IMG/VR virus record: IMGVR_UViG_3300046683_000307
Span: 1-41,050 of that record
Length of the DNA: 41,050 nt
Strand: one strand, 5' to 3'
DNA from: a virus
Shown: piece by piece, positions 1 through 41,050 of the stretch
Layout of the letters: the number at the start of each line of letters is the position of its first letter
How positions within the stretch are numbered: position 1 is the stretch's first letter
Made by a program: the position numbers and the translations under genes
The notes under the pieces: model-generated
What the model saw: the letters and a program-made list of their open reading frames with translations, nothing else
Told to the model about the DNA's origin: nothing
Databases searched by the model: none

Positions 1-76
1 CGCCAAGCTGCGTCCCACGGGCGCCAAACCGGACAAGGACGCCGGCGCCGCGCTTGAGGGTGTCAAAATCTGTCAT
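1..76 (-). CDS. Duplicate 5' fragment of the small leftward gene at 40748-40999
   Basis: Because the ends overlap, the start codon at 76 and the first 25 codons of the gene at 40748-40999 appear again here and run off the left edge. This is not a second gene and should be merged when the genome is circularised. Confidence 0.85.
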   Translation of the reverse strand, partial: MTDFDTLKRGAGVLVRFGARGTQLG

Positions 77-127
77 GCGGTGAATTCCTGGGCTGTTGCA
101 CGCTGAAAGCCCGGCGACCTTGCGGCT
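1..127. repeat. Terminal direct repeat, left copy
   Basis: Bases 1-127 are identical to 40924-41050. A 127-base exact overlap is typical of a circular contig closed by a k=127 assembler, so I read it as an assembly overlap marking a circular or circularly permuted genome of 40,923 bp. A genuine short terminal repeat of a linear virion genome is the alternative. Confidence 0.93.
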
Positions 128-134
128 CCGGGCT
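107..134. repeat. 28-nt hairpin repeat, copy 1
   Basis: The stem AGCCCGG (108-114) pairs with CCGGGCT (128-134) around a 13-nt loop. The whole 28-nt unit recurs exactly at 626-653. It sits between two leftward genes; read leftward the stem ends in CTTTC, so it may act as a weak terminator or an RNA-processing signal. Confidence 0.7.
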
Positions 135-165
135 AAGCGGGGGGTTGTCCCCTATGGCGTGAGGG

Positions 166-369
166 TTAGCCGTGGCGGGCCTGCCAAGCCTCCAGGCGGG
201 CGATTACCCTGCCTAGGCTGTCGGCCTGGGCGTTGGCGCCGACGCTCTCCAGGCGGCGCATTTCGTGGATGAGTTGGGATTTAATCGGGTTGATGTTTTC
301 TGCGACGGTCGAGGCAACGCCAGCCTTGAGGGCGGCGGCGCTGCTGCGGGGTGAGAGATAGCCGCGCAT
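166..369 (-). CDS. Small hypothetical protein, 67 aa
   Basis: I do not recognise this protein. It is mostly helical in appearance, with a charged C-terminal half (EMRRLESV...RVIARLEAW). The ATG at 369 shares one base with the TGA stop of the upstream leftward gene (TGATG), so the two are probably translationally coupled. It belongs to the leftward accessory block lying between the terminase genes and the late operon. Confidence 0.65.
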   Translation of the reverse strand: MRGYLSPRSSAAALKAGVASTVAENINPIKSQLIHEMRRLESVGANAQADSLGRVIARLEAWQARHG

Positions 370-587
370 CAGGCGCCGGCCTTGGCGATCAGGAGCGCCA
401 AGGCGCGGTCCTTGAGGCCATAAGGATCAGGGCGCCCGGCGAGGCCAAGCGCGCTCATGGCGGCGGCAATGGCGATTTCTGGATCGTTGGTTCCGGCAAA
501 CCTGAGCATGACGTTTGCCATTTGCTGAATCACGGTGAGGGTGTGGAGGCTCTTAGCGACGGGGGTTTGAGCGGTCGGGAGTGCCAT
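369..587 (-). CDS. Small hypothetical protein, 72 aa
   Basis: The start is placed at the ATG at 587 (MALPTAQTPVAK); an in-frame ATG at 620 would extend it into the hairpin repeat region and is less likely. The protein has a helical central part (TVIQQMANVMLRFAG) and an Ala/Leu-rich end. I recognise no family. Its stop overlaps the start of the next leftward gene by one base. Confidence 0.6.
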   Translation of the reverse strand: MALPTAQTPVAKSLHTLTVIQQMANVMLRFAGTNDPEIAIAAAMSALGLAGRPDPYGLKDRALALLIAKAGA

Positions 588-625
588 TTTCGAGGGTCCT
601 AGCTTGCGGGTGATCCGCAACGCCT

Positions 626-653
626 AAGCCCGGCGACCTTGCGGCTCCGGGCT
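626..653. repeat. 28-nt hairpin repeat, copy 2
   Basis: This is an exact second copy of the unit at 107-134, again in a gap between two leftward genes (588-683). The repeated placement argues for a functional RNA element, such as a terminator, stabiliser or processing site, rather than chance. Confidence 0.7.
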
Positions 654-683
654 GGCGGCGGGTTCTCCGCGATGGTCGGGCGT

Positions 684-878
684 CTAGAAATTCCAGGGCC
701 GGGCGTGGTGGTCGGCGGCAAGCTGGCGAGCCTCGCGCTTGTCGGCGCATGGGCGGGTGGCGAGGATTTGCCGGTCGCCATTGTCGATCACGTGAAGCTC
801 AAAGGCGCCGGCGCGGCCTTTGCGCTTCTGGGCCGGGGTGGCGGGGTAGTAGTAGGCGGCGAGTTGGGCGGTGGGCAT
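684..878 (-). CDS. Small hypothetical protein, 64 aa
   Basis: A short basic protein beginning MPTAQLAAYYYPATPAQ, preceded by a good ribosome binding site (AGGAG) seven bases or so before the ATG. It is the first gene after the leftward promoter at 905-933, so it is likely the head of the transcript that continues into 587-166. Function unknown. Confidence 0.65.
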   Translation of the reverse strand: MPTAQLAAYYYPATPAQKRKGRAGAFELHVIDNGDRQILATRPCADKREARQLAADHHARPWNF

Positions 879-904
879 GTCGGGTAGCTCCTGGCTGTTG
901 ATTA

Positions 905-933
905 TTGATACGTCATCATGACGTAGGATGCAA
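905..933 (-). promoter_or_regulatory. Leftward promoter with palindromic operator, copy 1
   Basis: Read leftward, TTGCAT (928-933) is followed after exactly 17 bp by TATCAA (905-910), a good sigma70-like promoter. The spacer contains the perfect 17-bp palindrome TACGTCATCATGACGTA (909-925, overlapping the -10). The same arrangement recurs at 1561-1589. A repressor bound here would block polymerase. The regulator is unknown; the XRE protein at 40416-40751 is one candidate. Confidence 0.7.
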
Positions 934-941
934 GCTGCCTC

Positions 942-1514
942 TTAGGCGTAGGCGGTCCAGCGGCGCGGGCGCCCGTCCCAGAGGTGAGCCCACGAATAGG
1001 AGGTGAGCTTGACGCTGTTGCGCTCGTCTACGCGGCGGGTGAACGCTTCGCCGGTGAAGGCGTCGAGGCGCGGCGTCGAGGTCCCTTGCATGTGCAAGTC
1101 CTCGTTGCTGACGCATCCGATTTTGCGAAGCTCGACGGTGCGCGCGCCCTTCAAGGCGGTGACTTGGTAATAATCGACGTTGGTTTGTTCGTATCCCCAC
1201 GAGGCCACGAGGATATGGCCCACGGTGAGCTTGTGCGGCTGGGCCAGGGCCTCGGCGCGCTCGGCCTTGCGGCTGGCGATCAGGGTTTCCGCTTGGCGGA
1301 CGTTGTCGAAAAACTCGCGAACGTGGCGCTCGCGGCTGGGTTCGTTGCGGTAGTAGCAATTCCGCGCCGGCTTGACGGCTTTGCCGTTGAACATGACGGC
1401 GGACGGGCGTCCGGCGCGGTCGGTGCTGATGTAGGCGACGGCGGACGAGGACTTGTCCTGAACCTTGGTCGCGCCCTTGGGGATGAACATTTCGCGGGTG
1501 GTGGGGAAACGCAT
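942..1514 (-). CDS. Conserved phage/plasmid-type hypothetical protein, 190 aa
   Basis: The N-terminus (FPTTREMFIPKGATKVQDK) resembles a hypothetical protein I associate with phages and plasmids of Proteobacteria; its function is not known. The central part has a charged helix (REFFDNVRQAETLIASRKA) and the segment SWGYEQTNVDYYQV. It is driven by its own leftward promoter at 1561-1589, with an AGGAG-type ribosome binding site before the ATG at 1514. It lies in the accessory block and looks soluble. Confidence 0.75.
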   Translation of the reverse strand: MRFPTTREMFIPKGATKVQDKSSSAVAYISTDRAGRPSAVMFNGKAVKPARNCYYRNEPSRERHVREFFDNVRQAETLIASRKAERAEALAQPHKLTVGHILVASWGYEQTNVDYYQVTALKGARTVELRKIGCVSNEDLHMQGTSTPRLDAFTGEAFTRRVDERNSVKLTSYSWAHLWDGRPRRWTAYA

Positions 1515-1536
1515 GTCTGAGGCTCCTAGCGGTGGT

Positions 1537-1553
1537 CGCCGGCTTCGCCGGCG
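1537..1553 (-). other. Hairpin at the 5' end of the leftward 190-aa gene mRNA
   Basis: CGCCGGC (1537-1543), loop of three, GCCGGCG (1547-1553). It lies directly downstream of the -10 box at 1561-1566 and so would form the very 5' end of the leftward transcript, possibly stabilising it. Confidence 0.5.
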
Positions 1554-1560
1554 TTGATTA

Positions 1561-1589
1561 GTGATACGTCATGGTGACGTACCATGCAA
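1561..1589 (-). promoter_or_regulatory. Leftward promoter with palindromic operator, copy 2
   Basis: Read leftward, TTGCAT (1584-1589), a 17-bp spacer, then TATCAC (1561-1566). The palindrome TACGTCATGGTGACGTA (1565-1581; arms of seven, centre of three) lies in the spacer. Flanking bases also match copy 1 at 905-933 (GTTGATTA before, GCAAGC after), so the two promoters are clearly duplicates and probably co-regulated. Confidence 0.72.
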
Positions 1590-1638
1590 GCGGCAATGTG
1601 CGTTTTCCTGAAAATAGTTCGCGGGTTCGGCGCTGGCT

Positions 1639-1689
1639 GTTGGGTCAAAGTTGGGTCGAGTTGGGCTGGTGTTGGGTCGGTGTTGGGTC
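1639..1689. repeat. Five phased GTTGGGTC iterons
   Basis: GTTGGGTC begins at 1639, 1650, 1671 and 1682, with a variant GTTGGGCT at 1660. The steps are 11, 10, 11 and 11 bp, one helical turn each, so all units face the same side of the DNA. This is the pattern of protein-binding iterons in origins or upstream activating sites. They lie 75-125 bp upstream of the leftward promoter at 1561-1589. Confidence 0.7.
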
Positions 1690-1809
1690 GGTGCGCTGCG
1701 ACCACAACAACGGCCTCTCTGGAGCCCGTTTTTCCTGTGCGCGCGCTCCATCCTGGCCGGCTCCAATCCGCCGCCGGTCCCTCCGCCAGGCGGCGCCCGG
1801 TCGCTGCGG

Positions 1810-1821
1810 TTTGGGGGAACG
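1810..1821 (+). promoter_or_regulatory. G-tract box TTTGGGGGAACG
   Basis: An exact copy of the 12-mer that lies at 22693-22704 just before the integrase start. It faces a related inverted pair at 1872-1894. The function is unknown; integrase, excisionase or another DNA-binding protein may recognise it. Confidence 0.5.
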
Positions 1822-1871
1822 CATGGTCCCGTGACATGTGAAGTCCCCTCGGCGGAGGGTGATCCGGCGAG

Positions 1872-1894
1872 CCTTTCCCCCAAACGTTCCCCCC
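1872..1894 (-). promoter_or_regulatory. Tandem G-tract boxes matching the integrase leader
   Basis: Read leftward this is GGGGGAACG followed by TTTGGGGGAAAGG. It matches the element at 22696-22716, upstream of the integrase, in 19 of 21 positions. Such similarity between two distant non-coding sites suggests a shared binding protein. Confidence 0.55.
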
Positions 1895-1900
1895 TCGGGC

Positions 1901-1923
1901 TTGACGCCAGCGGCGAGCGCGTT
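1901..1923 (+). promoter_or_regulatory. Late-promoter-like motif, copy 1
   Basis: TTGACG, six variable bases, then GCGAGCGCGTT. This is one of five + strand copies, each in a gap before a late gene block. This copy precedes the first late operon (2215 onward). Confidence 0.7.
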
Positions 1924-2017
1924 GAGGGCGCGTCGCATGGTGCGGACCCTGGACCCTGCTCTGATGCCGCGCGACGCGCTGGCCGGCGCGCTCGGCGGCG
2001 CGCACGTCGGCGCGACC

Positions 2018-2060
2018 GGGGGCGGGGGCGCCCGCGACGCCTACCGGGGGGGCGGGGGGG
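2018..2060 (+). other. G-quadruplex-like G-runs
   Basis: Runs of five G (2018-2022, 2024-2028) and of seven G (2046-2052, 2054-2060), each pair separated by one C. The second pair alone satisfies the G3N1-7 four-tract rule. It lies in the non-coding control region. Confidence 0.5.
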
Positions 2061-2088
2061 TGTTCACCCGTGGGTCCTCTCCCATATC

Positions 2089-2160
2089 GCCCGCTCGCGC
2101 GTGTACGCGAACGGTGACGCTGCAAGCCGGGGCGCCCGCTCGCGCGTGTACGCGAACGGT
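2089..2160. repeat. Twin 27-bp direct repeats
   Basis: Two exact 27-bp copies at 2089-2115 and 2134-2160, start to start 45 bp. Each contains the small palindrome CGCGTGTACGCG. The 45-bp period is a multiple of three and the frame of the gene at 2215 is open through it, so a longer gene with a 15-residue repeat cannot be fully excluded. Confidence 0.75.
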
Positions 2161-2214
2161 CAAGCTGCGACGCCAGCCGACCTTGTTGCACGCGCTCTTG
2201 CACGGGAGGGCGTG

Positions 2215-2526
2215 GTGAACCTGGAGGCGGTGGTGCGGGAGTTGCTGCGGCGCGGTCATCGGGTGACGGCGGCGGAGCGGACCTGGAATGGCGGGGTGGT
2301 GGTTGGGTTTGAGATTATGGGGCCGGGCGATCCGCCAACGTGGCTCAAGGCGGTCCAGGCGCCGACGCTGGACCCGGACGCGGTCGAGCGGTCGTTGCGG
2401 GCCTGGAAGGACAGTGTGATCCGCGATCTGGCGGAGGACCGGGCCAGTCCGATTGTCCGCCGGATGATTGCGGAGCATGGCCAGGATCGGGTTTTTCGGG
2501 CGCTAGGGATGCGGGCCGATGCGTGA
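2215..2526 (+). CDS. Hypothetical protein, 103 aa, first gene of the late operon
   Basis: The GTG at 2215 is chosen because GGGAGGG at 2204-2210 gives normal spacing; the adjacent GTG at 2212 is too close. The frame is open much further upstream, but that stretch consists of repeats. The C-terminal half is helical and charged (ERSLRAWKDSVIRDLAEDRA...RMIAEHGQDRVFRALG). No family recognised. It opens a chain of five tightly overlapping small genes leading to the portal. Confidence 0.65.
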   Translation: MNLEAVVRELLRRGHRVTAAERTWNGGVVVGFEIMGPGDPPTWLKAVQAPTLDPDAVERSLRAWKDSVIRDLAEDRASPIVRRMIAEHGQDRVFRALGMRADA

Positions 2527-2764
2527 CGTGCGGACGGAAATCAACGTCGAGGTCGAGGCGGTGGCCTATGCGATTGGCAAGGTGATCGCCCGCAAGGCGC
2601 TGGCCGGTGATCCGAAGGGCCGGCGGCTGGATGCGCTGGGCCAGTTGACGGCGATTCACGAGTTGGCGTTGAGCATGATGCGCGAGTTGCCGGAGGAAGC
2701 GGCGGCGGCGATTGCGGCGTTGCGTAAGCTGGATGCGGCGCCGGAGCCGGAGGACGCGGCGTGA
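2519..2764 (+). CDS. Hypothetical protein, 81 aa
   Basis: A small, mostly helical, acidic protein (VEVEAVAYAIGKVIARKALAG). Its ATG overlaps the previous gene by 8 bp and its stop overlaps the next start, so all are probably co-translated. No family recognised. Confidence 0.65.
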   Translation: MRDVRTEINVEVEAVAYAIGKVIARKALAGDPKGRRLDALGQLTAIHELALSMMRELPEEAAAAIAALRKLDAAPEPEDAA

Positions 2765-3051
2765 GCGATCCGGTGACTTTGCCTCAGGCGGTGGCGTTGA
2801 TGATCCAGATGCGTCGGCGCGGCTGGCCAGTGGTGGGGGCGGATGGGCTCGATGCGGCGCGCATTCAACTGATGCTTGAGGCGCCGGATGGAACGGCGGT
2901 GGGCCTGGAGTTTGAGTTGCCGGTGAGTTTAGCGGTGATCCAGGCGCGCGCGGCGATGGCCATGCGGCCATGGCTGGGCGCCAATCGCAACGGCTTTGAT
3001 CGCACGGGGCAATGCGTGCGCGGCCAGGGGACGCGGGAGTTGGTCCGGTGA
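2761..3051 (+). CDS. Hypothetical protein, 96 aa
   Basis: GTG start overlapping the previous stop (GTGA). The protein alternates a helical N-terminus (LPQAVALMIQMRRRGWPVVGA) with a beta-like central part (IQLMLEAPDGTAVGLEFELP). Function unknown; it belongs to the small-gene cluster before the portal gene. Confidence 0.62.
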   Translation: MSDPVTLPQAVALMIQMRRRGWPVVGADGLDAARIQLMLEAPDGTAVGLEFELPVSLAVIQARAAMAMRPWLGANRNGFDRTGQCVRGQGTRELVR

Positions 3052-3266
3052 ACGTCCAGGAGGCGAGTTATTGCAAGGGCGTCGGGATTGCGGACGTGCT
3101 GCTGTCGCGCGGGATTCCGGTGATCAAGGTATCGACGGCGGACATGGGGGCGGCGGTGCTGCTGACGTTCCAGCTCCGCAACGCGCCGGGGCGTTATGTG
3201 GCGATTGTCCCGGCGGCGGACGCGACGGTCGAGCGGTTCACTGAGCTTTATGAGGCGGTCGCATGA
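3048..3266 (+). CDS. Hypothetical protein, 72 aa
   Basis: The start is the GTG at 3048, which overlaps the upstream TGA (GTGA); the longer frame starting at 3012 lies inside the previous gene. The sequence alternates strands and helices (VLLSRGIPVIKVST, AAVLLTFQLRN, GRYVAIVPAADATVERF), suggesting a small alpha/beta fold. No family recognised. Confidence 0.6.
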   Translation: MNVQEASYCKGVGIADVLLSRGIPVIKVSTADMGAAVLLTFQLRNAPGRYVAIVPAADATVERFTELYEAVA

Positions 3267-3520
3267 ACGTGGTGGCGAATCTGCGAACGGATGGGCCGCT
3301 GGCGGTGCGGCTGCTGGTGACGCATGCCGATGATTTTGGGCGGGACCTGATCACGGCGCGCAAAAAGCTGGAGGCGGCGGAGCTTGAGGTTCGCCGGATT
3401 GAAAAGGCGCGCGCGGACGTTGCGGAGGCAATCGGGGTTCTCGGGTTCACTTATGAGCCGGAGGAAACGGTTCGGGCGGCTGAAATTGCGCGGATCGGCG
3501 GCAAGGGGGCGCGGTCGTGA
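3263..3520 (+). CDS. Coiled-coil hypothetical protein, 85 aa
   Basis: Residues about 28-60 form a likely coiled coil (ITARKKLEAAELEVRRIEKA) followed by DVAEAIGVLGFTYEPEE. The gene after the portal (5687) has the same plan, a coiled coil followed by DVAAALDVLGGNPEP, so the two may be distant paralogues flanking the portal. ATGA overlap with the upstream gene and GTGA overlap with the portal start. Confidence 0.62.
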   Translation: MNVVANLRTDGPLAVRLLVTHADDFGRDLITARKKLEAAELEVRRIEKARADVAEAIGVLGFTYEPEETVRAAEIARIGGKGARS

Positions 3521-5694
3521 CAGACGCCTATGTTCCGCCTGGCGGGCCGCAATTCGACAAACAGAAGACGCCGGCGGAGTCCGGGCCGGGCGAGGACGAT
3601 GATCGCCTGCTGGAAATGTTCGACCGCTGGGATGCCGATTTGCAAGGCCATTGGAGCCAGTGGGTCGAGGACGCCAAGGGTTGGTATGACTTTGTCGCCG
3701 GGAAGCAATGGACCGTCGATGAGGTCGCGCAAATGGAGGAAAACCGCAAAATCCCGGTGACGTTCAACTTGATTGCGCCGGTGGTCGATGCGGTGAACGG
3801 GGCGGAAATCCAGGACCGCCAACAGGTCCAGTATTATCCGCGCACGCCAGACGTCCAGGATACCGGGATTGCGGACGTGCTGACGCAAGGCGCGGAATAC
3901 GTGGTCGATCAGTGTAATGGCGATCAGGAGGACACCGAATCGTTCTGGGATTGCCTCGTCTGCGGGATCGGCTGGACGGAAACCCGCGTCGAGGTCGAGG
4001 GGGAACACGCCTCGATCATCAAGGAACGGGTTGATCCGCTGCAAATGAAGGCGGACGCCTGCTCGCGCAAACGCTGCTTCGAGGATGGGCGCTATGTGAA
4101 GCGCGAAATCCCGATGAGCGAGGACGAATTTGAGGACTTCAAGGCGGAGATTGGCCGGGCCGACCTGGAGGGCGTGGACGGCGGGATCGGCAATGGTAAG
4201 CGGCTGACGGTGGTCAATCCGCGCCAGCGTTATACGCACGGCATGCTGGGCGAGGGCGGCGATCAGGACCCGGACGTCGTCGTCTGCGAGTGGCAATGGT
4301 GGGAGCGCGAGGCGGTGCACGTCGCGCCGATGCCGCACCCGACGCAGCCGGGCGTCACCAAACTGACGCCAATGTCGCCGGCGGAGTTCGGCGCCGCGCG
4401 GCAAACGCAACCGGGCCTTAGGTCGGTGCAATCGACGCGCAAGGTCTATTACCGGGCGTTTGTCGGGGACGGCGCGGTGCTGTTCAAGGAAACGCTCAAG
4501 GAAAATTCGTTCCGCTACAAGGCGATAACTGGCAAGCGGGATCGCAACGCCGGAACCTATTACGGCCTCGTCAAGCCGATGGTCGAGCCCGGCAAGTTCG
4601 TCAACAAGCTGTATTCGGAAGTCCTCCACATCGTCCGCACCAACGCCAACGGCGGGATGCTGCTGGAGGAGGACGCGGTCGTTGACGTCAAACAGTTCGA
4701 GCGGACCTGGAGCGCGACCGACAAAATTACCTGGGTGAAGGCGGGCGCGCTGTCCGGCGCCCACGGCGCCAAGATGATGCCGAAGGCGCCGCCGCCGGTG
4801 CAACCGGCGCTGTTCCAACTGATGGAATTCGCCCGCGACATGGTGAAAGCCTGCACGGGCGTCAACGAGGAGATTTTGGGCCTTGTCGGGCGCGAGCAAG
4901 CCGGCGTCCTCGAACAACAGCGCAAACAGGCCGCTTACGGGATTCTGTCGTCGTTCTTCGACGCCAAGCGCCGCTATCAGCGCGAGCAAGGCCGGCTGTT
5001 GCTGGTGATGATGCGGCTCTATCTGCCGGAAGACTTCCTGGTCCGCATCCTGGCGGACGGGGAAAAGAAATATGTTCCGCTGGCGATGGCGCTCCAGTCC
5101 GAGGAATTTGACGTGATCGTGGATGAGGCGCCGGCCTCTCCGAACGTGAAAGCCAAGGTTGCGGCGATCCTGATGCCGCTTTTGCCGCAACTGCTGGAGG
5201 GCGGCATGATCGGGCCGGAAGTGGTCGCGGACATGTTCCAGTTCCTCGATCTGCCGGCGGTGGTCGCGGAAAAGCTGGGCGCGGCGGTGCGCCAGCAAAA
5301 CGCCAAGGACGCGGCGCCCGACCCGAAACAGGAGCAAGCCGAGGCGGACCAACAAGCCAACCTCCAGGCCGATACGGCGGAGAAGGGCGCGGCGGCGCTC
5401 TCCAAGCGGGCCAAGGCGTTCAAGGACGTGACCGACGCGCAAACCGCGCAAATCGGCCTTGGGGTCGAATTCCTGCAACAGCAAAGCCCGGCGCCGGCGC
5501 CAACAGCCCCGACGAACGGCGCCGGGCCTCCTGGCGGCGGCTTAGGTATGCCGCCGGGCGGTGGTCCCCCTGCTCCCGCCAGTCTGTCAGGGGGACCGCC
5601 TGAGGGGCCGCCGCCGGGCGCGGCGCCGCCGGAGGAAGGCGAGGCGCCTCCGCCAGGCGGGCCGCCGCCAATGATGGGAGGGCCGAATGGGTGA
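3517..5694 (+). CDS. Portal protein
   Basis: At 725 aa it has the size and position of a P22-type portal, the dodecameric ring through which DNA enters and leaves the head. The N-terminal part (WTVDEVAQMEENRKIPVTFN, then INxNG-like LIAPVVDAVNGAEIQDRQQV) is typical of this family in short-tailed phages. Residues from about 655 onward form an unusual Pro/Gly-rich tail (GPPGGGLGMPPGGGPP and similar), likely disordered. Start GTG at 3517 overlaps the previous stop; a scaffold-like protein and the capsid protein follow downstream. Confidence 0.88.
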   Translation: MTDAYVPPGGPQFDKQKTPAESGPGEDDDRLLEMFDRWDADLQGHWSQWVEDAKGWYDFVAGKQWTVDEVAQMEENRKIPVTFNLIAPVVDAVNGAEIQDRQQVQYYPRTPDVQDTGIADVLTQGAEYVVDQCNGDQEDTESFWDCLVCGIGWTETRVEVEGEHASIIKERVDPLQMKADACSRKRCFEDGRYVKREIPMSEDEFEDFKAEIGRADLEGVDGGIGNGKRLTVVNPRQRYTHGMLGEGGDQDPDVVVCEWQWWEREAVHVAPMPHPTQPGVTKLTPMSPAEFGAARQTQPGLRSVQSTRKVYYRAFVGDGAVLFKETLKENSFRYKAITGKRDRNAGTYYGLVKPMVEPGKFVNKLYSEVLHIVRTNANGGMLLEEDAVVDVKQFERTWSATDKITWVKAGALSGAHGAKMMPKAPPPVQPALFQLMEFARDMVKACTGVNEEILGLVGREQAGVLEQQRKQAAYGILSSFFDAKRRYQREQGRLLLVMMRLYLPEDFLVRILADGEKKYVPLAMALQSEEFDVIVDEAPASPNVKAKVAAILMPLLPQLLEGGMIGPEVVADMFQFLDLPAVVAEKLGAAVRQQNAKDAAPDPKQEQAEADQQANLQADTAEKGAAALSKRAKAFKDVTDAQTAQIGLGVEFLQQQSPAPAPTAPTNGAGPPGGGLGMPPGGGPPAPASLSGGPPEGPPPGAAPPEEGEAPPPGGPPPMMGGPNG

Positions 5695-5971
5695 GGCGAT
5701 AGATTGTCTGGAGCATCAATTGGCGGCGCTGGCCGGGCTGCGGAAGGTCGCGGCGCGACAACTGGAAAAGGCGCCGGCGGCGTCGGAAAAGTCACAGGTC
5801 GCGGGCGCGGACATTGCACAGTTAGAGGAACGCATACGCGACGTTGCGGCGGCGTTGGACGTGCTGGGCGGGAATCCGGAGCCTCACGATGAGCCTGGAC
5901 GATTTGCCGCCGCTGCCGGCGATCCCGTGGATAGGCAAACGGCGGGCGCGGGAATTGAGCCTGAAATATGA
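5687..5971 (+). CDS. Coiled-coil hypothetical protein, up to 94 aa
   Basis: Starts inside the portal 3' end (8-bp overlap). Residues 1-65 are helical and coiled-coil-like (CLEHQLAALAGLRKVAARQL, QLEERIRDVAAALDVLGG). The C-terminal 30 residues are low in structure and overlap the next gene in another frame by up to 83 bp, so the overlap may mean that the next gene really starts at 6009. Resembles the plan of the protein at 3263-3520. Function unknown. Confidence 0.5.
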   Translation: MGEAIDCLEHQLAALAGLRKVAARQLEKAPAASEKSQVAGADIAQLEERIRDVAAALDVLGGNPEPHDEPGRFAAAAGDPVDRQTAGAGIEPEI

Positions 5972-6326
5972 GGCGGCGCGGGCCGCCTACCGCAAGGGAG
6001 TGTGGACGATGACAACGACAGTGACGGTGACGGTGAACGGGCCTGTGCAAGTGCGGGTCGGGGTGACGGGCGACGTCGGCGGCGAAGTGGTGACGATGGT
6101 GCGCGGCGATGCGGACCCGAAAACAAAGCCGGTCGAGGCGGTATTTGGCCTGACGCAAGGGTCGGTGGTGCTGATCGGGCCGGAATCGGCGCTGCCGGTC
6201 GAGGTCGAGCTACCGATTGCGGCGCCGCCGGCGGCGAGCAAGCCAACGCCGGAACCGCCAGCGGAAAGCAAGCCAACGCCTCCGGAGCGCGGGCGGTTTT
6301 TCCCAGATAAGGAGCCTAAGCGATGA
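5889..6326 (+). CDS. Hypothetical structural-region protein, 145 aa (or 105 aa from 6009)
   Basis: Two starts are possible. ATG 5889 (MSLDDLPPLPAIPWIGKRRA) has a GGAG eight bases upstream but overlaps the previous gene. ATG 6009 (MTTTVTVTVNGPVQVRVGV) follows a strong GGGAG and avoids the overlap. The core is beta-rich with Thr/Val alternation, followed by a Pro-rich tail with the repeat ESKPTPP. It lies between the portal and the scaffold-like gene. Function unknown. Confidence 0.55.
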   Translation: MSLDDLPPLPAIPWIGKRRARELSLKYEAARAAYRKGVWTMTTTVTVTVNGPVQVRVGVTGDVGGEVVTMVRGDADPKTKPVEAVFGLTQGSVVLIGPESALPVEVELPIAAPPAASKPTPEPPAESKPTPPERGRFFPDKEPKR

Positions 6327-7198
6327 GCGAACGTCCGGACGCGGGCGAGGGCCTGGACAATGGGCCGGAAACTGAGGTCGAGGATCAATCCGACGTCGAA
6401 ACGGTCGAGGAAGACGGTGAAGGCGAGGCGGAGGACGGTGAGGAGCCGCGAAAGAAAACTGAGGATTGGGAAAAGCGCGCTCACAATGCGGCGGGCCAAG
6501 CTGCGCGTGAAAAGTCCCGCCGGCGAGCCGCTGAACGACGCGCCGAGGAGCTTTCAACACGGGTCGAGCGACTGGAACGAACCGGCGGCGGCGATCAGGA
6601 CCAGCTTCTAGAGCTTATCGGCCAGTTGTCCGACGATGAGGAGGACCCGATTGGCGATATTGCCAGGGTCAAACAGGCGTTGCGGGTATTCCGCGCGCGC
6701 CAGCTCCAGGATTTGGCGGACGACAATCAATATCGGACGGTAAGCCGGCAAATCGAAACCCTGCGCTCGGCCATGCATGAGAGTGAGGAAGACTTTACGC
6801 AGGATCATCCGGATTACCTGGACGCGGCGGCGCACTATCGCAAAGAGCGGGTCGCGGAATTGAAGGATGCCGGCTATTCCGGCGCCTATCTGGACCGCAA
6901 GTTGGCGGATGATCTGTTCGGGGTCGTGCGAATGGCCATTGAGAGCGGCCAGGACCCAGCGGAGCGGGTTTACGCGCTGGCGCAAAAGCGCGGCTTCAAA
7001 GCCGGCGCCAAGCAAGCCAACGGCAAGCTGGACAAGCTCCAGGCGGCGGCGGACGCCGGCGCGCGGGCGACGCCGGGCCAGCGGGTCAATGGCGCGTTGA
7101 CGTGGGGCGACGTCGCCAAGCTGGATGGCGCGGCGCGGGATAAGGCGTGGGCGAAGCTGCGCGAGCGCGAGACGGCGCGGGGCGGACGCGGGGGTTAA
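6323..7198 (+). CDS. Probable scaffolding protein
   Basis: This 291-aa protein sits between the portal and the major capsid gene, where podoviruses keep their scaffold. The first 45 residues are extremely acidic (EDGEGEAEDGEE), then comes a long basic coiled coil (about 50-85; REKSRRRAAERRAEELSTRV), more helices, and a basic C-terminus (KLRERETARGGRGG). An acidic, helical protein with a basic tail that contacts the coat is the usual scaffold design. The assignment rests on position and composition, not on a recognised domain. Confidence 0.7.
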   Translation: MSERPDAGEGLDNGPETEVEDQSDVETVEEDGEGEAEDGEEPRKKTEDWEKRAHNAAGQAAREKSRRRAAERRAEELSTRVERLERTGGGDQDQLLELIGQLSDDEEDPIGDIARVKQALRVFRARQLQDLADDNQYRTVSRQIETLRSAMHESEEDFTQDHPDYLDAAAHYRKERVAELKDAGYSGAYLDRKLADDLFGVVRMAIESGQDPAERVYALAQKRGFKAGAKQANGKLDKLQAAADAGARATPGQRVNGALTWGDVAKLDGAARDKAWAKLRERETARGGRGG

Positions 7199-7201
7199 GG
7201 T

Positions 7202-7242
7202 GGGCGCCCGCCGGGCCGCCGAGGAAGCGATAGCGGGCGCCC
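7202..7242 (+). terminator. Long hairpin after the scaffold-like gene
   Basis: A perfect 10-bp stem, GGGCGCCCGC (7202-7211) with GCGGGCGCCC (7233-7242), begins four bases after the stop codon. There is no T-run, so it may stabilise or process the mRNA rather than terminate it. The gap 7199-7605 also holds an operator-like palindrome at 7295, the late motif at 7441 and a smaller hairpin (GAGGC...GCCTC) near 7480-7494. Confidence 0.5.
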
Positions 7243-7294
7243 GTGCCAGGGCGTCCCTCCTTGTCCTGGCGCGGGATAGCTAAAACTTCTGTGA

Positions 7295-7305
7295 GGCAAC
7301 TTGCA
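7295..7305. promoter_or_regulatory. Operator-like palindrome before the capsid gene
   Basis: GGCAACTTGCA, one mismatch from the perfect palindrome GGCAACTTGCC found near the immunity region and before the integrase. It is the only member of this family in the late region and may be a stoperator or a chance match. Confidence 0.4.
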
Positions 7306-7440
7306 ACCCGGCGCCGAGGGCCTAGATTGTCGTTGTCCCTGGCTACCCTGTCCCTGTCAGGGGCTCCTAGCGAAACGTCCGCGTCGGGCCTCACCCCCCC
7401 CATAAGCCAGCCCGGCGCGGGCCTCGCTGAAAATCCCCTC

Positions 7441-7463
7441 TTGACGAAAGTTGCGAGCGCGTT
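7441..7463 (+). promoter_or_regulatory. Late-promoter-like motif, copy 2
   Basis: TTGACG-AAAGTT-GCGAGCGCGTT, 143 bp before the major capsid start. The last 17 bases TTGCGAGCGCGTTTTTG continue identically into the copy at 37816. Confidence 0.72.
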
Positions 7464-7605
7464 TTTGCCGCGCCGCTAGAGGCTGTGCGCCTCAGTCGCC
7501 TCGCCAGCGTCAAAAGGCGGTTCGTCGTAGGGCGACGGAAAACCCCTAAGCCGGAGGCCGCCACGTCAGGCGCGGTGAAGCTCAAACCTTCATCTGAGGC
7601 CGAAA

Positions 7606-8676
7606 ATGGCGACCACCAATTATGGCGTCAACGCTCCTGAGGCGGTGAAGCTGTGGCGTTCCCAACTCGCACGTGAGGCGCTGAAAGCGACCTGGGTGCA
7701 AAAGTTCATCGGGGATAGCTCCGACGATATTCTCCAGGTGTTCGGGGAAACCGGCAAAGACGCGGGCGACCGCGTTACAGTTACGCTCCGCATGCAACTC
7801 AATGGCGACGGGGTCGCCGGCGACGCGACGCTAGAAGGCAATGAGGAACCGTTGACGACGTTCACGGATAACCTCTTTGTCGATCAGTTACGGCATGCTG
7901 TCCGCTCCGGCGGCAAGATGACAGAGCAACGCATTCCTTGGAAAATTCGAGAGGAGGCAATGCTAGGACTAAAAGATTGGTGGGCGGGCAGGATCGACGT
8001 TTCGTTCTTCAATCAAGTGACAGGAAACACGGCGGCGACGGACGTTCGTTACACGGGAATGAACGCCGTTGTTGGTCCGGATGCTCAACACATCGCCCGC
8101 GTGAACAACAAGGCGACGGACGAGCTTGTGATCGCCGGCGATGAAATGACGCTGACGCTGATCGACAAGATGGTTGAGAGCGCCAAGCTCGGCTCCACGA
8201 CGGCGACCGGGCCGGCTATCCGTCCGATCATGGTTGACGGGGATTCCCGGTACGTGGTCGTGCTGCATACCAAGCAAGTCACGCAACTGCGCGCGACGGC
8301 TGGCGCTGGTAGCTGGCTGGATATTCAAAAGGCGGCAATGACCGGCGACGGGTCCGAGAAAAACCCGATTATGACCGGCGCCTTGGGAATGTATAACGGC
8401 GCGGTGTTGCATGAAAGCACGCGCATTCCAAATGGAGTCAACAGCACAACCGGCGTTGCAGTAGCAACGACGCGGCGTTGTGTGCTTCTCGGTGCACAAG
8501 CGGCAGCTATTGGCTTCGGTCAAGGACAGTCGTTCAAGAATTTCGACTGGAACGAAGAATTATTTGATTATGGAAATCAGCTTGGCGTCGAAGCTGGACT
8601 TATCCATGGTCTGAAAAAGCTTCGGTTTAACTCGGCGGACTTCGGCACTATTGTCGGCGTCAGCTTCACGTCTTAG
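7606..8676 (+). CDS. Major capsid protein, N4-gp56 family
   Basis: This 356-aa protein has the typical opening of the N4-gp56 (DUF4043) coat family: a short N-arm, then AVKLWRSQLAREALKATWVQ, GDRVTVTLRMQLNGDG and WWAGRIDVSFFNQVTGN. It builds the icosahedral head around the scaffold. The length fits the family. It follows the scaffold-like gene after a 407-bp gap with a late-promoter-like motif, so it probably has its own strong promoter. Codons in the middle of the gene (about 7930-8620) look more A/T-rich than those of neighbouring genes. Confidence 0.9.
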   Translation: MATTNYGVNAPEAVKLWRSQLAREALKATWVQKFIGDSSDDILQVFGETGKDAGDRVTVTLRMQLNGDGVAGDATLEGNEEPLTTFTDNLFVDQLRHAVRSGGKMTEQRIPWKIREEAMLGLKDWWAGRIDVSFFNQVTGNTAATDVRYTGMNAVVGPDAQHIARVNNKATDELVIAGDEMTLTLIDKMVESAKLGSTTATGPAIRPIMVDGDSRYVVVLHTKQVTQLRATAGAGSWLDIQKAAMTGDGSEKNPIMTGALGMYNGAVLHESTRIPNGVNSTTGVAVATTRRCVLLGAQAAAIGFGQGQSFKNFDWNEELFDYGNQLGVEAGLIHGLKKLRFNSADFGTIVGVSFTS

Positions 8677-8687
8677 GAGCGGACCTC

Positions 8688-9062
8688 ATGGCGACCGGCG
8701 GACGCAAAACCCAGCTTCAAGTTGTTCACGAGATTTCAGCGCAATTCGGCTTCGGCCAGACGGCGGGCGTCATTGGCGTGCTGCCGGCGGGCGCGATCCT
8801 CGGGACGTGTCATCTTCTGGTGTCGCAAGCCTGGAATTCGACCACCAACACGATTTCCGTGGGGACGACGGCGGGCGGGACGCAACTGCTCAGCGGGATT
8901 GACCTCAAGACCCTGGCGCGGACGGATACGCCGGTGCCGTTTGCAACAGCCGGGCCGCTGGCGGTCGATACGCCTATTTACGGCTCGATTGCCGCAACCG
9001 GCGGCGCCGCCACAACCGGCGTCGCGACGGTCTGGCTCGATTATCTGCCTGGGCCTGGATAA
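8688..9062 (+). CDS. Probable head decoration or minor virion protein, 124 aa
   Basis: A Gly/Ala/Thr-rich, beta-type protein with no charged helices (GTCHLLVSQAWNSTTNTISV, GSIAATGGAATTGVATVWLD) directly after the coat gene, with a clear AGGAG before the ATG. Position and composition fit a head decoration or stabilising protein. No family is recognised with certainty. Confidence 0.6.
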   Translation: MATGGRKTQLQVVHEISAQFGFGQTAGVIGVLPAGAILGTCHLLVSQAWNSTTNTISVGTTAGGTQLLSGIDLKTLARTDTPVPFATAGPLAVDTPIYGSIAATGGAATTGVATVWLDYLPGPG

Positions 9063-9077
9063 GGCGCGGGTGCGCGT

Positions 9078-9356
9078 ATGGCTTACCCTAGTAATGATCC
9101 ATACGCGGGTCTGCTGGCCGGTCTGACACAAGCGCGTCCAATGGGGTCCGGCCCAATGGCGCCGGGGGAATTGCCGCCGCGTCCAATGGGGTCCGGGCCG
9201 ATGCGCGCCGGCGAGATGAGCCCGCCGCAAGGGGGCCTGTTAAACGGCCTGGACTTGGCTTTCCTGCAACGGCTGTTGGCTGGCGGCGGTCAACCTGGAG
9301 CGCCTGAACGTCCGCCCGGCTCGGGGCCTGTGCTGGGCCGCGAGATGAGGCGGTGA
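9078..9356 (+). CDS. Repeat-containing small virion-region protein, 92 aa
   Basis: It carries three short repeats: RPMGSGPMAPGEL, RPMGSGPMRAGEM and the degenerate RPPGSGPVLGREM, with the helical segment GLDLAFLQRLLAGGG between the second and third. The first two are also nearly identical in DNA (period 45 bp). Pro/Gly/Met-rich and probably disordered. It sits between head and adaptor genes; role unknown. Confidence 0.55.
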   Translation: MAYPSNDPYAGLLAGLTQARPMGSGPMAPGELPPRPMGSGPMRAGEMSPPQGGLLNGLDLAFLQRLLAGGGQPGAPERPPGSGPVLGREMRR

Positions 9357-9359
9357 CGC

Positions 9360-9995
9360 ATGGCGAATCTGGGCGACCTGAAAAGCCGGATCATCCTGGA
9401 AACCGTCCGCGATGATCTGGCCGATGATCTGGCCGCCGGGCTCAATCAGGTCATCGCCTCCGCGATAGACGACTACGAATATGAGCGTTGGTGGTTCAAC
9501 GAGAGCGTGACGACGGTTCCTTGCGTTCCGGGCGTCCCGTCGATCCCGTATCCATCCATCGCCAGGCGGATCGACACAATCCGCTGTCAGATTGGCGGCG
9601 TCCGCTACGCCATGACCATGCGGGACCTGGACTGGATCGAAGCGGCCTATTCGACGCCTCAGAGCGGCCAGCCTACGGATTGGGCGCCCTACCTCCAGAC
9701 GGTCCAGCTTTGGCCAACGCCTAATCAGGCTTATCCGCTGCTCCTGGAATTGGTGATCCAGGTTCAACCGGCGCTCGATTACACGGTCAACACGTCCTCG
9801 AACACTTGGACGAACGAGGGCGCGGACCTGATCGTCGCGCGCGCCAAAAAGCGGCTGTACCGCGACTATCTGTCGGCCACGCTCCAGGACACGCGGGTCA
9901 TCAACGCCAACAATCAGGAGGAGGAGGCTTATTCGCGCCTGCGGAGCCAATCGACGCGGCGCCTCTCGACGGATCGGGTGGCGCCCTCATGGTGA
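9360..9995 (+). CDS. Head-tail adaptor (tail accessory) protein
   Basis: This 211-aa protein has the plan of short-tail adaptors (P22 gp4 / SU10-adaptor type): an N-terminal helical part (LGDLKSRIILETVRDDLADD), then DYEYERWWFNESV, then a predicted beta segment and LWPTPNQAYPLLLELVIQV, ending in a helical region with YRDYLSATLQD. It would bind below the portal and close the head. Lies between decoration-type and tail genes, as expected. Confidence 0.75.
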   Translation: MANLGDLKSRIILETVRDDLADDLAAGLNQVIASAIDDYEYERWWFNESVTTVPCVPGVPSIPYPSIARRIDTIRCQIGGVRYAMTMRDLDWIEAAYSTPQSGQPTDWAPYLQTVQLWPTPNQAYPLLLELVIQVQPALDYTVNTSSNTWTNEGADLIVARAKKRLYRDYLSATLQDTRVINANNQEEEAYSRLRSQSTRRLSTDRVAPSW

Positions 9996-10252
9996 TCTAC
10001 GCAAAAGCTCCAGACGTCTCCTTGGTTGAGCCGAACGCGCCGCCGTGGGCGCAACGCTTCGCGCTGCGGATTGGCCAATATTTCCAGTCGAAATTTCCCA
10101 CGGCGCCGACACGGTTTTTCTACCTGGATAAGGCGGACTTGCCGCCGGCGGCCGATTGGAACGGCTGCATGGTGGTGGTGGTCGATCAAGACTGTCTGGC
10201 GGTGGCCAAAGACGGCCAGTGGCGAAAAGTCACGCTGGCGGGGCCGGTCTGA
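9989..10252 (+). CDS. Hypothetical tail-region protein, 87 aa
   Basis: The ATG at 9989 overlaps the adaptor stop by 7 bp; the longer frame from 9806 lies wholly inside the adaptor gene and is rejected. The protein ends in a beta-like stretch (NGCMVVVVDQDCLAVAKDGQ). No family recognised. It is probably a minor virion component co-translated with the adaptor. Confidence 0.6.
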   Translation: MVIYAKAPDVSLVEPNAPPWAQRFALRIGQYFQSKFPTAPTRFFYLDKADLPPAADWNGCMVVVVDQDCLAVAKDGQWRKVTLAGPV

Positions 10253-10863
10253 TGCCGTCGTCCTATACCTCCAGCGCGCGGTTCACGCTCCAGGCGACCG
10301 GCGAGAACAACAACACGTGGGGCGTGATCCTCAATTCGGGCGTGTTCCAGCTTGTGGACGACAACGTCAACGGGCGGCTCGGATTTGTGCTGTCGGGCGC
10401 CAAGGTGCTGACGACGGCGCTCGGCGCGGTCGATGAGGCGCGGCTTGCCTTCCTGGACGTGACCAGCGGGACCGGCGGGACGGTGACGGTCCCGGCGGTG
10501 GCGCAAGGCCATTTCGTCCGCAACGCCTCCGCCGGCGACGCGATCATCTCCGCCGGCGGCGCGGCGTTCACGTTCAAGACCGGGGACATTGGGCCGGTGT
10601 TCTCGGACGGCGCCTCGGTCTATGGGCTGGCGCTTGGCGGCAAGCCGCTCCGCCAGTTCATCGGGGACGCCAATCAGGCGGTCATTGACTACATCAACGC
10701 GGCGATTTCGGCGGGGTCGATCAATCTGCCGCCGGCGCTCGGCAACCTCGGCAAGGCTTTGGTGGTCCGCCTGGCGGCGGGTGTCGAGGCGTGGGTTCCA
10801 GATTTCATTCAAACGTTGGACGTGGACGGCGGCGCCGCTGTCGCTTTCGCGTTGACGCTTTAG
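10252..10863 (+). CDS. Tail fibre-like structural protein, 203 aa
   Basis: It starts at the ATG at 10252, sharing a base with the upstream TGA. The N-terminus (SSYTSSARFTLQATGENNNT, WGVILNSGVFQLVDD) matches a pattern I know from phage tail-fibre N-termini, which attach to the tail. The middle is beta-rich (GGTVTVPAVAQGHFVRNASA), and the C-terminal part has a helix (NQAVIDYINAAISAG). Likely a short fibre or a fibre-attachment subunit. Confidence 0.62.
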   Translation: MPSSYTSSARFTLQATGENNNTWGVILNSGVFQLVDDNVNGRLGFVLSGAKVLTTALGAVDEARLAFLDVTSGTGGTVTVPAVAQGHFVRNASAGDAIISAGGAAFTFKTGDIGPVFSDGASVYGLALGGKPLRQFIGDANQAVIDYINAAISAGSINLPPALGNLGKALVVRLAAGVEAWVPDFIQTLDVDGGAAVAFALTL

Positions 10864-10873
10864 GAGGCGCCCA

Positions 10874-11290
10874 ATGGCTGTTTCCCAAAATCGGGTTGTA
10901 ACGTCTCAGGCGCTCAACACAGGTCAAGCGGTCTGCACGGCGGCCAAGACGACATATAACGACGCGGCGAACGCGGTGCTTCTCTATACGGCGGGCGCTA
11001 ACGGCGCCGTGGTCTATGCGATCCGGGCCATTCCTCGGGCGACGGTGACGGCGACCCAGCTCCAGCTTTATCGGTCTAGTGACGGCGGGGTGACGCTCCA
11101 GCTTTTCGACCTCGCTTTGATGGCGGCTTACGTCATGGCGCAAACAACGGCGCCGGCGCCTGCGAAAACTGATTTTCTCTATACGGAGGCGGCGCCGCTG
11201 CGGCTCAAGCCTCTGGAGCGGATTTATTGCGCGGCGGGGGTCGCGCTGGCCGGCGGGATCGTGTTCGACGCCATGGCGGAAGACCTCTAG
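10874..11290 (+). CDS. Hypothetical virion protein, 138 aa
   Basis: An Ala-rich beta-type protein with the strand-like segments AVVYAIRAIPRATVTATQLQ and GGVTLQLFDLALMAAY. It has a good AGGAG before the ATG and lies among the tail genes, so it is most likely a structural component. No family recognised. Confidence 0.58.
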   Translation: MAVSQNRVVTSQALNTGQAVCTAAKTTYNDAANAVLLYTAGANGAVVYAIRAIPRATVTATQLQLYRSSDGGVTLQLFDLALMAAYVMAQTTAPAPAKTDFLYTEAAPLRLKPLERIYCAAGVALAGGIVFDAMAEDL

Positions 11291-11293
11291 GCC

Positions 11294-12709
11294 ATGCCGC
11301 GCATTATCGCCGCAAACCGCATTCCACGGGTTCCAATCGCCAGCCGGTCAATTGCGGTTGGGCCGGTGGTCGGCGGCGTGGCGCCGGCGACGGCGGGCGT
11401 CGGCGTGGGCGGCGGGGTGTGGGCGGCGGCGGCGCCAGATGCGCGCTTTGTGGCGGCGGACAGTTTTACAGAGGCGGTGATCGCCAGGATGCGGACGACG
11501 GGGGCGCTGCCGGCGGTTCCGCAAATCGGGCGCTATGCTGTGCCGCCGCTTACCGTCACCTTTCCGTGGACGAGCAACGGCCAGAACGGCAATTACGCAT
11601 TTAGCAATAACCGCCGCTTTTGGGCGGCGGGCGGCGGTGTCATGGCTTGGTCGCCTTCGGGGGCGAACGGGTCGAGCGGTTTAACTGTCGGGGGGTCGCA
11701 GGCGCATTGGAACATCGCCAATTTGACGTCTAACGCGATGAATATAATTCCGCTGGGGGGTGTCGCAGGGCAAATTCCCTACGGGTGCAGCTACGCTAAC
11801 GGCGAATTCCACTGGCTGACGAGTGACGGGTTTTATTCATGGGTGGCGACGTTTCCGCCACTGACGGCGCCAGCGGCGGTCAAGCGCGGCGCTGGGGCGC
11901 CGGGCGGAAGCACGAGCTACACACAATGCCAGTATGTCGCGCCGAATTACGTCATTTGGGCGTCTATCGTGGTCCCCACGGTTCCACGCTATGCGACGGA
12001 TCGCGCGACGTGGACAAACTGCACGGTTCCGGCGCTGAACGGCGACGCCGGCGGCGCCGGCAACGGCATTGTCTGGATGGTCTATGACGCGCCGCGCGCG
12101 CGGCTGGTGGCGGTCACGCAATATGGGGAAATCCTGACGAGTGCGGACGGGATTACCTTCGTCAAAACGGCGGCGCGCACGGCGGGCCAAGTCAGTTTTA
12201 CAATGGAAACGTGTTGGGTGGCGCCCTCTGGCAAGGTCTATGCCTGCGGCACGAGCGCCGGAGCTGGACAGGTTTTTGTCGCGGCGGACGTGGGGTCGCC
12301 ATGGGTCGCGCAAACTGTGGCGCTCGGCGGCGGTAAGACAATCCTGACGCGGGCCTATGACGTGAACGGGACGGCGGGCGTTACGGCGGTGCTGTTCCGC
12401 GCCACAACGGCGACGCCAACAAGCACGGAAATCGCGGTGAGCCTGGATGATGGCGCGACGTGGCTGTTCGGCACGGGCGGCGACGGTACGATGCCAGCGA
12501 ACAACGTCGATAACGGACAGAATGTGCTGTTAGCGACGGAAGGTGTGTTCGCTTCGGTGAGTGGCCTTACGTCGGGGGCTTTCGGGAGTTTTTGGGGAAG
12601 CCGTTTAGCAACGGACGCTGACATTCTGATTTCAGCGTCACAGATAGACGTCGCGTTGATCGACCTCGCGGACGGGGTGACGAAAAAGCGGTTCTGGCGG
12701 GTGAGCTAA
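11294..12709 (+). CDS. Putative tail protein with beta-propeller (BNR/Asp-box-like) repeats
   Basis: This 471-aa protein contains sialidase-type Asp-box-like sequences (SADGITFVK; SLDDGATWLFG) and repeated strands with W/Y at intervals, which suggests a beta-propeller. The first 60 residues are Gly/Ala/Val-rich (VGPVVGGVAPATAGVGVGGG) and may attach it to the tail. There is no evidence of sialidase activity: the repeats are fold markers. It could be a receptor-binding or baseplate-like component. Confidence 0.6.
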   Translation: MPRIIAANRIPRVPIASRSIAVGPVVGGVAPATAGVGVGGGVWAAAAPDARFVAADSFTEAVIARMRTTGALPAVPQIGRYAVPPLTVTFPWTSNGQNGNYAFSNNRRFWAAGGGVMAWSPSGANGSSGLTVGGSQAHWNIANLTSNAMNIIPLGGVAGQIPYGCSYANGEFHWLTSDGFYSWVATFPPLTAPAAVKRGAGAPGGSTSYTQCQYVAPNYVIWASIVVPTVPRYATDRATWTNCTVPALNGDAGGAGNGIVWMVYDAPRARLVAVTQYGEILTSADGITFVKTAARTAGQVSFTMETCWVAPSGKVYACGTSAGAGQVFVAADVGSPWVAQTVALGGGKTILTRAYDVNGTAGVTAVLFRATTATPTSTEIAVSLDDGATWLFGTGGDGTMPANNVDNGQNVLLATEGVFASVSGLTSGAFGSFWGSRLATDADILISASQIDVALIDLADGVTKKRFWRVS

Positions 12710-14508
12710 TGGCGAACATGCCGTTCCAGCCGCCGCCGGGCCTCGTCAACAACGATACGGTTTTCGCTGCGCCCGGACGCTGGGCGAACGGCTCGCTGGT
12801 GCGGTTCTTCGATGGCAACTGGCAAGTCAAAGGCGGCTGGGAGCGGCTGACGCTGACGAACCTTGGCGGGGTCTGCCGCTCGGTCCTCGGCTGGCAGGAC
12901 CCGACGTCGCAACAGAACATTGCGTTTGGCCTGCACAACGGTTTGAAGGCGTGGCGCTCGGGGCTGGTTTACGACATTACGCCGCTCGCCGCGTCTCCGA
13001 TTATCCCGATGAATTTCCCGGCAAACGCGGTCGTCAAGACGACGGCGGGCAGTCCTAGCGTCGGGCTGGTGGTGTTCGGCCATAACGCGACGGTCGGGCA
13101 GATTATCCGGATCAAGGGCGTCACGTTCCCGGTCGGCGGCAACGTCAACGCCAATGGGGATTGGGCGGTGACGTCGATCATCGACGTCAACAACGTGACC
13201 ATAACTTACACGGCCAACGCGACGTCCACGGCGAACGGCGGCGGGGTCGCCGGAACGGCGGAGATGGCGCCGTTCCACGGGTTCCAGTCGGGCCAAATCG
13301 ACGGGACCGGCGGCGCCGGCTACGGGACCGGGGCGTTCGGTGTCGGGACCTACGGGACGCCGTCCACGACGGACTATTTCCCGTTGACCTGGAGCCTCGG
13401 AACCTTCGGCGGTTTCCTGATCGCCAACCCGCGCAATCAGGGGATTTTTCTTTGGGATACGACGGCGCCGGGAAAAGCGACGGTGATTGAAACGGCGCCG
13501 GCGCAAGTCACGTTCGCGCTGGTGACGCCTTCGCGCCAAGTGCTGGCGCTCGGCTGCAACGAGGAAGTTTCCGGCGTTTTCAACAATCGGTGCATCAGGT
13601 GGTGCGACATTGAGGATTACACGGATTGGTCAAGCCTGCCGACGAACAACGCCGGCGAGTGGATTCTCGAAAGCGGCGGGCGGATTGTCTGCGGGCGGGT
13701 GGTCGGTGACTACGTTTTGGTATGGACGACGGATGGCTTGTTCTTAGGAACCTTCCTAGGCGATCCGGGGCAAACCTGGAAATTCGAGCGGCAAGGGTCC
13801 AACTGCGGGGCGATTTCGCCGGGGACGCCAATTGTGCGCGGCCAGCGCGCGGCCTGGATAAGCCCGGATCGCATGTTCTGGAATTACACGCTCGGCGGCG
13901 AGCCGGCGCCGTTCGGCTGCGACGTCCAGGACGTTTTCCAGGATCACGTTTCGCAAGGCCAGGAGGACAAGATTATCGGCGCGGCGGTGGCGCCGTTCCA
14001 AGAGCTGGTCTGGTTCTGGCCGGATGATCGCGACGGGCTGGAGGTATCGCGCGGCATGTCGGTTTCCAAGGACGGCTGGAGCCTCGACCTCTTGGCGCGC
14101 TCGGCGTTTGTGGATGCCGGGCCGCAACCTTTCCCTATCGGCGTCGCGCCAACGGGCGAGGTTTACTGGCACGAAAAGGGCAATAGCGCGGACGGCGGGG
14201 TGATCGCCGGGTTCCTGGAAAGCTCGGATTTCTACATTGGCGAGGCGGAGGGCGGGGCGCTGGTCAATGGGGTCTGGCCAGATTTCAAAAATCAGATTGG
14301 GCCGTTCAAACTGAGCTTGGCGACGCGGGAAAATCCGCAATCGACGTCGAGGACGCACGGGCCTTGGGCGCTGGCGCCCGGCCAGGGCCGGCGGTCGTTC
14401 CGCGTTTCGGGCCGGATTGTTCGCGTGCGCTATGACTTTGCGTCGGCGCCTTGCTACGCGCGCGGCGGCAAACCGCAGTTCGATATTCAGGACGTAGGAG
14501 GGCGTTGA
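12709..14508 (+). CDS. Tail (needle-hub or stabilisation-like) structural protein, 599 aa
   Basis: The start (PFQPPPGLVNNDTVFAAPGR, WANGSLVRFFDGNWQVKGGW) is shared by large podovirus tail proteins, with a later propeller-like body (GNNRC-like IRWCDIEDYTDWSSLPTNNA, DGLFLGTFLGDPGQTWKFE). It occupies the genome position of P22 gp10 (packaged-DNA stabilisation), and a similar role in the short tail is plausible. The ATG overlaps the previous stop (TAATG), and its own TGA lies inside the late-promoter-like motif at 14505. Confidence 0.65.
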   Translation: MANMPFQPPPGLVNNDTVFAAPGRWANGSLVRFFDGNWQVKGGWERLTLTNLGGVCRSVLGWQDPTSQQNIAFGLHNGLKAWRSGLVYDITPLAASPIIPMNFPANAVVKTTAGSPSVGLVVFGHNATVGQIIRIKGVTFPVGGNVNANGDWAVTSIIDVNNVTITYTANATSTANGGGVAGTAEMAPFHGFQSGQIDGTGGAGYGTGAFGVGTYGTPSTTDYFPLTWSLGTFGGFLIANPRNQGIFLWDTTAPGKATVIETAPAQVTFALVTPSRQVLALGCNEEVSGVFNNRCIRWCDIEDYTDWSSLPTNNAGEWILESGGRIVCGRVVGDYVLVWTTDGLFLGTFLGDPGQTWKFERQGSNCGAISPGTPIVRGQRAAWISPDRMFWNYTLGGEPAPFGCDVQDVFQDHVSQGQEDKIIGAAVAPFQELVWFWPDDRDGLEVSRGMSVSKDGWSLDLLARSAFVDAGPQPFPIGVAPTGEVYWHEKGNSADGGVIAGFLESSDFYIGEAEGGALVNGVWPDFKNQIGPFKLSLATRENPQSTSRTHGPWALAPGQGRRSFRVSGRIVRVRYDFASAPCYARGGKPQFDIQDVGGR

Positions 14509-14527
14509 TCTTCGGCGCGAGCGCGTT
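14505..14527 (+). promoter_or_regulatory. Late-promoter-like motif, copy 3
   Basis: TTGATC-TTCGGC-GCGAGCGCGTT; the -35-like half has two changes but the 11-bp right half is exact. The TGA in it is the stop codon of the upstream tail gene. It ends 28 bp before the start at 14555. Confidence 0.62.
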
Positions 14528-14554
14528 CACGGCGCCCGCGAAAAGGAACCGGCG

Positions 14555-14998
14555 ATGAGTGAAGTCTATGACCTTGAGACGTCGGCGGAAGCGCCGGAGG
14601 AATCCGGGCTTGTCATCGACTTCGGCACAACGGTCGATCCCTTGTTGTCTCAGTGGGCGCGGTTCCGCGACCTGTTCAAGGCCAGCATGGAAGGCGGGTT
14701 CTGGACGATTGAGGACCTGGAGCAAAAGATCGCGCATCGCCGGGCGTTCTTCTTCCCTGGCCAGTCGGCGGCGATGGTCGGTGAAGTGGTGGTGTTTCCC
14801 GGCTCCGCCAAGGTGCTGCAAGTGACCTGGGCCGCCGGCGACGTCGAGGAGCTATTGCGGATGGCGCCCGGCGTCGAGGCGGTGGCGCGGATGATGGGCT
14901 GCAACGGCATGTTGATCGAGGGGCGCCCGGCCTGGGTGCGAGTGCTGAAACCGATGGGTTACGAGCATTGGTCCTCGACGGCCTATAAGGCGCTCTGA
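14555..14998 (+). CDS. Hypothetical virion-region protein, 147 aa
   Basis: A small alpha/beta protein (FKASMEGGFWTIEDLEQKIA; GEVVVFPGSAKVLQVTWAAG; VARMMGCNGMLIEGRPAWVR; MGYEHWSSTAYKAL). Its order of elements recalls an acetyltransferase-like (GNAT) fold, but I see no clear acetyl-CoA loop. Proteins of this kind often precede the ejection-protein genes in podoviruses. It is directly downstream of a late-promoter-like motif. Confidence 0.6.
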   Translation: MSEVYDLETSAEAPEESGLVIDFGTTVDPLLSQWARFRDLFKASMEGGFWTIEDLEQKIAHRRAFFFPGQSAAMVGEVVVFPGSAKVLQVTWAAGDVEELLRMAPGVEAVARMMGCNGMLIEGRPAWVRVLKPMGYEHWSSTAYKAL

Positions 14999-15000
14999 CG

Positions 15001-16164
15001 ATGGGGACGAACAAAGCCAAAAAGACGTCGGACACAACCTCGTCCAGCAAGGGGACGTCTAACGAAACCTCGACCTCGACGCCTAACGTTCCCGATTGGC
15101 TGTTGACGCCGGCGCAAAAGCAGGCGGGCCAGATTGGCGACATTATGAGCCAGGGAGCCGGCGCCTATACGCCGCAAATCTCCGGGCTCCAGCAACAGTC
15201 CTTCAAGGACGCGGCGAATCTCTCGACGTCGCCATACTTCAAGCAGGCGGGGGATCAAATCGCAGGCGTTGGCAACGTCTCGGCGGACAACGTCGAGGGG
15301 CAATCGCTGCTGACCGGATTGGATAAGTATTACAACCCATTCAAGGACCAAGTTCTGAACCCGGTGCTCTCGGACTATGACGAGCAAAGCGGGATGACGC
15401 GGGCCGCGCAAGCGGCGGGGGCGGCGCGCAATCAGGCGTTCCAGGGCTCGCGCTACGGTATCCAGGAGGGCCAGACGGAAGGCCAGCTTGCGCGCGGGCG
15501 CGCGGCGACGGAGGGCAACCTACTCGGCTCGATGTATACGCAAGCGACCGGCCTCTCCGGCGAGGACGCCGCCAGGCGGCAAGCGGCGATGCAAGGCAAT
15601 CAGTCCGCCAATCTGCAAGCGTCGCTGGCCAATCAAAAGCTTGGGCTGGACAAGGCGTCGCTGCTCCAGGGCCTCGGGACGGCGACCGGCGCGGAGGATC
15701 GCGCCAACCTCGGAGTCCGCGCCGGCCTCGGCGGCGTCGAGACGGATGCCGAGAACATGCAACGCCAGTATCCTATCCAGTTCGCGCAACAGACGGGCGG
15801 GCTGCTCCAGGGTATGAACCCCGCGCAATATATGGGCCGCACAACGACGGGCTCCGGCTCCACGACAAGCGACACAACGGGCCACACGGTGGAAACCTCG
15901 GACCCTGGTTTGCTGTCGAGCCTCGGACAGGTGGCGGGGATCGCCAGCCTGTTTATGCCGGTGCCTTCGGATGCGCGGCTGAAACAGGACGTGCGAACGG
16001 AAGGGCATGACGCCAGGGGCCGGCGGGTGGTGTCGTTCGCGTATATCTGGGCGCCGTGGAAACGCTGGTTTGGGGTGATCGCGCAAGAGCTTCTGGCAAG
16101 CGATCCGCATGCGGTGACGGTCGGTCCTGGTGGACTGTTGTTCGTGAATTACGGAGCGTTGTGA
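15001..16164 (+). CDS. Internal virion protein with C-terminal S74-like chaperone domain
   Basis: This 387-aa protein is Gln/Ala-rich and helical (residues about 120-250), as in ejection proteins. The C-terminus carries SDARLKQDVRTEG followed by FGVIAQELLASDPHAV and ending VNYGAL, the signature of the intramolecular chaperone (peptidase S74-like) domain, in which the Ser-Asp at the start and the Lys mediate self-cleavage after folding. The Ser and Lys are present here. Followed by three more large virion-type genes. Confidence 0.72.
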   Translation: MGTNKAKKTSDTTSSSKGTSNETSTSTPNVPDWLLTPAQKQAGQIGDIMSQGAGAYTPQISGLQQQSFKDAANLSTSPYFKQAGDQIAGVGNVSADNVEGQSLLTGLDKYYNPFKDQVLNPVLSDYDEQSGMTRAAQAAGAARNQAFQGSRYGIQEGQTEGQLARGRAATEGNLLGSMYTQATGLSGEDAARRQAAMQGNQSANLQASLANQKLGLDKASLLQGLGTATGAEDRANLGVRAGLGGVETDAENMQRQYPIQFAQQTGGLLQGMNPAQYMGRTTTGSGSTTSDTTGHTVETSDPGLLSSLGQVAGIASLFMPVPSDARLKQDVRTEGHDARGRRVVSFAYIWAPWKRWFGVIAQELLASDPHAVTVGPGGLLFVNYGAL

Positions 16165-16871
16165 TGGGCTTCCTCGACAACATTAAGGGGTTCTTCGGAA
16201 CGCAACCCGGCGCGATCCAGGCCGGCGGGTCCACGCCAACCTCAGGTTCCGGCGGCTTCCTCGGCAACCTCCAGCAAGCGCCGGTCCAGGGGGCGCCGAC
16301 GTCGTTCCTGGACCGGCTCGGGACGGAGGACAGTCGCGGGCGGACCTTCGGGGATAAGCTGTTTGCGGCGGGCCAGATTGCACAAGGCCAGGACCCGTCC
16401 AGCTTCCTGCAAAACCGGCAAGCGGTGAGCGATCAAGAGCGCCAGATTGAGGAGGCCAAGGCGCGACAAGCCAAGCTGTCGCAAGTCATGGCGGCGTCGA
16501 TGGGGCCGGACGATCAAATTAACCCGCGAACCCTGATGCAAGGCGCGGCGGGGATCGGCGGCGGGGTCGATATTGACACCATGCTCAAGCTGCAAAAGGC
16601 CAATGAGGACCAATGGTCGCCGATGAGCGCCGGAAGCGATGTGGTGATGGGGAACAAACGGACGGGCCAGTTCGGGTCCACATATCATGGCGTGCAAAAG
16701 CCCGGCCTGCTCAATCCGGACGGCACAATCAACTATGACTTTATCAACGCCGGCGCCGCGCAAGCCGGCGCCAAAGCAAAGGCGGTGGCGCCCTATCGGC
16801 CTAAGCCGCAAGGCCGGCAACCCTTCGGAAGTCATGTGCCGCCGGGGGCGACGCCGGGGCTCCCGCAATAG
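16164..16871 (+). CDS. Internal virion (ejection-type) protein, 235 aa
   Basis: The ATG at 16164 overlaps the preceding TGA (TGATG); the frame extending to 16056 lies inside the upstream gene. The protein is Gly/Gln-rich, with a helical centre (QAVSDQERQIEEAKARQAKL). It lies in the cluster of internal protein genes (15001-20810), so a role in the ejected complex is likely, though no domain is recognised. Confidence 0.6.
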   Translation: MGFLDNIKGFFGTQPGAIQAGGSTPTSGSGGFLGNLQQAPVQGAPTSFLDRLGTEDSRGRTFGDKLFAAGQIAQGQDPSSFLQNRQAVSDQERQIEEAKARQAKLSQVMAASMGPDDQINPRTLMQGAAGIGGGVDIDTMLKLQKANEDQWSPMSAGSDVVMGNKRTGQFGSTYHGVQKPGLLNPDGTINYDFINAGAAQAGAKAKAVAPYRPKPQGRQPFGSHVPPGATPGLPQ

Positions 16872-16882
16872 GAGGGTGATCC

Positions 16883-17809
16883 ATGCCGTTTCAGGATTCG
16901 ACGCCGGGCGACGGCTACGTCAAAGACGGCAAGCCGTATATTTTCACGGATACCAAAGGCAGCGTGGCGCCGGCCATGCGCGATCCGCAAACCAACAAGT
17001 GGGTTCCGGATCAACGCGCCATGGCGACGGGCGGCATGGCGCAAATCGGCGCCAAGGTGGCGTCTCCGGAGGATGACGCGGCGCTGAAAGCGATGGTCGC
17101 GGAGGTCGGGCCAAAAGAGCATCTGGCCAACGCGGCGCGCGAGTTCATGAAAGCCAAGGGCGGCGTCAAGACCGGGCCGCAATGGGGGGCGCTACCGGTC
17201 TATGGCGGCGACGCCCAATCCATGATCCGGCGCAATCTGGCCAGGACCGACCCGGATACGGAAGCCCGGCTTGAGCAAATGGAGGCGATCAATTCCTCCA
17301 GTTGGCCAACGCTGCGCCCGGAGGGGTCTGGACCTATCCGGGTGATCGAGGCGAAGGGCTGGAAAAATGCGTTTCCGTCCATCTCCAACGTCGATCAGGC
17401 GAACACGGGGATCAGTGATCGACTTTGGCATGACTACGCCAACGCCTCGAATGAATCGGACTTTGTCCAAAACTATGTCCATAGCGGCAAGGGGACAAAG
17501 TCGGCGGGATCGGCGGCGTTTCAGAACATGGCGCGCACGCCAAACGCGCAAGGGCGCCAGCAAGAGCTTGGCGCGGCGCCGGGGGATTTCAGCGGCAAGC
17601 TTCCGGGCTGGTCGCAAGGGCTGACGCCAAAACAGTTGGCGGCGGCGAAGCTCTACGCCAATTCCAGCAAGCCGCCTGGCGACAAGGGAAACCCCTATGT
17701 CCCGGCGTCGCTCGATGAATACAACAAGCTGGGCGGTGGCGCGTGGCTGGTGGATGACGACGGCAAGCTGATCCAGAAACCGGGCGCGGCGCCGGCGGTG
17801 CGGCGGTGA
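16883..17809 (+). CDS. Internal virion (ejection-type) protein, 308 aa
   Basis: It has a strong ribosome binding site (AGGAGG) before ATG 16883. The sequence is hydrophilic, with motifs such as GDGYVKDGKPYIFTDTKGSV and KGWKNAFPSISNVDQ. I looked for lysozyme or transglycosylase signatures because no other lysin is visible, and found none. It is placed with the ejection proteins by position only. Confidence 0.58.
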   Translation: MPFQDSTPGDGYVKDGKPYIFTDTKGSVAPAMRDPQTNKWVPDQRAMATGGMAQIGAKVASPEDDAALKAMVAEVGPKEHLANAAREFMKAKGGVKTGPQWGALPVYGGDAQSMIRRNLARTDPDTEARLEQMEAINSSSWPTLRPEGSGPIRVIEAKGWKNAFPSISNVDQANTGISDRLWHDYANASNESDFVQNYVHSGKGTKSAGSAAFQNMARTPNAQGRQQELGAAPGDFSGKLPGWSQGLTPKQLAAAKLYANSSKPPGDKGNPYVPASLDEYNKLGGGAWLVDDDGKLIQKPGAAPAVRR

Positions 17810-17813
17810 GCGC

Positions 17814-20810
17814 ATGGGAACCTTTGCGGACCTGATTGCACAACAAGCGGCGGAAGACGCGGCGGCGAAAGCGCCGCCGGGATCGGGCCGGTTCGCCAAG
17901 GTTGCGGCGGCGTCGCCGGACGCCAAGGCGCGTCAGAGCAAGGCGGACTATGATGCGGCGGCGGCGCAAGCCAAAGCCGGGCTGGCCAAGTCGGACGTCA
18001 TAACGAAACGGGTCAACGACGCGATTCAGACGGTCGCCAATCCGGTGCGTAAGTGGATGGGGAACGTCGGCCTCGATGCCGATATTCTGGCGCCGGACAA
18101 GGACGTGCCTGGACAGGTCATGGCCATTGGCGCCGGCGGGGTCGGTCCAATCATGGGCGAGACGACGGGCGGTCTGGCGCGCGTCGGCAACATGATTTCC
18201 AACGTCGGGCGCCGTGCGCGCGGTGAGGCGCCGGTGGATAGCGACGCGGTCTATCGGGCGTATCGCGACGTCCAGGACGCGCGCATGAAGCAACTGAGCG
18301 ACGCGCACCCGATTTCGAGCGCGGTCGGCCTGATCGGCGGTTTGAAAACCGGTGGCGATGTGGTTGCCAAAACAGCCGGCTTCCTTGGCGGGCTGGAGCC
18401 GGTGGCGGCGGCGACGGCCAAGCTGAAAGCAACCGGGCCGGCGATGAAAGCTGCTGAGACGGCGGCAAAGCTCAAGCTGGCAAGTCAGGCTAAATTCAGT
18501 CCGGAAGTGCTTGATTGGGCGGCGAATACCGGCAAGGCGATCCAGTCCGGCGCGGCCTCCATGGGGCTGCTTGGCGCGACAAGCGGCGAGGGCCTGCAAG
18601 AGCGGTTCAATAACGCCATGGAAAGCGGCAAGTGGGGCGGGCTGGCCGGCGGGGTGCTGGGCGGGCTGGTGGCGCCGGGGCTGTCGTTCGCCATGAAAGG
18701 CGGGAGCGACCTCGCGGATTATTTCGGTAGCAAGCTGATGAAAGCCAAGCCGGAGGGCGTGAGTACGCCGGCGGAGGAAGCGGCGGCGCGACAAACGGTT
18801 GCGGACCTTGCCCGGCGCAACAACGTGACGGCGGCGAACGTCGCAGAAAAAGCGGCGCCTTATACGGACCCGCTGTTAGGGCAAATCCTCGGGCCGGAAG
18901 GCCAGACGCTTACCGCGTCGGCGGCGCGGCGGAGCGGTGCGACCGGTCCAACGGTGCGGGCGATCCAAACCCTGCGGGCTAAGGCGCGGCCTGGGGAGAT
19001 TAAAGGCGCGGTCCAGGAACACCTTGGTTATTCGCCGGATGAAGTGAACGACATTGTCAATCAGACGGTGAGGGCGGGCCAGGAAACCGTTGCGCCGATG
19101 TATGCGGAGGCGGAGGAAAGTCCGTTCGGGGTGACACGTCCGGACCTGGAACAACTGCTGACGTCGAAAACCGGTAAGCGGTTGCTCGGGCATGTGGCGG
19201 AACGCGCCAAGCTGAAAGGCTGGAACCCTGAGGGCCTGACGTATGCGCCTGTCGAGGTTCCGCCAGGACCGGGGGCGCCGGTCGCGGCCTCGCCTATGGA
19301 GGCGCCGCCGGTGGGCGAGCGGATTATTCCGCAAGGCGAGCCGCCGCCGCAATTGCCGCCGCCGCCAGACGTCAAGGTTCCGCGTGGGCCGGCGGCGCCG
19401 CCAGGGCGCGGGTTCGAGTTCCTAGACTGGCTGTCACGCCAGGGCGGGGTGAAGGGCGATACGGGCGAAATGGCGGCGCTCGATTTGAGCAAGACGGGCG
19501 CCCGCTCGAAAAACGCCAACACCGCGACCATGAATGACCTGACGATGCGGGCGCGGGATGAGGGCTATTGGCCGCGCGAAGGTCCGCCGCCAACGCCGGA
19601 CGAATTCATGGAGCAAGTCCGCAAGTCGTCGCAGGGCCAACACCTATATGCGTCGGCGCCGGAGGAAGGCGCACAATTCCGGTTCGAGGCGCGGCAAGCC
19701 GGCGAGGGCCAGCAACGCGCCGTTGAGAGCGAACATTCGCTCCGCCAGGCGGAAGCGGATGCGGCGTTCCGCGTGAAGCAACAGCTACAAGCGCGGCAAG
19801 CGGCGGACCTGGAGCGCCAGCGCGCGGAGGTCGGGCCGCATCGTGAGGATTATCAAAGCCTTGAGCCTCCAGGCGGAGCGCCGCCGGCGGAAGGCTATCC
19901 AGGCCAGCCGGCGCCGCAATATGAGCCGGCGGAAACCACAGGATTGACGCCTAAGAGCTTGATCCATCTGCATCAACTGTCGCGGCCAGCGTATGACATG
20001 GCGGGCAATCTGATCCCGGAAGCTGGCAACCTGGAGCAAGCGGATTTTCACCACACATTAGGACGCATCCTGACGGGCCATGCGGAAACCGGCGAGGGCG
20101 CGTTGCTCCCGAAATACGAGGCGCCCAAATCGGAAGCGGCGAAATATCTGCGGCTCAAGGAAACCTATAACAATTTCGCCGGCAAGCTGACTGGCGGCAA
20201 GGTCAAGGAATGGGAGGCGATGGTCGCCGGCCTCAAGGACGAGAGCGGCGCGTTCGATCCGGACAAGCTGAAAGGCGCGCAACTGGCGGCGGTCCAGGAC
20301 GTGCAAGAGCTTTGGGCGGCGAGCCGGCTGCAAAGCGGCGGCAAGTTCCAGGCGCCCGGCGTGCTGCTGCGGCTAAGTCGGCTGTTCGGGGACGACGGCG
20401 CCAAGGCGCTGATTGAGAAGCTGGGCCGGACGGCGGAGCAAGCGGCGGCGGAAACCCGTATGGCGCCGTTCTCAGGATCGCAAACGGCGGCGGTCCAGGC
20501 GGCGGGCGATGAAACCGATACGCATGCGGTCGAGGACTTGCAGAAACTCGGCAAGGTGGTCGGCGGCGGGCCGTCGCATCTGTTTGGCGAGTTGTTGAAA
20601 GGCGCCGGCGCCTACCGCAAGACGGCGGGTTCGACGGTGGGCTACCGCGACGCGCTGGGCCGGCTGCTGACGATGTCGGGGCCGGAGCAAGAGGCGCTGT
20701 TGCGGGAGCTGGAGCAAATGCCGCCGCCTCAGGTCAAGCCGCGCGCTGCGAGCGAGATTGGAATTGTCGGCGGGGTCGCGGCGGGCCAGAGCCGGTCGCC
20801 TAGCCGTTAG
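17814..20810 (+). CDS. Large internal virion (ejection-type) protein, 998 aa
   Basis: The largest gene of the genome. Residues about 100-300 contain glycine-rich hydrophobic stretches (GAGGVGPIMGETTGGLARVG; GGLAGGVLGGLVAPGLSFAM) able to insert into membranes. A Pro-rich linker lies around 480-530, then a charged helical region (SLRQAEADAAFRVKQQLQAR). This design fits podovirus ejection proteins that form a conduit through the host envelope. No polymerase or lytic motif is visible, so it is unlikely to be an N4-like virion RNA polymerase. Confidence 0.62.
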   Translation: MGTFADLIAQQAAEDAAAKAPPGSGRFAKVAAASPDAKARQSKADYDAAAAQAKAGLAKSDVITKRVNDAIQTVANPVRKWMGNVGLDADILAPDKDVPGQVMAIGAGGVGPIMGETTGGLARVGNMISNVGRRARGEAPVDSDAVYRAYRDVQDARMKQLSDAHPISSAVGLIGGLKTGGDVVAKTAGFLGGLEPVAAATAKLKATGPAMKAAETAAKLKLASQAKFSPEVLDWAANTGKAIQSGAASMGLLGATSGEGLQERFNNAMESGKWGGLAGGVLGGLVAPGLSFAMKGGSDLADYFGSKLMKAKPEGVSTPAEEAAARQTVADLARRNNVTAANVAEKAAPYTDPLLGQILGPEGQTLTASAARRSGATGPTVRAIQTLRAKARPGEIKGAVQEHLGYSPDEVNDIVNQTVRAGQETVAPMYAEAEESPFGVTRPDLEQLLTSKTGKRLLGHVAERAKLKGWNPEGLTYAPVEVPPGPGAPVAASPMEAPPVGERIIPQGEPPPQLPPPPDVKVPRGPAAPPGRGFEFLDWLSRQGGVKGDTGEMAALDLSKTGARSKNANTATMNDLTMRARDEGYWPREGPPPTPDEFMEQVRKSSQGQHLYASAPEEGAQFRFEARQAGEGQQRAVESEHSLRQAEADAAFRVKQQLQARQAADLERQRAEVGPHREDYQSLEPPGGAPPAEGYPGQPAPQYEPAETTGLTPKSLIHLHQLSRPAYDMAGNLIPEAGNLEQADFHHTLGRILTGHAETGEGALLPKYEAPKSEAAKYLRLKETYNNFAGKLTGGKVKEWEAMVAGLKDESGAFDPDKLKGAQLAAVQDVQELWAASRLQSGGKFQAPGVLLRLSRLFGDDGAKALIEKLGRTAEQAAAETRMAPFSGSQTAAVQAAGDETDTHAVEDLQKLGKVVGGGPSHLFGELLKGAGAYRKTAGSTVGYRDALGRLLTMSGPEQEALLRELEQMPPPQVKPRAASEIGIVGGVAAGQSRSPSR

Positions 20811-20879
20811 CGGCGGGCTGGCCGCTACCCTACTAGCCGGAACCGGCCAGGGAGCCTCCACGGGCTGGATTTTCGCACA

Positions 20880-20902
20880 TTGACGTAAGCGGCGAGCGCG
20901 TT
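20880..20902 (+). promoter_or_regulatory. Late-promoter-like motif, copy 4
   Basis: TTGACG-TAAGCG-GCGAGCGCGTT, in the 135-bp gap before the spike gene at 20946. Confidence 0.72.
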
Positions 20903-20907
20903 GATGC

Positions 20908-20931
20908 GGCGCCCCACGGCTGGCGCCTTTT
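20908..20931 (+). terminator. Intrinsic terminator between late motif and spike gene
   Basis: GGCGCC (20908-20913), 8-nt loop, GGCGCC (20922-20927), then TTTT. It lies downstream of the late-promoter-like motif and only 15 bp before the spike start, so it could attenuate that transcript as well as end transcription from the ejection-protein operon. Another hairpin (TAGCGG...CCGCTA) overlaps the stop codon region at about 20807-20827. Confidence 0.55.
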
Positions 20932-20945
20932 AGGATCGAGTTCCT

Positions 20946-22283
20946 ATGGCTAAGCCCGTCCCGGAATCCAAGGGTCCGCCGCCGTCAATTAGCGGTGTCG
21001 CCAAGGTCGGTGAAACGCTGAGCGGCTATGACGGCAACTGGAGCGGCGGGCCGACAAGCTACACGCGCAACTGGCTGCGGGATGACGAGGAGATTGAGGG
21101 CGCGGAGGCGCGGACCTATCTCCTGCTGCCAACGGATGAGGGCGCCCGGATCGGGTATGGCGTCGTGGCGCACAACAGCGCGGGGCCAAGTCAACCGGCT
21201 TACGCGCAAGACGTCGGGCCGGTCGAGCCGGCCAGCGTCGCGCCTCCGGAGCCAGGGCCGGAACCGGGGGAACCTGACAACACATTGCCGCCGGTCCCGC
21301 CGGAGCCGGGGCCGGAGCCTCCGCCAGGCGGTGACGTTCCGGCGTCGATCACGGCGCCCGTCGTGGGAACCCCGCTAACCGAAGTGTGGAATTTGCAGTT
21401 CGCGGGGACCGGACCTCAACGGCCAGCCGATAACGTCTGGAGCGGAAGCCTGGACGCCTATCTGCTGAGCAAGGGGTTCTATCTCGGCAACTATGGGAAC
21501 CTGATGTTCCCGGCGGACGAGGGCCAGTCCAACACGGTCGAGGCGTATGATTTCACGGGCGCCCCTGCGCTCAACGTCATCGGCGGCGGCAATGCGATCC
21601 TGACAGACTGCACGTTCGCGGACGGCTGCGAGTTGGGCTTCCCGATGGACTCAAACAACAACCTTGGCTTTGACACCACGACGCAAACCGTCACGCTCAA
21701 TAACTGCACGTTCGACCGCTCGACGTTCTTCCAAGGCGCGGGCAAGCTGGTGCTGAATTATTGCCGGTTCACGCATCAGGCTCAGGGCATTGGCGGCTCC
21801 GGCTTCCAAGCGCCGGGCGCCGCGTTGATGGTTTTCAATTGGTGCTACATTACCGGCGGCGGCATTGCGCCGGCGCCGGCGGCGCATGTCGAGCTAGTCC
21901 AGATGGTCCGACCGCTGGCGAAGTTCGAGTGCAACAACACGCTGATCATCCTCGACAAGGAAGGCCAAGCGACCAACGCCGCTTGGGGCTCCGGCTGGAC
22001 CGGCGTGTGGTCGGTGGCGGGCGATCAGACGTTCACGAATATGATTTGCCTGGGCCTGCCGGCTATCGACGCCAACCCGGCCAACCCGAACGTCTCCAAC
22101 TGCATCGTGGCTTACGGGCTTCCTGGCGCAACGCCGGTTCTCACCAACTGCGTGATGGAACCGGGCCAATATGGATACAGCCTCAATCAATCTCCTGAAC
22201 AACCGGGGCCGTATGAGGGGATCAACGGCGGCGGCAACCGGACCCTGGATAACGTCGCGCTTGAGACGGCTGACTTTGGATAG
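20946..22283 (+). CDS. Tail spike-like protein: Ig-like domain, Pro linker, beta-helix
   Basis: 445 aa in three parts. Residues 10-85 are a beta-sandwich of bacterial Ig-like type (VAKVGETLSGYDGNWSGGPT, then TRNWLRDDEEIEGA). Residues 90-140 form a Pro/Glu/Gly linker (EPGPEPGEPDNTLPPVPPEP). The rest has short strands with ladders of Asn/Cys (VTLNNCTFDRSTFFQGAG, NVSNCIVAYGLP), typical of a right-handed parallel beta-helix. Such spikes bind or degrade surface polysaccharide. It is the last virion gene and has its own promoter-like motif and terminator upstream. Confidence 0.68.
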   Translation: MAKPVPESKGPPPSISGVAKVGETLSGYDGNWSGGPTSYTRNWLRDDEEIEGAEARTYLLLPTDEGARIGYGVVAHNSAGPSQPAYAQDVGPVEPASVAPPEPGPEPGEPDNTLPPVPPEPGPEPPPGGDVPASITAPVVGTPLTEVWNLQFAGTGPQRPADNVWSGSLDAYLLSKGFYLGNYGNLMFPADEGQSNTVEAYDFTGAPALNVIGGGNAILTDCTFADGCELGFPMDSNNNLGFDTTTQTVTLNNCTFDRSTFFQGAGKLVLNYCRFTHQAQGIGGSGFQAPGAALMVFNWCYITGGGIAPAPAAHVELVQMVRPLAKFECNNTLIILDKEGQATNAAWGSGWTGVWSVAGDQTFTNMICLGLPAIDANPANPNVSNCIVAYGLPGATPVLTNCVMEPGQYGYSLNQSPEQPGPYEGINGGGNRTLDNVALETADFG

Positions 22284-22292
22284 GAGGGGGCC

Positions 22293-22463
22293 ATGGGCCT
22301 GCTGGTGTTCTGCCTGATTGTCTTGGTGGTGGTCGGGATCGTCTGTGCTGTCGCCTATCAGATTCCGTTCCCGCCGCCGGTCGCTTGGCTGCGCTGGGCG
22401 ATCCCCTGCATTGCGCTGTTGATTGCGCTGGTGGTGATCCTCCAGCGGGCCGGATTGGCATAG
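22293..22463 (+). CDS. Two-helix membrane protein, 56 aa, holin candidate
   Basis: The ATG at 22293 follows AGGAGG at good spacing. The protein has two hydrophobic segments: GLLVFCLIVLVVVGIVCAVA (about 2-21) and a second at about 36-51 (WAIPCIALLIALVVIL), with Pro-rich turn FPPPVAW between. Size, membrane topology and position at the end of the late operon fit a small holin. It also resembles small Thivi_2564-type membrane proteins of unknown role. No endolysin gene is adjacent. Confidence 0.65.
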   Translation: MGLLVFCLIVLVVVGIVCAVAYQIPFPPPVAWLRWAIPCIALLIALVVILQRAGLA

Positions 22464-22517
22464 GCAAGCTGCCGTCAAGCGGCGGTCAACTCAGGCGTCC
22501 GCAACTTTGTGGGAAGG

Positions 22518-22537
22518 TGTGTGGGAAAGGCCACACA
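22518..22537. promoter_or_regulatory. Inverted repeat upstream of integrase
   Basis: TGTGTGG, six bases, CCACACA, in the 256-bp gap before the integrase. A second related TGTGGGAA occurs at about 22509. Arm-type or core integrase sites are expected here, but I cannot identify attP with certainty. Confidence 0.4.
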
Positions 22538-22635
22538 AAGGCCGGTTTTACGAGACAAATACGCATGGTCAAATCTCGTGTGAACGGCCATTTCTCACCC
22601 TGCCAGGACGTCTCAACGGGGGCCTTTCCCCCATA

Positions 22636-22664
22636 GGCAACTTGCCGGTTTCCCTCAAACCTGA
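22636..22664. promoter_or_regulatory. Operator-like site before the integrase
   Basis: The perfect palindrome GGCAACTTGCC (22636-22646), then 11 bp, then the half-site AACCTGA (22658-22664). The same pair with the same 11-bp gap occurs at 30908-30936 in the immunity region. Rightward TTGCCG-17-CCTTAT (22642-22670) is a possible integrase promoter overlapping the site. Confidence 0.6.
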
Positions 22665-22692
22665 CCTTATCATTCCTGCATGTTTCACCCGA

Positions 22693-22716
22693 TTTGGGGG
22701 AACGTTTAGGGGTAAG
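22693..22716 (+). promoter_or_regulatory. Tandem G-tract boxes at the integrase start
   Basis: TTTGGGGGAACG directly followed by TTTAGGGGTAAG, ending three bases before the integrase ATG and so covering its ribosome binding site. A near-identical pair is at 1872-1894 on the other strand. Confidence 0.55.
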
Positions 22717-22719
22717 AAA

Positions 22720-24039
22720 ATGGCCAAGGTTAAGGGTCCGATCCATTCCAAGACATTTGACGGGCTGCTCAAGGCTGACGTTGAGCCGCAAAAAATCCAC
22801 GACGGCTCGGGCCTGTATCTGGTCATCGGTAAGGGCTCGCAACGCTCGTGGATTTTTAAGTACCGGCTGAACGGCAAGAGCCGGGAATTGGGCCTGGGCT
22901 CGGCGCATGACTTCGGGCTGTCGGAAGCGCGCGACGCGCGGGACGTCGCGGCTAAGATGGTCGCCAAAAAGATTGATCCCAAAGACGTCCGCGATCAGGA
23001 AAAGGCGGAGGCTCTGGCGACCTCGCGGCGGTCGGACAAATCGTTCTGGGAGCTTGTCCCGGACGCCATGAAAAACCCCATGGTCTGCGGCCTCAAGGGG
23101 ATCAAGCAACGCGCGGAATGGGAGGGGTCCTTAGCGCCGCACCTGACGGGCGGGATCACGTCCAAGGCGCCTCAGGACATTTCACGGGACGACGTTGCCA
23201 CGGCCATTCTGGCGATCCGCGCGCGCGGAAGCCTGAGCCAAGCCAACCGGGTGACGCGCCGGTTCTTCCTGATGTTCGAGTGGTGCGCCGGCAAAGGCTA
23301 CATTGCGGAGGACGCGGTGAACCCGGCGACGTTCGCAGGCCGGCATGCCGCCGCGCTGCCTAAGGTCGTCACCCGGAAAATCGGACATACCTCCATCCCT
23401 TACCGGGATATTCGGACGGTGGCGGCGAGCCTGCGGGCGCGTGAGCCGCGCATGACGGCGCTTTGTGTCGAGTGGATTTTGCTATCGGCGGTGCGCCTGG
23501 AGAACGGCGTCGTGGCGTCCTGGACGGAAATTGACCGGGAGGCGCGGGTCTGGACGATTCCGGCGGCCAAGATGAAAAAGGCTGGCCATGGGGATCACAA
23601 GGTTCCGCTGACGGCGCGCATGCTGGAGATTCTGGATGAGCTTGCGGCGCTCGGCTCGGGCCTGGGTCACAACCGGGGTTCGCTGCTGCTGTTCCCGAAC
23701 GCGGACGGCGAGGCGTTCAACCGTCAAACCATGCGGTTCACGCTGCGCGAAGTGTACGGCAAAAAGATCGAGCGCGAGGACGGGTCCGTCCGCAAGGCGT
23801 CGATCCATGGCCTGCGGGCGACGTTCCGGACGTGGGGCGAAAACCAACTGTCGGACGACGGCAAGAGCCATCGTTACGATGAAAAGACCCTGGAGCTTTG
23901 CTTGGCTCACGTGGTCGGGGACGACGCGCGCAACGCCTATGTGCGGGAAAACAATGTCGAGGTCCGCCGCGCGATCATGGACGATTGGAACGATTACGTT
24001 TGCGGCCTCAACGTTATCCCGTTCGTGAAACGGGCCTAG
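22720..24039 (+). CDS. int: Tyrosine recombinase integrase (P4-like, DUF4102 type)
   Basis: The start is the ATG at 22720 (MAKVKG), after AGGGG; the open frame to 22507 covers regulatory repeats. At 439 aa it has the N-terminal P4-integrase arm domain (IHDGSGLYLVIGKGSQRSWI), a core-binding middle, and the catalytic set: R259 (LLSAVRLENG), K284/K286, H363-x2-R366 (SIHGLRATFR), H397 (LAHVVG) and Y407 (NAYVRE). It inserts phage DNA at a bacterial att site, so the phage is temperate. Its 3' end overlaps the convergent excisionase-like gene by 26 bp. Confidence 0.92.
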   Translation: MAKVKGPIHSKTFDGLLKADVEPQKIHDGSGLYLVIGKGSQRSWIFKYRLNGKSRELGLGSAHDFGLSEARDARDVAAKMVAKKIDPKDVRDQEKAEALATSRRSDKSFWELVPDAMKNPMVCGLKGIKQRAEWEGSLAPHLTGGITSKAPQDISRDDVATAILAIRARGSLSQANRVTRRFFLMFEWCAGKGYIAEDAVNPATFAGRHAAALPKVVTRKIGHTSIPYRDIRTVAASLRAREPRMTALCVEWILLSAVRLENGVVASWTEIDREARVWTIPAAKMKKAGHGDHKVPLTARMLEILDELAALGSGLGHNRGSLLLFPNADGEAFNRQTMRFTLREVYGKKIEREDGSVRKASIHGLRATFRTWGENQLSDDGKSHRYDEKTLELCLAHVVGDDARNAYVRENNVEVRRAIMDDWNDYVCGLNVIPFVKRA

Positions 24040-24232
24040 GGCGGGCCTGGGACGCCTCGCGGGCGGCGCTTAGCGCCGCCTGGAGGTCGTCGGCCATAAT
24101 CAACGTCTTGCCGGCGTAGCGGAAGCTCTTGAGTTTCCCGGCCTTGATCTGGCGCCATAGACCGCTGCGGCTGACGCCGGTCGCGATCCGCGCCTCCTCC
24201 AGATTGAAACTCAGTTTTTCCGGCTCGGTCAT
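24014..24232 (-). CDS. Excisionase-like HTH protein
   Basis: 72 aa with a MerR/HTH_17-type helix-turn-helix (FNLEEARIATGVSRSGLWRQ, then IKAGKLKSFRYAGKTLIMADD). This is the fold of phage excisionases (Xis), which bend attachment DNA and steer the integrase to excision. It is the last gene of the leftward early operon and converges on the integrase with a 26-bp overlap, which supports the role. A small transcription regulator is the alternative. Confidence 0.72.
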   Translation of the reverse strand: MTEPEKLSFNLEEARIATGVSRSGLWRQIKAGKLKSFRYAGKTLIMADDLQAALSAAREASQARPRPVSRTG

Positions 24233-24483
24233 TTCGGAAACGTCTTGTCCTCGACGTCGCTGATGATCTTGGCCAGGACGTCGAGTTCGGCGCCCTCGGG
24301 CGTGGAGGCGAGGCGCCCGGCGGCAATCAAATACTCCAGGCGATCATAAACGGCGCGGCCAACGGCCAGGGCGTATTTATCCGCAAGCTTGGCGGCGACC
24401 TGGGCGCGCGCGCGACACATGATGCAAGTGGCGCCAACAGGATGCGAGCGCCCGCATTTGGGGCATTTGCAATAGCGGGTCAT
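24229..24483 (-). CDS. Zinc-ribbon protein, 84 aa
   Basis: The N-terminus has two CxxC pairs (C7-P-K-C10 and C20-I-M-C23), which look like a zinc ribbon, followed by a helical domain (VAAKLADKYALAVGRAVYDR). Its stop overlaps the excisionase-like start. It may bind nucleic acid or a host protein; function unknown. Confidence 0.65.
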   Translation of the reverse strand: MTRYCKCPKCGRSHPVGATCIMCRARAQVAAKLADKYALAVGRAVYDRLEYLIAAGRLASTPEGAELDVLAKIISDVEDKTFPK

Positions 24484-24493
24484 CGATGGGGGG

Positions 24494-24811
24494 TCATGGT
24501 CTAGCTCCTAAGCCGTGGTGTTTTTCAAAGTCACGGATGAACCCGTCAAGCTCGGCGCTGATGAGGTCCATACGCTTTAGGTCGGCGGCGGTGGGCTCGG
24601 CGTCTTCGTCCATGATCCCCATGAGGCTAGAGAACAAATGCTGAGCGCCGGCGAAAAAGGCTTCTCGTAAACGGTCGACCTTGGCGCCGGCTGGCTCGTC
24701 TGGATAAGCGGTGAGCCGCAACCCAACCCAACCGGCTTCAACTAGCTTTCCTTGGTCAACAAGCTGGCGCTCGATCCGGCGGAGGAGTTCGGGGTCTAAG
24801 CGCGGGGTCAT
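24494..24811 (-). CDS. Hypothetical protein, 105 aa
   Basis: The start is the ATG at 24811, which overlaps the upstream stop as ATGA; an in-frame ATG at 24847 lies inside the previous gene. A helical soluble protein (ELLRRIERQLVDQGKLVEAG; VDRLREAFFAGAQHLFSSLM). It recalls a small hypothetical protein common in alphaproteobacterial phages; function unknown. Confidence 0.62.
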   Translation of the reverse strand: MTPRLDPELLRRIERQLVDQGKLVEAGWVGLRLTAYPDEPAGAKVDRLREAFFAGAQHLFSSLMGIMDEDAEPTAADLKRMDLISAELDGFIRDFEKHHGLGARP

Positions 24812-25104
24812 GGCATGAAGCTCTTTCGTTGGGTGATCCGGCGACACATGCGGTGCAGATGGTCGGCCAGTTGTCGCGCCTCCGGGAGCGATAGATTGAC
24901 GAATTCTGGATCGAGGACAGTCCCGGCCTTACGCACGCTTAGGCCAACCATGGTGGTCCCCTCGCGGACAATGATGCGGCTGGATTTGTCGTCCTCGGGT
25001 ACGAGAATTTCCATGACGTACCTGATCCGTGGGAGGCGGTGTTGCGGGTGGTCGGCGGGTATGATGCTAGGCGTCGGGGCGACGTGTTCGAGGGGTTCGG
25101 TCAT
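24808..25104 (-). CDS. Hypothetical protein, 98 aa
   Basis: A small mixed-fold protein with strand-like YVMEILVPEDDKSSRIIV and a C-terminal helix (LPEARQLADHLHRMCRRI). ATGA overlaps on both sides show strong translational coupling. No family recognised. Confidence 0.6.
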   Translation of the reverse strand: MTEPLEHVAPTPSIIPADHPQHRLPRIRYVMEILVPEDDKSSRIIVREGTTMVGLSVRKAGTVLDPEFVNLSLPEARQLADHLHRMCRRITQRKSFMP

Positions 25105-25484
25105 TGCTGCATCATGCCCCTGATCAATTGGATGGCGTCGTCCTCGGGCAACGTGTCAACGGCGTCCATAATCTCCAGCATGCCGGAAAGCGAAACGCTG
25201 AGCCGGTCGGCAAACGCAACGCGCTCTCCGGGGCAATTCGATTTGATCAGGCTGGCGATGCAAAACGCGAGGGTCTGGATGATCCCGTCTGACGCCTGCT
25301 CGCGGGTGAACCCGTGGTCTAAAAGCTGCTGGTGAGCGACGGCCAGGACGGCTTGCGCCAGGAACCCGCCGCGACAGATGACGCCGCTCTGCGGCGAGGA
25401 CTCCGGCGGCGTCATGATCTGCATGCCGTCTATGAGCCGGGTGACGTCGGCCTTGAGGTCGGCGTAAGTGAGGTTAGCCTCCAT
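25101..25484 (-). CDS. Hypothetical helical protein, 127 aa
   Basis: Mostly helical (FLAQAVLAVAHQQLLDHGFT, EQASDGIIQTLAFCIASLIK), soluble. It overlaps the upstream gene by 11 bp and the downstream start by 4. No family recognised; part of the leftward early operon. Confidence 0.6.
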   Translation of the reverse strand: MEANLTYADLKADVTRLIDGMQIMTPPESSPQSGVICRGGFLAQAVLAVAHQQLLDHGFTREQASDGIIQTLAFCIASLIKSNCPGERVAFADRLSVSLSGMLEIMDAVDTLPEDDAIQLIRGMMQQ

Positions 25485-25770
25485 CTTCGGTGATCCTGTG
25501 TTCTTCGCCTTCGTCTCCCTTGACCAACTCTGGCGGCGGGGCGACGGGGAGCGGCGAGCCGGTGAAATTCAGGTGGTCGTCGTCGTCGTTGGTGGCGCCT
25601 ATGGCGTCGAGGAAGGCGCGGACGCCAAGCCTCCAGTTGTCCGCCTGGCGGGGCTCGTTGCGGGCCAGTTCGTCAAAGCTCGCGGGCCGGTGTCCCATCG
25701 GCATGTTGTCGATGCGGCTGGAGGCGATCAGGTAGTTGTAAAGGTTCCGGGTAAGCTGTTCAGACGTCAA
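25474..25770 (-). CDS. Hypothetical acidic protein, 98 aa
   Basis: An N-terminal helix (QLTRNLYNYLIASSRIDNMP) and a very acidic C-terminal half (NDDDDHLNF, KGDEGEEHRITEDGG). Small acidic early phage proteins can mimic DNA or bind host factors, but nothing here proves it. Overlaps both neighbours by about 11 bp. Confidence 0.58.
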   Translation of the reverse strand: MTSEQLTRNLYNYLIASSRIDNMPMGHRPASFDELARNEPRQADNWRLGVRAFLDAIGATNDDDDHLNFTGSPLPVAPPPELVKGDEGEEHRITEDGG

Positions 25771-25972
25771 CGCGGTGTCCCTCCAAGGTTCCGTCCAGCC
25801 ATTGCCGCATGACGTCCTCGACGGTTTCGAGGGTTAGCGTGCTGCCAATGCTGGTGTTGAAATGCCGGTCGTTCTCAGGGCTGATGAAAATGGCGATCAC
25901 TTCGGTTTCCTGCGGGAGGATCATGGTGAGGCGATCCATCAGGAGCCGGTGATCTGGATTGGGGGTTAGCAT
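25760..25972 (-). CDS. Hypothetical protein, 70 aa
   Basis: The start is the ATG at 25972 (MLTPNPDHRLLMDR), which overlaps the SLOG gene's stop by 7 bp; the longer frame to 26023 is inside that gene. A compact alpha/beta pattern (TEVIAIFISPENDRHF; TLETVEDVMRQWLDG). Unknown function. Confidence 0.58.
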   Translation of the reverse strand: MLTPNPDHRLLMDRLTMILPQETEVIAIFISPENDRHFNTSIGSTLTLETVEDVMRQWLDGTLEGHRVDV

Positions 25973-26412
25973 GGCGGTTCGCTCGGGTGCGTGAGTTCGA
26001 CGTCGATATGTCCGTCTGGCCATATCAGGGTGATCGGGCGCCCGGCCTTGCGTGCGGCGCGGACGGTCATCCAGGTTCCGCTACGGATTTCCTCGCGGTC
26101 GGCGCCAGGGCAGGCGATGAGCCAAACCGTCTCGTCCACAATGTCCTGGTTACGCTCCAGGGGCGGGCGAGGGGCGCGGACTTCGTCCGCCGGCATGAAC
26201 GCACGCCATGCCGGCGCAACCTCGGCGGGGTGGGAAATGACGCGCCAGCCTAGGGATTTGGCGAGGGTGTGCGCGAGGGCGTCGGCGCCTATGCAATCGC
26301 CATGGTGGAGTTCGATGTGGTTTGCGTAGCGTTCCAGGGTTTGGGCGAGGGCCTTGGCCTGAGGGCGCGAGAGTTGGTTACGGGTTCCGGTGAATCCTAT
26401 GGCGGTCGTCAT
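25966..26412 (-). CDS. SLOG-family (LOG/DprA-like Rossmann) nucleotide-binding protein
   Basis: 148 aa from ATG 26412 (MTTAIGFTGTRNQLSR). The glycine-rich GFTGTR near the N-terminus and HHGDCIGADALAH at 36-48 are the hallmark of the SLOG superfamily, which binds nucleotides or nucleotide-derived ligands and is common in phage and defence loci. DVEL and IWPDG close the domain. Its role here could be sensing or counteracting a nucleotide signal; that is inference. The longer frame to 26541 overlaps the neighbour and is rejected. Confidence 0.72.
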   Translation of the reverse strand: MTTAIGFTGTRNQLSRPQAKALAQTLERYANHIELHHGDCIGADALAHTLAKSLGWRVISHPAEVAPAWRAFMPADEVRAPRPPLERNQDIVDETVWLIACPGADREEIRSGTWMTVRAARKAGRPITLIWPDGHIDVELTHPSEPPC

Positions 26413-26701
26413 GTCCGCCTCCTGTTCCTGGCGACGCCTTAACCGGCTCGATCCGGTGATTAGCGACCGCGACCGCATGGCGCGGGTGACTGTCCCACTC
26501 CACGAAATAAAGGGCGAAGTCCTCAACGGCGGGGTGCGCAATCGAACCTAGGATCACGGCTTCGGCGCCGTTCGGGTGGGCGTCCGCCGGCTCGGCGCCG
26601 GTCTTGCGGACGCGGGTTCCGTTCGGCAAGGCGCCCTCGGCCTGGGCGCGGGTGAACGCGCCTTTCCAGCCTGGGAAGTGTTGCAATATGGGGGCTGGCA
26701 A
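26378..26701 (-). CDS. Hypothetical protein, 107 aa, TTG start
   Basis: I place the start at TTG 26701 because AAAGGAG lies seven bases upstream and the frame above it overlaps the previous gene. The protein contains LPNGTRVRKTGAEPADAHPNGAEAVILG in two parts, then ALYFVEWDSHPRHAVAVANHRI, which recalls small SH3-like or KOW-like beta-barrels. Its 3' end overlaps the SLOG gene by 35 bp. Function unknown. Confidence 0.6.
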   Translation of the reverse strand: MPAPILQHFPGWKGAFTRAQAEGALPNGTRVRKTGAEPADAHPNGAEAVILGSIAHPAVEDFALYFVEWDSHPRHAVAVANHRIEPVKASPGTGGGHDDRHRIHRNP

Positions 26702-26714
26702 AGGCGCGCTCCTT

Positions 26715-26945
26715 TCAAGCTTGCGGGCGGAGGGTTTCCAGGGTGTCAGTAAGGGTGAATTTCTGGAGGGTGACGGTCTGGCCGGTCTTGATGACGTGTT
26801 CTCTGGCCAGCGTGCGGATGATCGGGTCCGCGACAATCTCCAGGCTCATTGCGCAAAGTGGCGCGTGGTGATCGCCAAACATGGCGCCGACAAGCGACGG
26901 CCTGCCGTCCTGGCAAATCGTCGTCCAGGCGTAAAAATCAGCCAT
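26715..26945 (-). CDS. Hypothetical protein, 76 aa
   Basis: A small protein (MADFYAWTTICQDGRPSLVG; then SLEIVADPIIRTLAREHVIK). No family recognised. The ATG at 26945 overlaps the stop of the three-HTH gene by 8 bp. Confidence 0.58.
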   Translation of the reverse strand: MADFYAWTTICQDGRPSLVGAMFGDHHAPLCAMSLEIVADPIIRTLAREHVIKTGQTVTLQKFTLTDTLETLRPQA

Positions 26946-27978
26946 TGGCGACGGCCTTGCGGAAACTGGCGTTATGGACGACGGGCGGGAAGACGGCGCC
27001 TTTCTGCTTGGTGCGGGCGATCACGTCTTTGACGAACGTGTCGCTCTCTCCGCACATGGCGGCGATTTCCGCAGGACCCATGCCGGCCATGCGGTTCAGG
27101 ACGACGCTCTGCTGCAAGTCGAGGAAGGCGTCTGGCGTCATATTGCGGCGCGTGGCGGCTTGGCGGACCTGATATTTGGCGGGTCCTGGCAACGCCTCGA
27201 ACGGGCCGAAAAAGCGGGTGGGCCGGATGACGTTCGCCGGCGCCGGCGGAACGTCTTCAAACTTGGCGGGGATCGCCGGGCGGGCGGCGTAAGGAATGCT
27301 GATGCCGGCGGCGCGGGCGTTGGAAAGCCATAGGCTGACGGACTTCTGACTTTCGCCGGTGGCGGTGACAATCTCCGGATAGCCTAGACCCTGCTGGGCC
27401 ATGGTGACGGCGAGCGCCTTGCGGCGAAGGTATTCCGCCGGGCTGATGCCACGGGCGACGGCGGCTTTCTCGACAATGGCCACGCCTTGGCCGGAGAGGT
27501 CATTGAAGCTGGTTTTGAATTCCTTGACCTCCAGCGGGCGCCCGCGTGGCTTGGTGCGGAGGTTCGGATACTGGACGCCGGCGCGCTTGGCTTCGGCCAG
27601 GGCGCGGGTGACGTGCGAATAAGGCATGTCGAGGCGCTTGGCGATCTGCTGGGCGTGGATACCCTGGAGCCGGAGTTCAACGGCGCGGACGTTAGGGTCG
27701 TCGGTCTTGACCGGCTTCCTGGGCGCCTCCAGGACCGGGCGCGGCGCCTGGGCCTGAGCGGCGGTCAACAGTGGGTCGGGCTGCTGCATCGACGCCGGGG
27801 CGCCCGTGTAGGTTTCGGCTATGACCTGGGCGTGTTGAATCACGCTCTCGCGGAGCGCCCCTGGTGGTATGCGGGCGAAGGCGTCGAATAGCTCGGCGGC
27901 GCCGGGCATGACGAGGACGCGCGCTAACATGAGGGCGTCGAGCGACGCCGGCGCGGGTTTCAGGTTGTCGGATTTCAT
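26938..27978 (-). CDS. Protein with three tandem HTH modules, 346 aa
   Basis: The start is ATG 27978 (MKSDNLKPAP) after AAGGGGG; an upstream ATG at 28026 overlaps the previous gene. Three modules share one plan, an HTH followed by a helix ending in Ala...Gly...Pro: about 97-138 (LQGIHAQQIAKRLDMPYSHV), 187-229 (GLGYPEIVTATGESQKSVSL) and 290-331 (MGPAEIAAMCGESDTFVKDV). The second and third are each preceded by ARGISPAEYL / RRNMTPDAFL, so a unit of about 100 residues has been duplicated. Likely a DNA-binding regulator or architectural protein; no known family assigned. Confidence 0.65.
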   Translation of the reverse strand: MKSDNLKPAPASLDALMLARVLVMPGAAELFDAFARIPPGALRESVIQHAQVIAETYTGAPASMQQPDPLLTAAQAQAPRPVLEAPRKPVKTDDPNVRAVELRLQGIHAQQIAKRLDMPYSHVTRALAEAKRAGVQYPNLRTKPRGRPLEVKEFKTSFNDLSGQGVAIVEKAAVARGISPAEYLRRKALAVTMAQQGLGYPEIVTATGESQKSVSLWLSNARAAGISIPYAARPAIPAKFEDVPPAPANVIRPTRFFGPFEALPGPAKYQVRQAATRRNMTPDAFLDLQQSVVLNRMAGMGPAEIAAMCGESDTFVKDVIARTKQKGAVFPPVVHNASFRKAVANG

Positions 27979-27991
27979 TGGTGGTTCCCCC

Positions 27992-28366
27992 TTAGCCTTG
28001 GCGTGTCCAGTGGCGTTCATAGCCAAGGACGGCCATGACGGTGTTCATGGTCGAATTCATCGGACGTTTGGTGGCGCCCATCGTCCACGCCATAAGCGTG
28101 TAACGGGATACGCGGTGGCCGTGGGCCTCGCATTCATGTTCGATCTTTTCGAGCGTCCAGCCGCTCTCCGCTATGGCGAAATTGACAAACTCCAATTCCG
28201 GGTCGCGGTCGTGCCAGTTGTACGCAAGCCAATGCGGGTTCGGGATAAAGTTCTTCTTCGGCTTGGGGAGGGGCTTCGCCCATTTGGCGTTGCTGTGACT
28301 CGGCGTCCAGGCGCCGCCGGCGGAATTGCCGTTAGCGGGCGCGTGCGTCCGTTGAGATACTGTCAT
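27992..28366 (-). CDS. Hypothetical DNA-binding-like protein, 124 aa
   Basis: The N-terminal 40 residues are basic and low complexity (AKWAKPLPKPKKNFIPNP). The C-terminal part (GWTLEKIEHECEAHGHRVSR, YTLMAWTMGATKRPMNSTMN) resembles a Cro/XRE-like HTH ending in VMAVLGYERHW. It may be a further early regulator. ATGA overlap with the upstream gene. Confidence 0.6.
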   Translation of the reverse strand: MTVSQRTHAPANGNSAGGAWTPSHSNAKWAKPLPKPKKNFIPNPHWLAYNWHDRDPELEFVNFAIAESGWTLEKIEHECEAHGHRVSRYTLMAWTMGATKRPMNSTMNTVMAVLGYERHWTRQG

Positions 28367-28662
28367 TGGGTCCTGTCCTGGTTTGGCGGCGGGGTGGTCC
28401 TAGCGTCTTGCTGCGCGAGCAATTCAAAGGCGCGCGTGGTGATGTGGTCGAGGACAAAGGCGATGATTTCCTGCATCGCGCCGGGGGGCGCATGAAGCTG
28501 TGCGCCAGGGCCTAGCTTGCTTTCCAGGAAGGCGTGAAGGTCGGGCGCCAGGGTGATAACCAACAGGTCCCGGATGCTGCTGATGCGGCGCGTCGGAATC
28601 CCCTTACCGGCGGCGGGATCACGACGGATAAGCTCGCTAAGGCGGTCCTGGTCCCATGTCAT
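28363..28662 (-). CDS. Hypothetical protein, 99 aa
   Basis: A helical soluble protein (WDQDRLSELIRRDPAAG; LLVITLAPDLHAFLESKLGP; AMQEIIAFVLDHITTRAFEL) with a polar tail. No family recognised. Directly abuts the upstream gene's stop. Confidence 0.58.
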   Translation of the reverse strand: MTWDQDRLSELIRRDPAAGKGIPTRRISSIRDLLVITLAPDLHAFLESKLGPGAQLHAPPGAMQEIIAFVLDHITTRAFELLAQQDARTTPPPNQDRTQ

Positions 28663-29316
28663 CTAGGCGGCTTTCGGTAGTAGCTGGAAGGCGCGTTCGC
28701 GACGGTCGGCCAGTTCCTTGAGCGCGAAAAATCCGTCCTTCTCGGCGGCTTCGCGGAGGATCGGAAAGCCGCTCTCAATGCTGGCCAGGACTTCGGCGCG
28801 GGTGGCTTTGCGCCCGTTGGCGTACCAATCCGCACGGGTGGCGTTGCCGACGTCAAACAGGACGCCTCCGCCGTCTGGAAAGACAAGCTTGTACCGGAGG
28901 CATGACCATACGAGGGTCACGCCAGGATTGCGGGCGATCATCATGCCGGCGACAAACTTCTCCTCCGGAAGTCCCTCCTCGCGGCGCTTGGCCAACGGGC
29001 GGGTGAGGAACGGGCAAGCGGTCGCGGCGAAGCGGGCGCAATCCAGGTGTGACGGCGGCTCGGCGCTGACGCGATTGATCGCGCACATGGGGCCAATCAC
29101 AAACGCTTTGATCCGGCCTAGAGGTCTGCCGCATATCCAGCAAAGGTCTTTCTTCACGGCGGCGGCGATCTTACCGGGGCCGATGATGCGAAAGTCCTCC
29201 TTGCCGTCTTGATCTATGTAAACAAACCAAGGGATCGGGTAGCCGCGAGCGTCCAGGGGCAACGCCTGGATACTAGGTGGTGCGTGCGGCAAACCTTCGC
29301 GCATGGTGCGGGTCAA
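28663..29316 (-). CDS. Zinc-binding conserved phage protein, 217 aa
   Basis: C59-W-I-C62, C78, H90, C93 and C101 (CWICGRPLG; GPMCAINRVSAEPPSHLDCA; ACPFLTRPL) form an evident metal-binding cluster, a pattern I associate with conserved hypothetical proteins of actinobacterial and alphaproteobacterial phages. TTG 29316 is favoured as the start because GGGAG lies about eight bases upstream and it overlaps the methyltransferase stop; ATG 29304 is the alternative. Function unknown. Confidence 0.68.
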   Translation of the reverse strand: MTRTMREGLPHAPPSIQALPLDARGYPIPWFVYIDQDGKEDFRIIGPGKIAAAVKKDLCWICGRPLGRIKAFVIGPMCAINRVSAEPPSHLDCARFAATACPFLTRPLAKRREEGLPEEKFVAGMMIARNPGVTLVWSCLRYKLVFPDGGGVLFDVGNATRADWYANGRKATRAEVLASIESGFPILREAAEKDGFFALKELADRRERAFQLLPKAA

Positions 29317-30536
29317 CTCGGCTCTCCCTCACTAGCTTGCGGTGCAAACTGCCTTTTTTCAACCCTGTGGTTTTCAGGGTGCATCATCCGAATAAGTCGA
29401 GTTGCGCCGGCGGAACGTTCGGCAAGGGCAAACGCAAGAGCGCGGAGCGCATATGCCGCCTCCAGCGGAACAACGCCATTTCCGAGTAGGCGCAACCGGT
29501 CCAGGCGGAGGGCGCCCGCAAACGTGGGCCAAGGATTAGTCCTGTGAACCCCGCCGGCCAGCCCATCAGCCATTCGACAAACAGTGGGTTCAAGATGAGG
29601 CCGGAGGCGGAGGACGTCTCGCCAGGCGGCAAGGTCTGCGGGTCTTGGCGGGAATGAAGCGCCTTGGCCTGTCCACGCAACAAAAGCTCGTCCTTGCGAT
29701 CCCCTGAGCGGCTGAGCCGTCCGCCCTCGGTGTCGGCAACGGTCGGGGTCGCCCAAAGTCCAACGGCTTCTGATAGCGGCCTCGAATTCTTCCCGTGGGT
29801 CGTCGGCCTCGCGTAGATGCTGCGGTCGTCTCGGGCTATCGGCGTCGGCCATAGCTTGGCGGCGATCCCCAATGGCAAGCCGGCGCCGTTCTGATTGTTG
29901 TGCGTCTCGCGGAGGCGTTCCGCGCGTTCGCTCCAGCTCGACGGGTCCTCGGCGTAATTGTGAAGCTCGGCGCTCGGCGTCGGCCAGCGGTTCGGACGGT
30001 CGGGGCCGGTCGCGGACGGCGAGTAGAAAGAAACGCTCGCGCTCGTGCGAAGCGCCAACCTCCTCCGCCGTAAAAAGGCCAGCCTCAACCTCGAAACCCA
30101 AGCGTCGTAAGTCTCGGAATATGCGGAAGGCGCCGCCGGAATGGATGATGCCGCCGACGTTCTCCAGGAAGACGCTCCAAGCGCCGGTCTGGACGATGAG
30201 CCGGCGAGTGGCGGGCCAAAGGTCGCGCTCGTCCTCGGCGCCAAGGCGCGGGCCTGCTTCGCTGTGAGGCTGGCACGGGATGCCGCCAAAGACGAGGTCC
30301 ACGCTTCCACGAAACGCGCGGCCTGGAGCGGTTCGGGTATCTGACCATAAAGGCGCCGGAGCCAATAGATGCGCCTCCATCGCCGCGACCAAGTGCGCGG
30401 CGGCCATAGCTTCCCTCTCCAGGTAGAGGACCGGACGAATTGACGGAATTGCGAGTTCAACGCCAAGGTCGAGGGCGCCTCCGCCTGTGCAAACGCTGAC
30501 GGCGGTGAGGTCGAGGCTTGGGGAATGTAAAGCCAC
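29313..30536 (-). CDS. C5-cytosine DNA methyltransferase
   Basis: 407 aa from the GTG at 30536; the upstream extension to 30842 lies antisense to no known domain and overlaps two small genes. Motif I is SVCTGGGALDLGVE (14-27), motif IV GGIPCQPHSEAG with catalytic C88, motif VI FLENVGG, motif VIII HERERFF, and motif X LLGNGVVP. It methylates C5 of cytosine at an unknown target. No restriction enzyme gene is adjacent, so it is an orphan, perhaps for protection from host restriction or for regulation. Confidence 0.9.
   Translation of the reverse strand: MALHSPSLDLTAVSVCTGGGALDLGVELAIPSIRPVLYLEREAMAAAHLVAAMEAHLLAPAPLWSDTRTAPGRAFRGSVDLVFGGIPCQPHSEAGPRLGAEDERDLWPATRRLIVQTGAWSVFLENVGGIIHSGGAFRIFRDLRRLGFEVEAGLFTAEEVGASHERERFFLLAVRDRPRPSEPLADAERRASQLRRGPVELERTRGTPPRDAQQSERRRLAIGDRRQAMADADSPRRPQHLREADDPREEFEAAIRSRWTLGDPDRCRHRGRTAQPLRGSQGRAFVAWTGQGASFPPRPADLAAWRDVLRLRPHLEPTVCRMADGLAGGVHRTNPWPTFAGALRLDRLRLLGNGVVPLEAAYALRALAFALAERSAGATRLIRMMHPENHRVEKRQFAPQASEGEPS
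29343..29380. promoter_or_regulatory. Operator-like pair inside the methyltransferase 3' end
   Basis: TGCAAACTGCC (29343-29353) and the 19-bp imperfect palindrome ACCCTGTGGTTTTCAGGGT (29362-29380). Both resemble the immunity-region sites at 31600 and 31660. Being within a gene, they could act as a stoperator or as an internal promoter operator for the downstream leftward genes. Confidence 0.5.
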
Positions 30537-30547
30537 AACGGCGCGGC

Positions 30548-30748
30548 CTAGACCGGCGCCGGCGCGGGGGCTGGTGTGCTGATCTTGTCGATAGCCTGGA
30601 GGACGATGAATTTGCGGCCAGGGTAGCGCGCGGCCAGCCGCTCGGCCTCGACGGTCGCGGCGTTGCGGGTGTTGTGCGCTACGGTCGGCGCTCCGCCGTC
30701 CTTGTTCCAAACCATGAAAAAGCGGGGCTTCTCGTGAATAAGAGTCAT
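30548..30748 (-). CDS. Conserved small phage protein, 66 aa
   Basis: Contains WNKDGGAPTVAHNTRNAATV and AERLAARYPGRKFIVLQAID, a pattern shared by short phage proteins of unknown role. It ends in an Ala/Pro tail. ATGA overlap with the tiny upstream membrane protein. Confidence 0.65.
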   Translation of the reverse strand: MTLIHEKPRFFMVWNKDGGAPTVAHNTRNAATVEAERLAARYPGRKFIVLQAIDKISTPAPAPAPV

Positions 30749-30870
30749 GGTGCGGCCAGATGCCTAAGGGGCGTGTTCTCAACGAGGGCGTGGCAACCGA
30801 ACGTGACGACAAGCACAAGGGCGCAAATGTCGAATATGACAACTAGGGTCCTGGCTTGGCCTTTCGTCAC
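30745..30870 (-). CDS. Tiny single-helix membrane protein, 41 aa
   Basis: The GTG at 30870 has GGAG at proper spacing, and the stop overlaps the next ATG as ATGA. Residues about 8-29 are a hydrophobic helix (TLVVIFDICALVLVVTFGCH), flanked by a basic N-terminus. It is the first gene of the leftward early operon, mirroring the tiny membrane protein at 31902 in the rightward operon. Role unknown; superinfection exclusion or host membrane effects are possible. Confidence 0.58.
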   Translation of the reverse strand: MTKGQARTLVVIFDICALVLVVTFGCHALVENTPLRHLAAP

Positions 30871-30907
30871 GGCACGGCTCCTCGGTGGAGCGCCCCGTGG
30901 GTCATCG

Positions 30908-30936
30908 TGCAAATTGCCGCTTTCGGTGCAACCTGA
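30908..30936. promoter_or_regulatory. Operator-like site of the leftward early operon
   Basis: TGCAAATTGCC (30908-30918), 11 bp, AACCTGA (30930-30936). It lies between the repressor 3' end and the start of the leftward operon at 30870, where the leftward early promoter must be. Confidence 0.6.
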
Positions 30937-30973
30937 ATAAATCAGTGAAGCTTGTCACCTAATCGTGAAAGGC

Positions 30974-30984
30974 GGCAACTTGCC
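30974..30984. promoter_or_regulatory. Perfect palindrome GGCAACTTGCC near the repressor stop
   Basis: An exact copy of the site before the integrase (22636-22646). It lies 10 bp downstream of the repressor gene, 66 bp from the first operator-like site of the leftward early operon. Confidence 0.6.
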
Positions 30985-30993
30985 TCCAGGCGA

Positions 30994-31578
30994 TCAGGGC
31001 AAAAGCGAATGAACGGCGCTCGCCCATACAATTTCCTGATCCATGAGCGGGTCCGCGCTCGCGGAAATCAAGTGAAAGCGGCCTTTGATCTGGCTGCGGA
31101 TGAGCCGGCAAACATGCATGCTGTCATGAGCCTGGACGACGCAAAGCCGGCCATGAAGCTCCGGCGTCGGCGGCTGGCGGGTGTCCTCGAACACCGCGCG
31201 CCAGCCGGCAAACAAGGCGCCTAGCGCAACGCTCTCGATCAGAATTGCGCGGGTTGTGCTGCTCGCGGTCGAGGGGGCGGGCGTCTCTATGTGGTCCTCT
31301 GTGGCGGTATATAGATGCGCCTGGGCGTCGGCGGCGACGTAGCCGACGACGGGGATATAGGCCGGCGCGGCGCCGGCGCGTCCGTAAAGCAACCATTCCG
31401 GCGAGGTCTGGAAAAAGGCGGCGTAACGCTGGGCCTTGGCCGGCGGGATGGTGCGGGTTTTTGTCTCGTGCTGCTGGTAGGTGGCGACGGCCATGCCTAG
31501 TGCGGCGGCGGCGTCCTTAGCCGTCTTGAACCCACGCAATAGCCGGGCCTGCTTGAGCCTGTCTCCGGGCGTATCCAT
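30994..31578 (-). CDS. CI-like repressor (XRE HTH plus S24-like C-terminal domain)
   Basis: 194 aa. Residues 5-65 are an XRE helix-turn-helix (RLKQARLLRGFKTAKDAAAA, LGMAVATYQQHETKTRTIPP). The C-terminal part (IPVVGYVAADAQAHLY; ESVALGALFAGWRAVFEDT; GRLCVVQAHD; WASAVHSLLP) follows the S24/LexA-like fold, but the usual catalytic Ser in a GDSM-like context is not visible, so self-cleavage is doubtful. It is divergent from the Cro-like gene, with palindromic operators between, so it is the likely lysogeny repressor. Confidence 0.85.
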   Translation of the reverse strand: MDTPGDRLKQARLLRGFKTAKDAAAALGMAVATYQQHETKTRTIPPAKAQRYAAFFQTSPEWLLYGRAGAAPAYIPVVGYVAADAQAHLYTATEDHIETPAPSTASSTTRAILIESVALGALFAGWRAVFEDTRQPPTPELHGRLCVVQAHDSMHVCRLIRSQIKGRFHLISASADPLMDQEIVWASAVHSLLP

Positions 31579-31597
31579 GGCAACGTTTCCTAGCGAA

Positions 31598-31612
31598 TAG
31601 GCAAACTGCCTA
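31598..31612. promoter_or_regulatory. Operator upstream of the repressor
   Basis: TAGGCAAACTGCCTA, a perfect 6-3-6 palindrome, 20 bp before the repressor start. It is well placed for autoregulation of the repressor promoter. Confidence 0.68.
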
Positions 31613-31659
31613 CGCCGGTCCTGGTTCCGCGAAAAGGCGGTTTTTGGTCTTGCCGGGTC

Positions 31660-31678
31660 AACCTGAAAGTTTCAGGTT
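31660..31678. promoter_or_regulatory. 19-bp perfect palindrome before the Cro-like gene
   Basis: AACCTGAAAGTTTCAGGTT, with arms of nine around one G. It ends eight bases before the ATG at 31687, overlapping the probable ribosome binding or promoter region, and is the strongest operator candidate of the immunity region. Confidence 0.75.
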
Positions 31679-31686
31679 CCCGCGCT

Positions 31687-31905
31687 ATGCGAACCCATGA
31701 AGCGATTATCCGGGATGCCGGAGGTCCGGTGGCGGTGCACGACCGACTCCGGCTGATCCATCAAGAGGAAATGGTGAAATCCTGGATGGTGCGCGACCGC
31801 GTACCTCAGGAACACTGGCGTCAATTCGCTGATCTGGGGCTCTGCACCCTGGATGAATTGGCCACGGCGGCGGCGCTGAAAGCGGCCAAGGGGAAAGCGG
31901 CGTGA
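31687..31905 (+). CDS. Cro-like HTH protein, 72 aa
   Basis: A short protein with the Cro/YdaS-like pattern (EAIIRDAGGPVAVHDRLRLI; VKSWMVRDRVPQEHWRQFAD). It is transcribed away from the repressor and is the first gene of the rightward early operon, the classic position of cro. It would compete for the operators and commit the phage to lytic growth. Confidence 0.72.
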   Translation: MRTHEAIIRDAGGPVAVHDRLRLIHQEEMVKSWMVRDRVPQEHWRQFADLGLCTLDELATAAALKAAKGKAA

Positions 31906-32003
31906 AACGCCGGCCCGTCCTGACGCCACGCGGCTGGCTGGCGCTGTGGGGCCTGTGGCTCGGGGTCGGGCTGCTGACATTCTGGATCGGGGCGCACATA
32001 TGA
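31902..32003 (+). CDS. Tiny single-helix membrane protein, 33 aa
   Basis: GTG 31902 overlaps the Cro-like stop (GTGA), with AAGGGG upstream; its TGA overlaps the ATG of the resolvase gene. The peptide has a basic start (MKRRPVLTPRG) and one hydrophobic helix (WLALWGLWLGVGLLTFWIGA). It is second in the rightward early operon. Unknown function. Confidence 0.6.
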   Translation: MKRRPVLTPRGWLALWGLWLGVGLLTFWIGAHI

Positions 32004-32503
32004 GCGGCGACCTGATCCTTGGGATTGATCCCGGCCTCAACGGCGCCGTGGCGCTGGTCGATCTGCTTTCCGGGGAATTGGTCGAGGTCGGGGACGTCCC
32101 GGTCCTCCAGCTTAACTCCAAGCGTGAGTTTGACGTTTACCGGTTCGCCGGCCTGATCGACTGCTACGCCAGCCGGATCGAGGGCGGCTGGATTGAACGG
32201 GTGTGGTCGTTCCCTGGTGAGGCGGGGTCGCTGTCGTTCCAGTTCGGCGCCGTCTATGGCGCGCTGCGCGGTGTGGTCTGCGCCAATTTCATCCCCTTGC
32301 ATGACGTCCCGCCGGCGACCTGGAAAAAGGCAATGGGGGTCAAGGGGGACAAGGATGAGTCCCGCCAGGCGGCGTCACTTCTTTGGCCGCGCCTTAGCGA
32401 TCAGTGGCCGGCGAAAAAGCATCATGGGCGGGCGGAGGCGGCGTTGATCGCAGCTTATGGGCGGCGGTGTCATCTCAAGGAACACGGCCAGGAGGCGGCA
32501 TAA
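32000..32503 (+). CDS. RuvC-like Holliday junction resolvase
   Basis: 167 aa from ATG 32000. The RNase H-fold signature GIDPGLNGAVALVD places D10 in the first strand; E66 or E74 (ERVWSFPGEAGS) and the late HHGRAEAALIAAYG (E146) supply the other acidic residues. Phage members of this family resolve branched recombination or packaging intermediates. It belongs to the early replication operon. The frame above 32000 overlaps the tiny membrane gene and is rejected. Confidence 0.82.
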   Translation: MSGDLILGIDPGLNGAVALVDLLSGELVEVGDVPVLQLNSKREFDVYRFAGLIDCYASRIEGGWIERVWSFPGEAGSLSFQFGAVYGALRGVVCANFIPLHDVPPATWKKAMGVKGDKDESRQAASLLWPRLSDQWPAKKHHGRAEAALIAAYGRRCHLKEHGQEAA

Positions 32504-32865
32504 TGGACCGCGAGCATCCTTTGCTAGACCTGATGCAACGCAAAGCGGCGGCGTGGGCTGGCGCGGAGGACGGCGCCGAACGCGCGGCGGAGCATGCGGA
32601 GCGGGTCGAGCCGGGCTGGAACGATACGGCGCTGAATTACGTCCGGGTGTTCGCGCTCTGTCATGGGGAATTCCAGACGGAAGACGTTCGCGAATATGCG
32701 GAGGACTGCGGGTTCGATCCGCCGCCGGATAAACGCGCATGGGGCTCGGTGGCGCTGCGCGCCAAGCGGGCCGGGATCATTGAGCGGGTCGGATACATAA
32801 GCACGTCGCGCGGGCCGTCGCATGCCTGTCCACGGGCGATCTGGCGGACGCCGCGTCATGACTGA
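32503..32865 (+). CDS. Winged-helix-like hypothetical phage protein, 120 aa
   Basis: ATG 32503 shares its base with the preceding TAA (TAATG). The segment FQTEDVREYAEDCGFDPPPD, RAWGSVALRAKRAGIIERVG has the look of a winged helix seen in phage replication operons, where it is often encoded beside primosomal genes. DNA binding is plausible but unproven. Confidence 0.62.
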   Translation: MDREHPLLDLMQRKAAAWAGAEDGAERAAEHAERVEPGWNDTALNYVRVFALCHGEFQTEDVREYAEDCGFDPPPDKRAWGSVALRAKRAGIIERVGYISTSRGPSHACPRAIWRTPRHD

Positions 32866-33061
32866 AAGCGCGGCGCTGACTGACAATAAATACCGGCTCC
32901 TGGACATGCTGGAATGCGCCCGGCGGGAATTGGCGATCCGCAAGTCCGCTTATCCGCGATGGGTCGCCGGCGGCCGCATGGCGGCGACCACGGCGGAACG
33001 CGAAATCCTGCTGATGGGGGCGATTGTCGATCACTTAGAGGCGGAGCTAACCCGTGGGTGA
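32858..33061 (+). CDS. Conserved small phage protein, 67 aa
   Basis: Helical, with LLDMLECARRELAIRKSAYP and EREILLMGAIVDHLEAELT, a pattern common in small alphaproteobacterial phage proteins of unknown function. ATG 32858 overlaps the previous stop by 8 bp. Confidence 0.62.
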   Translation: MTESAALTDNKYRLLDMLECARRELAIRKSAYPRWVAGGRMAATTAEREILLMGAIVDHLEAELTRG

Positions 33062-33317
33062 ATTGCTCAAACGCCTGACGCCGGTGAGCGCCTATCGCGC
33101 GCGCAAAACCGGCCTGTGGGATGAGCTTAAAGACCGGGTTGACGGCGCGCTGATCCCCTCGGACCTGGACGCGCTGATGATCTGGCTAGACGTCCATGAG
33201 CTAGAGATTCCGGGGCCGTGGGTCGAGGAAGTCCAGGAGCTAATTGACGTCAAGCGCGCGGAGCTTCGCGCGGAGGACATTGGCGAAATCATCCGGGAAC
33301 GGTTCGATTTTTCGTGA
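33054..33317 (+). CDS. Hypothetical protein, 87 aa
   Basis: GTG start at 33054 inside the previous gene's end. Acidic and helical (DALMIWLDVHELEIPGPWVE; EVQELIDVKRAELRAEDIGE). No family recognised. Confidence 0.58.
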   Translation: MGELLKRLTPVSAYRARKTGLWDELKDRVDGALIPSDLDALMIWLDVHELEIPGPWVEEVQELIDVKRAELRAEDIGEIIRERFDFS

Positions 33318-33325
33318 GCGTGTGC

Positions 33326-33341
33326 GGGGCGCCGGCGCCCC
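33326..33341. terminator. 16-bp perfect palindrome after the small gene
   Basis: GGGGCGCCGGCGCCCC in the 59-bp gap before the SSB-like gene. It forms a GC hairpin without a T-run, so it is a possible partial terminator or mRNA-stability element. Confidence 0.4.
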
Positions 33342-33376
33342 TGCCGCCGGCATGTGTGATGTGAGGACGTGACGTT

Positions 33377-34063
33377 ATGGCTTTGAATCTTCCTGATCGA
33401 GGCTCCGGCGAGGACCGGACGCCAATCGTGAAATATGACGCCAGGGCCGGGCGCCTGTTCCGGGTTGACCGGACGCAAGCGGACGGCTCCTGGGAAAGCG
33501 AAACGGTCGAGATAACGCCTGTGTTTCAGGCGGTCATGGACCTGGAGCATATAGAGCTTGGCTGGCTCTATTTCCCGACGAACGGCGCCCCTGAAATCGA
33601 AGTGGCGCCCTACGGCCAGCCGCTACCGGCCAAGCCAGCCGGCGGCAAGGCGCGGCCAGGGTTCCGGGTGCACATGAAGCTTGGCAAGACGTGCGGCGGC
33701 GACATACGCGAGATGGCGGCGAACGCGCAAGTCTCCATCAAGGGTATGGACAAGCTGCACGACGCTTACCTCAAGGACGCGCCGGCGCATCCTGGTCAAC
33801 TGCCTGTCGTCAAGCTTGGAACGACGGTCGCGGTGGCCAGCCAGGGCAAGGGCGCGGACGGTAAGCCGGTGGTTTCCCAGAATTATGAACCCTGCTGGGA
33901 AATTATCGGCTGGGTGCCTCGTCCGGTGGAATTGGTCCTGGGCGGCGGCGTCGCCAACGACGGGACGCACGCTGGAACGACTCAGATGCGGACGACGCAA
34001 CAGCAATTGCCGGAACCGGAACCGGAGCCGGTCAAGCTGCCGTCGATCACAGATGACTTTTAG
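33377..34063 (+). CDS. Putative single-stranded DNA-binding-like protein, 228 aa
   Basis: A beta-rich body (IVKYDARAGRLFRVDRTQAD; VHMKLGKTCGGDIREM) and a Pro/Glu linker (PEPEPEPVK) ending in ITDDF. An acidic tip ending in Phe after a flexible linker is the hallmark by which SSB recruits partner proteins. It lies immediately before the primase-helicase gene, the usual context. The OB fold is not obvious by eye, so the assignment is inferred from the tail and context. Confidence 0.55.
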   Translation: MALNLPDRGSGEDRTPIVKYDARAGRLFRVDRTQADGSWESETVEITPVFQAVMDLEHIELGWLYFPTNGAPEIEVAPYGQPLPAKPAGGKARPGFRVHMKLGKTCGGDIREMAANAQVSIKGMDKLHDAYLKDAPAHPGQLPVVKLGTTVAVASQGKGADGKPVVSQNYEPCWEIIGWVPRPVELVLGGGVANDGTHAGTTQMRTTQQQLPEPEPEPVKLPSITDDF

Positions 34064-34075
34064 TTAGCGTAGGTC

Positions 34076-34098
34076 GGCCAGGGCCTCGCGTCCTGGTC
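34076..34098 (+). terminator. Hairpin before the primase-helicase gene
   Basis: GGCCAGG (34076-34082) pairs with CCTGGTC (34092-34098, one G-T pair), followed by GGCTTTC. Weak terminator or attenuator. Confidence 0.35.
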
Positions 34099-34117
34099 GG
34101 CTTTCTGGAGCTGGCCG

Positions 34118-36226
34118 GTGGCGATGCCGCAATTTAACGACGAATGGGCCAGCGCGTCAGAATGGGCGGCGATGTATCGCGCCCATGGGCTCCAGGTCGT
34201 CCCGGCGCATGATCCGCGCGAGGGCGGCCAGTGGAAACGTCCGTTTGGGGACTGGATCGAATTCCAGGACGCGCTTGCGCCGGAGGCGGTGTTTACGCGC
34301 TGGTATGATCCGGCGACGGGTGAGCATCGCCAGCGCAACAACATGGGTCTGGTGACGGGCGCGGCCTCTGGTGGGCTGCTGGTGATCGACCTGGACCGCA
34401 AGGACGGGTCAAAGGCGTTCCAGTGGTGGGCGGACCTCCTGGCCGAACATTGCCACGGCCAGGAGCCGCTAACCTGGGTCCAGCGGACGGGCGGCGGCGG
34501 GCGGCAACTGCTGTTCCGGGCGCCGGAAGGCTGGGCGCCGCCAACCTTCAAAGCGCCGTCCATGTGTATCGACGTCCGGGGCCAGGGCGGTTTCATCATG
34601 GCGCCGCCGTCGCGGCATAGCTCGGGCAACGGTTATGATTGGGAGCCGGGGCGGGCGCCGTGGTCGGCTGATCTGGCGGACGCGCCGGAGTGGCTGATTG
34701 AAGCGGTCGAGGACTTGCGCCTGGAGCATGGTGGCGGCGCAAGCCAGCCTGCCGGCGACCGCGAAAAGTCCGCTAGACCGGAAGCTGTAACAAACGCTTT
34801 CGGGCTCCAGGTCGATGATCGGGAACACAAGCTCCAGGTGGCGGTATGGGGGGCGATTGTTGACCTCTACCGGGAAAGCCCAATTCCGCCGGTCGAGGCG
34901 GTCCAGGAGGCGGAAATCGCCCGGCTCTGGACGCAATATGAGGTGACGACGAAAAGCCGGCTGGCGGCGGTCGAGGGCCTGACGAACGGCGACCTCCTGG
35001 AGCGCGAGGGTCGCGGGCTCTCTGAGCTTCGGCGCAAGTGGGCCTATGCCATGCGGCGTTGGGATACCAAGGTCCGCGAGGCGGCGGGCGTCGCCAAGCC
35101 GGCCAGGGCGAACGGCGCGACGGGGCCGATGGAAACGCCGGCGCCTGACGGTGACGGCGAGGATGAGCCGGCGGCTGCGGATGATCCGCCGGTAATCGAC
35201 GCGGCGAGCTTCGTAGGCGATCCGCCGGCGCGCGGCTGGCTGGTCGAGGACTGGATCGTGGAGGGCGTGGTGAATTCCCTCTATGGGCCGGGCGGGACCG
35301 GTAAATCGCTGCTCGCGCAACAGCTTGCTTATGCCTCAATCACGGGAAGCTCCTGGCTCGGCTTGCCAGTGAAGCAAGGCGGCGTCCTGGCGGTGTTCTG
35401 CGAGGACGACATAGACGAATTGCATCGGCGGCATGCGTCCATCCGGACGGCGAGCGGGCATGTGATCGGGAACCCCTACGCCGGCGCTATGCTTTGGCCG
35501 CGCATCGGCGCCTCCAATATCCTCGTCTCCTGGCACAAGGACGGGCCGGTCCTCGGGACCTTCCACGGGCGGCTGGTCGCCAAGCTGCAAGAGCTAAACC
35601 CGGCGCTGTTGATCCTGGACACGATTGCGGACGTGTTCGCCGGCGAGGAACGCGACCGGGCGCAAGTCAACTTCTTCCTCAAGGAAATCCTCGGCGGGCT
35701 GATCCTCGGACAAGCCGCGCAAGGCCATAGGCTGACAATCCTGCTGCTCGGTCATCCGTCGATCCAGGGCCGGCAAACCGGCGGCTCCGGGTTCTCCGGA
35801 TCGACGGCCTGGGAGAACGGGGTGCGGTCCCGGCTGTACCTCACTAAGCCGGAAACCGGGGGCCAGGATGAACGACTGCTGACGCGGGGAAAGGCCAACT
35901 ATGCCGCCTCTGGCGAGGAAACCGGGCTGAAACTGATCTGGGATAACGGGGCGTTCAACGCCGGCGGAACGGTGGATGAGCGGGCGTTGACGCAAGCCAA
36001 GCGGCGGGTGGTCGAACGGGTCGAGTGGGCGTGGAAAACCGGCGCTCCGTATATGGAGCGGCGAGGTCACAACCGGAACCTATACGGGGCGCTCGGCCAG
36101 GAGCTAGGGCGCGAGGGGTTCGCGCGTCCGGTGGTGCTGGAGGCGATCAGTGAAGCGGTCGAGGACGGCACAATCCGGCTCTCGATGAACAACACAAAAC
36201 GCGGCTGGAGGACGGCCAATGACTAG
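34118..36226 (+). CDS. Primase-helicase (prim-pol domain plus RecA-like ATPase)
   Basis: 702 aa. The N-terminal bifunctional primase-polymerase domain has DLD at 91-93, GGGGRQ at 125-130 (a Gln where His is usual) and DVRGQGGFI at 152-160. The C-terminal AAA_25/RecA-like ATPase has Walker A GPGGTGKS (390-397) and Walker B LLILD (497-501). It should prime and unwind phage DNA. GTG 34118 fits the GGAG seven bases upstream better than ATG 34124. The Gln substitution may alter priming activity. Confidence 0.85.
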   Translation: MAMPQFNDEWASASEWAAMYRAHGLQVVPAHDPREGGQWKRPFGDWIEFQDALAPEAVFTRWYDPATGEHRQRNNMGLVTGAASGGLLVIDLDRKDGSKAFQWWADLLAEHCHGQEPLTWVQRTGGGGRQLLFRAPEGWAPPTFKAPSMCIDVRGQGGFIMAPPSRHSSGNGYDWEPGRAPWSADLADAPEWLIEAVEDLRLEHGGGASQPAGDREKSARPEAVTNAFGLQVDDREHKLQVAVWGAIVDLYRESPIPPVEAVQEAEIARLWTQYEVTTKSRLAAVEGLTNGDLLEREGRGLSELRRKWAYAMRRWDTKVREAAGVAKPARANGATGPMETPAPDGDGEDEPAAADDPPVIDAASFVGDPPARGWLVEDWIVEGVVNSLYGPGGTGKSLLAQQLAYASITGSSWLGLPVKQGGVLAVFCEDDIDELHRRHASIRTASGHVIGNPYAGAMLWPRIGASNILVSWHKDGPVLGTFHGRLVAKLQELNPALLILDTIADVFAGEERDRAQVNFFLKEILGGLILGQAAQGHRLTILLLGHPSIQGRQTGGSGFSGSTAWENGVRSRLYLTKPETGGQDERLLTRGKANYAASGEETGLKLIWDNGAFNAGGTVDERALTQAKRRVVERVEWAWKTGAPYMERRGHNRNLYGALGQELGREGFARPVVLEAISEAVEDGTIRLSMNNTKRGWRTAND

Positions 36227-36581
36227 GTCTAAAGCCAGAACAAACGTGCGCCTTCGCGAACGCCTTAGCGGAAGGCGTTCAAAAATAAGCGGCGGAATTC
36301 ATTCGCAGAATTGGGGTCAACGCCTTGAACGTAAGGCGCAAAGGCGACGACGGCCAATTATCGAGGAATTACAGAGGACTTACGCTTTGTTTCCTGCGCG
36401 CGCTCGCGCGGGATTTTGTAACCCCTTTCTTACGAAAGGGGGTTCCAAAATATACGCACACATGCGCGCGCGCTCCGGGGTTCAAGCCATGCTGTCCGGC
36501 GACGTCAAAGGCGTCATAGGCGTCGCGGCGGCTGGCGCCGCCTTTGCCGCCTTCTCCGCCGCCGGGGAGGTTCTGGCATGA
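36219..36581 (+). CDS. Doubtful basic protein, up to 120 aa
   Basis: The frame starts within the helicase 3' end and stops with an ATGA overlap on the next gene, which supports translation of at least its 3' part. The first 80 residues are extremely basic and lie on A/T-richer, hairpin-forming DNA. The last 30 from the ATG at 36490 (MLSGDVKGVIGVAAAGAAFA) look more gene-like, with a small hydrophobic segment. It may be a shorter gene than shown. Confidence 0.4.
   Translation: MTRSKARTNVRLRERLSGRRSKISGGIHSQNWGQRLERKAQRRRRPIIEELQRTYALFPARARAGFCNPFLTKGGSKIYAHMRARSGVQAMLSGDVKGVIGVAAAGAAFAAFSAAGEVLA
36258..36280. other. Hairpin in the structured segment after the primase-helicase gene
   Basis: GAACGCCTT (36258-36266), loop AGCGG, AAGGCGTTC (36272-36280), a 9-bp perfect stem followed by AAAAAT. 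A related CGCCTT...AAGGCG hairpin follows at 36321-36338. Confidence 0.55.
36420..36444. other. Second strong hairpin in the same segment
   Basis: AACCCCTTTC (36420-36429), loop TTAC, GAAAGGGGGTT (36434-36444, one bulged G). Together with 36258-36338 it marks an A/T-richer, highly structured stretch, a possible replication origin or processing site. Confidence 0.5.
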
Positions 36582-36817
36582 CGGGGAAGCTGGAAACGCT
36601 TGCCGCCTGGCGAGTGAATGGCGGGTCGAGCCGGCGGAGTTATTGGAACCTCGTGACGGCGACGCGGCGACTAGAGCGACGCTTGCACAACAGCATGGCC
36701 CATACGCCGCGACCGCGGGCGGCGGACTTGGCGCGGTGGCGGGCGATGCAAGCGGACCTGGACGCCAAGCGGGAAGCGATTGTGCAATTAGACCTGGAGC
36801 TTGGCCACAATGCCTAG
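36578..36817 (+). CDS. Small basic helical protein, 79 aa
   Basis: Arg-rich and helical (LVTATRRLERRLHNSMA; RWRAMQADLDAKREAIVQLD). No family recognised. Overlaps the upstream stop (ATGA) and the next gene by 8 bp. Confidence 0.58.
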   Translation: MTGKLETLAAWRVNGGSSRRSYWNLVTATRRLERRLHNSMAHTPRPRAADLARWRAMQADLDAKREAIVQLDLELGHNA

Positions 36818-37397
36818 TCCTGAGGATTGCGGCCTGCTGGCCGGTCTGCTGGAGGCGGTCGAGGGCGCCAGGGCGGAAGCCTATCGGGAGTGGGGCGCCT
36901 ATCGGCTCGAACGGCTGGCCGGGCTGCACAACCTGGATTTGCTGGCCAGATTCCGGCGCCAGCAAATGTCCTGGGCCTCGGCGCTCCAGACGGCTTTCCA
37001 GGCGGAGGTTGTTCCGGCCGATTTGCTGGCGACGGTCCAGGCCAAGGCGGCGGCGATGCAACGCGGCTGGACGGCGCTCGCGGCCTGGGCGGCGGAGGCT
37101 GGCCATAGGCCGGCGGCGCCGTGGGTGTGGGAAACCATGCTGGCGGACGGCTCCATCGTGGCGCTCGTCCAGGACGACGCCGGCGCCGCCAAGGTGATTG
37201 CGGACGGGCGGGACGTGTCGGTCTGGACGGTGCGGGAGGTCGCCAACCTGATCGACGCGGCGACCGACGCGCTCAAGCTGGAGCGGACGCATATGCCGGG
37301 GGCGAAGTTCAAGGCGGCGGACGTTGGCAATCCGCTCGGGGCGCCGGAGTGGTCGGACGCCGGCGACGCGATCCCGTTTGGAGAGGCGCAAGCATGA
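36810..37397 (+). CDS. Hypothetical helical protein, 195 aa
   Basis: ATG 36810 (MPSPEDCGLL) has GGAG about 11 bases upstream. The protein is Ala/Trp-rich and helical (LLEAVEGARAEAYREWGAYR; WASALQTAFQAEVVPADLLA) with a later alpha/beta part (SIVALVQDDAGAAKVIADGR). No family recognised; it precedes the GcrA-like gene in the same operon. Confidence 0.6.
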   Translation: MPSPEDCGLLAGLLEAVEGARAEAYREWGAYRLERLAGLHNLDLLARFRRQQMSWASALQTAFQAEVVPADLLATVQAKAAAMQRGWTALAAWAAEAGHRPAAPWVWETMLADGSIVALVQDDAGAAKVIADGRDVSVWTVREVANLIDAATDALKLERTHMPGAKFKAADVGNPLGAPEWSDAGDAIPFGEAQA

Positions 37398-37819
37398 CGA
37401 TGATATGGACCTGTGAAAGCGTGGCCACGCTCAAGGACGGCTGGCGGCGTGGCCTCGATGCGCCGGAGCTGGCGCGCATGCTCGGGACAAGCCGGGCGGC
37501 GATCCGGTCCAAGCGGATGCGGCTTGGCCTGCCGTCGCGGACGGAGGCGCAAATCGCGCTGTCGAACCGGGAGCGGGGCTTGGCGGTGTGTCCGCGCTCG
37601 CGGTCAAGTCCGGTCGGGATGGCGGACGGCGGGCGGCTGGCGCCGCTGATCGGCTCGGCGCCGCGCCCCTGGCCGTTGCGGGACGTCGGGGAATGCGCGT
37701 TCCCGGTCGCCGGCTCGGGGGCGCTGACGCAAAGCTGTTGTCTGCCGGTCGAGCCGGGCGAGGGCTATTGCCGGGGTCATCTGGTGATCTTGCGGAGCGG
37801 GGCGGCGATAGGGGCTTGA
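37394..37819 (+). CDS. GcrA-family transcription regulator
   Basis: 141 aa. The N-terminal HTH (MIWTCESVATLKDGWRRGLD, APELARMLGTSRAAIRSKRM, RLGLPSR) matches the GcrA cell-cycle regulator family of Alphaproteobacteria. The C-terminal part carries C101, C115/C116, C126 and H129 (CAFPVAG; CCLPVEPGEGYCRGHL), as in GcrA. Host GcrA binds sigma70 and methylated GANTC promoters. It is the last gene before a late-promoter-like motif that starts on its stop codon, so I propose a late-gene activator role. Confidence 0.78.
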   Translation: MTMIWTCESVATLKDGWRRGLDAPELARMLGTSRAAIRSKRMRLGLPSRTEAQIALSNRERGLAVCPRSRSSPVGMADGGRLAPLIGSAPRPWPLRDVGECAFPVAGSGALTQSCCLPVEPGEGYCRGHLVILRSGAAIGA

Positions 37820-37838
37820 CGGGATTTGCGAGCGCGTT
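37816..37838 (+). promoter_or_regulatory. Late-promoter-like motif, copy 5
   Basis: TTGACG-GGATTT-GCGAGCGCGTT. The TGA within it is the stop codon of the GcrA-like gene. It lies 38 bp before the small gene that opens the terminase block. Confidence 0.72.
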
Positions 37839-37875
37839 TTTGAGGGCTGGCGGAATAGCTCCAGGAGCGCCGCAC

Positions 37876-38061
37876 ATGGCCAGCACTCGTCCGCCTCGTG
37901 ATCCGATTATTCAGGACAAGCCCGGCCTTGCCGGCGGTTCGGTCAAGGACGCTTCGGCGGGGCGGGTGAAGTCCGCCGGGGCCGCCGGGCCAAGGTTCAC
38001 AACGCCAAGGGACGCAACGGCGAGCTTCCCGATTCCGGATAGTCCTTACGGCAAGGATTAG
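37876..38061 (+). CDS. Small hypothetical protein before the terminase, 61 aa
   Basis: AGGAG lies eight bases before ATG 37876. A polar, Pro-rich, probably disordered peptide (STRPPRDPIIQDKPGLAGGS; FPIPDSPYGKD). It follows the late-promoter-like motif and precedes the small terminase gene by five bases. Role unknown. Confidence 0.6.
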   Translation: MASTRPPRDPIIQDKPGLAGGSVKDASAGRVKSAGAAGPRFTTPRDATASFPIPDSPYGKD

Positions 38062-38066
38062 GCGCG

Positions 38067-38534
38067 GTGGCGGCGGTGGAAAAAACGCCGGCCAGGCGGG
38101 CGCCGCCAACGCGGTATTCCCCTGAGGTTGGCGCGGCGATCTGCGAAGCAATCGCGACGACGCCTCGGGGGCTGGATTACCTGTGTGCGGCGCGCGCCGG
38201 GTTCCCCAATCCTCGGACAGTGACGGAGTGGCTGGGGGCGCACCCGGAGTTCCGCAAGGCGTACGAGATTGCCAAGGATCGACAAGCGGACCTGTTGTTT
38301 TTCGAGTGTCTGGAGATTGCCGACGACGCCAAGCGGGACACCAAAATCGTCATGCGGGGGGATGAGCCGGTCGAGGTCATGGATTTTGAGTGGGTGGCGC
38401 GGTCCAAGCTGCGGGTGGAAACCCGGCTCAAGATGGCGGGCAAGCTGGCGCCCAAGAAGTACGGCGAAAAGCTCGATCTGACGGGGACGCTTGGGTTCAC
38501 CCGTCACGAGGACGCGCTAGAACAATTGCGGTGA
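38067..38534 (+). CDS. terS: Terminase small subunit
   Basis: 155 aa, GTG start. The N-terminal HTH part (RYSPEVGAAICEAIATTPRG; CAARAGFPNPRTVTEWLGAH) and the following helix (EFRKAYEIAKDRQADLLFFE) are typical of phage small terminase subunits, which recognise the packaging site. The gene for the large subunit follows after three bases. Confidence 0.85.
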   Translation: MAAVEKTPARRAPPTRYSPEVGAAICEAIATTPRGLDYLCAARAGFPNPRTVTEWLGAHPEFRKAYEIAKDRQADLLFFECLEIADDAKRDTKIVMRGDEPVEVMDFEWVARSKLRVETRLKMAGKLAPKKYGEKLDLTGTLGFTRHEDALEQLR

Positions 38535-38537
38535 CGG

Positions 38538-40106
38538 ATGCCGGCGCCGCTGCTGCTGGATGAGGAAACGAGGGGCGTCCTCCAGCATTTGAAGGATGAT
38601 CTGCCGCACTACGCCAGCCGGTGTCTCAAGATCAGGGCGAAGTCCGGCGAGTTGGTGAACCTGCGGTTCAACGGGGTTCAAGACTACGTCCACGCCAAGC
38701 TAGAGGATCAACGGCGCCGGCGCGGGCGGGTCCGTGCGTTGGTGCTGAAAGCCCGTCAGGAAGGCGTATCAACTTATATCGGCGCGCGGTTCTATCATCG
38801 GGCGACGTTCCACAAAGGGACGGCGGTCTACATTCTGACGCATGAGCAAGACGCGACGGACAACCTGTTTGGAATGGTTGACCGGTTCCATCGGCATGTC
38901 CCGGCGCTGGTCAAGCCTGAGACGGGCGCCGCTAACGCCAAGACGCTGTATTTCCCGCGTCTCGATAGCGGCTATTCGGTCGGGACGGCAGGGTCAAAGG
39001 CGGTCGGGCGGTCAAAGACGGTGCAGCTTTTCCACGGCTCGGAAGTCGCCCACTGGCCGAATGCAAAGGATCACGTCGCCGGGGTCCTCCAGACGGTTCC
39101 GGATATGGAGGGAACGGAGGTCGTGTTGGAAAGCACGGCGGCGGGGATCGGGGGCGAGTTTCATACGCGGTGGCAACAAGCATCCGCCGGCGACGGCGAT
39201 TATGAAGCGGTGTTCTGTCCGTGGTTCTGGGATAGCTCGTATCAGCGGCCGCCGCCGCTCGGGTTCGAGGTCAACGACGAGGAGGAGGATTACGGGCGGC
39301 TCTATGGGCTGAGCCTGCCGCAACTCGTCTGGCGGCGGGCCAAGTTGGCGGAGCTGGGCGATCCGGCGCTGTTCCGACAAGAGTATCCAGCCAATGCCGC
39401 CGAGTCGTTCCAGGCGACCGGGCATGACAGTTTCATCCCCTCAAGCCTCGTCCTGGCGGCGCGCAAGCGGACCTGTGAAGCGTTCGGCTCGCTGGTCCTG
39501 GGTGTCGATCCGGCGAGGTTCGGAGATGACGGGACGGCGATTTGCTGGCGCCAGGGCCGGCGGGTCCTCAAGGTCGAGCGGCGTTACAAACTGGATACCG
39601 TGGCCGGCGCCAATTGGGTGCGGTCGATCATAGATGCGGACAACCCGGCCAAGGTGTTTATCGACGTCGGCGGCCAGGGCGCCGGCGTGGTCGATCTGCT
39701 GCACGATTGGGGTGCGCCATACGAAAAGCTCTGCGATGGGGTCAACTTCGGGTCGGCGCCTCAGGACCCGATTAGGACGGGTGCACGGGGCGAGACAATT
39801 CCAGGGCCGCGCAACCGGCGGGCGGAAATGTGGATGCGCTCGCGGGACTGGCTGGCGGATGAGGGTGGCGCGGATATTCCGGATAGCGACGCGCTGCACG
39901 CTGACGCTATCGGCGCCGGCTATAAGTACGATGCGCGGCAATTCGTAGTCCTGGAAAGCAAGGAAGATATGCGCAAGCGCGGGCTGGCCAGCCCGGACGG
40001 TTGGGACTCGGTGGCGTTGACGTTTGCGGCGCCAGTGAGGACGCAAGAGAACGACGCCAGCGGGGGCCGCTGGCGTCGCAAGGTCCGGTCGTTGTGGGGC
40101 GCGTAG
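38538..40106 (+). CDS. terL: Terminase large subunit
   Basis: 522 aa. The ATPase has an adenine/Walker A-type KARQEGVST at 71-79 and Walker B VVLEST (195-200) with catalytic E198. The nuclease domain has D324 (LGVDPARFGDDGTAI), D376 (FIDVGGQGAG) and an Asp in DALHADAIG. It powers DNA into the head and cuts it; cos or headful type cannot be decided here. Its stop is one base from the stop of a convergent leftward gene. Confidence 0.92.
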   Translation: MPAPLLLDEETRGVLQHLKDDLPHYASRCLKIRAKSGELVNLRFNGVQDYVHAKLEDQRRRRGRVRALVLKARQEGVSTYIGARFYHRATFHKGTAVYILTHEQDATDNLFGMVDRFHRHVPALVKPETGAANAKTLYFPRLDSGYSVGTAGSKAVGRSKTVQLFHGSEVAHWPNAKDHVAGVLQTVPDMEGTEVVLESTAAGIGGEFHTRWQQASAGDGDYEAVFCPWFWDSSYQRPPPLGFEVNDEEEDYGRLYGLSLPQLVWRRAKLAELGDPALFRQEYPANAAESFQATGHDSFIPSSLVLAARKRTCEAFGSLVLGVDPARFGDDGTAICWRQGRRVLKVERRYKLDTVAGANWVRSIIDADNPAKVFIDVGGQGAGVVDLLHDWGAPYEKLCDGVNFGSAPQDPIRTGARGETIPGPRNRRAEMWMRSRDWLADEGGADIPDSDALHADAIGAGYKYDARQFVVLESKEDMRKRGLASPDGWDSVALTFAAPVRTQENDASGGRWRRKVRSLWGA

Positions 40107-40107
40107 C

Positions 40108-40419
40108 CTAGCGGGTGGGGGTGTCCTTGAGCTTGGTTTCCAACGCCTGGAGCGCGGTGAGCAAGGTTGGCGCGTTGGCGGTGGCGATGGCGCGCATGCT
40201 GGCTTCGTTGATCGGGCGCATTTGCGAGATGCTGACGTCTCCGCCAAGGGCGGCGATGCCGGCGTCCCGGCGTCCTCTCACTTCGGGATGGTGGCTTAGG
40301 GGCATGGCTTCAACGTGGGTGTTGCGGTCGGTGGCGGTCATGGTGATGGCGTCGAGCGGATAGGTGCGCAAGAGGCGGCGGACAATGACTTGCGCGGGAT
40401 CGGCCAGCGGCTTTTTCAT
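40108..40419 (-). CDS. Hypothetical protein, 103 aa
   Basis: Convergent with and one base from the large terminase gene. Features: ITMTATDRNTHVEAMPLSHH and a C-terminal helix (TLLTALQALETKLKD). No family recognised. ATGA overlap with the XRE gene. Confidence 0.6.
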   Translation of the reverse strand: MKKPLADPAQVIVRRLLRTYPLDAITMTATDRNTHVEAMPLSHHPEVRGRRDAGIAALGGDVSISQMRPINEASMRAIATANAPTLLTALQALETKLKDTPTR

Positions 40420-40751
40420 GCGCCCCTCCGGCGGGTCTTAGGCGGGTTCATGAGGGTGGCGAGGCCAGCCGGTCCAGGCGAGCCGGCGGCGGGCTTCTCG
40501 TCCTCCAGGAGCGGAACAACCTGATCCGCCGGCGGCGGCTCGGACGGGCGCCAGGATTGCTTGCGCCCCTTGAGTTTCAGCATGAGTTCCACGGCGACCT
40601 GAGCGGGGCCAGGGATCGGGGCAACGACGCCGGTTTCCCAGCGGCGGACGGTCTGGCCGGGATCGCGTCCCTCCAGGCGAAGGGCGCGGCCAAGGTCGGC
40701 GGCGGTGAGGTCGAGCGCCTTACGGGCGGCGATCAGGTCGGCGGGGGTCAT
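40416..40751 (-). CDS. XRE-type HTH protein, 111 aa
   Basis: ATG 40751 overlaps the upstream stop as ATGA. Residues 1-60 are a helix-turn-helix (PADLIAARKALDLTAADLGR; GQTVRRWETGVVAPIPGPAQ) of a type common in alphaproteobacterial phages. The C-terminal half is Pro-rich and basic. It may regulate the twin leftward promoters at 909 and 1565, which is inference. Confidence 0.7.
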   Translation of the reverse strand: MTPADLIAARKALDLTAADLGRALRLEGRDPGQTVRRWETGVVAPIPGPAQVAVELMLKLKGRKQSWRPSEPPPADQVVPLLEDEKPAAGSPGPAGLATLMNPPKTRRRGA

Positions 40752-40999
40752 TTCTTGCCGCTCCAAAGGTCAAATGGGATGGGCTGGGTATGGCGGGCGA
40801 TTTCGTCAGGATCGGCCAGCCGGATAAGGTCGTCGCGGTGGAGCTTAACCCGGCTCGTCCAGGTCTTGGAACGGTCGCGCCATTTGAGGACAAGGACGCG
40901 GCGTTCGTCGCGGCCATAAACGACGCCAAGCTGCGTCCCACGGGCGCCAAACCGGACAAGGACGCCGGCGCCGCGCTTGAGGGTGTCAAAATCTGTCAT
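40748..40999 (-). CDS. Hypothetical protein, 83 aa, SH3-like appearance
   Basis: Complete only at this end because the start (40999) lies in the terminal overlap. Short strands (GAGVLVRFGARGTQLGVVYG; RRVLVLKWRDRSKTW; SRVKLHRDDLIRLAD) suggest a small beta-barrel. No family recognised. It continues the leftward accessory block across the circle junction. Confidence 0.6.
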   Translation of the reverse strand: MTDFDTLKRGAGVLVRFGARGTQLGVVYGRDERRVLVLKWRDRSKTWTSRVKLHRDDLIRLADPDEIARHTQPIPFDLWSGKK

Positions 41000-41050
41000 G
41001 CGGTGAATTCCTGGGCTGTTGCACGCTGAAAGCCCGGCGACCTTGCGGCT
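40924..41050. repeat. Terminal direct repeat, right copy
   Basis: This is the second copy of the 127-base end overlap. It contains the 5' end and start codon of the leftward gene at 40748-40999, so that gene is complete only at this end of the window. Confidence 0.93.

Follow-up and report, generated by a model that had tools for sequence, protein, structure and literature searches.

The five copies of a 23-nt motif, TTGACG-N6-GCGAGCGCGTT, in the phage genome analysed here (41,050 nt; the whole stretch is referred to as the window) are likely to be late promoters that are used by the host RNA polymerase with sigma70 and carry a spacer element bound by a GcrA-like protein of the phage itself; transcript, binding or infection data are not available. 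Sequence comparison showed the existence of a site family in related phages, the identity of the sites within one phage, their spacing, the homology of the protein to GcrA, and the covariation between its recognition helix and bases of the site.

In the proposed mechanism, host RNA polymerase with sigma70 would read the late promoters, with TTGAC(G) serving as the -35 element, followed by a 17-bp spacer and a degenerate -10 keeping mainly -11A. The spacer bases at about -23 to -13 (GCGAGCGCGTT in this phage) would be the binding site of the GcrA-like protein, whose gene closes the delayed-early operon. In analogy to GcrA of Caulobacter, the C-terminal domain of this protein would hold sigma70 domain 2, and its helix-turn-helix (HTH) would grip the spacer, compensating for the missing -10. 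GcrA is a sigma2-binding cofactor that stimulates open-complex formation (PMC7403470), and would therefore fit a promoter lacking a -10. All late blocks would be switched on together, and some downstream genes would start at or beside +1 and hence be leaderless. The use of sigma70, the activation, its timing and the leaderless start are inferred.

Genome organisation and location of the motif copies

The window carries a direct terminal repeat of 127 nt (1–127 and 40924–41050) and is thus a complete, circularly closed 41-kb genome; it belongs to a temperate phage with a P22-type portal. The motif was exact at four sites and had two mismatches in the copy at 14505 (TTGATC); no sixth copy was found in the window when both strands were searched with up to 3 mismatches. 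Five copies stand against 0.47 expected by chance, and five were reached in 0 of 100 shuffles. All five lie on the + strand, and each directly precedes a late block, so that the claim of the initial annotation in this respect, including the TTGATC variant, held in both the window scan and the shuffles. Coordinates are collected in Table 1.

Table 1 Features of the window; promoter assignments are putative
Feature	Position	Strand	Remark
Late promoter site 1	1901..1923	+	-35 TTGACG, right half GCGAGCGCGTT; precedes small genes and portal
Portal	3517–5694		
Late promoter site 2	7441..7463	+	165 bp upstream of capsid ATG
Capsid	7606–8676		
Late promoter site 3	14505..14527	+	TTGATC; precedes gene 14555–14998, ejection protein
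Late promoter site 4	20880..20902	+	precedes gene 20946–22283
Integrase	22507–24039		
Repressor	30994–31578	-	
Primase-polymerase	34118–36226		
195-aa gene	36810..37397	+	function unknown; directly before gcrA-like gene, 19/19 relatives
gcrA-like gene	37394..37819	+	N-terminal HTH DNA-binding domain, linker, C-terminal CxxPV..CC..YCxGH region
Codons of recognition-helix residues S39 and R43	37508..37522	+	S39 tracks site base 16, R43 tracks base 14
Late promoter site 5	37816..37838	+	precedes packaging genes: ORF at 37876, TerS, TerL
TerS/TerL	38067–40106		TerS from 38067, TerL from 38538

At site 1, an ATG at 1937 coincides with the predicted +1. The TTGATC of site 3 is a constrained variant. 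It overlaps the stop codon of the upstream ORF 12709–14508, and at this locus relatives carry TTGA(A/T/C), the variant recurring among them as TTGAA or TTGAT. In several relatives the ATG of the conserved gene at the site 3 locus is found at +36 to +40. At site 5 the stop codon TGA of the gcrA-like gene lies within the TTGACG of the -35 element.

The host is inferred to be an alphaproteobacterium from the GcrA-like protein and from Paracoccus and Rhizobium phages, whose portals are distantly related to that of this phage. A host search of genome contigs with the 195-aa protein and the portal gave no match, and a plasmid search with the portal yielded distant proteins only.

Site family and promoter anatomy in related phages

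A capsid search for relatives returned 80 loci, and in most of the closer relatives TTGAC was present at the same spot, 141–187 bp upstream of the capsid gene, with a different right half. In a comparison of about 20 contigs from related phages, TTGAC, the left half, was kept at the same places and the right half, common to all sites of one phage, differed from phage to phage: ACGAACGCGTT (four times in G005), GCGCACG(C/G)CC(C/T) (four times in G008), CTGCTCCCT (four times in G015), TGATCACTC (three times in G010), ATGCACGCT (three times in G025) and GCGGACGTATC (twice in L257). When capsid and terminase sites were chosen by position only, their right halves had 9.5 of 11 bases in common if both came from one genome and 6.0 of 11 if they came from different genomes, an agreement equalled in 0 of 200,000 permutations (p<5e-6). 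The N6 stretch was nearly free (capsid–terminase identity 2.5/6 within versus 1.9/6 between genomes). Several terminase sites in other phages were placed by eye, with TTGC instead of TTGA. Neither a recurrent site family nor a detectable GcrA-like protein was found in two relatives, G024 and G028.

The exact 23-nt pattern occurred at 50 loci in IMG/VR, twice only in L017 and L054, both close relatives; among the loci with one copy were several close relatives, and the remainder look like single chance matches. The right half GCGAGCGCGTT is not general but confined to this phage and its closest relatives, other phages carrying their own. The fixed right half described in the initial annotation held in this sense, within one phage, and the random scatter of the motif in related phages that would have refuted that annotation was not observed.

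A scan of each genome with the right half of its own phage yielded 62 late-strand sites, against 5 weak matches on the opposite strand. For the promoter anatomy, the 58 sites with N6 spacing were aligned on TTGAC, and the A25 and ATG counts were made over all 62. An A at position 25, which corresponds to -11 if TTGACG is the -35 and the spacer is 17 bp, was present in 47 of the 62 (p about 5e-23), and nothing else stood out at the -10 location of the 58 aligned sites, where no TATAAT-like element was found. The sigma70 -35 left half and the 17-bp spacing noted earlier were therefore upheld, as was the absence of a normal -10, yet with one conserved -10 base. ATG codons clustered at positions 36–40, the predicted +1 (19/62 sites, p about 7e-11), including the starts of the first late gene and of the conserved gene after site 3 (MDGE...TTVDPLLSQW); since this is where +1 should be, some late mRNAs may be leaderless. 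A second ATG cluster at positions 61–65, mostly at terminase sites, leaves room for a normal leader.

Of the marks of a sigma70 promoter, a TTGACA-like -35, a 17-bp spacer and a conserved -11A were present and a TATAAT-like -10 was absent. The layout of a late-activator regulon of the Mu C or P2 Ogr type, namely several dispersed promoters before late blocks with a common putative activator site, was also present, the dependence of late transcription on the activator gene being inferred. From sequence alone, without transcript data, the sites are inferred to be a sigma70-like promoter without a real -10, to which a phage-specific spacer element is added. The suggestion that they form an activator-dependent or novel late-promoter class is supported by the comparative data: the -35 does not vary, the right half differs from phage to phage, the distances to -11A and +1 are fixed, and the sites are confined to the late strand.

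Two other readings of the motif were considered very unlikely. The first, that the whole 23 nt are a promoter read by a divergent RNA polymerase or sigma factor of the phage, would be in line with a motif that is long and fixed within one genome. Against this, no such polymerase was detected among the phage proteins scanned, in agreement with the earlier remark that none is visible, and TTGAC and the 17-bp distance to the A are constant with a variable middle, the pattern expected of sigma70 with a cofactor. Alternatively, the lysogenic repressor could bind the motifs as operators and so keep the late genes silent in the prophage: some temperate phages have multiple dispersed identical sites (stoperators), and the phage has a repressor. 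However, the repressor is present in only 6 of 19 relatives with the same architecture, and the sites are asymmetric, confined to a single strand and at a fixed distance to -11A and +1.

As a separate observation, the element TTGACA-N17-(T/C)TAGAACCTAAC occurs twice on the non-late strand in each of two distant relatives, G018 (IMGVR_UViG_3300046707_000091) and L082. These copies have a real -10 and resemble early promoters of the sigma70 type, or operators.

The GcrA-like protein and covariation with the spacer element

The candidate activator, overlooked by the initial annotation, is encoded directly before the terminase copy of the motif. The ORF belongs to the GcrA family (PF07750, 35.8 bits at a curated cut-off of 26.9, which was exceeded in 16 of 31 phage records), and the family profile aligned over its full length to Caulobacter GcrA 7YE1 (E 1.3e-11), covering the C-terminal C..P..C..YC..H region of 7YE1_G. 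For a model of the first 45 residues, the GcrA DNA-binding domain 5YIV was ranked first by Foldseek (TM 0.91, rmsd 1.0, 49% identity). No sigma-interacting-domain (SID) chain was among the matches of the Foldseek fold search with the protein; the C-terminal domain was thus recognised via the sequence profile and not by fold search, and sigma binding is inferred. The gene adjoins the 195-aa gene and the terminase in 17 of 19 relatives, the two without being G024 and G028. It is possible that the 195-aa protein is a partner of the GcrA-like protein.

None of the right halves contained GANTC, and a nearby GANTC was seen at 2 of the 62 sites. Since GANTC is missing from the right halves, the protein is regarded as a GcrA-family member of altered specificity and not as a functional orthologue. 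A search of 50,697 phage records with the phage form gave no match; the Caulobacter GcrA DNA-binding domain matched 31 phages, of which those tested were without a TTGAC-N6 site family.

Residue 39 of the recognition helix (X in V-R-X-K-R) was R or K in all 6 phages with C at base 16 and neither in all 17 phages without it (23 phages, Fisher 1e-5). On the TerL tree, residue 39 and base 16 had changed five times each, and the independent pairs agreed in 4/4 well-supported cases and in 5/5 overall, a phylogenetic sign test with 4–5 pairs being unable to reach 0.05. In the strict set, i.e. the sites without those placed by eye, the association of R or K at residue 43 with C14 had no exception, and neither had that of residue 39 with C16. 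A column scan of the GcrA-like, 195-aa and TerL proteins selected residue 39 for base 16 and residue 43 for base 14, the two residues being one helical turn apart. When about 3,100 columns from 15 phage proteins were compared, only these two had the exact R/K–C pattern. The full GcrA alignment diverged too much to serve as a pattern. Some columns from other proteins reached equal scores in plain mutual information, since they follow the family tree or take many states, and the case therefore rests on the R/K–C pattern, on the fact that a single recognition helix holds both columns, and on the site data. An Arg or Lys facing the G of a C–G pair is ordinary recognition-helix chemistry.

The rule for residue 39 and base 16 was noticed on the first part of the data, before later loci were added. 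These supplied only non-R/K cases, all of which agreed (L189, L255, L283; N->G in L257, T->A in L282), two of the later-added sites having been placed by eye. One of the three sites of G007 was discordant (capsid GCGCACG with a residue G helix), perhaps by recombination, because G008 has the same capsid-site right half. Covariation at bases 15 and 17 was left uninterpreted, as TerL or 195-aa protein columns tracked both equally well.

It could be argued that the right half is read by another DNA-binding protein of the phage, e.g. that encoded at 26938–27978 (-), which has 346 aa, two HTH-like regions (HTH_23 and sigma70-region-4-like matches) and counterparts in 16 of 19 relatives, and one column of which tracks base 16 (E with C). 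This is unlikely: the column is gapped and outside the annotated HTH regions, the Arg/Lys-to-C pattern that both GcrA columns have is found in none of its columns, either for base 14 or for base 16, and G024 and G028 lack a recurrent site family together with a detectable GcrA-like protein. For the GcrA-like protein as the reader, we infer from sequence alone that protein and DNA tag changed together between phages, which suggests which amino acid reads which base.

A bolder reading, to which we incline without much margin, is that the sites constitute a distinct class of late promoter with a sigma70 -35 and no -10, the spacer of which is read by a phage GcrA whose helix was reprogrammed away from methylated GAnTC, giving each phage a private, mutually exclusive late code via residues 39 and 43.

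Relation to known systems

GcrA and phage late activators are each already known; for their proposed combination, a phage GcrA as late activator with a non-GANTC spacer element, no report was found in the searchable literature. With GcrA of Caulobacter and other Alphaproteobacteria (PF07750; PDB 5YIU–5YIX, 7YE1/7YE2; PMC7403470, PMC3667746) the phage protein shares the domain order and a full-length profile match, and the same sigma2-cofactor action is inferred. Host GcrA is directed mainly to m6A-methylated GAnTC, whereas the phage right halves are without GANTC, and the recognition-helix contacts of the phage protein appear changed and variable between phages. GcrA sites of the GANTC type were not clustered in a motif survey of alphaproteobacterial phages (PMC9437464). 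Phage structural genes are GcrA-dependent in the Brevundimonas subvibrioides prophage operon Bresu_0058–0084, which depends on the host GcrA, unlike the use of a phage-own GcrA proposed here (PMC7987155).

Mu C, P2 Ogr and lambda/P22 Q are late activators from delayed-early genes, and Mu and P2 have several dispersed late promoters. The present system would be alike in the delayed-early activator gene and, as in Mu and P2, in its dispersed late promoters. The DNA sites of Mu C and P2 Ogr lie close to the -35 or upstream of it, and Q acts by antitermination; the protein considered here is unrelated to these, being of GcrA type, with its putative element in the -35/-10 spacer.

Soil phages of one family seem to switch on their late genes through a form of GcrA, a bacterial cell-cycle regulator, that they encode themselves, although transcript and binding data are lacking. 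This would provide a concrete function for phage-encoded GcrA homologs, hitherto guessed to act on the host cell cycle. A family of sigma70 cofactors that is known to read methylated DNA would apparently have been retargeted to ordinary sequence. The natural variants supply protein–site pairs from which one could learn the rules of DNA reading by GcrA and the way in which phage late programmes are kept separate. The homolog gp222 of phiCbK is likewise phage-encoded and was proposed to alter the replicative state or cell cycle of the host, with no late-promoter role proposed in the relevant sections (PMC3556154).

A double-HTH GcrA-like protein is encoded by the distant relative G020 (L097), in which TTGACATCC(A/G)T(A/C)AACGAA is repeated at 3972, 6544, 9839 and 16321, a site family of different build.
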